Shown: positions 1 to 64,000 of the stretch, piece after piece
How the letters are laid out: each line of letters starts with the position of its first letter
Position numbering within the stretch: position 1 is the first letter of the stretch
Source of the DNA: Dactylellina haptotyla
Lineage: Eukaryota; Ascomycota; Orbiliomycetes; Orbiliales; Orbiliaceae
DNA length: 64,000 bases
Direction: 5' to 3'
NCBI GenBank assembly: GCA_031310005.1
Contig: JAQJAX010000011.1
Coordinates: forward strand, 124,001 to 188,000
Translations under genes and position numbers: made by a program
The notes under the pieces: model-generated
What the model was told of the DNA's origin: nothing
The model's input: only the letters and a program-made list of their open reading frames with translations
Database searches by the model: none

Positions 1-61
1 ACTCATGAGTTTTCTCAGGAAATCTTAAGTTTCCCCTGTATACCATTTCAGCACTTAGGTT
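1..61 (-). tRNA. trnL(uaa): tRNA-Leu(UAA), 3' part outside the window
   Basis: Read on the minus strand, the 5' acceptor ACCTAAG is followed by a D arm with GG and by the anticodon arm GGAAA-CTTAAGA-TTTCC, giving anticodon TAA. A long variable arm begins after it, as in tRNA-Leu. The T arm and 3' end lie beyond the window edge. Confidence 0.85.
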
Positions 62-228
62 AATAATATATAAAATTTAATTTTATTATAAAATTATTTT
101 TTATTAAAAGCAGTCTCCCCTCATTATTCTGGCCGATTGGATAGAATAATTACCAAATATTATAATATTAATTACTTCAATTTTTGAAAAAAATATCAAT
201 TAAACTATTAAATTATTATAAATTTTAG
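62..228. other. Intergenic, unassigned
   Basis: AT-rich spacer with one GC-richer patch at about 106-146 that does not fold as a tRNA. No gene is recognised. Confidence 0.5.
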
Positions 229-301
229 TAAGGCTAGAATGACTTGAACATTCATCTAAGCTATTATGAGCAGCTTGCTTTACCTATTAAGCTATAGCCT
301 T
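229..301 (-). tRNA. trnM(cau): tRNA-Met(CAU)
   Basis: Acceptor AAGGCTA pairs with TAGCCTT. The D arm contains AATAGGTA, the anticodon arm is AGCTG-CTCATAA-TAGCT, and the T arm is GAATG-TTCAAGT-CATTC. This is one of three CAU tRNAs here; one of the three may be an Ile(CAU) whose C34 is modified. Confidence 0.93.
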
Positions 302-354
302 TAAATAATAAATTAACAGAAAATTAATTAAATTTTTTAAATTTTATTTTTTTA

Positions 355-424
355 TGCGGACAAAGGATTTGAACCTTTCTCTACTGGGCATGAGCCAGTT
401 ATGTTACCAAGTACACCAATCCGC
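355..424 (-). tRNA. trnM(cau): tRNA-Met(CAU), second copy
   Basis: Acceptor GCGGATT pairs with the 3' strand ending TCCGC (discriminator A). The anticodon arm is ACTGG-CTCATGC-CCAGT and the T loop TTCAAAT. The sequence differs from the neighbouring CAU tRNA, so initiator and elongator (or Ile) roles are probably divided, but which is which cannot be decided here. Confidence 0.93.
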
Positions 425-485
425 GATTATCTACATTTTTTGTTTAAAAATAAAATATAAAAACTTTTTACTTTAGAATAATGTT

Positions 486-558
486 TAGCTCAAGGGGAGC
501 TCGAATCCCCACCCTAGTAGTGAAAGTACTATGTCTTAACCTATTTGACCATTGAGCC
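486..558 (-). tRNA. trnE(uuc): tRNA-Glu(UUC)
   Basis: Acceptor GGCTCAA pairs with TTGAGCT (one G-U). The anticodon arm is TAGTA-CTTTCAC-TACTA, and the T arm GGGGA-TTCGAGC-TCCCC pairs fully. Confidence 0.93.
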
Positions 559-1558
559 TGTAAATTTTAAATAAAGTGCGAATTATCGCATATATATTAT
601 GCGATGGTAAAATTAAAAACCATAAAAAATTTTAATTCAAAAATTATATATATTTTTTATAATTATAAAACACAGAAATCTTAGTATATTTAGAATAATT
701 ACATAACCTTTTATTTTTTTATATTTATTAATAAATACCATATTTGTTTTTTATATTCCACATATTTTGAGTACCATTATAAATTATTGCAGTAAAACTA
801 AAACATATTTAATATTTTACGACGGTAATAAACCCTGTATGTTAGTTTTTAAATAAAAAAATTCTATTAATTAAAGTATAAAATAATAATAACCAATGAT
901 TATAATTCAATTTGACGAAGAAATTTTAATATAATAATTTCATAAAATTCTAAAACAAATTTTAAATATTTTCTATAATAATAATTATTTAATAATAATT
1001 TCTTATAAAAATAATATATTATTTTATTTATTTTAAATTTTTATAAATAATTATAAATAAAAATATAATATAATAATTATAATAATTGCTTATTAATACA
1101 ATAATAAAATAAAAAAAAATAACTATAAATTAATTACAATTAATAAACCAACACGCGTTAACCGCGCAAGTTAATGACAGTATTAAACTTAATAAATATA
1201 ATTATATTATGTTTACTTAGGGTATTTAAGATTATTAAACTAAAATTTTTAAATTTTTAAAATTGAATAAATTAGGCGTATATTAATTATATTATCTCAG
1301 CATAACGCAATTAATATGTTGCATCGCAGCCTCACAGATACTTAGTTGCTAAATTTAATGTTAATTTTATATTTTTATTTATATATTATAAAAACAAATT
1401 TAATCGTTCATATTTAAATTATTTAAATTATATAAAAAAAACTTTATTTCATTAAATTAAAATTTTTATTTAGTAGCCTCGCAGCTGCGTTGGATGTCTA
1501 TTAACTAAATGTAATATTTAAAAATAATTTATATAAATATATATCAATTTATTTATTA
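559..1558. other. AT-rich spacer with small GC clusters
   Basis: No coding or tRNA signal. Three short GC-rich patches stand out (about 1150-1172, 1312-1334 and 1469-1493). They resemble the GC clusters of other fungal mitochondrial spacers. Confidence 0.5.
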
Positions 1559-1629
1559 AACTCAGTGTAAGAATCGCACTTACTTTTTCCGATTACAAAA
1601 CGGATACATTACTTTTATGTTAACCGAGC
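1559..1629 (-). tRNA. trnT(ugu): tRNA-Thr(UGU)
   Basis: Acceptor GCTCGGT pairs with ACTGAGT, the D stem is ACAT/ATGT, the anticodon loop TTTGTAA gives UGU, and the T arm GTAAG-TGCGATT-CTTAC pairs fully. Confidence 0.9.
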
Positions 1630-2473
1630 TATTAGTTAATATATATTTTATAATTATAAAAATAATACAAATTTAAAAATTTTAAACATTCAATTTAATA
1701 ATATAAATATTAAAATTAATTAGTTTTTCATTAAATGCAAACCTATAAAAACAATTAACTTTTATAAATCTATACTTATAATATATATATATAAATATTT
1801 TATTTAATATTTCCTATTTTTAATTAAATTTATAAAAAAGTTTTTTGTCTTATTTAAAATATTAACGATAAATGTATTGTTGTATGAAAAAAAAATTAGA
1901 TCTTTATACCTAAAAAAATTAAAATCCTTTCAGCTAAAGCCTAATTATTACATATATAACTAATATATAAATATATATAATTTTATTTATAGATTACTTA
2001 TTATATAGTAATACGTAGTAGTATTCTACGTTTTTAAGAGTATCCTAAAATTAGTTTCAAACTTATATGCTTTCAGCTCTTTACTCACCGCCAAGCCAAA
2101 ACTCAGAAATTTTATTTTACATAAAAATATCTTTAATCTACATTATAAATTAAAAATTTCACTGAGAGCGTCAAAACATAGCTTTCCTGCCGTGCCTATG
2201 CTATTCTTTACTTAAGTGTCAATAAAATTCATTTTGTATTACTTTTAGTAAACAATTAATATTGTCCACATAAACAACAGGTAAACCAGAGGTTATTATT
2301 CCCAGTTCCTTTCGTACAAAGGGCCTGTTTTTATTTTACTCTAAATACCACTAGAAGATAGAAACCATACTGTCTCACGACGTATTTAACCCAGCTCGTG
2401 TAGCTTTTTAAACGACGAACAGTCGTACCTTCCATGCTTCCTGCGTTCATGAGGATAAGCTAAGCCGACATCG

Positions 2474-3041
2474 CTTAATTTAACTTATCCATATATTTAT
2501 TGTTTGTTACATCATGAGCTTAAACTCAAGATGAGAAAATTTTCTTCCATATATTACAATATGGTTCAGATTATATTTTTACCCAGTATCAAAGAGTAAT
2601 TGATAGTTATTCTGGATATAGGCGTGTAATCGTTGAGGGGTTATTTTATTAACTTCCCTGCTGATTGTCCAATTATTTGTTATATTTTTAAAAGTATAAA
2701 AATAAATTTAATAATTTAGGATATTCCAGCATATAGTCTATTTCTAATTTTATATTACTATAAAATCTCCCCGATGTCTATTATATTATTACACAATTAA
2801 AAAAAGATAATAAATATTATTTATTAGGTAAGCCTTGATCAAACCCAATAGAAGCATTTCCATTATAATTAATAATAAATGTAGCATCACCTAACCCACA
2901 ACCTATTATAAGATATTTATGCAATTGTGACAAAGTCGAATAATTTACCAAATTAGATCAGTATAAAGGACTTATTTTTTTTTATTTATATCTAAACTAT
3001 AAACAATATTTTTTAATTTTTTGTGTGAATATATTATATTC
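2474..3041 (-). mobile_element. Group I intron in rnl, domain V, no ORF
   Basis: The exons read GGCACCTT | CGATGTCGGC in sense, which places the intron at about E. coli 2500 in the peptidyl-transferase centre, a known group I site. The intron starts after U and ends in G. Sense core elements are GCTGGAATATCC (P), GACAATCAGCAGG (Q), CCTCAACGATTA (R) and a CTATAT element. It is about 568 bases with no ORF. Confidence 0.8.
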
Positions 3042-4079
3042 AAGGTGCCAAACTGCGCTCCCAATGTGTACTCTCAAGCGCAATCAGCCTGTTATCCCTA
3101 GCGTAACTTTATTCTATAATACGGAACCAGTCCTTTGTGTATTCCGCGATCGTATGCCCCGCTTACGCGACTGATAGACGCGTAGGTCAGACAGTTAAGC
3201 AAGATTATGCCATTAAACTTGACTAGTCATTATCAAAATCACTATTCACAAGATTGAAGTCTTGGATTTTAGCAACTTTAAATATATATTACATCTAATC
3301 TTTATAAAATTCATATTTATGAAGTTACAAAAGATTAAAATTGTTAATTTTATTTATTACACCTATCATCGATATAGTTAAAATCTTACTTGCTTAAAAA
3401 TTAAATTCTACTTTAAATAAAAAGATAGTGATTAAATACATATAGGGATAAGTAATATTATCCGCTTATATACAAATTCGTATTAAGCCGGTGCAACCAA
3501 AGGCCGCACAGCCTTAAATTTATAAAAAATATATTAAATAAAAATTCAGAGTAAAAAATATATATTTTTTCCCAAATTTTCTGAATTAGGATATACCCAG
3601 CTACTCTTTATGGGATCTGTGCCCCGCATAAACTGCCACCTAGCCGTTGTTCTCATTATTTATTACCTATGTGAAAATAAACTTTTATGTATATATGAAA
3701 AATATCACATTACCCTGTAGTTCATAGAATTTGTTTTTAAGTAATTAATTTTAAATAAATTAATTACTTAAAATTCTCAGGCAATATTAGTTATCGTGTA
3801 CTTTATACTATTATTGAATAATTAACACCGGTTGATAAATAGATTAAGTCATTTTATTTAATTAAAAATAAAGTGGAGGACAATGTAGTCCCCAGCAATG
3901 TGATAGACTCAAAAAGGTGTTTCAATTACGTCTAAACAACTACCTTATCCCTACGGTTGGTCCGATCACACGCAATGACTAGAAACAGTAAAGCTGCATA
4001 GGGTCTTCTCGTCTATCTAGAGGTAAACAGTATCTGCCAATTCTGATTAAAAAGATGGTTAACCATCATGAGAGTTATT

Positions 4080-6330
4080 TATGCTTCCTAGCATATTTAT
4101 CCTGCCTCTCTACGCTATTGTGCGTTACAGAATTCGACTGTACATTAGTCAAATATATTCAATTTTTCCTTTGTTAATCCAGTCTGTCGCGATATATACA
4201 ACTATCGACGGTCTTTAACTAGGATGTTATTAACCGTTTTCACTTTATTTTCTATAGCGATAAATCTGTTAAGTTGTATCTTTTCATCAGATTTTTACTT
4301 TAATGTTTTTTTATAACATATTTTAAGTAAATACATTGTAAAAAATACTAAACTTTAATTTAATAATATATTTTAATTCGTTTAATTTTATAATTTTTTA
4401 TTAATACAGTATATTCTGAATTAGCTTCAAATTCAACATCTAAATGTTTACTCAATGTTTTAATATTAACACCTATAATATCTGCAGATTCAGATATAGT
4501 TTGTGCTTTTAATATTTCACCTTTAGGTGTTATTATTTTATATATACAACCATCATGTTGATAAATTATTTTTTTTGAGTTTATATCTCTAAGACGCCCG
4601 TCTCATAAATGTTCTACTAACGGAAGAGCATTTTTTATAATATCTCTTTCATTTTTAGTTAATTTTTCTGCGGGGATACTGCCAGAATAAGTAGATAATC
4701 TAAAATTATTCATACTTCGTGATAATTTTAAAATTAATGATTTTACTGGATCTTTTTTATGTGCTCCATTATAAACTGTATTACATATTAATTTGAAATC
4801 ATTAAAATCTTGAGCTTTTTTACTTAAAAAAGTCAATTTATCAAGAAAAGATATTAAATAATTATGTAATATCCGGATATCCTTAATAATTAATAAAACA
4901 CTACTTTTACTATTATTTCTAGCTTTTTGAATATTTATTCCTATATTAGATGAATTATTTAATTTTCAAATTGAATTTTCATCAAAACCTAAGTTTTCTA
5001 TTAAAAATTCTTTAATTTTCACAATCACAGGTAATTGATGTTCTGTTAAAACAATTGAAAAAGCAGGTACTAAGTTGCTTCTTCATAAATTAAATGAACC
5101 TTCACCTTCAATTAAGCCTAATAATCAGTAAGCTGTTATTTTTATATGATTAGCAGGTAGATCAAAGTTAGTTCGATTAGAATTAATACCATTTTTTAAT
5201 TTTATTAATTTATCTATTAATTGTTCTGTTAATACTCCATTTCTATTATGGTATAAGTTAAAAGCTTCTTTAAAATTTAAATAATCTAAATATTTAGTAG
5301 TATTTAAATTATAATTATCAAAAATATTAATTAGTTTTATTATACCTTCTTTATCTGAAACAATAAATTTACATTCTTTATCTGTTTCATAAATATAACC
5401 TATATCTAATAACTTTTGTATATAAACCAAAACAATTTTATCGTCTTTATGAAGTCCAATAGTAAATCTAAAATTAAATTTATTTATATTGTCGTTTTCA
5501 ACGTAATTAGGTATAATACTAAAATTTGACTCCCCATCAGAAAACCCTACGAATCATCAATAAAAATTATGTAAATTTGTTTTATTGTTAATTATTGTAA
5601 TATCTTTAAGAGAAAATAAAGAAGCAAACGCCCTCATTTGTACAAAACCTCGCTCACGAATTATTAAGAAAAGCTTATTTAAGCTTTGATATTTTTTATT
5701 AAAAATGTTTGTGACTTTTATTTATTAGTTTAAGATGTATTAGACAATAAGGTTGTAAAATTTCCTCTTGACTTCAAACGTTTTCTATTAAACACGACAG
5801 ATCCCGTGGTCTTTTCACCGCGGGAAACCTTCTATATTATCGATTTCCAGACAGTATCTTAAATGTTTTCAGATTTGGTATACAAGGAATTTTAGTTTAA
5901 TCGATCGGGCCAATTCCTACAGCTAAAGACTTTCTTTAACTCCATCTACACCCTTAGAAGCACACAATATGATGGCATTCTGTTTATTCCATAATAATTA
6001 TTATTTTCGATTAGTTTTTATTCAAAATTTATAGTTACATAGCTAAAGCTAATACACCTTAGCGCCGATCCTTTGAATAAAAAAGCTCAATCTATCCAAA
6101 TGGGGGGTCAGCCCACAAGGATAAACACAGGATTCGAACCTGATTACGCCACTTGTTTTATTCACCAGTTAAAGCATCTAATTAGTATTATTAAAATGGT
6201 ATCAAGAAATTATGGAAATTATTAACTACCGCCAAGAAATCCAAAAAAAAAAATTAGTTTAAACGAATTAATAAAGTTTAGTAAAAACTATAGAGTTGGA
6301 TTTACACCAACGCAGCAAATAAATACTGCT
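4080..6330 (-). mobile_element. Large intron in rnl carrying a LAGLIDADG ORF
   Basis: It lies between the rnl exon ending ...CTCAGTGAAATTGGAATAGCAGT and the exon starting near GCAGATACTGTTTACC, just before the ACGAGAAGACCC block (about E. coli 2030-2060). The ends are approximate. The 5' half (5740-6330) is structured and contains GGGCTGACCCCCC, a motif also present in the GIY intron near 8765. The 3' half holds a LAGLIDADG gene. Confidence 0.65.
4360..5637 (-). CDS. LAGLIDADG homing endonuclease/maturase in rnl intron
   Basis: It is one open frame of 426 codons once TGA is read as Trp. It begins at the ATG at 5637 (MRAFASLFSL) and ends at TAA. Two LAGLIDADG motifs are present, WWFVGFSDGESNF near residue 30 and WLLGLIEGEGSFN near residue 175, so this is a monomeric two-motif enzyme. 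It probably cleaves the intronless rnl allele, helps splicing, or both. The C-terminus (GEILKAQTISESADIIGVN) resembles the small NUMOD-type DNA-binding helix found on homing enzymes. Four in-frame TGA codons split it under the standard code, but no other lesion was seen, so it looks intact. It is not fused to a protein exon because the host gene is rRNA. Confidence 0.88.
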
Positions 6331-7577
6331 ATTCCAATTTCACTGAGCCAATCATCGAGACAGCTGTTGTATCGTTACATCATTCATGCAAGACCATATT
6401 TAGTGGCCAAGGTATTTTGCTACCTTTGGACCCTCATAGATAAGGCCGCCATTAACCGGGGTATCCTTCAAAACCAGACCAACATCATATAGACGCAGCC
6501 CAGAAACTCCGTTAACCAGCCGGCATCGGGCAGACATCACACTCTATACTTAGACTTTCATCTTAATGCAGCGTGCTTTGTTTTAATTAAACAGTCGGAC
6601 AACACGATTCTATGCTTCCTTATCCTACCCGATATTAAACGGGAGGATCGGCACTCCTTCTCCCTAAGTTACGGTAGTTAGTTTGCCGAGTTCCTTAATG
6701 ATTGTTCACTCAAGCGCCTTCGTATTCTCTACTAGCTTACCTCTTGGTGCGTTTAGGTACGGTTTATTTTCGTAAAGTTTAACATAATAGTCTATCCTTA
6801 CGTTATTTATTGTTTTTCCAGAACACTTATACACTTATATAAGGTTGTTACAATAAAATTAAAGATTTTTCTCATCGTTTAGACCTTTAGGTCAATTAAC
6901 TTAGAGGCCGTTACTTACATATAATTCCATAAGCTTAAGGCGAGGAAAATTTTCCTTTTTCGTTACTCATGTCAGCATTCTCACTTGGGTTAATGTGTTT
7001 TTATTCTTAAAAAGAATAATTTAATAATATCACCCAACGTTCCGCTACCCCATAATTAAATTAGACAAACCATTTTTTTTATGGATACCAATTATAATTA
7101 TAGACAAGGTGTCGGTATATTGTTTAGATCCGTTAAATTTTAGATATCTCTATCCACCGGAAATTTTCCGGTGTTGAATCAGTGCTCTATTACGAGGTCT
7201 TTAAAAAATGGCAGCCACTAAGCCCATCACCTGATCGAATAAGATAAAAACTCTCTTTATTTCACTTGACAATAATTTTGGAACCTTATATTTACACTTG
7301 TTCTGGGCTGTTTCCCTTTTGACATACACAGATTATTCTTCTTTGCCATTTTACAGGCTGAGTTGAAGAAGTTATTCCTGAATAGTTCATTACGAAGAAT
7401 TTTTAAATTATATCATTCGTAGAATTATCCATTTAGACAATAGGCTAAAAGCCTTTTTCAGTTTTAATTTTATTTTTCTATTTTTTGTTTGCAGAACCGC
7501 AGTACACTTGTATTATTTTTATTATAAAATGTAAAGCTAAATACTTTACGATTAGTAAAAATACTTTACGTTATCAC

Positions 7578-8360
7578 TTATTCTGATAACGAAATAATAT
7601 ATATTTCTTTAATAGGTCTGTTTCTTTTTATAGCATTATAAATAGCTTGCCTTGAAACACCTAAAAATTCTCCTGCTTCAGTTTGGGTAGTAAATTCTTT
7701 TACTTCGTTAGTCTGAGTATTTAATACCCTTACTGCTACTCCTTCACGCTCAATGGTTTTTGCTTTTATATTAGCTAGAGCTTCAGAAGAAAGTGGATTA
7801 TTTTTTTTATAATTTGCAGTTGCAATAGCCAATTTATTTTTAGTTTCTTCACTAACAAGTTTATTTTTATGAGTTAAAGATAATATTTCTTTATGTTCTG
7901 TAGATATAGTCTTTAATTTAAACTTTTCAATGTTTTCTAGACTATGTCGATAACCTAACACAGAGTATGCGAATTTTAATATATTATATTCAGGATTTAA
8001 TTTATCTATGAAAAATTGTTCTCTTTTAATTAAATCAGTTTTAGAACAATACTCTAATATATCCAAGGTAAAACCTTTGTGACCATATTTAAGTAAAGCA
8101 TCTTTTATTGGCCGAGGGTTTCTTTTTAATTCATTTTCATTGAAGTAACTTCCTAATCTCTTAGCTAAATCAACCCCACTACCTACATAAGATTTATTAT
8201 TTTCATTATTAATTCAACGATAAATACCTGATTTATTACGATTTTCTTTTAATATATTTTCTTTAAATAGTTCTGCATTTTCATAACTCTTGATAGGAGA
8301 AACTATATCATTATTTGTTGATATATTTGTATTTAAATTATTATTGTTATTATTATTTAT
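7578..8360 (-). CDS. GIY-YIG homing endonuclease in rnl intron
   Basis: With TGA as Trp the frame is open from just after an upstream TAA to the stop at 7578. No ATG lies at its head, and an ATA at 8360 is the likeliest start under code 4. The order is an Asn-rich N-terminus, SGIYRWINNENNKSYVGSG (GIY and YVG elements), LLKYGHKGFTLDILEYC, then the catalytic-Glu region KREQFFIDKLNPEYN. A C-terminal NUMOD1-like helix-turn-helix follows (TQTEAGEFLGVSRQAIYNAI). Length (about 260 residues) and motif order fit an active intron-homing nuclease that cuts intronless rnl. No frameshift was seen. Confidence 0.85.
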
Positions 8361-8439
8361 TGTGACGGTTTAATTTTTATATAGTTAGCGAGCAATAATC
8401 AAACGATTATTCTAAAGGTAACTTCTTGGTTTACACTTA

Positions 8440-8760
8440 ATATCCGCGTTCTTTCCACCCGCGCCATTCCTCATCCGGATGACACGTTTCTACCAGCAAT
8501 GCACCTTAGAAAAGGCCGTTTATCTCTTCTTCACGTCGTCCGTTAGCGTCGTTCGGACGGTATTCCGCTACTTCGATCACTTGAGGGCCGTTCACAATCG
8601 TAACCTTTATGAATTGTGCCGTTTCGCTTACTCAAGCTGCTGCATTGAACCGTATGGATTCCCGCTGACGTATAAGTTTATGTCAATTCATATCTTTAGG
8701 CAATGTAAAATACATTGCTCGCAAGACTTCTGTTAGTGCACAAAGGTATAGCCTCGTACT
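8440..8760 (-). other. GC-rich island inside the rnl GIY intron
   Basis: About 300 bases have near-balanced base composition inside an intron that is otherwise about 80% AT. One minus-strand frame reads like protein for about 35 codons (FIKVTIVNGPQVIEVAEY) before a stop, and again briefly after it. The origin is unknown; it may be a transferred fragment or a GC-rich structural insert. The open plus-strand frame here looks like a shadow. Confidence 0.4.
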
Positions 8761-9511
8761 TAAAGGGGGGTCAGCCCTAAAACTACGTTTACCCTTCGAG
8801 GGTTAGGTCTCCATATTTTATCCTATGATTACCTTCAGTTGCCATAATTTTTCTTAAAATCTAGTAGCAAAGATACTATATAGGGCGAATATATTTAATT
8901 CATTCCAGAGAAAAAAAAATAGAAATGAAAATAAAACTTTATTGCCATTGCATCCTTTCGGATGAGGCTTGACTATATCTTAAACAATCCTATAGGAGTG
9001 TCAACCTACATTTAGTCGATGAACTGCACACCTAAAAGGTGCTTGGCTGCGGATTACCTATTTCCTTTCGGTTATTAATTTTTATTTTACCACACCACAA
9101 GTTATTATCTGTGCCACAAGAAGTTATTCACCTTTACGTTTCCGTTCTTGTTTGGTTAAAATTACTTTAAGGTTTTCCCGTCAATTTGAAGGTTTTTAGT
9201 AAAAGATTAACTTTTACTTAAGGCTGTGTGTTAAGTTACTCACACTTATACAACCTTAGCATACTATGTCTGTTAATTCAACATTCATCTTTGCCATTCC
9301 GAGACCTATTACTTAACGATAAAATCTTCACGATCCCCCGATGTAATTGAAAAATATCTCTTCGACTAGCCTAGTAAGATCAAGTTCTGTACCTGCATGA
9401 TGTTAGTTAAAATTACGTACTTAGATACGTTTCGCGGAAAACCAGCTATCCCTAGTCAGTTTTATCTTTCACCAACTTACCACAATTCATCGGATATCTA
9501 TACAACGATAC

Positions 9512-11205
9512 ATATTATCTTTTTGCCTGTAGCGATTAATATAAACGCTATTTAAGGCTGAGCTAAGATTTTTCTCCCTAAATAATAAAATACCTATATA
9601 GGTATTTAAATTATCCATTTCAGTTAATATAATTTATTTTTTTCTTTTTACTCTATCTTTTTTTTTTATTAATAAGTTACTAATCAGTGCTTGACTAACA
9701 GCTCCTTTAGTAATGCCTAAGGCTTTACTTGCTTCAGTTAAACTTATGAATTCCATTATTTTGTTAGTTTCAATATTTTCTATAATAATAGGAACTCTTA
9801 TTGAAGCTGTAGCATTTTTAGTTGATTTGGCTTTTTTTTCTTTAACCTCGTCACTTAAAATAAAATTTTTCATTTTTTCCAGAGATTCCATAGTATGTTT
9901 GTAACCTAAAGTAGATCCTGCTGTTTTTACAATATTATATTCTGGTTTTAATAAATCTAAATAATATTGTTCTCTTTTTAATGAATCTGTGTTATCACAA
10001 TATTCTAGAATTTCTAAACTAAAGTTTGAAAATCCGTATTTTAAAAGTGCAAGATTTATAAGAGTAGATTTTTTTGCTAAAGAACGCAAATTATAATATG
10101 TATAAAATCTAACGTTTAAATTTACAGAACTACCTACGTATGTTTTACCGTTAGTATTGTTAATTCAACGATATACTACTGCTTTTTTTTTTATTGTCTG
10201 TAAATATTTTAATTTTATCCGTATCAGCATTATTGTATTTAATGACAGGTTTTACATCAATATTACTTGAATTATTAGAAGAAAAATATCTAATATTTTT
10301 TAAATTAAATTCAAGAGATTTAAAATTTATTGGACAAAAAATAGGCAAAAAGTATAATGGATAATAAATTTGGCATAGGGCAATTGAGTGATAGAGCTCA
10401 AGCTCAATATTCAACTCAACCATTTTATTGTTTGTTAAAACTAATAAAATTAATAATCCAATTGTGAACATTATTTTTGCAGTACGTTTATTATTAAATA
10501 ATATATTTGTATAACTCATGTTTTTCATGTTTTCTGATACTCAAGTTAATTATAGGAACAGGTTTAGTTAAAACAGGTTTGGTGTAAAATTAATTTTAGT
10601 AGTATTTTAAAATACTTAATCAGTTGCAAAAAAACAAATGTAATCTATATTATATTATTTAATTGTTATAACCCTATATATTTTCCCGTTGGTTTAATAT
10701 CAATTATTATTTAGATAAAAACCGGTTTAGTTTTAAGGATTAAAACAAATTTTATAATAAAACTAGTTACCACATTTAAGTAATATATTATCCAACATAA
10801 AGAGTCACAAATAAAGAAACACAAAAAGATATATACCAATACCAAGAAAAAAACTGGATTAATTATAAAATTTCATTAATATATAATAAAATTATAATAA
10901 TTTATATTAACCTTACATTTTTTCAAATGAGGCTTGACTATATTTTAAGCTTGCGCTAACCAACATTTAGTCGATGAACTCTACATCAATATTAAAAAAG
11001 ATGTTTAGCTGCGGATTACCTATTTCCTTTCGGTTATCAATCTTTATTTTACTTTATCGCGAGTAATTACCTGCGCCCCAAGTTTTATTAAATATACTTG
11101 GTTAGTCAAGATTGCTTTAAGGACTCCCCGTCAATTTGATGGTTTACAACAGAAGGTTCACTTCTATTTAGGCTAAAATAAGTTGCTCAAACTTATTTGT
11201 TAACC
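9512..11205 (-). mobile_element. Group I intron in rnl with GIY-YIG ORF, second
   Basis: It interrupts the E. coli 790-800 region: the exon ...GATCGAACGGGTT ends near 11206 and the exon GATGAATTGTGG resumes near 9510. Sense core elements are AAATTGACGGGGAGTCC (P), GGTAATCCGCAGC (Q), GTTCATCGACTAAATG (R) and AAAATATAGTCAAGCCTC (S). The boundaries are approximate. Confidence 0.78.
9634..10528 (-). CDS. GIY-YIG homing endonuclease, split by an A-tract frame change
   Basis: The N-terminal frame starts at ATG 10528 (MKNMSYTNILFNNKRTAKIM). It has a hydrophobic segment and the presequence-like NIRYFSSNNSS, and ends at 10160. The catalytic part lies in another frame from about 10195 to 9634: VVYRWINNTNGKTYVGSSVN, LLKYGFSNFSLEILEYC, KREQYYLDLLKPEYN, then a C-terminal NUMOD1-like helix (SLTEASKALGITKGAVSQAL). 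The switch falls in a run of A after GACAATAA. This may be a real mutation, ribosomal slippage, or a sequencing miscall of a homopolymer. The GIY-YIG in cox2 intron 2 shows the same arrangement. Confidence 0.75.
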
Positions 11206-11879
11206 CGTTCGATCCTTTATAAATCTGATCATGGTAAGATCACTAGGCTTCGGGTCTAATTTTAGATACTTATCACTATTGTATTAACCGAGTTATCTAG
11301 GCATTTACTGCTCGCATCTAATATTAACTTGCTGACCCATTATGCAAAAGGTACGCTTTTAATATTATTTAAATTTTCTTCTCAAGCTGCTTATAAAACT
11401 ACTAATTTTTCAATTCCCTCACGGTACTCTTCGCTATCGCTCAATATATCATATTTAGCCTTAGAGGAAGGTTCCCCTTTACTTATTCAAACAAGCCTTA
11501 ACCCATTTTACTTAATAATTTTTTTTTATTTTATATTAATAAAATAAATTTTATACCATACTATGGTTTTAGTTTATATAGGTTTTTATAATAAATATAT
11601 TATAAAATTTTTATTTAATTAATATTAAATCTAAATTTTAAAAATTTTCCTAAAAATTTTTTTTTATGTTTTTTGATGTTTTTACGCATTACCGATTGTA
11701 CCTAAACCCTCCCATATGAATTGGAAGGCTTTTCTATTTTCATTCTCACTAATCATAGAATCTCTTTTGATTTCTTTTCCTAAAGTTATTAAGATATTTC
11801 AATTTACTTCGTTTATTACTGAATTTCTCTTAGAGTTCATGTTTTATACAAATTAAAGTATCTCTCTTTGATATATTGC

Positions 11880-13150
11880 AATGATTCCCTAATAGTTTCT
11901 TTCTATATTTTTCTATATTTAGAAAAAATGAAGTAAAACAATATATTCTATATCGTATATTCTTATAATTATAACTGATAAAAATTTAAATATAATAGGA
12001 TTATTATAATAATATTTTGATAAAATAAATAAATTGGCAAAATTAAAAATTAAATATTTTCTGCCTTCTCTCCTATTTGACTTTACTCTATAAATTAAAA
12101 TAATTTAATAAAAAAAAATTAATAAATTATTTTAAAAATTATTTAATATCTAAAATAAAAATAAGGACTTTAAATGTAAAATAAATCTTCTTCCATATTC
12201 GCTATAGCTTATTAAAACTTCGTATATCTAATATAAAATTATTTTAGATTTAGTTTTATTAAAAAAAAATAATAATTTATTAACATACAAAATTAATAAA
12301 AATTAAGAATAGGTGAATCTAAAAAAACATTTATAAAAAAAATGTTTTTTATAAGATTTTTTTTTATTCTTGATTAAATATTATAAAATTACCCATTGGT
12401 ATATTTTTATGGGTTTTGTTCCATCAAGTATAAAATTATATTTTATCTTTTCATTTATCAATATCTATTACGTATATATTTGAAATTTACAAGCTGCCGC
12501 CATTTTTTATCGACTTTCCTGTGAATGAGTTTTACCTTACATTGGATTTTTTTATACCTCCTTAACTCCCGCCATTTTTTACGTATTTCATCCCTTTTAA
12601 TTTTATTTAAGTTAACTGTTAATATTTTAGCTACTACTTATTCTATGTTTTTACCAAAATTTATATTAAATTTATCTATATTCACACTTGATAATTTAGC
12701 TAATGTTTTCTCTATATGTTTGTAACCAAATAATGATACGGCTATTTTAAAAAATTATATTTAGGTTGTAAGAGAACAATATTATATTGTTCTTTTTCTA
12801 TACATTTTTCAAATTCACAATACTTTAATATCTTAAGTGTAAAATTTAAATAACCATATTTAAAAATAGCTTTATTAATTAATATTTTAAAACGAAGATT
12901 ACTAATTCATTTATTATTATAATAACCAGATAATATTTGAGCTATATTTACATTATTTTCTACATAAGATTTTTTATTTACATTAATTTTTCATCGGTAA
13001 TTACTAATTTACCTTTGTTTTATTTAATAATTTATAATTTTTGGGTACAACAGTTAGCATAAAACTTTACAGCCACAACAAAAAGTAAAATAAATTTATC
13101 GTTAAAGCCTAATACAGAATTATATACTTAAGAAAATTAAATAAACAAAA
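11880..13150 (-). mobile_element. Insert (probable decayed intron) in rnl 5' domain
   Basis: It separates the 23S 5'-end-like sequence (13160-13330, including GATTGCGGTATTTGGAAAC, comparable to E. coli GATTTCCGAATGGGGAAAC) from the E. coli 190-260 block at 11690-11880. It contains the relic of a GIY-YIG gene. No intact group I core was recognised, so calling it an intron is an inference. Confidence 0.45.
12560..13020 (-). pseudogene. Decayed GIY-YIG endonuclease gene
   Basis: The minus strand reads YRWKINVNKKSYVENNVNIA, then KAIFKYGYLNFTLKILKYCE and KEQYNIVLLQPKYNFLK. After one frame change it continues AVSLFGYKHIEKTLAKLSSV to a stop. This is the standard GIY-YIG order, but it is frameshifted, lacks a clear start, and the YVG element is altered to YVE. 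It is a homing endonuclease relic. Confidence 0.7.
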
Positions 13151-13350
13151 TAAAAAAAATGCTAATTTGCTTTTAGGTTTGACAAATAAGTTTCCAAATA
13201 CCGCAATCGCTAAATATTAAAACAATAAATTAAGTATCAAGTATATATTTACGCCTTAAATCATTTGGAAACCATCCACGTATTAAACCGGATGTCTTTA
13301 ATATAGATTTTGCCCTTGTGGAACATACTTTTTACCGAAATATCTAATAT

Positions 13351-14276
13351 AAAATAAATAAAGTAGTAATAGTTAGCAAGTGAATTATTTTACGAGCAAA
13401 TATCAGTAATCAGTTGTAATAATTATATAATATATTTTTAAATTTCATTATTTTTTTTATTAAAACAATTCTTTATGTAAAATTTTGTGGATTTTAAATA
13501 ATACCCTTTCTACTCATGTTCAACTTCAAGAGATAAAAAATTCTAGCTCACTAAATTTTTCATATGTTTATCCAGCTCTACGCAAGTATATCTATATTTT
13601 AGATGCTAAGATATAAACAATATTATACATTACGCCTTCAACATTAGAACATATTTCTACAATTATACATTAATTACTTTAAAAGTAAATCTTCATCCGA
13701 TAGTCCTATGGAGTATTCTCCCTCAACTATTTATAAGAAGTATTTACCTAATATAAGCCACAAGGTGTTAACATTTATAATTAAAGTACAATTTTAATAT
13801 CCTGTCCTACCAAAATGTTACCATAAATTAAACACTAACTGCGTAAATATTAAAATCATTTAAAATAAAACTAATAAGTATAATAAAAAGCAAAAATTTT
13901 TATTTATTTATGTATCATATAATATCAATTTATAAATCCCGCCTAAATATCTTCCCTATAATTTAAAGTTTATTTTATTTCACCCCCCCCCTCAAAAAAA
14001 AAAAATATCAAATGATTTAGTTTTAAGATATTGTTATTTTATCACAAGATGAATCTGTAAACCTCTAAAATATGTATGTCCATAAATAAACATTATTATA
14101 AAAAGACCTTTAATTTAAATATCAAAGTTTTAATTATAAATAAATATATATATTAATATACAATACTTAAATAAACAAACCAGATCCAATAAATTAAATA
14201 AAAAATTTTCTTATTTATTTTAAACAATTACAATAGCATGTAATAGATTAGCAACATTTGTTTTTATATAAAAATT
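13351..14276. other. Unassigned spacer with structured-looking patch
   Basis: 13490-13830 is less AT-rich than typical spacer and purine-rich on the minus strand, like the rRNA genes here. No ORF and no tRNA fold was found. It could be a small structured RNA or a dead intron. Confidence 0.35.
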
Positions 14277-14349
14277 TCGGATTATTATGACTCGAACATA
14301 AGAATTCCCCAACCCAAATGAGGCGCCTTACCAACCTGGCTCTAATCCG
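14277..14349 (-). tRNA. trnP(ugg): tRNA-Pro(UGG)
   Basis: Acceptor CGGATTA pairs with TAATCCG. The anticodon arm is CCTCA-TTTGGGT-TGGGG and the T arm TTATG-TTCGAGT-CATAA. Confidence 0.93.
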
Positions 14350-14371
14350 TTAATTAACTTTAATTGAATAA

Positions 14372-14460
14372 CAGAGAATATCCGATTTGAACGGATGTGA
14401 CTAAATATAGCCAAATAAGACTCAAGCTTATCACCATAAACCGGGCTCGGTCAATTCTCT
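14372..14460 (-). tRNA. trnS(uga): tRNA-Ser(UGA)
   Basis: Acceptor AGAGAAT pairs with ATTCTCT, the anticodon arm is ATAAG-CTTGAGT-CTTAT, and a long variable arm and the T loop TTCAAAT follow. Confidence 0.93.
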
Positions 14461-14709
14461 TATTTAAATTTTCTTTGCTCCATTTTTTACTTTACTTATA
14501 CTTTATTGTGCTATAACCCCGTTAGAGCTGAAATTAAACTTTATTTTAATAATAAAAACTTTTATTTGATAAAAAGTTTATAAATAAGGTAAAATTTATT
14601 AATATAACAACATTAAATTATTAATATTATAAATTTATTCTTCAATAAATGTAAAAAATTAAATATTTATTTTTAATTTATTATAATCAAATATATTTTA
14701 TAATAAAAA

Positions 14710-14780
14710 TGGTTCTTTCAAGATTCGAACTTGAATAGTATTCTTATCAAAAATATACTTTACCGTTAAGTTAAAAAACC
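14710..14780 (-). tRNA. trnI(gau): tRNA-Ile(GAU)
   Basis: Acceptor GGTTTTT pairs with AAGAACC (with a wobble and a mismatch). The anticodon arm is TATTT-TTGATAA-GAATA and the T arm TCAAG-TTCGAAT-CTTGA. Confidence 0.9.
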
Positions 14781-15947
14781 TGTAAAAAATATAATTAATC
14801 ATTTAGTATTAATCAAAAAATAATTTTTTATTAAATAATTATTAGAAAATATATAAGAAAAATTTTATGAAAAATGTTTTATTTTATATAAAGAGGTATT
14901 TAAAATGAGTCCGTTAACCAACCATTTTTTTTCGTAGATAATATCTAAATTAATAAAAAATTACTTTAATATTACACCTTTCAGGGTATACAGTTATTTA
15001 CTAAACTATAGGTTAATTTTAGGATTATGTTTTTATGCCTCCCTAATTTTCATTGAAAAGTAATTATAATTTTATTTTTGGTCCAACTATGAAGTTTACT
15101 ACAGAATATGATTACCGTCCTGTATATCTTTGATAATTTAGCTACATCATTTTAAAGCTCTACCTATCTAAATTTTATTATTAGATATTCATTATTTATC
15201 TTAGACAATCCCGTATTTAATTTTTATATTTTTTTACTCGTTTAGGTTCAGACTATTTACTTTTATGAAGTATACGATCGGTTTGCCGTATTATCTTAAA
15301 TTTAATTTATGATAAAGACTAATTTTGTATAAACTATACGCTTTAATAGTAAGGTTGCATACCGGGTATTAAAATTTCATAGCTTTCATATTAAAAACAC
15401 GATCAATATAAAATAAAGATCAAGAATAAATCCTTTTATAATTCTAAAATAAAAATATTACTTTTAAATCGTATATGCACCTTTCAATGCATACAGGTTT
15501 TACCTAATAATATATTTGACATTATCTTACCTTTTACTAATAATCGAGTTAAAACCTTATAAACTATTACTTTACCATATTTTTGATTGCCACCATTCAC
15601 GTTTTAGTTGATTTTGCCAGTATGCTATTCTACATAGTTTTTAATCGAATAAATTAGTTTAGTTCGTCTCCGAAGTATTGATAATTATAATAAGGACGTA
15701 GTTTAATATTTCTTATTTGTCCTTATTAACAGGCGTAAAATATCTAAAGTGACATATTATTAAAAACAATAAAATATAAAAATTATAAATTTTAGTTTAA
15801 TTAAATCTACAATAGAAATTTAAACTTTATTATTTTACATTTTTAATTTATATAAATTTGTTTTATACGGCTTGCTATAGTATATATATATAAAAAGTTA
15901 GGGTTAAAAATTTTATCTTGTATTTTATAATCTTACAACAAAAAACA
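14781..15947. other. Unassigned region, possibly a structured RNA
   Basis: 14880-15790 has rRNA-like composition (purine-rich on the minus strand, less AT-rich than spacer) and no ORF of useful length on either strand. The large and small rRNAs are accounted for elsewhere. No RNase P RNA core could be placed with confidence. Confidence 0.35.
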
Positions 15948-16019
15948 CAAGAGCACTCAGGTTTGAACTGAGAAACAAAAGGTTGAAGCTTTTAATTTTT
16001 CCTATTAAATTATACTCTT
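15948..16019 (-). tRNA. trnW(uca): tRNA-Trp(UCA), reads UGA
   Basis: Acceptor AAGAGTA pairs with TGCTCTT. The anticodon arm AAAAG-CTTCAAC-CTTTT gives UCA, and the T arm is CTCAG-TTCAAAC-CTGAG. Anticodon UCA decodes UGA and UGG, which supports genetic code 4 for all CDS calls here. Confidence 0.95.
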
Positions 16020-16046
16020 AAATTTATTCTATTTTTAATTTATTTA

Positions 16047-16125
16047 CAGAAAAGAGATGATTCGAACATCCATGTGTTTCCACAATATTTAGCAAATATT
16101 TTACCCTACCTATGGCTACTTTTCC
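16047..16125 (-). tRNA. trnS(gcu): tRNA-Ser(GCU)
   Basis: Acceptor GGAAAAG pairs with CTTTTCT, the anticodon arm is AATAT-TTGCTAA-ATATT, and a long variable arm and T loop TTCGAAT follow. Confidence 0.92.
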
Positions 16126-16487
16126 TTTAGCTTTTTAAAAAAATATAGCATGTTATATACCAATATTACTTATAAAAGGTAATATATAATTTTTTAAGTT
16201 TATTTTCAAAGTAAAAATTAAATAAATTCATAAAAACTATAAAAATATATTATAAAATTATATATTTTTATTAGAAATTTTAGATTATATAAATAAAATT
16301 TTTATTATTTACTAACCCTATAATATAAATATTTAAAGGATTATATAATTATTTTTATTTTTTTTTACAAAATATTAAAATTATTATTTTTATAAATATA
16401 GTAATTTAAAAATTTATAATAAAAAAATACTTTTTTATACTATTTTACGAAACAAATATTAAATTATAAATATAAATATATATATTT

Positions 16488-16560
16488 CGAGTCAGACCGG
16501 CTACGATCCGGCATCTCCATCCTCGACAAGGATAGCCTTTACCTATTAAGTTACTGACTC
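16488..16560 (-). tRNA. trnD(guc): tRNA-Asp(GUC)
   Basis: Acceptor GAGTCAG pairs with CTGACTC. The anticodon arm is TATCC-TTGTCGA-GGATG. Confidence 0.93.
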
Positions 16561-16773
16561 TCTAACTTAACTAAAATATAAATTATACAATATAAATATT
16601 TATTAAAAAAATTATTTATTGGCTTATTACTTATATATTATTATAAACAAAAAAATTTGATTTTTATTAATTTTTGAAACCAAAAAAAATTTTTTTTAAT
16701 ATTAATAAAAATATGTTTATAGTTAAGAGTAATTTAAATTAATTAATATAAACACTTATTTATTAAACCTTAA

Positions 16774-16844
16774 TGTGGCTAGCTGAAATCGAATCAGCAC
16801 AAATCAGGTGGAAGCTGATCAGTCTACCATTAACCTATAGCCAC
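16774..16844 (-). tRNA. trnG(ucc): tRNA-Gly(UCC)
   Basis: Acceptor GTGGCTA pairs with TAGCCAC. The anticodon arm is ATCAG-CTTCCAC-CTGAT. Confidence 0.94.
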
Positions 16845-16883
16845 TTTTATTAGCTTAATTAAGCTATGTAATGTATACATTAT

Positions 16884-16956
16884 AGAGTTCTAGGGGAATC
16901 GAACCCCTAACACAATGATTAAAAGTCATATGCTCTACCTATTGAGCTAAGAACTC
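16884..16956 (-). tRNA. trnK(uuu): tRNA-Lys(UUU)
   Basis: Acceptor GAGTTCT pairs with AGAACTC. The anticodon loop CTTTTAA gives UUU, and the T arm AGGGG-TTCGATT-CCCCT pairs fully. Confidence 0.94.
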
Positions 16957-17474
16957 TTCCCCCCCTATTTAATATACTGTATTATTTATTCTTAAAATTA
17001 TTTTAAATTTATATTTTAATCAACTAAATATGGAAAAATTAATAACATATCTTTATATAACCTTCTTATAATATATATATTTATTAATAAAACTTTTATT
17101 ATTGGTTATTAATTGTATTTAATTTTTATGACAAACTATTATTAATAATAAATTGATATTCTAAATTATAAAATTATACAAAATTTTTATAATTAATTTC
17201 AATAAATTTTATTAATAGCCATAATTTATTAGATAAATATATAATTTAAAAATTTAAAAAAAAACAATAATATTTTTTATATTAATATATTTAATTTTAT
17301 ATTTCTATAAACCTATTTTCGTTATTATCCTTATTCCACTTTATATTTATAAAAAATTTTTTTAATATAAGGGCATTATATAGGTAATCCAGGTTTTTAT
17401 ATGATATAAAAAATGGATTATAATTTAAATTAATTCTCTTATAAAATTACTTCAATTAAAAACTTGAAGTTATT

Positions 17475-17498
17475 AAAAACCACTTATAAGTGGTTTTT
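17475..17498. terminator. Palindromic hairpin with terminal T run
   Basis: AAAAACCACTTATAAGTGGT is the start of a perfect inverted repeat ending in T residues. It could act as an intrinsic-type terminator or RNA-processing signal on either strand; this is inference. Confidence 0.4.
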
Positions 17499-17627
17499 CT
17501 TAATTATATATTGTTTTAATTTTAGAAATTATTTTAATTATTTTTTTATTATTTTTATTTATATAATATTTATAAAAGCGTTATTTATATTAATTTATAA
17601 TGGCTTTAGCTAACTTTAAAATATTTT

Positions 17628-17700
17628 ATATAAAATAAATTTAAAATCTTTTATAAAAAATAAATTTAAAATCTTTTATATAAAATAAATTTAAAATTTT
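17628..17700. repeat. Short tandem repeat, about three units
   Basis: The unit ATAAATTTAAAATCTTTTAT (with flanking A/T) recurs about three times in tandem. Confidence 0.6.
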
Positions 17701-17758
17701 TATTTTTTGTTAGAAACGTGTATAATTTAACTACTCGCTCTTATAAAGATTATATTTT

Positions 17759-17916
17759 AAATAAAATATATTTTTAAAAATATATTTTGCCTATTTTAAA
17801 CCTAATAGTTTAAACTTAATCTACAGTATTTTTAGATAAATAAAATATATTTTTAAAAATATATTTTGCCTATTTTAAACCTAATAGTTTAAACTTAATC
17901 TACAGTATTTTTAGAT
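17759..17916. repeat. 79-bp tandem duplication
   Basis: Two adjacent 79-bp copies (17759-17837 and 17838-17916) are identical by eye. Each contains two inner palindromes, one around ATATTTTTAAAAATAT and one around TTTAAACCTAATAGTTTAAA. Confidence 0.85.
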
Positions 17917-17952
17917 AAAAATGAATAAATATTAATATAAATTTAATAAAAA

Positions 17953-17974
17953 ACTTCGAGCATTCGCTCGAAGT
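17953..17974. terminator. GC-containing hairpin followed by T run
   Basis: ACTTCGAGCATTCGCTCGAA begins a perfect 8-bp stem; AATTTTTTATT follows it on the plus strand. It is terminator-like, but no plus-strand gene lies upstream. Confidence 0.4.
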
Positions 17975-19019
17975 AATTTTTTATTCTTTAATTTTAAAAG
18001 ACAAAAAAAAAATAATTGGACTAGTTACAATAAATCTAATTCTATAGTTATTAGTTAAAATTATAAAGGTTACAATACTATACCTTTTATTTAAAATATC
18101 TATTATAGATAAACCCTTATCCATCCTCTTAATATATATATAAATTATATTCAACTTATAATATTATTATTAAAATAAATTTAATTATAGTATTTATTCA
18201 GCTAATATTTTAATTTTACCATCCTAATTTATTATAATAATTATAATTAATTATAATTATTATAATTTAATTTTATTATAAAATTTAATAAATTAAAAAC
18301 ATAAACTAAACATATTTTACTTTTAATTTAAATAAGATTTAGTATTTTAGGTAATACTAAAATTTTTATATAATTATATTTAAAAATATAAAAATATTTA
18401 AAATTTATAAAGTACATTGAAAAATAAAATTTTATCCAAAAAATTGGCCTTTAATAACAAAATAACTAATTAAGTCATTTGTTAATTATTTATTAAAAAA
18501 AAAAAAAAAAAAAACAAAAAAAAAATTAAATTAATAATTAATATTAATTATAATAAAAACCACAATTAAACTTTAATAGAATTTTGTCAAATAATTTTTT
18601 TAATTTATAATATAAAAACTTTAATTTCATTAATAAATTTATTATTTTTTTCTAAAATAATAAATTATGATATTACATAAAATTTTCTTTATCATTTTTA
18701 ATCCTAACTTGTAAAATTTATTAAAATATTTACTAAAAATTTCTATATAATTTATTGTCACTTCATATAATTATAACATTTATTTATATAAATACTTATT
18801 TAAATGGTTTTTTTATTATATACAATTTAGCTTTAATAAATATAATTAATATTATTATCTAAAATATTAATAAATGATTATTAAAAAATTTAAAACTTCT
18901 TAAATGGTTAAATTTGTTTTTAAGTAGATATTTTATTAATTCAATTTTAAATATAGTATTTTTACATGTTTTATTCAAAAAGATTAAATATTTATTATAT
19001 AAAATTAGGTAAAAAAAAA

Positions 19020-19074
19020 AGCCACTACATTTAATATATTAAATTAAAAATTTATATAAAAATATAGGTGGCTT
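19020..19074 (-). terminator. Terminator-like hairpin 3' of a minus-strand accessory ORF
   Basis: AGCCAC and GTGGCT form the base of a long AT hairpin. Read on the minus strand, a run of about ten T follows it. It lies just beyond the 3' element at 19112-19136. Confidence 0.5.
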
Positions 19075-19111
19075 CAAAACTTAATTTAATAAATTATTAT
19101 TTATTTAAAAA

Positions 19112-19136
19112 AATAACAATAACGAAGGTTGAATAA
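19112..19136 (-). promoter_or_regulatory. Conserved 3' element
   Basis: A degenerate copy of the sense motif ATTCAACCTTTGTTGTTGTT, here ending AACCTTCGTTATTGTTATT in sense. It is downstream of the minus-strand ORFs at 19553-20208. Confidence 0.6.
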
Positions 19137-19552
19137 CAAAAGTTAAATAAAAACTAACTTAATAGTTTTTTTTACTATTTTATTATATATTATTCAAATA
19201 AATTTATGAGTTTCAAGCATAAATTTATTTACATAACATAGAATTTAATTCTATAACAAGATTGAATTATCTGTTATGCTTTAAATTAATAATTATTAAA
19301 ATATTACCTAAATTACGACTTATTTTAAAATAATTTAAAATTAATCTAATATTAAAATACTATTTTGATTTTTAATTATATTTAATAAATTTTATTCATA
19401 AACAATTATTTTAAGAATAAACTTCAGTTAGAAAAGGGAATAATATTAATTGATTATATAATATTATAAAATTTTATTTAATTTAGCATTATCTCAAAAT
19501 TAAAACTTAATAATTATTTTTTATTGTTAAAATTTTTATTTGTCATAGATAT

Positions 19553-19700
19553 TTATTTAGAATTAGGATTAGGGTTATTGTTAAAAAACTCTTGAGCTGA
19601 TGAATTATGTAGTGATCTTACTTGTAAAGTTACTTCAATTAGTATAGAACTTGGAGCTAGCTCTATATGGGTATTTAAGAGTATTTTAATTAAAATTATA
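19553..19700 (-). CDS. Small ORF fragment, paralogue of the 52-residue ORF
   Basis: The frame ends ...VRSLHNSSAQEFFNNNPNPN, then a TAA at 19553. This tail matches the 52-residue ORF at 23858-24016 (YENSSVQELFNQKPNPKPNE). No start codon is evident. The two also share downstream sequence (19110-19330 versus 23600-23830), so a whole gene-plus-3'-region unit was duplicated. The function is unknown. Confidence 0.45.
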
Positions 19701-19785
19701 ATTTATATTTATATTACTATTATCTTCGGTTAAATTGTATCAGATAAATCTAAGGAAGTTAAAATAAGATTTTTTATTTGTCTTT

Positions 19786-20208
19786 TTATGAAAAATTTGT
19801 TTTTAGACTTCAAGAATTACTATTAAATTTAGCTCTTAATTTATTTTTTTCGTCAGATCTTTTATACCCATATTTAGAAAATATAATTAAAACATCCCCA
19901 GCACTATAAGTAAATATGTTATTAAATTTATAATAATAATTATTTAAATTTAATTTAATAAAATAATTACTTAAAATTAAAATACTAAAACTAAATAATC
20001 CAATAAATAAATTAAAATTAAATAATTCAGGTAAAACAGGAAATATATTAAAGATTTGAATAAATCAGTTAGTAATTTGATTAAATATAACCAATAATAT
20101 TTTTATTTGTTCTTGGATATAACCCAAATAAGGTTCAATATTTACTAATATAAATATTAAAGAAGGTTTTATAATTTCAAAACAATATCCAGTTTTACCT
20201 CAAGATTT
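19786..20208 (-). CDS. Unknown hydrophobic protein, start not resolved
   Basis: An open frame of 141 codons under code 4 runs from just after a TAA at 20209 to a TAA at 19786. In-frame TGA codons are read as Trp. A central hydrophobic segment (LFIGLFSFSILILSNYFI) suggests one membrane span, preceded by another hydrophobic stretch (PSLIFILVNI). There is no ATG start, so it may be a fragment or use a non-AUG codon. No family is recognised. It lies between rns and the small paralogous ORF, on the edge of the accessory island. Confidence 0.4.
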
Positions 20209-20589
20209 TTAATTGTATATTTGTAATAATATAATCTATTATATCTACATGTCCTCATTTAATATATTTTAATTATTTAAAATTAAATGCACTAATCTAC
20301 AATGTATAAAAAATATATCCTTAAAAAATAGTTTTATCTATATTAGATATTATAATATTTTTTTTCTAAATATATTTTTTAATTTTATAAATTATAACAG
20401 AAAATTGTTTTTTAAAAATTTATAACAAAATTATTTTTTTTAAATATATAACAGAAAATTATTTTCTGTTTCTGCTATAATCTATAACAAAAATTATAAC
20501 AGAAAATAAGTGGGGGGGCGTCTTGTTAATATTTAATCATTCCCGTGCAACTTCCCAGTTTTTGTCTTTACCCTTGTATATTAGGTAGG

Positions 20590-20935
20590 CTGACATATTT
20601 CCATTTATATTTCATAAATGCTAGACTATAACTTAAGCCTATCAGAATATGATAAGCCAACTCACATTTAGTCGTTTAACTGCATACCGTATAATAGGTA
20701 CTTGGCTGCAGATTATCCATTTTATTTCTATATTTCAATAATTTTTGCCATACAACAAGTATTACCTGTTTCATATAAATATTACTGCTTATATTAAGCA
20801 TATTGAACTTTAGGATCTTCCCCGCAGTTTGTAAGTTTCGCTTTAAATAAATTTAAAACTAGCATTGGTTAGCCAATACTCTTTGTAGCTAAAAATAATT
20901 ACCTAAATTATTTTAAGTTAACTACACGAACCATA
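20590..20935 (-). mobile_element. Group I intron 2 in rns, no ORF
   Basis: Core in sense: GGATAATCTGCAGCCAAG (Q), AGTTAAACGACTAAATG (R) and AAGTTATAGTC (S). It is strikingly like atp9 intron 2 (35558-35880), including the loops between elements. The ends are approximate. Confidence 0.72.
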
Positions 20936-20999
20936 TTTCGCGAGTAAGGGGCTTACTTCTCCTTCGCGCAAAGCGCAATGGTCAAGTCTTAAGATTTAC

Positions 21000-21470
21000 T
21001 TATTGAGGCGCCCTTTTCCATAGATATATGAATTATAAAATAAATATATCCTCTCCCTCTTGCAAGGGTTGATTCTTTCAAACCAGGTCCGACTATCTCT
21101 TCGTTTTCCTTTCGGCTTCGCTTCAACTTAAATTTTATCTTTTTTAAGCTTACAACTTGAGGGCATTTACCTCTAACGTGGAACGTTTAGTCTGTTAGCT
21201 TTGTCGGGAGTAGTATTAAACTACTCTGACGAGTTAGCACCGTCTTGTCCATTTTCTTCTCAGAAGCCTATATGTATAACATATGGATTGATATCTTTAC
21301 AACTGTTTTTTCATTATAAGGCTCTCTCTTATAACTTTGTTAGTAAAGCTTTAGGATATTGACAGTTTTGATCCATTCTTAAGCTAATAATAGGAAACCT
21401 CACTTCCTAAATAACTTAACACCAATCAAAGCCGCGCATACGAAGAAAGATTCTCAAATGCCATAAGCCC
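21000..21470 (-). mobile_element. Group I intron 1 in rns, no ORF
   Basis: Sense core GACAAGACGGTGCTAACTC, CTAACAGACTAAACG and AAGAGATAGTCGGACCTGG is a group IC-like Q/R/S set, different from the other introns here. It lies in the 3' minor domain. The ends are approximate. Confidence 0.65.
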
Positions 21471-23235
21471 AGTTGCTTATACTTTTTATTTGAATCCCCC
21501 AAACTTATTGCACGCACAATTTTCAGCGCCTGACGAGTGGTTAGTACCAATCTGAGATAAAATTCACCGTGCCGTTGTGATACACGATTACTAGTAATTT
21601 CTTTTTCATGTAGTCGAATTTCAGACTACAATCCATTATTTTTTATTTCCTTTTTTTGGGGATTAGCTAAAATTCACATTTTTGCATCCCTTTGTAAAGG
21701 CATATGTGGCACGTCAGTAGCCCATAACATTAACTTTTTTACAATAGAAGGGCCATGATGACTTGTCTTACTCCCGGTTATCACTTGCCATTATCTTAGT
21801 GAACTAATCTATTTATTTATAAATACAAATATTTAATATTTTTAAACATTAAAATTATTATTTTTATAATATTTAATATAAATATCTTTCCCTACACTAT
21901 AAAAATGTTTTATCTTAATAATTTATATTTTTATATAAAATTTATTGCTAAATAACATTTAATATTAAAATATTTGCTTAATATATTTTTATAATAAATA
22001 TTTTTATAAATATATTAATAATTTATATTTTTTAAATAAATTAAGGGCTTACGCTAATTGTTGGATCTAACCATGATCTCACGACATTAACTTAAGACAG
22101 CCGTGCAACACCTGTAGCTAGCATATATGACTTATTTATTGAAATAAATCCATATGATAAAATTTATCTGTTATTTATTATCCTATAATCCTTAATTTAA
22201 GGACAGATTTAATAACTCGTTTATAAAATAATTATATTTTTTATATTTTGCTAGCTATGCAAGTTATGGTAAGATTTTTCGTGGGTCATCGAATTAAAGA
22301 ACATACTTCACTACTGGTTTCAAAAAACGGTCTAATGATTTCAGTTTCTACGTTGCCGAATTACTCTTGAGGTGGAATGCTTACACTTTCATTTATAGGC
22401 CAAAATATATTTCTAACCTATGGCATTCAGCGTTTTCTGCAAAGACTACTAGGGTATCTAATCCTGTTCGTTACCTAAGCCTTCGTCCCTCAACGTCAGT
22501 TTTTACTTAAAAGGTTGCCTTCGCCTTTACCAGTCCTAAAGGTATCATCAAATTTCATCTCTCCACCAGTAGTACTCCCCTTCTCACATAAAACTCTAGA
22601 AATTCCGTCCCCTCGCAGGCTTGAACTTCCGTCTAGGTACCCTTTAAACCCATTAAAGATGAATAACACTAGTCTATCATGTCTTACCGCGACTGCTGGC
22701 ACATGTGTTTGTCAAGACACTTGAATTAGAAAATTGTCATTATCATTATTCTATTCAGAACTTTAATCCTAGGCTTTTGACCTAAGGCTTGGACCCAATT
22801 ATATAAATTACTTTACATAACTCTATCCTTGCCTCTCAGATATTGACTAGTTTAAACTAGGAGAGGCCATTCTTTCAAATTGCTGGTTCAGCCTTTCGGC
22901 TATTGACCAATATCCCCCACTGCTGTACTATCATGCATTGAATTTTATTCATATCCAATGTGATCGATCGACCTTTCAGCCTCGACTACGGGATGTTAAG
23001 CTAGTTGAGCAATTACCTCTACTACTACCTACCCGAGATGCAACTAGTATCTTAAAGCAGATTTCTCCTTTTATTATGAGGTATTTTATCCCTCACTTTA
23101 AGGTAACCAATTCATCATTTACTCACCTGTACACCACTTTTGTAGTTAACAAATGTTTACTACATACGTACGATTAGCATGTGTCAGGCATTTGAATAGC
23201 GTTCATTCAGAGCCATCATCAAACTCAACTTAATT

Positions 23236-23600
23236 TTTATTTTTTTTTTTATTAAAATGTATAGATTTTTATACTTTATTATATGATTTTTTATAAACAC
23301 ATAATTCTTATAATCACAAAATAAGAATTTAAATATATATAATAAATATAATATTATTATAAATTTATTTATTTTAAATAGTATAATTATTAAATTGTTT
23401 AAATATTTATACTTTGTGCTTGTGTTATATTTTAAAAATAAATTCTTATAATCACTAAATAAGAATTTTTATTATAATAAATTATTAATATATAATATTA
23501 AATATAATTTATTAATTTATTATTAGCAATATAATTATTTTAATGGGTGGCCAATTTATAAACTTAATTAAAATAAGTTTATAAATTGTTTATTTTGTTA
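23236..23600. other. AT-rich spacer 5' of rns
   Basis: No gene. It contains two copies of a TTCTTATAATCAC..AATAAGAATTT repeat (about 23305-23330 and 23443-23470). A long inverted repeat at 23551-23588 pairs AATTTATAAACTTA with TAAGTTTATAAATT, 3' of the 52-residue ORF. Confidence 0.5.
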
Positions 23601-23603
23601 TAG

Positions 23604-23626
23604 CAGAAACAACAAAAGGTTGAATA
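23604..23626 (-). promoter_or_regulatory. Conserved 3' element
   Basis: Sense strand (minus) reads ATTCAACCTTTTGTTGTTTC. It is downstream of the 52-residue ORF. Confidence 0.7.
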
Positions 23627-23651
23627 TGAAAATAATTTATTTTATTGTAAA

Positions 23652-23677
23652 AGAAGTAATCAACAAAAGGATCAATA
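23652..23677 (-). promoter_or_regulatory. Conserved 3' element, second copy
   Basis: Sense strand reads ATTGATCCTTTTGTTGATTA. It is a degenerate tandem partner of the copy at 23604. Confidence 0.6.
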
Positions 23678-23857
23678 TAAAAATAATTGTTTATTATAAT
23701 TTATATTATTTAAATAAATTTATGAGTACAAACATAAACTTATTTACATAACAGAATTGAATTCTCTGTTATGTTTAAATCAATAATTATTATATATTAC
23801 CTCAATAACAACTATTTTAAATTATATTAAAATAAATGTCTAACATTAAAGACTATC

Positions 23858-24016
23858 TTAATCTAATTTATCATAATAATCTTTATCAAACATTTTAAAT
23901 GCCTTAGATATTTCATTAGGTTTAGGATTAGGCTTCTGGTTAAATAATTCTTGAACTGATGAATTTTCATATCTTAATTGTGTAGTTACCGCAGATATAA
24001 TAGGAGTAGAAACCAT
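23858..24016 (-). CDS. 52-residue accessory ORF, unknown
   Basis: An ATG at 24016 opens 52 codons (MVSTPIISAVTTQLRYENSS) ending at TAA. The protein is polar and has no membrane segment or known motif. Its middle (NSSVQELFNQKPNPKP) recurs in the fragment at 19553-19700, so it belongs to a small family duplicated with its 3' region. It is followed by two copies of the conserved 3' element. It may be a plasmid-derived gene; the function is unknown. Confidence 0.5.
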   Translation of the reverse strand: MVSTPIISAVTTQLRYENSSVQELFNQKPNPKPNEISKAFKMFDKDYYDKLD

Positions 24017-24249
24017 TTTATTTCCTTTTTTTCCTTCCCGTAATGGGAGGGGACAAGTTCATTAGTTTTTTTTGAAGATTTTTATTTTATCCTAAATAGG
24101 GGATATACGACCTTGAATTTTCAAAGTTGCCTTTATTTTCTATATATATCATATTTTTATATTTTATTTATTAACTTTTGTTTCTTAGTTATATTTTAGT
24201 TTATCTAGTACTAAAATTATTATTTATCTCCCCTATCACTCTTTATTTT

Positions 24250-24270
24250 ACTAGTATTGTATTTATATAA
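24250..24270 (+). promoter_or_regulatory. Shared upstream box of the RNA polymerase gene
   Basis: ACTAGTATTGTATTTA followed by TATA and a run of A sits directly 5' of the ATG at 24282. The same box precedes the ATG at 27579. It is probably a plasmid promoter or translation leader. Confidence 0.65.
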
Positions 24271-24281
24271 AAAAAAAAATT

Positions 24282-24896
24282 ATGGTTAATTTTGGTAAGA
24301 ACTGGAATAAACGTTATCCTTTTTCTAGTTCTTTTGGTTGCTCTTACTTTGCTATTAATAAATTTTTTAGACCTTTCTCTACTTCACTTTTTTTAAATAA
24401 TAATAGTAATAATTTAATTAATATTAATGGTAATTTAAATGAAGGTAATTTTAATATATCTTCTACTAAAGATAGTGAATCTGTTTATTCTATTTTTAAT
24501 AGTAATGTTTTTAAAAATAATGTGTTTAGATTTGTTTATAATAATTTAATTTATATTATTAATAATAATCCTATTAATAATAATACTCAAATTAAGATTG
24601 AAGAATTTCTTTTTAATCAATATAAGAATATAACAGATGAAAAAAATGATAATAAAATTTTTATTTCTGATGTTGATTTTAGTATATTTAATGTTAAATT
24701 TAAAGAATTTTGTCTTAATAAAGTTGATGAATTTAATTTACATTTAAATAAGCTTAGAATATCTTTAAATAACAATAATAAATATGAAAATTTTAATAAT
24801 TTTAAAAATAATAAATCTAATATTCATTATTTTTTTATTAAAGAGTTAAAAATAATAAATCTAATATTCATTATTTTTTTATTAAAGAGTTTTTAA
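24282..24896 (+). CDS. rpo: N-terminal part of mitochondrial plasmid-type RNA polymerase
   Basis: The ATG follows the shared upstream box. The N-terminus MVNFGKNWNKRYPF leads to the presequence-like KFFRPFSTSLF, then an Asn-rich region (NNNSNNLININGN). The frame ends at 24896 because of a 44-bp tandem duplication (24804-24847 and 24848-24891) that is not a multiple of three. The second copy continues into the catalytic frame. This would be the poorly conserved N-terminal domain of a single-subunit RNA polymerase. Whether the duplication is real or an assembly artefact decides whether the gene is active. Confidence 0.75.
   Translation: MVNFGKNWNKRYPFSSSFGCSYFAINKFFRPFSTSLFLNNNSNNLININGNLNEGNFNISSTKDSESVYSIFNSNVFKNNVFRFVYNNLIYIINNNPINNNTQIKIEEFLFNQYKNITDEKNDNKIFISDVDFSIFNVKFKEFCLNKVDEFNLHLNKLRISLNNNNKYENFNNFKNNKSNIHYFFIKELKIINLIFIIFLLKSF
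24804..24891 (+). repeat. 44-bp tandem duplication in the RNA polymerase gene
   Basis: Two direct copies (24804-24847 and 24848-24891) of a sequence beginning AAAAATAATAAATCTAATAT. The length is 2 modulo 3, so the reading frame shifts. Confidence 0.9.
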
Positions 24897-24928
24897 ATAA
24901 GTTAGATAATAAAGTTTTTATTAATCAT

Positions 24929-27247
24929 ATGTTTTATATTATATTTTTGGTTATAACATATAATGATATGGTTTTAGAAGATGATATTATTAAAAAAGAA
25001 GAAAAAACTAAAATAGGTCTTACTAAACTTAGTTTGATTTTAGGAAAAAGTATTACTAGAGAATATATCTCAAAATTATTTAAAGAATTTAAGAAAATTA
25101 ATTCAGAAACTAAATATAGTGAATTTAAATATAATTTATTAGAAAATGATAGTCAGAATATAATTATAACTAGTGAATTTTATTTAGAATTGGCTGGAAA
25201 ATTATTTGATATTATATTTTTTTGTAATATACTGGAAAGAAAGGTAAAAAAGATTGATGTTGATAGAGATTTAACTATTCTTAAATTAACAGAAGAAGTA
25301 GAAAAGTTAGTAGAAAAAAAAAATTCTTTAGCTGTATTACCTATTGATTTGCCTATGATAGTTGAACCTAAAGATTTTTCTAAATTTGAAATAGGTGGGT
25401 ATTTACTTAATGATGTAGAATATGATGATCGGTTAATAGGATCTAAATTAGGTTATAAAAATGAATCTATTATAGAAGATAATAATATAATTTATAACAC
25501 AGTCAATAATTTAATGAAAACCCCTTTTAAGGTTAATAAGGATTTATTAGATTATTTATTAAAAAATAATGAAATACATCAATTAATTATAAATTCTGAT
25601 TATGTTCATAAATTTTCTCTTTTAAAAAAAAGAACAAAAATTCAAGAAAAAGAATATCAACGTTTTTTAAGTAAGAACATGTTGGAAAAATATGTATTAT
25701 TAATAGCAGATCTTTTTTCTAATGTACCTGAGATTTTCTTTCCTTTAAAATTAGATCAAAGAGGTAGAATTTATCCTAAAACAAGTTTTTTTCATTATCA
25801 AGGTAGTGAATTAGCTAAAGCTTTAATTTTATTTGCTAGACCTGATATTATAAAAAGAAATGACTTTGAAGCTATAGAATATTTAAAAGCTTATGGTGCT
25901 TCTTGTTTTGGTAATGGATTAAATAGGAAATCTTATTCTAAGAGAGTAGAATGAGTTGATAAAAATTTAGATAAAATTATAAATTTTGATAGTAGTGACT
26001 TAGTATCTAAAGCAGATGAAAAATTTTTATTTTTAGCTTTTTGTTTTGAATTTAAAAGATTTAATATATTTTTAAATAATGAAAATATGGTGGATTTTAA
26101 AACTTATTTACCTATTCAGTTAGATGGAACTTGTAATGGTTTTCAACATTTAGCTTTATTATCCAATGAAACTGATCTTTATAAAAAATTGAATTTAGCT
26201 GAAAGTAATAAAAAGACAGATCCTATAGATTTTTATACCCATATTATAGATTTGTTAAATATTCATTTAGAATATAAAAAGAAAAACTGTGATTCTCAAA
26301 ATATTATAGATTCTATAGACAGGTTATTAAGTTTAGGTGTATCTAGAGCAATTATTAAGCCTGTAATTATGAATAAACCTTATAATGCTAGAAATAATAC
26401 TTTAAAAGGTTATATTAAAGAAACTTTAGTTAATGATCGTGTTGAAAAACAAATTGAATTAGATGAAAAAGGACAACAAGTATATAAAGATGGTAAAGCT
26501 AGTATTAAAAAGATTACTTGATATAAAAAAAATGAAAACTCTCTAAATTATGTTAATGATGATGATATAGATTTATTAGTTAAAAGTATAGAGGAAGAAT
26601 TATGTCTTAAATACCCTAAGATAAAGGAATTAACTGAATATTTTAAAAATATAGCTAAAATTTTTAATAAATTAAATTTACCTATTATATGAAGATTACC
26701 ACATGGTTTAATGATTAGTCAAGAGTATTTAGAAAAGCGTAGTATTAAAGTAAATCCTTTTACATATTCTTCTAGAACGTTAACTTTAACTATTGTAGAT
26801 AAAATTAAAATAGATAAAAATAAACAAGTTTCAGCTTTTATGCCTAATTTAGTTCATTCGTTAGATGCTGCATCTTTAACTTTACTTTATAATTCTTTTT
26901 ATAACACTATTAAAGAAGACATATGTAATAATGTTAATTTTTATAGTGTTCATGATTGCTATGGGGTTACAGCTAATTATGTAAATCTTTTAATTCATAT
27001 GTTGAGAAGTGTTTATATAGAAATATATTCAGGTAAAGGGTATATAGAAAAATTTGATGAAGATATAATAAATGATATTATTAAATCTCAAGGTGATGAT
27101 AAATGTGTATTTGATACTGTAAATAGAATTATTACTATTAATAAAAGAAAAAAAATAAAATTACCTGATTTATCGAATTTTCTTAATGTTTCTAATAAAG
27201 ATAGAGCTTATAAAAGCTTATCTAAATCAATATTTTTAATAAAATAG
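24929..27247 (+). CDS. rpo: Single-subunit (T7/kalilo-type) DNA-dependent RNA polymerase, catalytic part
   Basis: With TGA as Trp (three sites) the frame runs 773 codons; it is open upstream of this ATG into the duplicated segment. In order it shows LDQRGRIYP (the DxRGR motif), QLDGTCNGFQHLALL (motif A with the catalytic Asp), SRAIIKPVIMNKPYNA (motif B with R, K and Y) and PNLVHSLDAASL with YSVHDCYGV (motif C with the second catalytic Asp). All key catalytic residues are visible. Such polymerases are carried by linear mitochondrial plasmids (kalilo and maranhar type) and often persist as integrated copies. It would transcribe the plasmid's own genes. The only lesion seen is the upstream duplication. 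No family B DNA polymerase partner was found in the window. Confidence 0.92.
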
Positions 27248-27550
27248 ATTATTAAATAAAATTAGATAGTTGGTGTTTATTTTAAATCCATGTGAGTGTC
27301 TTAATATTAAATGATATATTAAATATAAAAATAATTAATTATATAACGATTACATTGTGATTATAATATACTTTTTTACTTTTTGTAATAAATTATATTT
27401 TGGTGGTGGTTGGTGGAGGTTGGTGGAAAATATTTATTTAAAATTTTATTAAATAATTGTTATAATTTATGATACATGGTCTTATCTGGTGGCCTTGTTT
27501 AGGTTTACGTTGGTTGTTATGTGGTTTATTTCAAGATAATTTGTGTAGTA
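27248..27550 (+). other. Spacer between RNA polymerase gene and orf307
   Basis: Contains a GT-rich patch (GGTGGTGGTTGGTGGAGGTT near 27402-27425) unlike the AT spacer around it. No clear copy of the conserved 3' element was seen here. Confidence 0.5.
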
Positions 27551-27570
27551 ACTAGTATTGTATTTAATAT
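27551..27570 (+). promoter_or_regulatory. Shared upstream box of orf307
   Basis: ACTAGTATTGTATTTA plus ATAT and an A run abut the ATG at 27579, matching the box 5' of the RNA polymerase gene. Confidence 0.65.
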
Positions 27571-27578
27571 AAAAAAAA

Positions 27579-28502
27579 ATGAAACAGAGTTATAAAAACT
27601 TTAATTTAATTAATTTTCCTACTTATTCTATGCATAAAAATAAAGATATTAATAATAAACCACGAAAAATTAACTCTAAAAATGGGTTATATTGTAAGTT
27701 AGGAATAAAAAAATGAGTTAGTCTTAATTTTAAAAACATAAATATAGATAACTATAAACCAAATATTTTATTTTTACAAAAGTATTTATGTATTTTTAGT
27801 AAAAATATTATTAGTTATCATTGAAATTTTCGTGTCTCGGAGAAGGATAACTTTTATAATAATTTATATTATTTTAAGTGTAATAATAACATTAAAAATA
27901 AGGATTATTATATATATTTAGTGAATACACCTGATAATTTCATTTTATCTTGTGTTGAAAATTTGATAGAACAATATTATCTTAAAACCACTGATAGTAC
28001 AAATTGACATTTATTTACAAAGCGAGGTCAAGAGTTTAAGTATGAATTACTATCTTTGTATTTAATGATAGGTGAAGAATTAGTAACAAATTTTTTAAAG
28101 TATAATTATACTTGTTATTTAAATAAAAATGATATAAGAATCATTTATTTTGATGGAAAACTTAATAAGGATGCTGTTACTACGGATCAAGAATTCTTAT
28201 CTTTTGTAGAGTTTAAAAAAAAATTAATTAAAACAAAGTTATATGATTTAGATACACATGATCTTATAGAATATGGACGTGACATATATTTATTTACAAT
28301 TTTTAATGAATATTTATTAAGATCTGTTAAGTTAAAAATAAAATTTAGTCAAGATAATAAACCAGTTAAAGATAATGCACTTATTGCTCAAAAATTACCT
28401 AAATTAAAAGAATTAGGTAATTTCTATCCATCTTATAACAGAATTAAGAAGCTCGTAAATAATTCTAGAAGTAAATGATTAGTAAAAAATAAAATCCTAT
28501 AA
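27579..28502 (+). CDS. orf307, unknown plasmid-type protein
   Basis: An ATG right after the shared box opens 307 codons under code 4 with several TGA Trp codons. The N-terminus MKQSYKNFNLINFPTYSMHK resembles that of the minus-strand ORF at 32662-33837 (MKNNFYNNLINFTAYSLHK), so the two share a leader or first domain. The rest is charged and Lys/Asn/Tyr-rich, without membrane spans. It contains SCVENLIEQYYLKTTDSTNW and LYDLDTHDLIEYGRDIYLF. No known family is recognised. Position, upstream box and downstream 3' element suggest it belongs to the same plasmid unit as the polymerase. Confidence 0.75.
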
Positions 28503-28607
28503 AATGATATATTAAAAATTTTTATAAATCATAAATTTTAATCAGAATATATTTTAAGTGAAAGATTTTAAGCATCTCAACCCAAAAGTAAATTTTTATT
28601 TTTGATT

Positions 28608-28634
28608 ATTCAACCTTAGTTGTTGTTCCTTTTT
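28608..28634 (+). promoter_or_regulatory. Conserved 3' element
   Basis: ATTCAACCTTAGTTGTTGTT then CCTTTT, 106 bases 3' of the orf307 stop, in sense orientation on the plus strand. Confidence 0.75.
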
Positions 28635-28669
28635 AAAAAATAACCTATTATTTTAGTTATTTTATAAAC

Positions 28670-28808
28670 GTGCTTAGTTCAAAGGTAGAATATTTCGTCT
28701 CATTAAATTATAATTTATGATAATCTATTGAATAGGACATCAACGCAGTATTAAACATGTGTTGATCGTATTTCGGTAATGATGTAAGGTTCAAGTCTTT
28801 ACAGCACA
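28670..28808 (+). tRNA. tRNA-like element with a large insert
   Basis: The 5' part GTGCTTAGTTCAAAGGTAGAAT looks like an acceptor and D arm, and the 3' part TAAGG-TTCAAGT-CTTTA plus CAGCACA like a T arm and acceptor (GTGCT with AGCAC). In between about 85 extra bases replace a normal anticodon arm, including a hairpin with ATCAACGC and GTGTTGAT. The anticodon cannot be assigned. It may be a split or intron-bearing tRNA, or a plasmid tRNA-like structure. All clear tRNAs in the window are on the other strand. Confidence 0.4.
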
Positions 28809-29117
28809 ACTTATTTAATATAAATTATATTAAATAATAAAAATTTAATCAAAATATTTCAAGTTTAACTTGACCAAGTCTTTAGAAACAAATAGGATTA
28901 AATAATTTTTAAACAAGAATAACTAAAGCAATTTTTAATAAAATATTTTATTAAAAGCTATCAAAAATTTTATAAAATATTTAATTCCAACTTTAATGTT
29001 TTAGATCAAAATAAATTATATTCAACTAAGACAAACAATACCAAAATAAATGAAAATAATAAAAATTCTTTAGGATGTATTTATTCTAAAGAATTTAATA
29101 ATAATGTAAAATTGTTA

Positions 29118-30710
29118 ATGGATAAATTTAGAAATAAAAATTGTAAACTTAAGTTTTATTCTAACCATATTTATGATTCTTATGATAAATATGAAAAAGA
29201 ATACATAATAGATAGAAGAACTATAATGGAAATAGATTTATCAACATATAAAAAAGATAATGATTTAAACTATAAACTTTTGATAGAAAAAATCCAAGAT
29301 AAGTTTTATTCAATAGAAGAATCTATTGAAAATGACTTTAGAAAAAATAACGCATTATATGAATATTATGAGGAAGAATATTATAACGATGACTTTGATT
29401 ATAGTGAAAGATTAGATTCTAATATTTTTATAGAGGTAATTGAATATAAAAATCCAGGTAATTCTTCAAAATTTATAGACAAAAAATATTATTCAACTTT
29501 TAGTCACTCTCGACGATTATTTTCTATTAATTCTTCATCAAATCAAAAAGACAATAAATCAGCAATAATTGATATAAATTATGATAAAAGCAAAATTTTA
29601 AAAATAATTAATAGTGTTAAAGATACAAATAATTTTATAATAGCATTTACACATAAATCCTGTCGTGCAAGTAACAAAGATAATAAATCATATGAAACAT
29701 TTGAATATTTAGGTGATACCTTAATAGGTAATTCCACTACTAAATTATTATTTATATCTTTTCCTAATTATAATGAGGGTGATTTAACTCAATTAAGAAG
29801 TTTAATAGTAGAAAACAAAAATCTTGGTAAAATAAGTAAAGAAATTGAATTAGATAAGTATTTAAAAATAGATAAAAATATAGAAATAACTACAAAAATA
29901 TTAGCAGACATTTATGAAGCTTTTTCAGCAGTCTTATATTTAGAAAAAGGTGAAGAAATATTACATGAATTTTTCTCTTTAACAATATTTAATAGACCTG
30001 AAACAAAAGATTTATTAAAAAATTATAAATTAAATAAACATTTCTCTATTATTTCTATGACTAATAATCCATCTAATCCACAAGAAATTAATATAAACCA
30101 AGAAAATTTATTTTCAAATTCATTAAGAGAAATAACATTAAAATTACCTGAAGATGATATTAACAAAAAATTATTAGTAACTTCAGAAAACCAAAGAGAT
30201 TTATTAAAAAATATCTACAATATATTAGAAGATGATATTAACAAAAAATTATTAGTAACTTCAGAAAACCAAAGAGATTTATTAAAAAATATCTACAATA
30301 TATTAGATAAAGCATTTCAAACAAATGATTTATTAAAAAATATCAACAATGTATTAGATAAAGCAATTCAAACAAATTCTAGTATTTTAAATAACATAAT
30401 AAAACAAACATCTACTATGATAAATAAAAGTCAAGAAATATTAAATATGTTTAAATCATTTGAAGAAAATAAAAAGGTTAGATATACTCAATTACAGATT
30501 GAAAACAAACAAAATAAAGAAAATATTAATAAACAATTTATTAACAATAATAATAATATAAAAGAATTAATTAATATTATAAAAGAATTAAATAATAATA
30601 ACATTAAATCTGAAATAATTAAATTAAATTCAAAATTAACTATAATAATCTTTATATTGTCACTAACTTCTATATTATTTTTTTTAATAATTAGTATATA
30701 TTTATTTTAG
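29118..30710 (+). CDS. RNase III-domain protein with coiled coil and C-terminal membrane anchor
   Basis: The first in-frame ATG is at 29118, but the frame is open from 28923. Its upstream reading (YQKFYKIFNSNFN) resembles the next module (FWNKFKNIFSNFN), so a non-AUG start near 28938 is possible. The RNase III domain lies about one third in: FIIAFTHKS, the signature ETFEYLGDTLIGN with the catalytic Glu and Asp, NYNEGDLTQLRSLIVENKNL, and ADIYEAFSAVLYLEKG with the second Asp and Glu. All expected catalytic residues are present. There is no double-stranded-RNA-binding domain. Instead a 26-residue tandem repeat (DDINKKLLVTSENQRDLLKN), a long coiled-coil-like segment and a C-terminal hydrophobic helix (IIIFILSLTSILFFLIISIY) follow. 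Presequence-like YYSTFSHSRRLFSINSS precedes the domain. It probably cleaves structured RNA near the inner membrane; the role is unproven. Confidence 0.88.
   Translation: MDKFRNKNCKLKFYSNHIYDSYDKYEKEYIIDRRTIMEIDLSTYKKDNDLNYKLLIEKIQDKFYSIEESIENDFRKNNALYEYYEEEYYNDDFDYSERLDSNIFIEVIEYKNPGNSSKFIDKKYYSTFSHSRRLFSINSSSNQKDNKSAIIDINYDKSKILKIINSVKDTNNFIIAFTHKSCRASNKDNKSYETFEYLGDTLIGNSTTKLLFISFPNYNEGDLTQLRSLIVENKNLGKISKEIELDKYLKIDKNIEITTKILADIYEAFSAVLYLEKGEEILHEFFSLTIFNRPETKDLLKNYKLNKHFSIISMTNNPSNPQEININQENLFSNSLREITLKLPEDDINKKLLVTSENQRDLLKNIYNILEDDINKKLLVTSENQRDLLKNIYNILDKAFQTNDLLKNINNVLDKAIQTNSSILNNIIKQTSTMINKSQEILNMFKSFEENKKVRYTQLQIENKQNKENINKQFINNNNNIKELINIIKELNNNNIKSEIIKLNSKLTIIIFILSLTSILFFLIISIYLF
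30150..30305 (+). repeat. 78-bp in-frame tandem duplication in the RNase III gene
   Basis: Two copies (30150-30227 and 30228-30305), seemingly identical, encode EDDINKKLLVTSENQRDLLK plus NIYNIL twice. A third degenerate DLLKNINNVLDKA follows. The length keeps the frame. Confidence 0.9.
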
Positions 30711-30758
30711 TTATTAAATCATCTCTATATACTATATTTCATATTTATTTTATTATTA

Positions 30759-30780
30759 ATTCAACCTTCGTTGTTGTTCC
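30759..30780 (+). promoter_or_regulatory. Conserved 3' element
   Basis: AATTCAACCTTCGTTGTTGT followed by TCC, 49 bases 3' of the RNase III gene stop, in sense orientation. Confidence 0.75.
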
Positions 30781-30827
30781 TGTTAAAAAATAATAACCAA
30801 ATTACTTTAATTAGTTGTTTTGTTTTG

Positions 30828-30868
30828 ACCCACTTATTTCTAACAAGCCATGTTGGATGTAGGTGGGT
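30828..30868 (+). terminator. Hairpin plus T run after the RNase III gene
   Basis: ACCCAC pairs with GTGGGT around an inner AACA/TGTT stem, followed by eight T. It looks like an intrinsic terminator or processing signal on the plus strand. Confidence 0.55.
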
Positions 30869-31008
30869 TTTTTTTATTATAAAATTGGAAACATATTAAT
30901 AATTTTATTTTTTTATCTTAACTTAAAATAAGATTAACTTAAGGTTAATAGAATAAAAAATTAATAATTAAATATAATTATTAGAAGAAATTATATAAAT
31001 TAAATTTC

Positions 31009-31077
31009 ACATGTTTAACTTAATGGTAGAGTATTTTAAGTTTTGTTAATATAAGTGTTGGTTTCCTTCAGCATGTA
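31009..31077 (+). tRNA. tRNA-like element heading the second module
   Basis: ACATGTT pairs with AGCATGT to give a good acceptor, followed by D stem ACTT/GAGT with AATGGTA. The anticodon arm does not close cleanly (possible loop TTTTGTT) and the T arm is imperfect. Its position matches the tRNA-like element 5' of the RNase III gene, and both are followed by TATTTCAAGT and CTTGACCAAGTCT. Confidence 0.4.
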
Positions 31078-31150
31078 CCCTTTTTTATTCGAAATATTTC
31101 AAGTATTTTCTTGACCAAGTCTATGTACATATTTTTAATAAAGAGTAGTC

Positions 31151-31786
31151 ATAGCAATTTTAATTAATGGTATTATTAACCTAATACTATTTTTTAAAGA
31201 TTTTTGAAATAAATTCAAAAATATATTTTCTAATTTTAATAATAATACGGATGATTCTGACTCTGAGTATTATAAACCTTTCTTTTTCGATGATACTGTT
31301 TCTATTATATCTAAAAATGAACCAATATCTTTAAATTATAAACTTTCATACCATCACTATAGACCTTACCTTCTTAGTTCTATATTCTCAAGATATCTTA
31401 AATTAATAAAAAATTCAAGAATAAAAAATTCTAGTGAATATAATATTATAATTATTTTTATTTTTGATATTTGACGTGACTTTGACGAGGATCAAGAAAT
31501 CGATCTTATTCTCGATATAGTTAAGCATTTTAATGGTGATTCTATATCATCTATTGAATTATATAAAAAATATAATCTTGTTAGTTACTCTATAACAGAT
31601 AGACTTATTGCAATGGAAAACGATATAAATAACGTTAATAAAATTTATAGTAAAATTATTAAAGATTTAGTTTATTTAGAAAATAAAGGTATTAAACACT
31701 ACTATGTAGTGGTGAAGCTCCTTTGGAAGCTACCTTTTGTATTTATTCAGGTTTTAAGCTTTCTATTAAACCTGATCTTTCTTTAA
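31151..31786 (+). CDS. Second-module ORF, unknown, apparently broken
   Basis: The frame is open from about 31142, with no ATG near its head. It begins like the RNase III module upstream extension (FFKDFWNKFKNIFSNFN), then SDSEYYKPFFFDDTVSIISK and DFDEDQEIDLILDIVKHFNG. Near 31700 the coding signal seems to pass to another frame ending GEAPLEATFCIYSGFKLS at about 31803, so a frameshift is likely. The RNase III motifs are absent. No family is recognised. The paired tRNA-like element and leader show that it arose by duplication of the neighbouring module's 5' part. Confidence 0.4.
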
Positions 31787-31871
31787 AATTATCTGGTATT
31801 TAATAAATTTATTATAATTTTAATTAAATTTAATTGTTTTTTTTTCTCATACTTTGTTTTATTAGACCTTT

Positions 31872-31898
31872 ATTTGACCTTTTGTTGTCATTCCTAAT
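31872..31898 (+). promoter_or_regulatory. Conserved 3' element, degenerate
   Basis: ATTTGACCTTTTGTTGTCAT then TCCTAA, just 3' of the second-module ORF, in sense orientation. Confidence 0.55.
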
Positions 31899-32072
31899 TT
31901 ATTTTTAAATTAAAATTTATAAATTTTATATTTATAAGATTCTCATATTCAGACTATTTAATGTAAAAGTAAAAAATTTTAGTATAATTAAACATATTCG
32001 TTTAGTTATTTACTTAAATAATATCTCAATCAAAATAAAGTTATTTTGTATATTTCACCTAATTAAAAAAAA

Positions 32073-32104
32073 ACCCACACAACAAGTTTACTTGAAGTGT
32101 GGGT
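32073..32104 (-). terminator. Hairpin plus T run for the minus-strand ORF
   Basis: ACCCACAC pairs with GTGTGGGT. Read on the minus strand, eight T follow. It lies beyond the two 3' elements of the ORF at 32662. Confidence 0.55.
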
Positions 32105-32214
32105 ACAAAAAACTAACTTAATAGTTTATCAACCAACCATGGTTGACCAATTAATAAATTTACTTAAATAAAAGCTTATTAATTGTTTAGTTTATAATTT
32201 TTATTTGTTATTAC

Positions 32215-32240
32215 AAAAGGAACATCAACAAAGTATGAAT
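32215..32240 (-). promoter_or_regulatory. Conserved 3' element
   Basis: Sense (minus) ATTCATACTTTGTTGATGTT followed by CC and T's. First of two copies 3' of the ORF at 32662. Confidence 0.65.
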
Positions 32241-32256
32241 ACGAAAATAATTTATT

Positions 32257-32282
32257 TAAGGAACATCAACAAAGGATGAATA
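32257..32282 (-). promoter_or_regulatory. Conserved 3' element, second copy
   Basis: Sense ATTCATCCTTTGTTGATGTT then CCTT. Tandem partner of the copy at 32215. Confidence 0.7.
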
Positions 32283-32289
32283 TAAGAAT

Positions 32290-32660
32290 AATTTATTAAA
32301 TTTATAGAGAATTATTTAAGACCAATTCTCTGTTAAAAGGCAATGTTAAACCAATAGACCTATGTAAAAGCAATGTTAAACCTCAAGTACAGAAGTAAAA
32401 TAACATTTAAGACCAATTCTCTGTTAAAAGCAATATTAAACCTCAAGAACAGCAACGCAGTAAAAGAACCATTTAAGCAATATTAAACCTCAAGACAGCA
32501 ACGCAGTAAAAGAACCATTTAAGAAAAATTTAATATCACAATAACATGTTTTAAACTACAAGTTTTATAGTAGTGTAGTTATTTATATTTAGGTTTTAAT
32601 TTTAATAATATATATTATTATATATTAAATTGTTGATATATGAGTAATTTAAAGTAAGAA
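32290..32660. other. Spacer with short direct repeats
   Basis: Blocks such as ATTTAAGACCAATTCTCTGT and GCAATATTAAACCTCAAG recur two to three times between 32303 and 32520. No ORF. Confidence 0.6.
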
Positions 32661-32661
32661 A

Positions 32662-33837
32662 TTATTTAGTTTTTTCATCATATTTAATACAATTAGAAAT
32701 AATATTATTATATATACTTTGAAGATTTTCATTATAACTTTTACGCTCTTGAGGATTCAATGATATATTTATTTTACTATTTATCCTCTGATATCTATTT
32801 AACTGACTAAAAATAAGATCAACAGTATCCTTTTGTGCAGACTTTACTTTATCAAGAGTTCTACTATTATCAGAATAAGCTTCAGATATAATATTTAAAA
32901 TAGCATTTTTAGTTACCTGATTTTCATTATTAGCTAGTGAAAATAAAAAACAAAGAATATATACTTCTTTATCAGATAAATCATTTTTTATACTATATTT
33001 AATATCTTTAGGTAACTCAGTTAAATCTAAGAAAGTACTTTTCAATTTATTATCTAATCTTTTCTCTTCTGAAGTTTTTTTATTATTAGAATTTAAAAAT
33101 ACAAAAGGAGTCATACTTAAAGTATATTTAAAATCAATTGATTTAATTTTTTTTATAAAATAATTACATATCCTAAATAAGATAGAAGGTATAAAAGGAA
33201 TATTTATTAAAATTAATCAATCGATAGATATAAAAGATATGTAGGATAAAAAATATTCTAAATAAACTCAAGAATCTAGTATTAAAGATTTAATAAAATC
33301 AAAGATTATTATTAAATATGGTTTAATAAAATCTATAATAAATCTTCGAATAAATTTTTTAATTATATTATATAAATAATTTTTAATTTTATTTAAAAAT
33401 TTTGATAATAAATCTTTAAGATGATATAATATATATAAAATTTTATTTTCAAAATCCATATTATTTTTAATTTTTTTATTAATTATAAAATCATAATTAA
33501 TCAATACAAAATTATATACTTGGTTACTACCACCTAAAATATAATTTTTATTAATATAAGAAATAGATGAAAAATTGTTTTTATTTGAAATATCTTTTAT
33601 GATACCATTTTTATTGAATAAATTAGATGATTTTTTATTTTGTAAATCAGATTTATTATTTAAATTATTTGTTAATATAAATTTGTCATTTTCCCTTTCG
33701 GTAGAGAAATGTCTAAAAAATTTTTATTTTTTAAATCCAAATAGAGAAAAACCTATAGAAGCGTGTGTAAGAAAATTATTTTTATGCAGAGAATAAGCAG
33801 TAAAATTAATTAAATTGTTATAAAAATTGTTTTTCAT
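32662..33837 (-). pseudogene. Unknown plasmid-type ORF with one in-frame TAA
   Basis: An ATG at 33837 starts MKNNFYNNLINFTAYSLHK, alike in sequence to the orf307 start. Codon 38 is TAA, at the place where orf307 has a TGA Trp (GIKKW versus GFKK-stop). After it the frame is open for 354 codons to 32662: presequence-like KFFRHFSTEREN, then a region rich in Ile/Phe/Lys with several amphipathic or membrane helices (IIDFIKPYLIIIFDFIKSL; FISIDWLILINIPFIPSILF), and a polar C-terminus (NPQERKSYNENLQSIYNNII). The family is unknown. It may still be translated from an internal start. It is followed by two 3' elements and a terminator-like hairpin. Confidence 0.5.
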
Positions 33838-35517
33838 GGTTTTTTTTTAATTATTTTTTTTAATAAATTAACAAGATGAGCCTCATCTTTAATATATAAA
33901 ATTTTTATATCATCTACCGTTGGGTACGACGAATACAAAAATTATAGAATCTTTTTTTTTTGTTAGAAGGAGATTACTATTCCTTCAGACACGGTTAACG
34001 TCTCCGTTCCTTGACTATATGAACAGACAACTGTTGAGGATTATACCGTTTAAACTATCCTCAATTTCCAGTTATATCTAAAACCATGGCTGACTTTTTT
34101 TGTTTCTCTATATAGAAAAGCTCACATATCTATATATTTTAGTCTGGTCCCAAGAGATTATATTATTAATATAATATGTCTTTCAATTGACCATAGCTCA
34201 TTCTTTTCAATATTAAACCAGACTTTCCTTTTTTTATTTATCGATTATTAGTCATTTATTTATAAAGAAGTGTGAGGCTCATCACTTTCTGATTTAATAT
34301 AAAAAGTTAATATAACAGATCTACTTATTTTTAAGGAATCGTATTGATAATAAACTTTTTATTTTTAGCTTTTTTATTTATGATAACTCTTTATTTATTC
34401 AAAGCACATGTTTATTACTACCTAAAAACGTTAATAAATAGAATATTTAGTTACTAAAACCATCTTTGAACATATTATATAAAAGTGAGTAGTTTCAAAT
34501 ATGACAGTGAGACAGCAGGTAATTACCTAAGAATTATTGTCGTAATAAATAATAACATCACCTTTTTCCAGCTCGAAGTATTATTAAATATTACAATAAT
34601 ATTATTCTTTATGTTACCCCCTACATAAAATAATTGAATATGAAAATTTAATATAAATTGTACTGAAAAAGAATCAAATATGATCTAATAGATAATAAAC
34701 TGAAAAATTTAAATAATAGCTTAAATTATTGATATTAAATAAATTTTTATATATTACAGTAAATAAACCAAATTTTTTGTTGGAGAAAGTTAAAATTTTA
34801 AATAAATAGCTTAAATTATTGATATTAAATAAAATTTATTTATTATTAATTTTATCTTTATAATAGAGTAAATAACCCAAATTTTTGATATAAAATATAA
34901 AATTTTTAATATATTTAATAAAATAAAAAAAAAAACTAATATATCAGTGATTTTAAAGTAAATTTAATTCGTTTTCTCCTATCAGTAAGAAAATAATATA
35001 AAAATTGAAAATATTAAAAAAAATCAAATTTTCATATCTATCCTATAAAAAGAATCAAAAAAAAATGAAACTTATCCCCCCTCCCTTTTCGAGATACGCT
35101 AATAAGTTATTGAACCTATTAAAAATTAATTATATTTAATTAATAGGTAAAGTAACTTTTTTAGTAGCATAGAAAATTTTTTTCAAAATAAATAAAATAA
35201 ATTTATTCTATAAATTGAACTAAATAAGGTAAATTTTTTTCTATTATATATAATTGACTACATAGCTACTAATAAATAATAAAAATTAAATAAATAGCTT
35301 AAATAGCTTAAATTATTGATATTAATAAAATTATTTATATAATCTAGTAAATAAACTAAATATTAATAAAAAATTTTTTAATTAAATTTATTTTATAAAA
35401 AAAAAAAAAAATGACCCTCCACCCTCCTCATATTATTAATATTTTAAATTAAATATTAATAATATTACTTATCATACCCTATCCCTTTTTTTTTTAATAA
35501 TATATATTAAATATATA
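33838..35517. other. Spacer with group I-like fragment
   Basis: No ORF. At 33960-34085 the minus strand has ATATAACTGGAAATTGAGGA, AATCCTCAACAGTTG and CATATAGTC, reminiscent of group I P/R/S elements. At 34143-34228 AGTCTGGT and ACCAGACT form a long hairpin. GATGAGCCTCATC (33875) and GTGAGGCTCATCAC (34270) are inverted partners. Several copies of AAATAGCTTAAATTATTGAT recur between 34700 and 35330. Confidence 0.45.
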
Positions 35518-39007
<3,490 letters not shown>

Positions 39008-39071
39008 AAGGTATAATCGAACCACAATTAATGATTTGCAATCAAATAACAGTTATTCTGTAACATATCCT
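39008..39071 (-). tRNA. trnC(gca): Possible tRNA-Cys(GCA), poorly paired
   Basis: A loop TTGCAAA with anticodon GCA sits between D-arm-like GTTA/TAAC and a T loop TTCGATT. The acceptor pairs only as AGG-TAT with ATA-CCT around a bulged A, and the anticodon and T stems are weak. At 64 nt it is short. It could be a truncated or edited tRNA, or a relic. Confidence 0.45.
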
Positions 39072-39139
39072 AAAAAATATTTTAATTTAAAAATAATATA
39101 CATATTAATCAGTCTACTCTACCTTTTTACCCTTTATAT

Positions 39140-39222
39140 TAGGAAGCAAAGGAATCGAACCTTTTCTAGCTTATTAACTATTGAGTTTACAGCTCAACCC
39201 GCGGCCATTGCGGATGCTTCCT
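39140..39222 (-). tRNA. trnY(gua): tRNA-Tyr(GUA)
   Basis: Acceptor AGGAAGC pairs with GCTTCCT. The anticodon arm is TTGAG-CTGTAAA-CTCAA, and there is a medium-long variable arm and T loop TTCGATT. Confidence 0.93.
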
Positions 39223-39479
39223 TAAATAAAAAAAATTTTTTATTTATTATTATTACTTATAATAATTAAATACTTAAATTTTTTAATTCCAGGGGAATCC
39301 CCTCCTTTTTTTTTATTAACAAAACAATAACTATTTAAAATTCCTTTAAATTTTTTATTATATTAAAAAAATTTTTAATGAATATTAGTTATAACCATTG
39401 CAGTATTACATTACAATACTTATTAAAAAAATAATAATTTAAATTAAATTTTTATTTTATTATATTTCATTGTATTTTC

Positions 39480-39551
39480 AGCCGGGAGAGAAACTCGAAT
39501 TCTCATTATTAATGTATGAAATTAATGTTCTAACCTTTGAACTATCCAGGC
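39480..39551 (-). tRNA. trnM(cau): tRNA-Met(CAU), third copy
   Basis: Acceptor GCCTGGA pairs with TCCCGGC except for one mismatch. The anticodon arm is TTAAT-TTCATAC-ATTAA. As the third CAU tRNA in the window, one of them may decode AUA as Ile after modification of C34. Confidence 0.9.
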
Positions 39552-39589
39552 AAAAGTTATATATTTAATTTTTTTTATTTATATTATAT

Positions 39590-39664
39590 GGGAGGATACC
39601 CTGATTTGAACAGGGAACATACTATGCCACATACAGTCGTTCTACCTATTGAACTATATCCTCC
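39590..39664 (-). tRNA. trnH(gug): tRNA-His(GUG)
   Basis: Acceptor GGAGGAT pairs with ATCCTCC, the anticodon arm is ACTGT-ATGTGGC-ATAGT and the T arm CCCTG-TTCAAAT-CAGGG. Confidence 0.94.
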
Positions 39665-40537
39665 TTTTCTTATAAATATACTATTTAATTACAATATATT
39701 ATTAATTTTTTTAATTTTTATATATTTGTCGCACTAAACGCGAAAATATTTAAAATTAATTTTTAAATAGGAATATACTATATTAATTATTAAGTTATTT
39801 TGAATATTTGTTAAAATAAATGATATTAAAATTTTTAATTATAATTATAGTTTTATAAAAAATTGTATATACTCTAAATATATATATGTTAAAAATAAAT
39901 AAGAATTTATCTTCAAATTAATTAAAGCAAAAGCCTAATAAATTAAAATCGCTTTTTGCCACAATCATCACCCTTAATATCACCAACCTATAACTATGTA
40001 ACTAATAATAAAAAAAAATAATTTAATAAATATTATTTACTTTTTAAAGGAACAACAACAAAAGGTTGAATATAAGAATTAATATATAAAAACTAAATTT
40101 TATTTTTACTTATTTAATTATAACTACTTTAAATTAATGTAAAGCATAAAATAAACTTGAAAGTTAAAATTAAAAATTTTAAAAGGCCAGATAAATAAAA
40201 ATTTTACCTATATAACCTTATATAATTAAAATTTAATAAAAATAACCTTTAAAGTCATTTATGGATAAAAAATTATTAACCAAAAGTATTGGAATTATCA
40301 GCTGTTTCAGAAGTTAGTAGTATATATTATATTATTCTACTATTATTAATTATAGCTTTAATTTACATTATTTTTCCTAATTCTTATGGTGTTAAATAAT
40401 CTTTAATTTTCATTATTTTTTCTAATATTTCTGGTGTTAAATAACCTTTGGTTTACATTATTTTCGTTATTTGATCTCAATAATTAAAATCCAAAGATTT
40501 TATTCCAAAAATTGGATATAGAAATATAAAATAAAGA
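39665..40537. other. Spacer 3' of nad4 with LAGLIDADG relic
   Basis: At 40370-40455 the minus strand reads LTPEILEKIMKIKDYLTP, a decayed, partly duplicated copy of the LTxEGLEKIxxIK region common in LAGLIDADG ORFs. The conserved 3' element lies at 40046-40072. Confidence 0.5.
40046..40072 (-). promoter_or_regulatory. Conserved 3' element downstream of nad4
   Basis: Sense ATTCAACCTTTTGTTGTTGT then TCCTTT. A near-consensus copy on the nad4 strand. Confidence 0.75.
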
Positions 40538-42016
40538 TTAAGAATAATTTGCATCAAAACTATAAATTAAAGTTGAAACAGAATAATGTAAACCATCAAG
40601 AATTAAGGCAGGATATATACCTAATATAACAGTAAAAGCAACAAGAGTTAATAGAATAGTAAATTCTCTTTTATTAAGATCAGAGAAATTATAAGTAAAA
40701 TGTCTACTTAGACTACCACCAAATGCTACACGATTATATAAATATATTGTAAAGGCTGCAGATAAAACTATAGAAGAAGAACCTAAGGCACCTAGCAGTG
40801 GTAATCTTTCAAATGCACCATAAAGAGACATAAATTCCCCAACAAAATTAATTGTTAGCGGAGTTCCCATGTTTCCGAGAGCTAAAATAAATAAAAGAAT
40901 TGAGAATAGAGGCATAGTTACAGTCATTCCTCTATATAAAGAAACTAAACGAGTATGAGCTCTATCATATAAAACACCACCCATGCAAATAAAAAGACCA
41001 GAAGACACAAAAGCATGACCCAGACCTAAAAGAATAGCACCTTCAATACCTATAACTGAATTACTAAAGGATCCCAGAATATAAACAGCAGCATGAGCAA
41101 CTGAAGAATATGCCACTATTTCTTTAAAATCAATAGTTCTAAGAGTACTTATAGAAGCGTAAATAATTGTAATAACACAGTATGCAAAAACTAATGGTGT
41201 ATAAATTAAACAAGCTTTAGATAATATAGGTAACATTAATCTATAAATACCGTAAAGACTTAATTTAAGCACAATAGCTGCTAAAATTACACTACCTCCT
41301 AAAGGAGACTCGACATGAGCTTTAAGAAGTCAAAGATTAAGAAAGATAAATGGTGTCTTAACTGCAAAAGCAATAAATATACCTATAAATAAAAATTTTT
41401 GAACGTTAAATTCAAAAAGAGTTTTAAATAATCCATCAAAATCTGTAGTACCCATTAAAGAAGACATAGTTAATATAGCTAATAGTAAAAATAATGATCC
41501 TAATAATGTATATAAGAATAAATAAAAACTTGCTCTTACTCTTTCATTTGATCCAAATAATCCTATTAGTATAAACAGAGGAGGAAGAATACTTTCAAAA
41601 AATATATAAAATAAAAATACATCTAATAGTAGAAAAACAGCTAATAATAATGTTTCTAATAATAATATTATTATCGCATAAGCTCTTACAGTTACTTTTA
41701 TTGAACTTCAATTAGATAATAATGCTATAGGTGTAATTATTGTTGTTACTAACACAAAATATATTGATATTCCATCTAGCCCGGAATAAAAATCACAAAA
41801 TTTAACTTTATCAAAATCTTGTAAAAATTGAAAATGATTAAGACTAAAATCATAAAAAATTAAAATTATTAATGAAATTATAACATTTATTATAGATGTT
41901 GTTAAAGCTATTATTTTTATTTCCATATGATCATTAAAAAAAAATTTTTGAAATGCAGCTGTAGATAGGCAAATTACTCCAGATAAAGGTACAAAAAGTA
42001 AAAGTAAAGTTAAGAT
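40538..42016 (-). CDS. nad4: NADH dehydrogenase subunit 4, non-AUG start
   Basis: A proton-pumping subunit of complex I in the inner membrane. An intronless frame of 493 codons under code 4 shows the family blocks: SGLDGISIYFVLVTTIITPI, FFESILPPLFILIGLFG, NLWLLKAHVESPLGGSVILA, LVFAYCVITIIYASISTLRT, DFKEIVAYSSVAHAAVYILG and LGLGHAFVSSGLFICMGG. The N-terminus LTLLLLFVPLSGVICLS lies upstream of the first ATG (41926), and a TAA at 42023 bounds the frame. Translation must therefore start at a non-AUG codon such as ATC at 42016 or TTA at 42013, unless a tiny upstream exon exists. An intron-like CTGCAGGATTATTCC just upstream keeps the latter possible. Confidence 0.93.
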
Positions 42017-42242
42017 AAAATTTTATTTAAAATTAAAAGATTTACGAATCTACCGGAATAATCCTGCAGTTTATTGTAACACACATTCAGAAGAATAAGC
42101 TATTCAATTATATATAAGTCATATTTACAATTGTAAAACAAAATCAATAAAAACCTTAGATAACCCAAGCAGTTACTGCTATAAAGCTATAATAATAAAA
42201 ACAATAAAACAGCAACCAGGGCCGTGTCACAAAAAATATTCA

Positions 42243-42269
42243 TTGCGCGCTAAATATATTAACGCGCAA
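42243..42269. repeat. GC-rich hairpin between atp8 and nad4
   Basis: TTGCGCG and CGCGCAA are inverted around an AT loop. One of several such GC stems in the window. Confidence 0.5.
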
Positions 42270-42325
42270 AATACAAAGGTTTTTTAAAATGGTACTAATT
42301 AAGTATAAAATTTAAGTGGTAAAAT

Positions 42326-42472
42326 TTAAATTATATTTAAATATGTTCTAGTTATAAATGTCCTAACTATATGAGGTAATATAAACTTTGAAAATGTGTA
42401 AATTAATATTAACAAAATAATAAATACATAGCTTACTTGATTAATAAAATAGAATGGCACTAATTGAGGCAT
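42326..42472 (-). CDS. atp8: ATP synthase subunit 8
   Basis: 48 codons starting MPQLVPFYFINQVSYVF, the family's MPQL signature, followed by a single membrane helix (FIILLILIYTFSKFILP) and a basic tail (RTFITRTYLNII). Length matches fungal Atp8. It is part of the F0 stator. It lies upstream of nad4 on the same strand. Its 65-bp leader (42489-42553) is duplicated in front of orf110. Confidence 0.95.
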   Translation of the reverse strand: MPQLVPFYFINQVSYVFIILLILIYTFSKFILPHIVRTFITRTYLNII

Positions 42473-42488
42473 AATATATTAATATCAT

Positions 42489-42553
42489 CAACTTGACAGT
42501 TTTATAAATTAGATATTTACCTATCTTGCCACATTATGCAGCTAAATTATAAA
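42489..42553 (-). repeat. 65-bp direct repeat = atp8 leader
   Basis: Sense strand contains GCTGCATAATGTGGCAAGAT and ends AAACTGTCAAGTTG 16 bases before the atp8 ATG. A copy with two mismatches lies at 43020-43084, directly 5' of orf110. Confidence 0.9.
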
Positions 42554-42673
42554 TTATTAATCGAATCTTAAAACCCGATTATAAATAATAATATATAATT
42601 ATGGTATATTTATTCCACTAAAGCTTATTTTGTTTTTATTTATATATATTTTTATTAAAACACATATTTTATC

Positions 42674-43006
42674 TCAAAACTTTACATTTAATGGCCATAA
42701 AATAAATAACCCAAAAGGTAATATAATAAAAATTATATTTTGTATAATTATAATAAATAAATACAAAATGATAACTATTATTAATTTTAATAACTTTATA
42801 ACGTAATTGTGTATTAATTCTTTATTTAATATTCTTATAATAAAAATCCAAGGTATCATCACTATACTAAATCGTATAAAATTATTAAATGTTAAATTTC
42901 CAATTTTATACTCTATTAATAATAATAAATCATATCTAAAAAAATAAATTAAACACCATATAAAGATATAATAGCCAAAAGGTTTATTTAACAAATTTCG
43001 TAACAT
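42674..43006 (-). CDS. orf110, orphan membrane protein behind a copied atp8 leader
   Basis: 110 codons (MLRNLLNKPFGYYIFIWCLI), overall very hydrophobic with about three membrane segments (YYIFIWCLIYFF; FIRFSIVMIPWIFIIRIL; IIVIILYLFIIIIQNIIFII). No family is recognised. Its ATG lies 14 bases after a 65-bp copy of the atp8 leader, and it precedes atp8 on the same strand. The leader may give it atp8-like expression. Recombination-born ORFs with borrowed atp8 leaders are known from plant mitochondria, but a similar effect here is only inference. Confidence 0.6.
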   Translation of the reverse strand: MLRNLLNKPFGYYIFIWCLIYFFRYDLLLLIEYKIGNLTFNNFIRFSIVMIPWIFIIRILNKELIHNYVIKLLKLIIVIILYLFIIIIQNIIFIILPFGLFILWPLNVKF

Positions 43007-43019
43007 ACTATTTTATTTA

Positions 43020-43084
43020 CAACTTGACAGTTTTATAAATAAAATATTTACCTATCTTGCCACATTATGCAGCTAAATTATAAA
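43020..43084 (-). repeat. 65-bp direct repeat, copy 5' of orf110
   Basis: Matches 42489-42553 except for two bases. Confidence 0.9.
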
Positions 43085-43538
43085 AAAATGGAATTTTAAT
43101 ATAAAAAAATATTCTCTTCTATTCGCTAAATTTAAAAATTACTAATTAAAAGGTTTATTTATTAAAAATTAAAATATATACATTTTTGAACAATAAAATA
43201 TACGGGAATTCTTAAAAAGTAAAATTGTCTATATGCATATTCAGTCGGCCGTAGGACCCATTAATAAAATAACAACAAATATCGAATAGGAGAATTAAAT
43301 TTTTTATATTTAAACTAATATAAAATTATAAATTGCCTGTTGATGCTGTACTTCTGATCAAAGATTTCGGCCTTGACGTTTAGCCCTGGCAAGAGAAGTA
43401 TCAATTATTAGATATAACCTAAAATAAGGTAAAAGGAACGTTATTCACATCAGTTAAGTGTCCTATATATCACTTAGACTTTAGATAGATATTACAACGT
43501 TTCCTTCTTGCGAGTGACGTAGGCAAGTTATTAAATCT

Positions 43539-43569
43539 ATACCTGGAACATTTAAATTTTCAGGTTTAT
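43539..43569 (-). repeat. 31-bp direct repeat, distal copy
   Basis: Near-identical to 43795-43825. In this copy the frame continues past KPENLNVPGI into DLITCLRHSQEGN. The conserved 3' element lies between the copies. Confidence 0.75.
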
Positions 43570-43594
43570 AGCTAATAACGATTGATATATAACT

Positions 43595-43620
43595 AAAGGA
43601 ACTTCAACAAAGGAAGAATA
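43595..43620 (-). promoter_or_regulatory. Conserved 3' element downstream of cox2 and orf129
   Basis: Sense ATTCTTCCTTTGTTGAAGTT then CCTTT. A degenerate copy in sense orientation. Confidence 0.65.
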
Positions 43621-43790
43621 AAAACAAAAATTTTTATTTGATATTTTATTTACCAAAGAATTTTTTATAACAAATAGGAAACAATTGAAAAATATATATC
43701 ATGTAAATATTATAAAATAATAGAAAAAACAAAAATATAAACTAATTAAGCAAAAACACTAACAAAATAAGAATTTTTTACATAGTTTAT

Positions 43791-44180
43791 TTATATACCT
43801 GGAACATTTAATTTTTCAGGTTTATGGAAGTAATGTATTATATCTTTTATATAATCTAATCCATACAATGTTTTTATTACATCAGTATTAGACATAATAA
43901 TTCTATTAACAACCAAAGAATTAGGTTGTTTAATTAAAGAATTATTAGGTAAAGTATTATATTTAATTAATACATTTTTTTCAAGTTTTGTTAAAAAATC
44001 ATTAGTTGTAACATAAGTTCTAGTTGTTACTTTACGGGATATGAAATACGAATTAGTACATTTATTACAAATAAGACTATTAAACAAAGTACAAACTATT
44101 GTTCGTTTAGTCAAGTTAGGAATTTTTCTATTGAAACTGATTGAATTACAATTGGCATAGAACTGTGAAGGATACCACAT
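43791..44180 (-). CDS. orf129, unknown, overlaps the cox2 3' end
   Basis: A frame of 129 codons whose first third overlaps the end of cox2 in another phase; a start inside (after 44095) is more likely. The non-overlapping part reads RTIVCTLFNSLICNK, KVTTRTYVTTNDFLTKLEKN and SNTDVIKTLYGLDYIKDIIH, ending KPEKLNVPGI. The terminal 31 bp recur at 43539 with a longer continuation. It therefore looks like a gene truncated by an insertion that brought in the 3' element. No family is recognised. Confidence 0.4.
   Translation of the reverse strand: MWYPSQFYANCNSISFNRKIPNLTKRTIVCTLFNSLICNKCTNSYFISRKVTTRTYVTTNDFLTKLEKNVLIKYNTLPNNSLIKQPNSLVVNRIIMSNTDVIKTLYGLDYIKDIIHYFHKPEKLNVPGI
43795..43825 (-). repeat. 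31-bp direct repeat, proximal copy
   Basis: ACCTGGAACATTTAATTTTT with flanks; see 43539-43569. Confidence 0.75.
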
Positions 44181-47100
44181 ATCTCACTACATTGACCATA
44201 GAAAACCCCTTCTCTGTTTACAAGAGTAGAACATTGATTAAGTCTTCCAGGATAAGCATCAAGTTTAAGGGCTAACGCTGGTACGGCAAAGGAATGTATA
44301 ACGTCAGCGGCTGTGATAATGAAACGAATATGAGTTAATTCTGGAACTATTACACGATTATCTACTTCAAGCATTCTTAAAGCACCATCTTCTAAATCTT
44401 CTTCTGGTACTATATAAGAATCATATTCTATGTTTTCATTATCATCATTTACGAAATCCACGTATTGGTAGCTTCAGTATCATTGATGCAAGAATTTGTA
44501 TATTCTCACCGATTGTACATTAAGCATAAATTTATTAATTAAAATAATTTACACCCACAAATGACCCAATCTGTGGCAGTATTTTATTACTGACAATCTT
44601 GTATTATTATTTAAGCAATATAAATAATAATATTTAATTGTTTGCATTTGCATCGCCAAAGAAATATAAATATTTCTTAAAGAATCCTGTCGGAAACTTA
44701 GAGATAAATAAATTAATATAATTCATTATATACTTTTATATATATAATAATAAAATATAACTATTTAAATCACGACTATCGTTAATATTAAAAAAATGTT
44801 AAGACTAAATTTTACATTAGTTTATAAGCCTAACTTGTAATACATTGATGAATGTAAATAAGGTAAAATAAGATTTCGCAAGGATGGCACAGATGAACTT
44901 TTTATGTAAAGAGAATATTGGCCAATAGTTTCTATTTTTTGAATAGTACAGTCTAGATTATATTTTCTTTTGAATATTTCAGCTAAAAGTTGTACTTCTT
45001 CTAGTTTAAAATTATTTGTAGCTATTCTTACCCCAGATTTAGTTCAACCTCCATCATCCATTATAAATATTGCTAATGCTAATGGAGTTATATATTTTTC
45101 TATATTTGGACTTATTACTTTTTTACCCTTTTTATAAAACATTTGATGTAATCAGTTAAAACTTCTGAATGTAAAAGTGTTAAATTCATATCCAAAATAA
45201 TTTTTTTGTTCTCCTTTTTTTATTGTTCTAGTGTACATTCTAGGTTCTAAGTTTGAACAGTAACCTCTAGTATAGAAAAATTCATACAATCAAAATAAAT
45301 AATCTTTATGAACTATACTTTGTCTATAACAAAGTCTTGTACCTTCTACAGATCTTTTATTAGCATATCCATCTCCTAGTAATGAGCCCACTATAACTGA
45401 TATAACATCTTCACTATGGGGCCCTATACGATTACCAGCTCTTACCCTAGTATGGAAATTAGAAATTTTACTTTGTATAGACATAATATTTTTATTTTTA
45501 CATGTTACTAATGAAAAAACTAAATTAATCTTTTCAATATAATTTAATATAAACGATTTGGGGCCATCTAAAAGACCCTCAGCAAGAATAGACATAGCAG
45601 GATCGGCAACTTCATCCATAAGGTATAAAAGTTTGAATGATGGGAATGCGATTAAAATTAAAATAATAGCGGGAGTGATTGTTCATATTAGTTCGATAAC
45701 TGTCGATTTTAGACTTTTTTTTTTATTCGGGTTTATATATTTTCTTGACATTATTTTTAACATATTGATTCAACTGATTATTAATTTATTTAACTGAAAA
45801 TTTATACTTATTTTTAAATATTTGACCAGATTTTATATACTTCATAATTGTACTTCCACTAGCTCCTAAAAATTTTCCTGCTCTTCTGGCTGAAGTAAAA
45901 TTCCCTATGAGTTTAAAATTCTCTTTATCTAACTTTTCATATATATTAACGGAAGTTCCATACTTAGAGCTCATTAATAATTTAGTTTCTTCAGAGAATT
46001 TTCTACCTAAAGCTTTTTGTTTAATTAATTCTTTAGTTTTTTCACTATGTATTTTACCAAATAAATTATTCTTTTCTCCTAATTTTTTTTGACTCATAAG
46101 CTTTTTAGTTTGCTCACTCAACTTATTTCCATATCAGTAAGAATTTTCTCCTTTATACACTCCTTTTAAAGCTTTACTAATTTTATCCTTAATCTCTTCA
46201 GAACGAATTAATACTAATGAAGAACCAGCTATTTTTTCAATATTATAAACAGGATTTAAGTTATCAAAATAATATTGTTCTCTAACAGTTAAATCAACTT
46301 TATCACAATACTCTAAAATAGTTAAAGAAAAATAAGAATAATCGTATTTAATAAGAGCTCTACTAATTATATATTTTGATCTTTTAAGGTAAGCAGTATT
46401 AAAATAATTTAAAAATCTGTTATAAAGGTTTTTAGATTGTCCTATATAAAAATCTTTAGTTACTTTATTAGTAAGCATGTATATTCCTGGTTTACCTTTA
46501 TTGTCATTTAATATTTTTTTTTTTTAATGATGCATATTAAGATAAACTATCATCTCTTTATTTTTATCTAAAGGATTGTTAATTTTAATAATTTCAGTCT
46601 CGGCGTCCGCCTCCTTGTTGGATAATACCTTAATTAAAATATCATCGCGAAGCGATGGCAAATTACTATAATGCCTTGAAAACATAAGTGAGTTTATAAC
46701 GAATAAATTTCGTCCCATCGAAGAAAACAAATTTGTCTGATAAATATATATATTAAAAAATATATATTTTGGACTATCTCTTTATTCATCAAGTTTCACT
46801 CGATGAAACGATCACACGCATAGTCTCTGAGGATTCATTGAGTAACCTCAATGTTTTACCTGCTGATTACATTTTTGTTTAACAAATGCTTCCCAGCATA
46901 TGGTGAATTTATACGAAAATATTTTAGTAATTATCAATTAAATATCGATAAATAAATATTTATTTTTAAATATTTTACGCAGGCACTTTGTTATACCATG
47001 ATTTAAATATTTGTGTGAGATAGGTGATCTTTTATTAGAATAATTTCTAATTACAGATGCTAACACTCAACCTACACCAAATAAAATTGTAACTAGATAA

Positions 47101-48561
47101 AACATAATGTTATCATGTAATTCAACTAATCCCTCCATTTGCACGGTTATCATATTTATCATACATATAATAATAAAAACATATCTAAAATATAATAAAA
47201 ATTATATATTAAATTTAATGATTTATTCCTGTATTCATTCCACTCTTTATCTGGCGAATTTTATTTAAACCTTCCTCATTTAAATGACCCTTTTTTTCCA
47301 TAATTTCGGCTATTATACAAAAATCTTCAAAATATTTATATTTTATACCTAATATTGGATATTTAAAAAAAAATGGTATAATTTTTTGAGTAATATCAGA
47401 AAATTTTGTTACCTTAAATACTATTGCATTGTCGGAATGTTTAAAAACTATTCCACAATTTAAATATTTAACTAAACTTAATATTAATTGTTTATCCCTA
47501 AAATGTTGATTTATTTGAAATACTAATTCAACTGAAAAACCTAATCTATGAGTGTTAGATTTTTTTATTCTCACTAATACACAACCCTCACCGCTAGCGA
47601 ACCCAGATAATCATTGAGGATCAGGTATGAGAATATTATCCACTTTATATTCAGGTCTTTTAATCGGTTTAATTTCAGAAAAAGCTGCTTTAAGTTGATC
47701 AGATAAACCCTTATTCATAGAGGCTTTTATTGCTACAATTTTTCGTAATCCTTCTATAGTTAAATGTTCTTTTAAAAATATTAAATTTAATGCTTGTTTA
47801 AATAATTCATAATCACTTAATTTTTGAGATATTAAAGGATATTTATCAAAATGATCAATAATAAATTTTAAATCTTTTATTGAATTTACACTAAATTGAA
47901 TAGATTGTGCATTGAGTCCCCCTTTACTTATAATTCCCACACCAAGGCTATTTTTAATATATCTTAATAAAGCCTCATCTTTTTGATGTAAATTAATTTG
48001 AAATTTAGGTTTAACAGCTCAACCTACATTAAGTTCTTTATTTTTAATTATAACTAATGTAAAGCAGCCTTCTGCATCAGAAAAACCAGATAAAAATCAA
48101 GGATCAATAATTAAATTTTGTTTTTCACTTTGTGGAGTAGCTATGGAAGAAAATCATTTTACTTTATTATTAAATTGGTTAGACGGAATTTTGACTAGAT
48201 AGTTTTTTTTTAAACCCATTAGAGAATATCTTAATGTATTAATATTTACATAATTTCCATAATCTCTTTGTACTTTTATAGTATTATATACTAATTTAGT
48301 TCCGCGATATTCCATTGCTTTTTCAATTATGAATTGGGTTATTACTATACATGAATTATAAAACCATCAATCATATTTATTTCTAATATGACACAGTACC
48401 AATAAATTTAGGATATTTCCGGAATTTGAAAATTTTTCCCGTTTAGATAATTTTCCTAATAATATTATCATAACAGGAGCAGCACTATCTTGGAAATAAA
48501 GACCTCATGGTCTAGGGGCATCACATTGCAGATATACGTTTTTAAATAAAATATTTAACAT
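44096..48561 (-). CDS. cox2: Cytochrome c oxidase subunit 2, four exons
   Basis: Exons at 48472-48561, 46995-47141, 45575-45703 and 44096-44488 join in frame to 252 residues. It begins MLNILFKNVYLQCDAPRPWG, followed by two membrane helices, then the CuA domain with HQWYWSYQY, RFIITAADVIHSFAVP and the copper ligands in CSEICGILHSSMP (C-x3-C-x3-H-x2-M), ending SIEKFLTWLNEQ. Each exon before an intron ends in U and each intron ends in G (intron 2 ends ...AAATCG). All Trp in the alignment positions are TGA. Introns hold LAGLIDADG, GIY-YIG and LAGLIDADG genes in that order. Confidence 0.96.
44489..45574 (-). mobile_element. Intron 3 of cox2, with LAGLIDADG ORF
   Basis: 1086 bases between SILAEG and HQWYW. 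Its ORF continues the upstream exon frame, as is common for fungal group I introns. Confidence 0.85.
44822..45574 (-). CDS. LAGLIDADG endonuclease fused to cox2 exon 3
   Basis: 251 codons read straight on from cox2 exon 3 (GLLDGPKSFILNYIEK). The first motif is VIVGSLLGDGYANKRS, the second is LALAIFIMDDGGWTKSG, and the end motif is HSSMYYKLGL. This is the LAGLIDADG_2 type, with both acidic residues present, so it is probably active as endonuclease and/or maturase. Several TGA codons are read as Trp. The mature protein probably needs release from the Cox2 N-terminal part. Confidence 0.9.
45704..46994 (-). mobile_element. Group I intron 2 of cox2, with GIY-YIG ORF
   Basis: 1291 bases between KYLNHG and TVIELIW. 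Sense core at 46775-46880 shows GTAATCAGCAGGTAAAAC (Q) and ATCCTCAGAGACTATGCG (R). Confidence 0.85.
45786..46730 (-). CDS. GIY-YIG endonuclease of cox2 intron 2, split at an A tract
   Basis: The N-terminal frame starts at ATG 46730 (MFSSMGRNLFVINSLMFS), has presequence-like SRHYSNLPSL, and stops at 46524. The catalytic frame (about 46520-45786, one TGA Trp) reads KGKPGIYMLTNK, DFYIGQSKNL, LIKYDYSYFSLTILEYC and REQYYFDNLNPVYN, then repeated SEETK/LSEQTK helices and a C-terminal RRAGKFLGASGSTIMKYI DNA-binding helix. The change of frame falls in a run of about twelve A, the same layout as in the rnl GIY gene at 9634. Slippage, mutation and miscall are all possible. Confidence 0.78.
47142..48471 (-). 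mobile_element. Group I intron 1 of cox2, with LAGLIDADG ORF
   Basis: 1330 bases between DSAAPV and QMEGLVELHD. The core element GGAATATCGCGGAAC near 48300 is shared in form with atp9 intron 1 and with the nad6 and nad5 introns. Confidence 0.85.
47215..48471 (-). CDS. LAGLIDADG endonuclease/maturase fused to cox2 exon 1
   Basis: 419 codons continue from cox2 exon 1 without a stop under code 4. The first part translates the intron core (AMEYRGTKLVYNTIKVQRDY), then DPWFLSGFSDAEGCFTLVI (motif 1) and DPQWLSGFASGEGCVLVRI (motif 2), each followed by a LAGLIDADG_1 domain, ending SGMNTGINH. Motif 2 has Gly-Ser where Thr-Asp is common, but both acidic positions (Asp-Ala-Glu and Gly-Glu) need alignment to judge. 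The ORF looks full length. Confidence 0.88.
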
Positions 48562-49153
48562 TTTTAAAGTTTATTATATTTTAGTTAAGTTAATTATTTA
48601 CACTAATTTTTTTATTTCATCCGGGCACGATGATACATAGTGAGCTGTAAGCTATAGTATTAGATAAGAATAATCTTAAGAGTAAAAGTTTTAAGCTATT
48701 TTTTTTTCTATTGGCAATCTTTAAACTAAACAATTAGGGAGATAATAAATAATGCTCATTTTATTAATTAAAAGTGAGTATGCACTATGAAGTAATTTTA
48801 AATTAATTAAAATTTACATCAGGAACAATAACTAAGATTGAATAATAACAAAAAAGATTGAATTATTATAAAGAATTTTAATAACTAAAAAATATTTATT
48901 TTTTTATTTAAGATGACAATGCTTAAAGTGTCGCGTGACTGCTAAGCTAGTGCAGCAGCGTTATTACGGGGAGGGGGAACGCAGCTTGCTGCGGCCTTGT
49001 CGCTATAAAACTAGGAAAAAAAATAATCTTAAAAGTTAATCAGATTTTAGTATATTTTAATTATTAGTAATTTTAGAAATAAATAATTAGTAAATATTCA
49101 TAATATTAATTAAAAATGAGTATATACTATTATTTATATTTTTTCATTTAGTT
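48562..49153. other. Spacer between orf272 and cox2 with GC cluster
   Basis: 48918-49008 is a GC-rich cluster with GCAGCAGCG and ACGCAGCTTGCTGCGG, able to fold as nested stems, inside very AT-rich sequence. The conserved 3' element lies at 48821-48845. No ORF. Confidence 0.55.
48821..48845 (-). promoter_or_regulatory. Conserved 3' element downstream of orf272
   Basis: Sense ATTCAATCTTAGTTATTGTT then CCT. A half copy (ATTCAATCTTTTTTGT) follows at 48848-48863. Confidence 0.6.
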
Positions 49154-49972
49154 TTATTCATTATTATCATTATTATTTGATTTATTTATTTTATTTATCT
49201 TATTTCTTTTTTTATTTATTTCATCAATTGCCTCCTCTATATAATTTTCAGTTTCTGCTAAGTATACGCCATGTATAATCTCTTTATTGTTATTATTATT
49301 ATTTTTTTTCATAATTTCAATATCACAATTTGTATCTTCTACTCTTTTAATTATAAGATCTACTATTTTATTATGATCTTTTTTAATTTTTCTTAATTCT
49401 TCAGAATCTTCATGATTTAAAAAATATTTTTTAGTTATATTCCCTTTAAGAATTTCTTTTGTATTACTTTCCGTAAGAAATTCAACATCAAGCGATGTTT
49501 TTTTTGTAAATTCACTGTCAGAAGGTTTATCTTTTATAGGTCAAGCATAATTACTATCCTTTAAATCGTAATCCTTAGACTCTGTGGATACTTCGCTTGA
49601 ATCGTCATCATCAGGTTCTATCAATTCATTATCGTCTGAATCGTCATCATCAGGTTCTGCCATATAAACTTCAGAATGGATAGATTTATCAGATTCATTA
49701 TCACTATAAAAATTATCATTAGATTCTTCCGAGAAAGAAATTATTAATAAAAAAATAAATAAAATAATATAAGATAAAAGCGTATAGTATGCTCTATAAA
49801 ATTTTGAAGTTGATTGTTTTTTTTGTTTTTGTTTATAAATTTTAATAATAATTAAAATTAAACTTGTAGTAATACCAAATAAGAATAAGAGAAATAATAA
49901 ATTATTATATAAATAATATATTTGTATTGTAATGTAAGGATAAAAATAGTTCATTAAGTTATGTATAATCAT
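49154..49972 (-). CDS. orf272, orphan membrane protein with acidic repeats
   Basis: Its ATG (49972) overlaps the end of nad6 by 14 bases in another frame. 272 residues with one TGA Trp. Two membrane helices near the N-terminus (LLFLLFLFGITTSLILIIIK and LLSYIILFIFLLIISF) precede an acidic stretch with a repeated AEPDDDDSDDNELIEPDDDD, and a Lys/Glu/Asn-rich C-terminus in which VYLAETENYIEEAID echoes VYMAEPDDD. No known family is recognised. The overlap suggests co-transcription and coupled translation with nad6. The acidic tail might bind a basic partner or metal; that is speculation. Confidence 0.7.
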
Positions 49973-51968
49973 TTATAATTTTATTTTGACTTAATCTAGA
50001 GTTTGTAAAAAGTAAAAATGATGCTGTTTTATGTCCTAGTGTTATTATAATAGCTCCAATCATAGCAAGTAAAAGAATGATTGAAGTTATTCATAATCAC
50101 ATAGCATGACTAGTATATAAAATATTCATGACATACACAGAATTTTAATTCTGTTTTATCAGATTTATCTATTAATATAAAATTTAATTATTTATTATTA
50201 ATGGTAGTTTATTTTTCAAATTTTATTTAATCATTCTAAATATGAGATTTGTTTATTATTTATTAAATGACTTGCTAAACTCTTAAATTTATTTATATCT
50301 TTTCATATTCATACCTGCTTTAATATTTATTATTTTTTCCAATCCTTCTTTTGTTCTATGGCCTTTATCTTTCATTATAGAAGCTATTTTACAAAAATTA
50401 GAAAAGTCTAAAGCTTTATTATCATACACAAGATACTTTTTGAATAATGGAATTATTTTTTCAGTTAAGTCATTAAATTTTGTAATTTTAAAATAACCTG
50501 CAGTTTGATTACAATTAATGTAAAATTTTCCACAACCTAAATATTGTACTAACTTTTGTATTAATTATATATCTTTGTAGTGTTAAGTTATTACAAAACT
50601 CAATTTAATAGCTTGCTCCGATCCAGGGAACGGATTGAATATTTATAAATATCTATAAAAACACCCTTCAGCGTTAACGAAAATTTAACTACAGGTTTTA
50701 ATATTTGAGTAAATTTAGGAAATAATTTTTAATTCATCTGATAAACCTAAATTAAATAACACTTTAAGATTAACAATTTTTTATACTCCAAAAAAAGTTT
50801 ATTCTTTATTTTTAATCAAATAAAAGACTTTTTTGAAAAGTTCATAATCTGCCCGTTTTTGAGTTATTAATGAATATTTATCGAAATGATATATTATTAA
50901 CTGTAATTTACTATTACAGTTTGAATTTTATATTGAATATAATTTGATCCAAGTTTATATAATTTTCCAATACCTAAATAATTTTTAATATTTTCTAATA
51001 TTACTTTATCTTTTTCATGTAAACCTATAACAAAACCTAGTATAATTATTCAACCAATTTTCATATATTTTGTTTTATAGATATTAATAATAAAGCATCC
51101 CTCTTTCTCAGTAAACCAGTTAAAAATAGAGAGTTAATAAAATTATTGTTTAATAAGGACCAGTTTGAAATAATTTTTTTTGTATATTAAATTTATTAAA
51201 AAGGATTCTGAATTGATATTTATTTACATAAATCATTAGAACATATCTTAAATGTAATAAGTTATTACAATAATTATCATTTATTCGTTGCTCTTTTACA
51301 ATCGTATTATTTTTAGCATATGTTGATTTAGATACGTGGTATTTCATTTTAGTTTCCACTATCTTTTGATTTATTACCTTATCTGGTTTTTTAGTTCAGT
51401 CACTTACAATTTTTAAATTGTAGATAGGTATCAAAAGCTTTAGAAAGTTCCCGTAATTAGATAATTATAGGCACAATAGTGATTTCCTTAATCACTTAGT
51501 ACCTATAGCCGTCATTTCATTTAATGCTCCCATGTTACTATCTCATTTATCATAGCTACTATGAAAAACACTTTTATATCAAGAAGAATCTTTTATAGTA
51601 AAATTTAAATTTAATGTTATAGTTGAATAAATAATAGCAGAAACAATTAGACCTAAAAACAAACTATTATAATTATCAGAATGTAACTCAGAAATTCTAA
51701 TATTAATTAGCATCAAAGTAAAAAGGAATAATATAGAAACTGCCGAGATATACACTAAAATATAAGATAATCCTATAAAAGACATACCTATTAATAATAA
51801 ATAGCCAGAGATTACTAAAAATAAGAGAATTAGATATAATACAGCTATAATAGGATTTCTAGCTATAATAACAAAAATACCTAATATTATACTAATTACA
51901 CTAATTATGCTTAATCAAATAATTGAATAACCATTAGTATATATTTCTGAATAAATAGCATATAGCAT
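49959..51968 (-). CDS. nad6: NADH dehydrogenase subunit 6, two exons
   Basis: Exon 1 (about 51498-51968) contains [40 protein letters not shown] and [19 protein letters not shown] and ends ...LNEMTAIGT. Exon 2 (49959-50135) reads [20 protein letters not shown], then [16 protein letters not shown], to TAA. Together about 215 residues, normal for this complex I membrane subunit. The frame is also open to an earlier ATG at 52106, which would add 46 residues. The chosen ATG fits family length better. The exon 1 end is set to within a codon. Confidence 0.9.
50136..51497 (-). mobile_element. Group I intron of nad6 with dead LAGLIDADG ORF
   Basis: The core-type element GAAATACCACGTATCTAAAT and GTAAAAGAGCAACGAATAAA lie at 51290-51345. 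The rest (50240-51270) is a decayed LAGLIDADG gene: fragments such as [21 protein letters not shown] survive between many stops. Confidence 0.8.
50240..51270 (-). pseudogene. Decayed LAGLIDADG gene in nad6 intron
   Basis: Recognisable segments on the minus strand include [20 protein letters not shown] and a degraded N-terminal half. Frequent stops and frame changes show it no longer encodes a protein. Confidence 0.7.
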
Positions 51969-52106
51969 ATTATTAAAATTAATGGATAAAGCCAAGTTAC
52001 TTAAAGAGATTATAGATAAGGAAAAAGTACCTGGTACAGTTATAATTAAAATTTTATGTTCGCTCTTAAAAAAAGATATAAAGAAAAATAAGTTTATATA
52101 AACCAT

Positions 52107-52599
52107 AAATCTTACTAATTTAATTGCCTATAATTTAATAAATTATATATTTTTAAATAAAAATATATTTATAAATATACGTAAAAATTATAGATTGGGA
52201 TAAAAAAAAATAGAGGCCGCCTAAAAAGGCGGCCAATGATACGTCGCACGTGACGCATCTTAACGATAGGTTTATATTTGTTATAAAATTTATAATTTAT
52301 AAATTATTTTTGAAACCTAGTCATTTTTAGATTAGCTATAAAAATTATAATATTTAATTAAAATAATTATTATAATAAAGTTAATATATATATTAACTTT
52401 ATAATTATTTAAATATTAAAAAATAAAATATATCATATTAATTTTTTTTTAATAATCCTTATTATAATTTAAATTTAAATAATAAAATATTTAATTTAAA
52501 ATTTATTTAAATTATTAAAATTGATTTAAAACAACCACAGCGGCTTTCACCATTGTAAAAGTGATTTAAAATAAAAAAATTATATTAATAAATATATTA
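52107..52599. other. Spacer with GC hairpins 5' of nad6
   Basis: No ORF. GGCCGCCTAAAAAGGCGGCC at 52215-52234 is a perfect stem followed on the minus strand by a T run; an imperfect palindrome GATACGTCGCACGTGACGCA is at 52238-52259. Confidence 0.6.
52215..52234 (-). terminator. GC hairpin with T run, downstream of nad5
   Basis: An 8-bp stem GGCCGCCT/AGGCGGCC. In minus orientation CTATTTTTTTTT follows. It lies beyond the 3' element at 52600, so it may end the nad4L-nad5 transcript. Confidence 0.55.
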
Positions 52600-52622
52600 G
52601 GAACAACAACAAAGGTTGAATA
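52600..52622 (-). promoter_or_regulatory. Conserved 3' element downstream of nad5
   Basis: Sense ATTCAACCTTTGTTGTTGTT then CC: the consensus copy. Confidence 0.75.
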
Positions 52623-52639
52623 AAAAAAATTTTTTAGAT

Positions 52640-53340
52640 ATCCAGTTTTTTTATGAATAAATATTTATCTTTAAATAAAAAATATTTTTCATAAATTAAA
52701 TATGTTTTCGCAATACTGAGAGAAATATCTAAAAATTTAGCACAATCAGCAAGAGATGCAAAATAACTAACAACTAAACCATTTTCAAATTAAAGATTTA
52801 CGGTAATACTTCTTCGATCAGAATAATATTTATTCAATCATTTTATAAAAAATTTACCATCTTCCTTAATTTATAAATTAGATAGGCCAGCTAATAATCT
52901 AGCAATTTCACCTTGTAAAGCTGATATATCTGCTATTTTATCAGTTTTTTTTTTACAAAATTAGTTGATAATATATTATTCTTCATTTGATCTAAAATTT
53001 TATGCATAACATTAATGTTATCTTCTGTGTAATGTAATCCTTTTTGTCTAAGGTTAATAATAACTTTTCAATCCTTAAATTCATACTATTTTTTACTATG
53101 TCAAACTAATGAGTCAAAAAAAGGGATAATAACATTTATTATGAAATTAATATTTGTAACTCCAATTTGTGAAAGAGATTTAGAGTTTTTACGCCTAAGC
53201 TACTGTTAAGACTCATAACATTACTCTAATTACTATTAGTTTTATACTCACTAGATAAATTAAAAATAAAAATTTTTATAGCTTTCATTAAAGATAAATC
53301 CACTAACAATTGATCTATAGAAAATACAGTAAATAAAATT
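52640..53340 (-). pseudogene. Decayed ORF 3' of nad5, homing-endonuclease-like tail
   Basis: The minus strand reads HKILDQMKNNILSTNFVKKK, ALQGEIARLLAGLSNL and LVVSYFASLADCAKFLDISL separated by stops and frame changes. The last segment resembles the NUMOD-type helix at the C-termini of the window's GIY-YIG proteins and the rnl LAGLIDADG protein. A dead free-standing gene. Confidence 0.5.
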
Positions 53341-53508
53341 ATCACTTTTTTTTACTAAATGAACCCTCACTACCCACAATCCCCTCTAAATAATTATAAA
53401 AATTCAGAATAAATAGAATTTATAACTGTGCTAAACTGTTTAATACCAACTTTAAATAAATTATTTTTTATATTTAAAGTTGAATAGTTTCTATTGCCTA
53501 TTTTTTTT

Positions 53509-56500
53509 TTAAAGGGGATTTTTTAAATGTTTCGTAGAAGTTAAGCTTAATAAAGCAAATAAAATTATAATTATTAAACTTTGATCTACAGCAAAAATAA
53601 ATGGAATTGAAATATAGAAAGTTAAACCAATTAAGATATATAATGCATATGAAGTTATAACACCACCATCAAGTTTAGCAATAAATCTACCAAGAACGTA
53701 TAAACCTTTTTCTAATCCATAAGGCCCGATTAACTCTAATGCCCCTCTATCTAATCCTTTAGTCATTTGACCTCCTAATTTTAAGACAGATCCTGTAACA
53801 TATTTATTATAAAACATTTCTATATAAAATCTTTGGTTAAAAAAGTTAAATATATTATACCCTAATCTAGAATATTTAAAATACATCAAGAATCCTGGTA
53901 AAAACTCAGAAATAACTACTGCAATTAAAGATGCGAGGATTGTACATATAAAAGGTAATAATTTATAAAAAGTTGGAACAGAAAATTCTGCCTCAATAGC
54001 TATTTCGTGAGAAGGATGAATAAAAATACTATTATCTGCAAAGAAATTAGATCCTAATCCTACATAAATATCTTTAGTTATATACCCGAAGAAAATTGAG
54101 AATACAGCTAATATAATTAATGGAAGACTAAGATATATATTACCTTCATGAGCATTTTTGTAAGAATTTAAAGGTCCAAGAGGATTAGCTAAAAAAGTAA
54201 GATATAATACTTTTATTGAGTATAGCGTAGTGAATACAGCTCCAATAGTAGCTATAAAATAAACAGCTGTACTTGAGAAATAATATTGTCCGAAAGAAAG
54301 TTCTAGGATAAGATCCTTTGAGTAGAAACCAGTCATGTACGAGGCTGTCATTGATTTATCATAAATATATAAAAAAATAATACTATTATTTTTTATTTAT
54401 CTAAGTTTATTCATCCCACATTTTATTTTTATGATATTTTCGATCCCTTCCTCTCTTAGATGTTATTGAGTATTCATAAGCTTAACTACTTTACATCAAT
54501 CAATATAATATTTTTTTTACTCCCTATATAGAATATTTATCAAAGAAAGATATTATTTTTTCACTAATATCGGATAATTTATTTACAAAAAAATCTCCAA
54601 CCAAACCTCCATTTATTTGTTTATTCTTCCCACAACTAAAATAATCTATAAAATTAACAATAAGTTGTTTATCTCGAGTATGTTGAGTAATTTGTAATAC
54701 TAATTATACCTGAAGGCCTATTTTATAGAATCATGATTTTTTAATTATAACGTATATAGATCCTTCTCCTGACATAAATCCTGCTACTCAATTAGGATAA
54801 GTAATTATTTTATTTATAATTAAGGGTCTTACAGCTGGAATTATATTAGTAAAATATAATTTTAAGTTTTCTGGTAATTTTTTATTATTCATCATTAGTT
54901 TTATTCCTACTATTTTATTTAAACCTTCTATTGTTAAATGTTATTTTTGTTTTATTAATTTAAATGCTTGTTTAAATAATAGATAGTTAAATCATTTTTA
55001 TGAAATTAAAGGATATTTATTAAAATGAGTAATTATTATTTCTAAATCTGCGATTGTATTAACAGAATATCGTATAACATTTCTATTAGAATAACAAAAT
55101 ATATTTCCTATTCCACCAAATAAATTTTAATTTTTTCTAAAAATACTTGATCTTTAGAGTGAAGACTAATTTGAAAAACGCCACTAACTGTATAACCTGC
55201 TTTATATTTTAGATTTTTTCTTACATTTAGAAAAAAGTTAGATTCACCATAAGAAAATCCTGTAATAAATCAAAGACTGAGTAAAGGCATAATAAAAATA
55301 TCATTAATATAAAAATTGTACAATGTAAATAAAGTTTATCACGTAAATATATACCATAAGTATATTATATATAAATAATTTTATAGGATTACTTTATAAA
55401 TTCTATAATATATTATTTGAAATGAAAGGAGTCAATTTTGATAATTTATTTTTAAATTCTTTAGAATATACATTATACACAGAAATAAAAATTTTGTGTA
55501 AACCACCGTCTATTCGTTGTTCTTTTACAGACTTTATAAAGCCTAATTTAGATTCGCGGTAATTCATTATTATTTTGCAATAAATTTTCTGATTTATTAC
55601 CATACACCAATAATTACTTGGTTCACTTAGATAGCTAGGTATCAGAAACTTTAGATATTCCCCGAAATTTGATGGTTGTTCCCACAGAAGCAATTTCCCA
55701 AAAAGCTCAGCAGGAAATGCAACTAAACTAAGAGAAGCTATTACCATTACTGAATAAGTTAATGGTAAAATTGCACGTAATCCACCATATTTACGGAAAT
55801 CTTGATTATCAGCCATAGCGTGAATAACACTACCAGCACCAAGGAATAGTAAAGCTTTATAGACACTTAATGTAAAAATTTTACAATTAAATTTTAAGGT
55901 TATCAGGTAAATTAACAAGCTGTTTTTTATTAAGTTTAAATGAAGACCCTTTTATATTTTAGTACTTCCTTTACTTAAAGATAAAGCATAATTTACATTA
56001 TATAATTATTGAACTATCTTATTATATGTTATAATAGGTGCTCATTTAACAGATGAAACACCTCCATTAGAAAACCTAGTAATATAATTTGGTTTAAGTG
56101 CTATATTAGAATTTAAAGTAAAACTAGTAAAAGTTTTACAAAAAACTTTTGTAAAACACCTCCTCTAGATTTGTCATTTAGTATTGTATCAAAAGAATAA
56201 TGGATTTTACAATTATTTTTGTCATTAACCTTATCAATTCCAATAATAATAGTATTATTTATTAATATCGTTTCAAATAAATTTAAATTAAATAAATAAT
56301 AATTGTTTAGTATACTTACAAAAGTAAAATTACATACAATATAGGTGATAATTTAATATTAAATTATACATTTACATATATAATTAGTACTAAATTAAAT
56401 ATATTATCGCGCGTTGCGCGATAATATATTTTAAAAACATCTTTCGATATTGGTTAGACCATATCATAATATTAATACTAATACATTTTGACGTATGGTC

Positions 56501-59500
56501 GTTGAGGAGTTATAAACTTTCCTGCTGATTGTTTTTTAAACTAATTTAAAATATGTTCCAGCATATAGTCAAATTTTACATGCACTCTGTAATCTTTAAT
56601 GCATGATTAACAAGATGGAAAAGGGCTACATTATACGAAGATAAACCTACCGCAATTACCATCATACCAAGTTGTGACATTGTTGAATAGGCAATAACTT
56701 TTTTTATATCTTGTTGGAATAAACCAATTAAAGAGCTAAATACTGTAGTTAAAGCTCCTATTCATAAACATAACAATAGTGCAGTGCTACTATATTCAAT
56801 TAATGGGGAACTACGCATAAGTAGGTAAACACCAGCTGTTCATTTATTTTTAATATTTTACTAGATGAAAAAAAATAACATACCTTAAATTTCTCTAAGG
56901 ATCTATATATATTAAATTACCCTCATTTTCATGAGGGATTAGACTATATCTTTAACTTTTAACTCTATTTTACCTAGAAAACATATATATTTATTTTTAC
57001 TTAAATTCAGATCTTAGTTCTCTTATTAATGTTTTTGTTACATTAATATTTTTCCAATCACCATTCAATACTTTAACTCTGTATATACTAAGAAATTATT
57101 TTTGAGTATAATGCCTAGTTATTAATAATTTATCATGATCACTTAAATTTGAATTATTTAAGTTAAAATAAGATCTTCTATTAGGGTTATTTAAATTTAA
57201 AGCTTCCAGACGATCCGCTATATTTTTAATTTCGGTATCAAATGAATCATTTACAATATATTGGGAATAGTTAGGAGAATAGTTATTCCCATGAGAATGG
57301 TAATTACCATAAAGTAAAGCAGGATCAATGTTAGGGTACCACTCTGGTTATGAAAGCCACTTCCAGGTTGTAAATTACCAGAATTTTGAAAAAAACCTGC
57401 TTGACCACCTATATTTGGGTCCATAAATGTTTCATAAGCAAAGTAATCATATAAATTATATTTCAGTAAAAATAAAAATTCAGGGTTAAGATACAATAAA
57501 TAAAAAGCACAAATGAAAAAGTGTAAATTGAATTGAATAGTTAAACCAGAATAATTAAACAGTAATAAATCATATAATTTAACTAAAAGTTTTTTAAACT
57601 TAGAGAAAATTATAATCAGTAAAAAGTAAGGAAAAGATATAAATAAAAAGAACAGGAAAATATCTATAGTTTGTAAATTTGTAAAAATGAAGACACAGGT
57701 TATTAAACAATTGTTATTTTAATATAAAAATATTAAATTATTTATTTTATTAGTTAAATTGTACATAAATTAAAATTTTAAAAATAAAAAGAGAGTTAAA
57801 AGTTAATTTGCGTATAGTCTTTGAGGAACCAACGCGCGCATAAAAAATTTTTAATTTATTAAAAATTTTAACGCGCGCGACGATAATTATATATCTGTTG
57901 TTTCCTGCTGATTGTCCATTGTAATCATCTTTAATTTTATTACTATAAATTTAAACGAAAGTTTTAGGATTTACCAGCATATAACAAATTTTGTTTGTTA
58001 ATTTCACAATTAACATAGGCAACAACACTGTGTTTTATTCTAAAATCCCGTAACAAGGATGCAATTTTTTATTTATTTTAGAACTTAAAAAACGTTTATA
58101 AGTTACCATGGTTGCAGCATGAATCAACGCAGAAACTGGAGTTGGCTTATAAATGTTGATTTTTAATATAATACATTAAAAATGCTCAGTTATTTACACA
58201 ACTGATCGGACTATATCTTTATATAATTTTCTCTAATCTATTTAATTTTTTTTTATATATAATTAAAAGATTTAATTCTTTATTTGTCAAATGTTTTTTA
58301 TTCTTTATTAACAAATAACTTTTTTTTCAATTTAAATATATTATAGATTTTTTAGTTTTTAAAGGATAAAGATTAAAATATTTAATTATTATAGATAAAT
58401 TAGTTGTATTAACAGTAACATTACAAAGACCAAATTCATAATAAATTTTACCTTTCAATATTTCAGCTAAATATTTAATTTGATCATAATTATCATTTTT
58501 TTGAATTAAAATATAATTAATATTAGCTGAAATGTTTTCTTCAGGTTTATTATTAATAGTCAATATAAAACAACCTATAGCATCTGTATATCCACATAAT
58601 CAAGTATTTAATGTATTAGGTTTATTAATATTTTCTGAATAAACAATGCTAGTTTCATATTTTTATTGAATGCTGTTGATCATAATTTAAATTGTTCTTT
58701 ATTGGAATTTAAAAATAGATTACCATTTATAATTGAAATTAAATTTAATAACCCATTTTTATCTTTTATTTTTTAACAATGATTATTATTTATTTTGTCT
58801 TGAATTCTCAAATATTTATTTTTTATTAATAAAAAATAAATATTGAGTATCTTGAGATAAATGTACTATTTTAAACACTAAATCCCCCAGACTTTGTAAT
58901 TAAAAATAATACTTTTCCTTCTAAAACCCTATAAATAAAAATTTAAATAAATTATATTTTAAATTATATACTTCACGTATAGTCTCTGAGGATCCTAAAT
59001 TTTGTGTAACATTATATTCATTATAGTAAGAAAATAATTAATAAAGTTTCCTGCAGGTTGTCCCTCACTTTGGATTTTTCCTAACAAGAAATAGCTCTTG
59101 AGTGGACCAAAACTTAAACCAGGATGTTCTTGCATACAGTGAAGTTTAGGGAGAGCCCTTAGACCCTCCATCGCCATAGGAAGCCAGACGTGAAGACCCA
59201 GCTGAGAACTTTTAGCCATTGCACCAATTAATAAACAAATACATATTAAAGTTACAACATTTTCACTAATATATGGAGCTAATGAAAATACAGTTGAGTA
59301 ATCGATATTACTAAATGCTCAAATCATTGCGAACATACCAATTGTTAAGAAACAATCACCTACTCTATTTGTTAATAATGCAGAAATAGAGCTTTGATTT
59401 GCGGCTATTCTAGTATATCAAAAATTTACTAGAAGATAAGAACAAACCCCAACCAAACCTTAAAATAAAAATACTGTAAAATATATATTTTACATAAGTT

Positions 59501-62500
59501 AAATTTTTATTTCCTGTACTTTAATACCTAATAGGTTTTACTTAAAGCCCTAGTATATTATATTACATAATATAAAGATTTTGACTATACATTAAGCACC
59601 ATTTCAGGCACCCATCATTGTGCTACCCGATAGCGACAAAAAATATTACCGACGATCTTTAAATTAACTTTATTTATTTGATGGTTTTCAATGATGTTGC
59701 TAGTATTAAACTAAATTTTTAATTAGTATAAAAATATACCACACTAAAATTTTATATATTTATTCTCTATTTTGATTACTTAAATATATATATTTATCAC
59801 TAACTTGAACCAATTATGCTAAAACTTAAATTATTAGTATATATTAATAAAACTTATAAGTTATTATATTTTATATAGCATACTAGAATGCATATATGGT
59901 CCCACAATATCTTTAAGCTTGATTTTTTGTTTAACAGGTATATAAATTACCCATTGGTCTTTTGTTTTTTCTTCTAATTTAGTAACTAAACCAAAATTTT
60001 TTTCTAAAACAGATTGAATATATATAACCTCTTTTTTAGAAAATGACCTGGTATGTAGTATAGTTTGATTATATACTGATTTACCGTCGTCATCCATAAT
60101 TCAAAAGGCTAAATCTCTAGCAGTTAATAATTCATCTAAATTATTTGGTATAACTTTAACTTTTTCTTTATAAAATAAATCATAATAATAATTTAAACAA
60201 GGCATAGATAATGTTATAAAATAAATAGATTTAGTTATTTTATTTGAACGTTTATCATTTATTGTTAAAATCACAGGAGTCATAGCTGTTAAATGTTCAA
60301 GTAATTTATATAAACTTTGTAGATATTCTTCTTTTTCAGGATAAGATTGTTCTAAACGTAACCTAGCATTGCTGCTTGCTTTACTTTTTTCTAAAAACCC
60401 GTCTCCTAGAATTATACCTACAAGAGCTTCTTTTTGAATTAAACTCAAAATATATTCTGCTTTATATTGTTTTGTATATTTTATGTTAGAATCATTTCTT
60501 TTAGTTGAATAATTTTTAATATTTACATTTGTTTTAGATATTAAACTATTAGAAAAACTAAGACTATCACTAAATAAACCTAATTTAAATTGTTTAAATT
60601 TTAATTTGTGATTTAATGCAGGTATAGCTAATGGTTCCATTAATTTAGAAAAAACTATTTTTGATGTTATCTCTAAATATTTTACTTTTCCTTCTGATAC
60701 TATTATCGTATCTAAATTATATTTATTTTTTAGAATTTTACATAAATAATTCAAATATTGAATATCTGTTGGAAAAATATAAGCTAATCTGGCTTTTTTT
60801 CCTAAATTTAGACTGCTATTAAGAAAAAATACAGCTAATGCCAACAGTGTTAAATGATTTTCTAAATTACATGGGATTATTTTTATATTTTCTTTGTAGA
60901 ACATATCATATAATCAATTAAAACTAACAAATGTATAACTTTTTATATTATACATATAAAACACTTTATTATTTTCAACTATTATTTTTTTTAAATTAGG
61001 TTTTTTAGGATTACAATAACCTCTTATAGCTAAAAATTTATGAAATCACATTAAATATTCTACATTATTGCCAAATTGTTTAAATATTACCCTTGTTCCT
61101 TTAGAATTATTTGATTTTCTTTTTTCTAATTCTGCATTACCACCTAACATAGCACCTATTATTATAGATATTATGCTTAACTTGTGAGATACAGGCTTTG
61201 ATGAATAAAATCTCTTAATTCCAAAGTTAAAGGTATATTTATTATTTTTAATAATAATTAGATTAAGACATATTAGCATATTTGATCCATTAAGGCATTT
61301 TATAAGGTTACCTTCTCAACCAACAAACATCAGTAAGTAATTATCTGCAGTAACAAGAACCACCATCATGAATGTGAAAAGGCTTAAATAACTAAAGAAA
61401 CGTTGATTATGAGGATCGTGACTCATATAACTGACAGAGTAAAGATGGACTAAGGAAGACACTATTAGAACAGGAAGAAGCATGGAAACGGTCAGTGCGT
61501 CAAAGTGAAAAGCTCAATATATATTTAAAGATTCTGAATCAACTCATCGGAAAAGTTTTATTGAAACAGGTATATTATTAAGGCCTACTTCAATATAAGT
61601 TATAATAGCTAATAGTGTTGTAAGAATAACTAAAGTAGTTGTTATTATTTGTGATCCACTAACTCCAATTTTTCTACCAAAAAACCCGGATAATATTGCA
61701 GATGTGTTTATTCAAAAGCGGGGCATTTTTTGTAGGAACGCCCTATGCAACAGAGCCACGCAAAGCGCGTTACGTTGCTTTTTATCTTTTGTTTCCATTT
61801 TTTACAAAATGGCTCAGACTATGTCTTCGTATTAATTATTTTTTTTTTTTATTTATAAGCTGTAAGTTTATTAAACAGACCAGCATCTATCGCTAATACA
61901 CCCTTCTACATTATTTTACAAATAACGGTACAAAACTAGTATATGCCGATTGTTTAATTTATTAAAGACACGTTTTAACCAAAATATAATGTAAAAATTT
62001 TAATACGCAAGGTATTTAAATCGTTATTCACTTTCTAGTCGTTGAACGTTTTTATTTACTTTTTTCAATCACAAAAAATAAATAAACTTCGCTTCAAATT
62101 GCTTAAAAAAACTTCTTTGAAATTAACCTTGTTTTATACATTGTACGTAACGCAATGGGGCCTAGCCTTTACCCTAATAAAGGTAAAATTATTATTATTA
62201 AAAGATACACTATATATTTTTTATTATTATTATTTTTGCTTAATCTAAGATTGGTTATTGAATGAGCAGTCGCGGAATAACGACGACTATTTTTTGTTAG
62301 ACTTTTAATTTATTCTAATCCTTCTTTTGTAAGATGAGCTTTATTCTTCATTAATTTAGCGATTCGTTAAAAGTATACAAAATCTAAAAATTTATCTCTT
62401 ACGACCGAATTTTTTCAAAGAATGGTATTATTTTTTCTATTACCAGAAAATTTGTTAACTCTACAATAAAATGCACTTTCGTTTGGGTAAATTTTACTAC

Positions 62501-63286
62501 TACCTAAAATTTTTGTTAAATTTATAATTAATTGTTCTCGTTTATGTTGAGTAACTAAAAATCTTAATTGAACAGATTTTTTAAGTTTATAGTTTTTATC
62601 TTTTACAATGCTAATATAAAAACAACCTTCACCTGTGACAAAACCCCCTACCCTTTGAGGATATTTTATTTCCTTATTTGTAACTTCAGGTATTTTTAAA
62701 AGTTTAACATCAAGGAAGGCAGCTTTTAAATTGTCTGTTAATCCCCTATTCATAGAAGCTTTTATCGCTACAAATTTTAATATCCCTTCCAAAGTTAAAT
62801 GATCTTTAGATTAAAAAAATTCAAATGCTTGTTTAAATAAAATAAAATATGCATATTTTTGTATAATAAGATTAAATTTTTCTAAAAATTTTATCAAAAC
62901 TAATACGTCTTTGGTTGATGAAATCTTTAATTTAACGGCATATTCGCTATGTTTTGTAATAGATCCAATACCTTCAAGCGAATTTTGAATTACTTCTAAA
63001 ATAACTTTATCTTTTTCATGTATTCCGATCGAAAACTGAGGACATCGCTTTAGCGATGTTTTACTTTTTAAATATTAGCTAAACCTTAATATGAAAGATC
63101 CCTTCGCATCTATGAAACCAGATATGTAATAAGGGTCTAATTTTATAAATTAAGCGTATTTGTATAATAATTTTTTTTTAAATATATAGTTTTCTTTACG
63201 CTACTACGATTAAATTTATCGTATAAGCTTAAGTAATTTTGCTGCTTTGACCCTAATAAAGGTAAAATTATTATTAATAAGTACAT
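53509..63286 (-). CDS. nad5: NADH dehydrogenase subunit 5, seven exons
   Basis: Exons: 63250-63286, 61310-61698, 59163-59456, 58105-58145, 56599-56840, 55712-55863, 53509-54339. Spliced length 1986 nt, 661 residues, in frame throughout. It begins [20 protein letters not shown], and conserved blocks include [94 protein letters not shown] and [19 protein letters not shown]. The start ATG shares its A with the nad4L stop. The exon 2/3 junction is certain only to a few bases. It is a proton-pumping subunit of complex I. Six introns (735 to 1853 bases) make up most of the locus. Confidence 0.95.
54340..55711 (-). mobile_element. Group I intron 6 of nad5 with dead LAGLIDADG ORF
   Basis: The R-type core translates as VKEQRIDGG at 55490-55520 after MNYRESKLG. 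Downstream (54410-55300) fragments of a LAGLIDADG gene ([17 protein letters not shown]) are broken by stops. Confidence 0.8.
54410..55300 (-). pseudogene. Decayed LAGLIDADG gene in nad5 intron 6
   Basis: [17 protein letters not shown] and a C-terminal [15 protein letters not shown] remain; several stops lie between. Confidence 0.65.
55864..56598 (-). mobile_element. Group I intron 5 of nad5, short ORF relic
   Basis: Core at 56480-56585: sense CTATATGCTGGAACA (P), AATCAGCAGGAAAG (Q) and CTCAACGACCATACG (R). A relic [19 protein letters not shown] at 56035-56095 hints at a former endonuclease gene. A GC palindrome sits at 56400-56428. Confidence 0.78.
56400..56428. repeat. GC palindrome in nad5 intron 5
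   Basis: TATATTATCGCGC and GCGCGATAATATA are perfect inverted arms around GTT. Confidence 0.85.
56841..58104 (-). mobile_element. Group I intron 4 of nad5 with unknown membrane ORF
   Basis: Core: sense GGACAATCAGCAGGAAAC near 57900 and CCTCAAAGACTATACGC near 57815; the S-type AAGATATAGTCTAATCCC is at 56940, after the ORF, so the ORF sits inside the core as an insertion. Inverted GCGCGC arms at 57832-57879. Confidence 0.8.
57251..57715 (-). CDS. Unknown multi-span membrane ORF in nad5 intron 4
   Basis: Open under the code for about 155 codons with no ATG head (a non-AUG start near 57715 or TTG/ATA inside). Three or four hydrophobic helices ([53 protein letters not shown]) surround a Gly/Asn/Ser-rich loop ([20 protein letters not shown]). 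It ends at 57251, but an alternative frame carries on coherently ([20 protein letters not shown]), so a frameshift near the end is likely. It is not a homing endonuclease. Possibly a captured or plasmid gene; the function is unknown. Confidence 0.5.
   Translation of the reverse strand, partial: NNCLITCVFIFTNLQTIDIFLFFLFISFPYFLLIIIFSKFKKLLVKLYDLLLFNYSGLTIQFNLHFFICAFYLLYLNPEFLFLLKYNLYDYFAYETFMDPNIGGQAGFFQNSGNLQPGSGFHNQSGTLTLILLYFMVITILMGITILLTIPNIL
58146..59162 (-). mobile_element. Group I intron 3 of nad5 with decayed LAGLIDADG ORF
   Basis: Core at 58975-59070: sense GGACAACCTGCAGGAAAC (Q) and ATCCTCAGAGACTATACG (R). Exon 3 reads on into the intron for about 55 codons before a stop at 58995. 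Confidence 0.8.
58240..58860 (-). pseudogene. Decayed LAGLIDADG gene in nad5 intron 3
   Basis: The last domain is still readable: [17 protein letters not shown] (altered LAGLIDADG motif) then [19 protein letters not shown] and [18 protein letters not shown]. The upstream half has stops and frame changes. Confidence 0.65.
59457..61309 (-). mobile_element. Intron 2 of nad5 with a double LAGLIDADG gene
   Basis: 1853 bases following VGWEG. The ORF continues the exon 2 frame. Structured sequence 59580-59700 (with GACTATAC and CCCATCATTGTGC) lies 3' of the ORF, consistent with core elements after it. Confidence 0.82.
59864..61309 (-). CDS. Tandem two-unit LAGLIDADG protein fused to nad5 exon 2
   Basis: 482 codons continue from nad5 exon 2 with TGA as Trp. 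The first unit starts after presequence-like [15 protein letters not shown] and shows [39 protein letters not shown] and [20 protein letters not shown]. The second, after [13 protein letters not shown], shows [36 protein letters not shown] and [11 protein letters not shown]. In unit one the acidic residues of both motifs are lost (GGN for GDG, LNSS for MDDD). In unit two they are kept. So this is a head-to-tail fusion of two LAGLIDADG_2 proteins with a dead first unit, perhaps kept for RNA binding. Confidence 0.88.
62171..62197 (-). repeat. Partial copy of nad5 exon 1 inside intron 1
   Basis: 27 nt identical to 63250-63276 (encodes part of IIILPLLG in the real exon). Confidence 0.8.
62300..63150 (-). 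pseudogene. Decayed LAGLIDADG gene in nad5 intron 1
   Basis: Readable: [20 protein letters not shown], then [20 protein letters not shown] (second motif) and [20 protein letters not shown]. Stops and frame changes lie at both ends. Confidence 0.7.
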
Positions 63287-63705
63287 TATTTATATTTTAA
63301 TTTATAATTTTTTTCACTTAATCTGGGCTCAGTAGTACCAAGTATATTAGAAATTGAATAATTTATAACTTCTATTTTTTTTATATTTTTTTTTACAGAT
63401 GTATCAGAAATTGAATAGTTTACAGCAAATGAATCATTACTATAATCTACTGCCACAATTCCTCTCAATCGATAAAATGCTACCAATATTCCTAACCCTA
63501 TAGCTGATTCTGCACCAGCTATAGCTATAATATAAACAGCAAAAGTCTGTCCAATTATATCGCCAAAATTAAAAGAATTTATCAATATCAAGTATGTAAT
63601 AGATAATAACATTATTTCTATTGATATTAACATTAATATTATATTCTTTCTATTTAATACAAAACCAAATATACCAACCAAGAACAGTAACAGGGACAAA
63701 TTCAT
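63286..63705 (-). CDS. nad4L: NADH dehydrogenase subunit 4L with C-terminal extension
   Basis: MNLSLLLFLVGIFGFVLNRK, then NIILMLISIEIMLLSITYL and GQTFAVYIIAIAGAESAIGL are classic NAD4L, with the conserved Glu residues. Family proteins usually stop soon after YRLRGxxA (about 89 residues). Here the frame goes on for about 48 polar residues (NYSISDTSVKKNIKKIEVIN) to a TAA whose last base is the A of the nad5 ATG. That overlap is typical and supports the extension as real. It contains an internal repeat, VNYSISDTS and INYSISNIL. Confidence 0.95.
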   Translation of the reverse strand: MNLSLLLFLVGIFGFVLNRKNIILMLISIEIMLLSITYLILINSFNFGDIIGQTFAVYIIAIAGAESAIGLGILVAFYRLRGIVAVDYSNDSFAVNYSISDTSVKKNIKKIEVINYSISNILGTTEPRLSEKNYKLKYK

Positions 63706-64000
63706 TATTTATTTTTATCTAGACTATAAACAATGATAAATTTTATAATTAATCTTATTGAAATTTGAACAATTTTACATTATGTATTTTATAAATATTA
63801 TAAGCTTAGCTAAACCTACGCTTTAGTATATGCTACGCTACCTACTATAAATATGAAACACCTAGTTCCTGTTAATATATTAGATATTTTAATTTTTAAT
63901 AATGGATATTTTAATAAATTAAAAATTTTGTTTTAATATCTTAAAATTAAATAATTTATACATAAATTTTTTTATTTAAAATTATAATAATAAAATAATG
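63706..64000. other. AT-rich spacer upstream of nad4L
   Basis: No gene seen. It contains the nad4L leader and a small stem near 63808-63836. Confidence 0.5.

Follow-up and report, generated by a model that had tools for sequence, protein, structure and literature searches.

The yeast mitochondrial dodecamer is a linear motif with the consensus AAUAAYAUUCUU, and the RNA is cut 2 nt past it. In published accounts, it is placed at the 3' ends of mRNAs and at the 3' end of the omega-intron ORF (PMC3797045), and it is bound by Rmd9, which blocks mtEXO in vitro (PMC9181182). For Hypocreales, some polycistronic transcripts are said to be processed primarily at tRNAs, and in the same source termination in fungal mitochondria is described as not known (PMC8979003). 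Overall, the making of mRNA 3' ends away from tRNAs is poorly known in the mitochondria of filamentous fungi.

Here, we describe a short element in the mitochondrial DNA of the nematode-trapping fungus Dactylellina haptotyla. The window, i.e., the whole 64,000-nucleotide stretch that was analysed, belongs to a circular mitogenome of 140,719 bp. The element has a covarying stem and narrow borders, and it is found in sense orientation at intergenic, stop-proximal places. We assign a probability of roughly 60% to the reading, made from sequence, that it acts as an RNA hairpin which is held by a protein and by which mitochondrial mRNA 3' ends are defined or protected.

The element is a conserved stem-loop of ~24 letters, AUU-[4-bp stem]-CU(U)nnGUU-[4-bp stem]-UUCCU, with a loop of 7-8 nt. 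The AUU and the loop frame are found in all 15 copies considered below, and UUCC in 10 of them (the other five are without TTCC). The unit is AT-rich (GC 0.19-0.31) and holds a single 4-bp stem. Conserved columns are limited to positions -4 to +5, save for a T-rich upstream stretch and one column each at +11 and +26; because the flanks are hardly conserved, the element is not a recently copied longer repeat, and a longer dispersed repeat was ruled out as the main account. The initial annotation had listed twelve coordinates in the window, and the element is present at all of these, within ~6 nt, eleven being significant alone in a covariance-model search (E<=1.1e-4). Four of the listed copies (23604, 23652, 31872 and 40046) had seemed weaker matches because their loop is 8 nt. 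The copy at 23652 aligns with the 32257 copy in a homologous spacer, but it is weak when taken alone (E 0.58; E 0.24 without filters). The elements in the window and the features that accompany them are:

19109..19134, minus strand: hairpin element, stem CAAC/ATTG (3/4 pairs), TTAT replacing TTCC, E 8.6e-9; 652 nt past orf140 and ~420 nt past orf49 (19553), with a hairpin and T run next
23599..23625, minus strand: hairpin element, 8-nt loop, stem CAAC/GTTT (3/4 pairs), E 1.1e-4; 3' of orf67 (233 nt) and 5' of rns
23649..23679, minus strand: second, weak copy, stem GATC/GATT with one G-U, E 0.58 (model R1) and 0.01 (model R2)
24929..27247, plus strand: phage-type (plasmid-like) RNA polymerase gene (PF00940), heading a plus-strand block
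27579..28502, plus strand: orf307, no family, upstream of the 28608 element
28608..28633, plus strand: hairpin element, CAAC/GTTG, E 7.9e-11; 106 nt past orf307
29112..30710, plus strand: RNase III-domain ORF (PF14622, PF00636), upstream of the 30759 element
30759..30784, plus strand: hairpin element, CAAC/GTTG, E 6.8e-10; 49 nt past the RNase III ORF
30829..30867, plus strand: GC-rich hairpin, then T run, ~45 nt downstream of the 30759 element
31872..31898, plus strand: hairpin element, 8-nt loop, compensated stem TGAC/GTCA, E 1.9e-5; 86 nt past orf214 (31142-31786; distance by subtraction)
32215..32240, minus strand: hairpin element, stem CATA/GATG (3/4 pairs), in tandem with the 32256 copy, E 7.9e-10; 422 nt past orf280
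32256..32281, minus strand: hairpin element, compensated stem CATC/GATG, E 2.2e-10; 381 nt past orf280
40045..40071, minus strand: hairpin element, CAAC/GTTG, 8-nt loop, E 8.1e-8; 467 nt past nad4, ahead of trnH
40538..42022, minus strand: nad4 (PF00361), a standard gene with 99% identity to Dactylellina haptotyla (Orbiliomycetes); the 40045 element lies downstream
43594..43619, minus strand: hairpin element, doubly compensated stem CTTC/GAAG, E 9.4e-10; 172 nt past orf129 (cox2)
48818..48843, minus strand: hairpin element, compensated stem CAAT/ATTG, E 3.0e-10; 311 nt past orf272
48844..48863, minus strand: degenerate partial copy adjoining the 48818 copy, 3 mismatches, no clear 4-bp stem, not in the covariance-model list
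52596..52621, minus strand: hairpin element, consensus CAAC/GTTG, E 3.6e-11; 888 nt past nad5 and 596 nt ahead of nad6

A 20-mer with up to 3 mismatches gave 8 matches in the window, compared to 0.01 expected, one being the degenerate 48844 copy, which is absent from the initial annotation. A covariance model (R1), built from 8 window sites and searched over the mitogenome, returned 15 sites at E<=1.1e-4, the next match having E 0.023. Four of these sites are outside the window; the scan of the complete mitogenome placed three of them behind nad1, cox1 and rps3 and one within cox1 intron 1. All 15 copies are in sense orientation and 14 are intergenic (binomial p 2.4e-6), i.e., the many antisense or non-3' copies by which the initial annotation would have recognized a simple dispersed repeat were not seen (0/15 and 1/15, respectively). 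Gene spans including introns make up 66% of the bases and hold a single copy. Copies lie a median of 346 nt past the upstream stop, compared to 1,307 nt for random intergenic same-strand places (p 0.0015; the gene list for this test omitted orf214).

Chance or low complexity was rejected as an explanation: at rising flank stringency 13, 10 and 9 matches were found, against means of 0.28, 0.07 and 0.017 (maxima 2, 1 and 1) in 60 third-order Markov shuffles, and the reversed sequence gave no match in the same search. The covariance searches outside the window were performed on 10-kb pieces, and a copy straddling two of these may have escaped them; scanning the joined circle with a matrix and with an HMM gave no further strong copy. 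A match internal to atp6 (96920-96952; R1 E 0.023, R2 E 5.5e-5) encodes IQAYVFVI near the ATP6 C-terminus and was taken as a coding coincidence; it ranks 16th under R2, which alone would not exclude it. Four degenerate candidates were not counted, i.e., those at 137972 (E 0.08), at 129654 (E 0.52), at 23648 (E 0.58) and, in the cox3/cob spacer, at 75161-75187 (3/4 pairs, with a hairpin and T run ~32 nt further).

Searches with 4227 Rfam families at gathering score returned only rRNA, tRNA and group I introns, none of them at an element. In this genome, the exact patterns were listed solely in the mitochondrial contig, and the nuclear chance expectation was estimated at <1, so that this result is little informative. 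Pattern scans of viral_contigs gave 0, 17 and 1 stretches and of genome_contigs 21; among 38 of these matches (17 + 21), three had complementary arms at both tested positions and were taken as chance. In viral_contigs, searches led by the RNase III, the RNA polymerase and the nad4 proteins yielded no confirmed relative.

The letters of the stem vary and yet covary. An ungapped alignment of 8 sequences has a covariation score of 0.482, compared to 0.135 when shuffled (reached in 0/500 shuffles), three of the four pairs covarying. With all 15 sites, 58 of 60 cells are paired and the score is 0.500, compared to 0.148 (0/500); both-sided changes are seen at 4/4 pairs (reached by 2/500 shuffles), together with 6 further pair types (11/500). 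This alignment was fitted to the covariance model and therefore leans towards it; in the same alignment, a register shifted 3 nt inwards is 86% paired without any both-sided change, and RNAalifold returns the same four pairs. A permutation of whole arms over 17 hand-listed sites, which included 129663 and 23651 that are absent from the 15-site alignment, gave 64/68 paired cells, a value reached in 0/200,000 permutations. When the loop sequence was left free (ATT, 4 Watson-Crick pairs, a loop of 4-10 nt, TTCC), the search recovered 12 distinct places, of which 8 have the CT..GTT loop. The degenerate 48844 copy was excluded from all stem counts. Because the spacers at 23.6 and 32.2 kb align and are homologous, i.e., some spacers have partly common ancestry, the 15 copies are not fully independent. 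Given the covariation, pairing appears to be under selection, and the view of the initial annotation, i.e., of a linear, dodecamer-type motif to be tested with a PPR-type protein, is not supported in this respect.

In isolation, seven of eight elements fold at -0.7 to -2.3 kcal/mol and the eighth at +1.2 kcal/mol; two canonical CAAC/GTTG elements were tested, and in both an inner register with a 4-nt loop is favoured energetically. Within 160-nt segments, the stem is part of the minimum-energy fold at 2/17 sites (31873 and 32262), with 129663 and 23651 again among the 17, and the mean stem pairing probability is <=0.14 at the other 15. Since the stem is weak in the energy model, something must hold the hairpin, i.e., a holding factor is assumed.

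Minus copies trail minus ORFs, and the three plus copies trail orf307, the RNase III ORF and orf214, which bears out the described same-strand 3' position and the flipping of orientation with the gene. The element is also common, as proposed, to standard genes and genes of the plasmid-like block, on the sense strand and on the 3' side in both. The 3' regions of rRNAs, tRNAs and atp9 are without it, as the initial annotation stated (a match at 35340, near atp9, is at chance level). The statement that most protein clusters carry the element is fair by cluster, but gene by gene it is the next feature for only 13 of the 23 protein ORFs in our count (which excludes ORFs in introns and those left unassigned, e.g., 42599-43006, where there is no element). 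It is not the next feature for the other 10, which include cob, cox3, atp6 and atp9, and among standard genes it is so for 6/15. At the boundaries, nad3/cox3 has a tRNA only, nad1, cox1 and nad4 have both a tRNA and an element, and cox3/cob, cob/nad4L and atp6/nad2 have neither. The copy in cox1 intron 1 is located in sense orientation downstream of the intron LAGLIDADG endonuclease ORF; Rfam found no intron core in this intron, and from our own reading of P7-like strands the copy would lie in the P8 region.

Alternatively, a phage-type mitochondrial RNA polymerase, nuclear or encoded by the plasmid-like mtDNA gene, may terminate or pause at the element, which would act via the nascent RNA or a bound factor. 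Sense copies at unit ends and the presence of two phage-type polymerase genes, one nuclear and one mitochondrial, are consistent with such a role. (Among relatives of the latter gene, the first listed with an organism name are from Gibberella intermedia and Claviceps purpurea, at 47%.) A hairpin with a T run, which had been reported for at least four sites, is clear at only 2/12 window sites by the criteria used, i.e., GC-rich and further on after 30759, where fold and scan agree, and after 19112, where the fold shows the T run and the scan did not list it; at 23604 and 32215 there is a hairpin without a T run. In an intrinsic terminator, a U run comes immediately after a stable GC-rich hairpin, whereas the present 4-bp stem (+1.2 to -2.3 kcal/mol), without a U run of its own, is too weak for intrinsic termination. 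Several copies are also found between closely spaced genes, and we consider a terminator unlikely.

The distance from stop to element varies from 49 to 888 nt, and for four copies (nad5/nad6, rps3/atp6, orf272/cox2 and nad4/trnH) the next gene is closer than the upstream stop, as may be expected if the element controlled translation or stability from a 3'-UTR, or from the 5'-UTR of the next gene, without setting an RNA end. At cox1, nad1, cox2 and orf280, however, the upstream stop is 59, 256, 172 and 381 nt away and the next listed same-strand gene 1,527, 2,161, 1,122 and 8,195 nt away, which makes control of this type distinctly unlikely. A small mobile hairpin repeat, akin to the double-hairpin elements or GC clusters of fungal mitochondria and in spacers by happenstance, would explain why the fifteen copies are dispersed, why some form tandem pairs (at 23.6 and 32.2 kb) and why one is in an intron. 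Such repeats are GC-rich and inserted regardless of gene direction, and against this account, to which we give little probability, stand the uniform sense orientation, the AT-rich unit with its single stem, the narrow borders, the near absence from gene spans and the compensated stems, which imply long maintenance. Cleavage by the mtDNA-encoded RNase III is very improbable, as known RNase III substrates are far longer than a 4-bp stem and, with 7 relatives past the cut-off among 7,999 scored candidates, it would be odd for standard genes to depend on this enzyme, even though the ORF keeps catalytic-motif residues (by eye), has Drosha-type proteins as best PDB matches and has an element 49 nt past its own stop.

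In the preferred reading, the hairpin in the sense transcript would be the 3'-end element of mitochondrial mRNAs. Where the transcription unit ends, or shortly past that point, a putative protein would read the shape, loop and flanks of the hairpin, which once bound would direct a cut or halt 3'-to-5' trimming by the mitochondrial degradosome, leaving stable mRNA 3' ends where no tRNA serves. Binding of the RNA by a protein, any identity assigned to that protein, and the making or protection of 3' ends are what we infer here. A search for SUV3_C gave no match, but neither did its controls, so that this negative is uninformative. Genes of the integrated plasmid-like block would use the same machinery via the same element, and the copy in cox1 intron 1 could give the endonuclease ORF an mRNA end of its own, like the dodecamer at the yeast omega-intron ORF. 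More tentatively, at somewhat less than even odds, Orbiliomycete mitochondria may use a structured hairpin, read by a protein, to end their mRNAs. This would be a separate class of signal, unlike the linear dodecamer, the C-core or tRNA punctuation, and with the block carrying the same signal, host and parasite would share one 3'-end code. The compact covarying element offers fifteen predicted ends and a defined RNA ligand with which to seek the binding protein, i.e., the 3'-end question becomes directly testable, and, being present after plasmid-like genes as well, the element would show how genes of this kind are accommodated in the RNA metabolism of the host.

The animal histone mRNA 3' stem-loop is nuclear, has a 6-bp stem and a 4-nt loop, and belongs to a single gene class. 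Like the present element it is a short conserved hairpin, and it defines an mRNA 3' end via a protein that reads loop and flanks; in contrast, the element is mitochondrial, with a 4-bp stem and a 7-8-nt loop, and no sequence relation is claimed. The GC-rich hairpins and double-hairpin elements of Candida albicans are also spacer hairpins, some described at transcription-unit ends (PMC4618339), but they are variable in sequence, whereas here we find one AT-rich family with a fixed loop frame. The C-core, as described for fission yeast, is likewise a short motif for mRNA 3'-end maturation (PMC4618339); it is a C-rich stretch, while the present element has isolated CC pairs and a stem. In the filamentous ascomycetes Beauveria and Metarhizium (Hypocreales), TAAATT has been proposed as a 3' motif that follows mRNAs at a variable distance; it is 6 nt long and AT-only, and is described without a structure in that account (PMC8979003). 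In the D. haptotyla mitogenome, the yeast dodecamer consensus has 4 matches on both strands (103324, 108461, 117197 and 138419), none adjoining an element, compared to 1.8 expected (maximum 6 in 30 shuffles), i.e., the chance level. The functional analogy to the dodecamer drawn in the initial annotation holds for a sense 3' element common to many genes, at variable stop distance in mRNA 3' regions and also past an intron ORF, as described for Saccharomyces (PMC3797045). It does not extend to the sequence, which is unrelated, or to the architecture, i.e., a covarying hairpin here and, there, a sequence motif to which the PPR protein Rmd9 binds. In the best reading, the element would work like the yeast dodecamer without being a member of that family.

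A hairpin element of about 24 nt is found on the sense strand at all twelve window sites where the initial annotation had placed it; eleven of these are significant alone, while 23652 is weak with the covariance model (E 0.58). A 20-mer search allowing at most 3 mismatches gave 8 matches in the window compared to 0.01 expected, and a weight matrix and an HMM revealed further copies beyond it. The loop comes in two lengths, 7 and 8 nt, which had been overlooked; because of this difference some copies seem weak. A hairpin with a T run, claimed at at least four sites, follows only two of the twelve: 30759, where both the fold and a separate scan show it, and 19112, where it is seen in the fold but not in the scan.

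The genome assembly comprises 39.8 Mb in 11 contigs. The window resides on contig C11 (249,811 bases) at positions 124001-188000; the contig is the mitogenome in a head-to-tail repeat whose unit is 140,719 bases long (circle coordinates extend the window numbering around it). Overlapping stretches, compared over 150,000 bases of the contig and the window, are identical except at 1,102 positions in the contig's first 1.8 kb, a region that, despite the differing positions, aligns at 99.6% with small gaps. The nad4 protein is 99% identical to that of Dactylellina haptotyla, for which a mitogenome of 146,101 bp was published (PMC7801010), so the host is this nematode-trapping species or one closely related to it. 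Standard genes were located using Pfam and tblastn, and RNA genes using Rfam and ARAGORN. The minus strand carries nearly all of the genes.

A motif-model scan of the whole mitogenome, suggested in the initial annotation, was performed on both strands with a covariance model trained on eight of the sites in the window. It identified 15 places at E<=1.1e-4, eleven inside the window and four new ones outside, and the next-best match (E 0.023) is within the atp6 coding sequence. The new copies found with this model are:

129801, sense: copy after nad1, 256 nt past its stop
107498, sense: copy after cox1, 59 nt past the gene
99207, sense: copy after rps3, 592 nt past the rps3 region
124202-124227, minus strand: copy in cox1 intron 1

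All 15 copies are in sense orientation, which bears out the same-strand claim, and 14 are intergenic, compared to 33.6% of bases (p 2.4e-6; 13 of 14 when counted as clusters, p 6.7e-6). The intergenic copies are found at a median of 346 nt from the upstream stop, whereas strand-matched positions drawn at random from intergenic DNA have a median of 1,307 nt (p 0.0015); here the gene list did not include orf214, hence the 31872 copy entered as 1,162 nt. A loop-blind search (ATT, four Watson-Crick pairs and TTCC) returned 12 distinct places, 8 of which carry the CT..GTT loop, and we therefore see the copies as one family. No exact element pattern was listed in the nuclear contigs, where the estimated chance expectation is below 1, and Rfam gave zero family matches at the element. 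With a second covariance model, the part of atp6 that encodes IQAYVFVI, close to the C-terminus (circle 96920-96952, minus strand), scores as an element mimic at E 5.5e-5, which is probably a coding coincidence; it is also a possible source of such elements.

The copies follow the pattern ATT-abcd-CT(T)nnGTT-d'c'b'a'-TTCCT, where abcd and d'c'b'a' are the arms of a 4-bp stem. All 15 copies have ATT together with the CT..GTT loop frame and 10 of the 15 have TTCC, while the stem letters vary with complementarity kept (CAAC/GTTG, CATC/GATG, CTTC/GAAG, CTAC/GTAG, CAAT/ATTG and TGAC/GTCA, as well as CGAC/GTTG with one G-U pair). For eight sequences in an ungapped alignment the covariation score was 0.482 compared to 0.135 upon shuffling (0/500), with both-sided changes at three of the four pairs, as reached in 12/500 shuffles. 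Fifteen sequences, fitted to the covariance model, gave 58 of 60 cells paired, both-sided changes at all four pairs (2/500 shuffles) and a score of 0.500 compared to 0.148 (0/500). With hand-listed arms from 17 sites, a list that omits 48844, 64 of 68 cells are paired and 13 stems complete, and whole-arm permutation reached 64 paired cells in 0/200,000 trials. RNAalifold recovered the same four pairs. The spacers downstream of orf280 and orf67 are homologous, and between their second copies the third pair has been exchanged in a compensated way. Information content is about background beyond -4 to +5, except for an upstream T-rich stretch (<=0.59, at -9) and single informative columns at +11 and +26 (0.53, compared to a null distribution with 99% of its columns below 0.49). 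Because the stem covaries and conservation is narrow around the element, the selected unit is the ~24-nt hairpin, with a fixed loop frame and stem letters that are free yet paired. A double-strand DNA site would not account for such a stem.

The evidence for the stem is covariation, not energy. Stem energies are -0.7 to -2.3 kcal/mol in seven of eight elements and +1.2 in one; in 160-nt segments the fold of minimum energy contains the stem at 2 of 17 sites, with a mean pairing probability of at most 0.14 at the remaining 15. A rival register 3 nt inward, which the energy model favours in the two canonical elements tested, shows 86% pairing and zero both-sided changes. With folding energies this weak, the stem would have to be held by a partner, for which a protein is the simplest candidate.

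The claim that the element follows most protein-coding clusters is reasonable at the level of clusters. Counted by gene, the element is the next feature for 13 of 23 protein ORFs (a count without ORFs inside introns and without unassigned ones, for instance 42599-43006) and for 6 of 15 standard genes (nad1, cox1, rps3, nad5, cox2 and nad4). The next feature is not an element for atp6, nad2, nad3, cox3, cob, nad4L, nad6, atp8 and the RNA polymerase gene, nor, as already noted in the initial annotation, for atp9, the rRNAs and the tRNAs. Some element-free genes may share a longer transcript. A tRNA is present at the nad3-cox3 junction, and the cox3-cob spacer holds a degenerate look-alike, excluded from the counts, with a hairpin and T run ~32 nt further.

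Repeats are also seen in the mitogenome. The cox3 3' exon region is partly repeated (circle 79650-80258 and 76308-76909, minus strand; 612 aligned bases, 87%), and the final cox3 residues (YYWGS) are encoded in two stretches, 79380-79327 and 77991-77947. In window 43481-44186 (minus strand), KPEKLNVPGI is found at the end of orf129 and comes back as KPENLNVPGI shortly past the 43594 element, which looks like a partial duplication of the cox2 tail around it. The small minus-strand ORFs at window 19553-19702 and 23858-24061, each followed by an element, have a common NSSxQE(F/L)FNxxPNPxx stretch, and pieces of their regions are 74-76% alike.

The plus strand carries a plasmid-like block (24282-31898):

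24.3-31.9 kb, plus strand: phage-type RNA polymerase gene, orf307, RNase III-domain ORF and orf214
24929-27247, plus strand: RNA polymerase ORF (PF00940), a gene additional to the nuclear one
29112-30710, plus strand: RNase III-domain protein ORF, mtDNA-encoded

Here, orf307, the RNase III ORF and orf214 each have an element; the polymerase ORF does not. Among the best 120 of 158 polymerase relatives, the first entries that carry an organism name come from Gibberella intermedia and Claviceps purpurea (47%). The Claviceps protein belongs to a linear mitochondrial plasmid, and the block is called plasmid-like because of this origin. The best PDB matches of the RNase III ORF are Drosha-type Ribonuclease 3; of 7,999 candidates that were scored, seven relatives were above the cut-off, and the product has, by eye, a C-terminal hydrophobic stretch.

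Because the element is in sense orientation, at gene 3' sides, common to unrelated genes and absent after rRNAs and tRNAs, we consider it likely, with a probability of roughly 0.6, that it marks mRNA 3' ends, either by guiding a cut or, alternatively, by stopping trimming. The protein genes that are not followed by an element count against this reading, as do four copies whose distance to the following gene is shorter than that to the preceding stop. The cox1 intron 1 copy is found ~600 nt past the endonuclease ORF and, read by eye, within the P8 region between P7-like strands. Over 78 bp, its surroundings are 78% similar to those of the copy after nad5 (52.6 kb), which suggests a transposed spacer piece. 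In yeast, to judge by the title of Zhu et al. 1989, an intron protein reportedly requires processing at the dodecamer, a mitochondrial 3'-end motif.

Among the matches listed in the open-access literature, no title or abstract opening described such a hairpin; novelty is stated within this scope. It is mentioned neither in the D. haptotyla mitogenome note (PMC7801010) nor in the accessible part of a comparison of nematode-trapping-fungus mitogenomes (PMC7174627). TAAATT was proposed for Hypocreales (PMC8979003), and tRNA punctuation and GC hairpins were indicated for C. albicans (PMC4618339). For octocorals, stem-loops and an 11-bp motif were proposed for tRNA-free processing (PMC5474008), an animal parallel to the present element. 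The likeness to the yeast dodecamer drawn in the initial annotation holds for distribution (sense orientation, gene 3' sides, a copy after an intron ORF) but not for sequence, as the dodecamer consensus occurs at chance level in the mitogenome. The dodecamer reportedly directs cleavage, protects the ends of mRNAs and is present also after the omega-intron ORF (PMC3797045). The PPR protein Rmd9 binds it and, in vitro at least, blocks mtEXO (PMC9181182). The cox1 intron copy would thus fit the omega-intron precedent, rather than being contrary to a role of the element at mRNA 3' ends.
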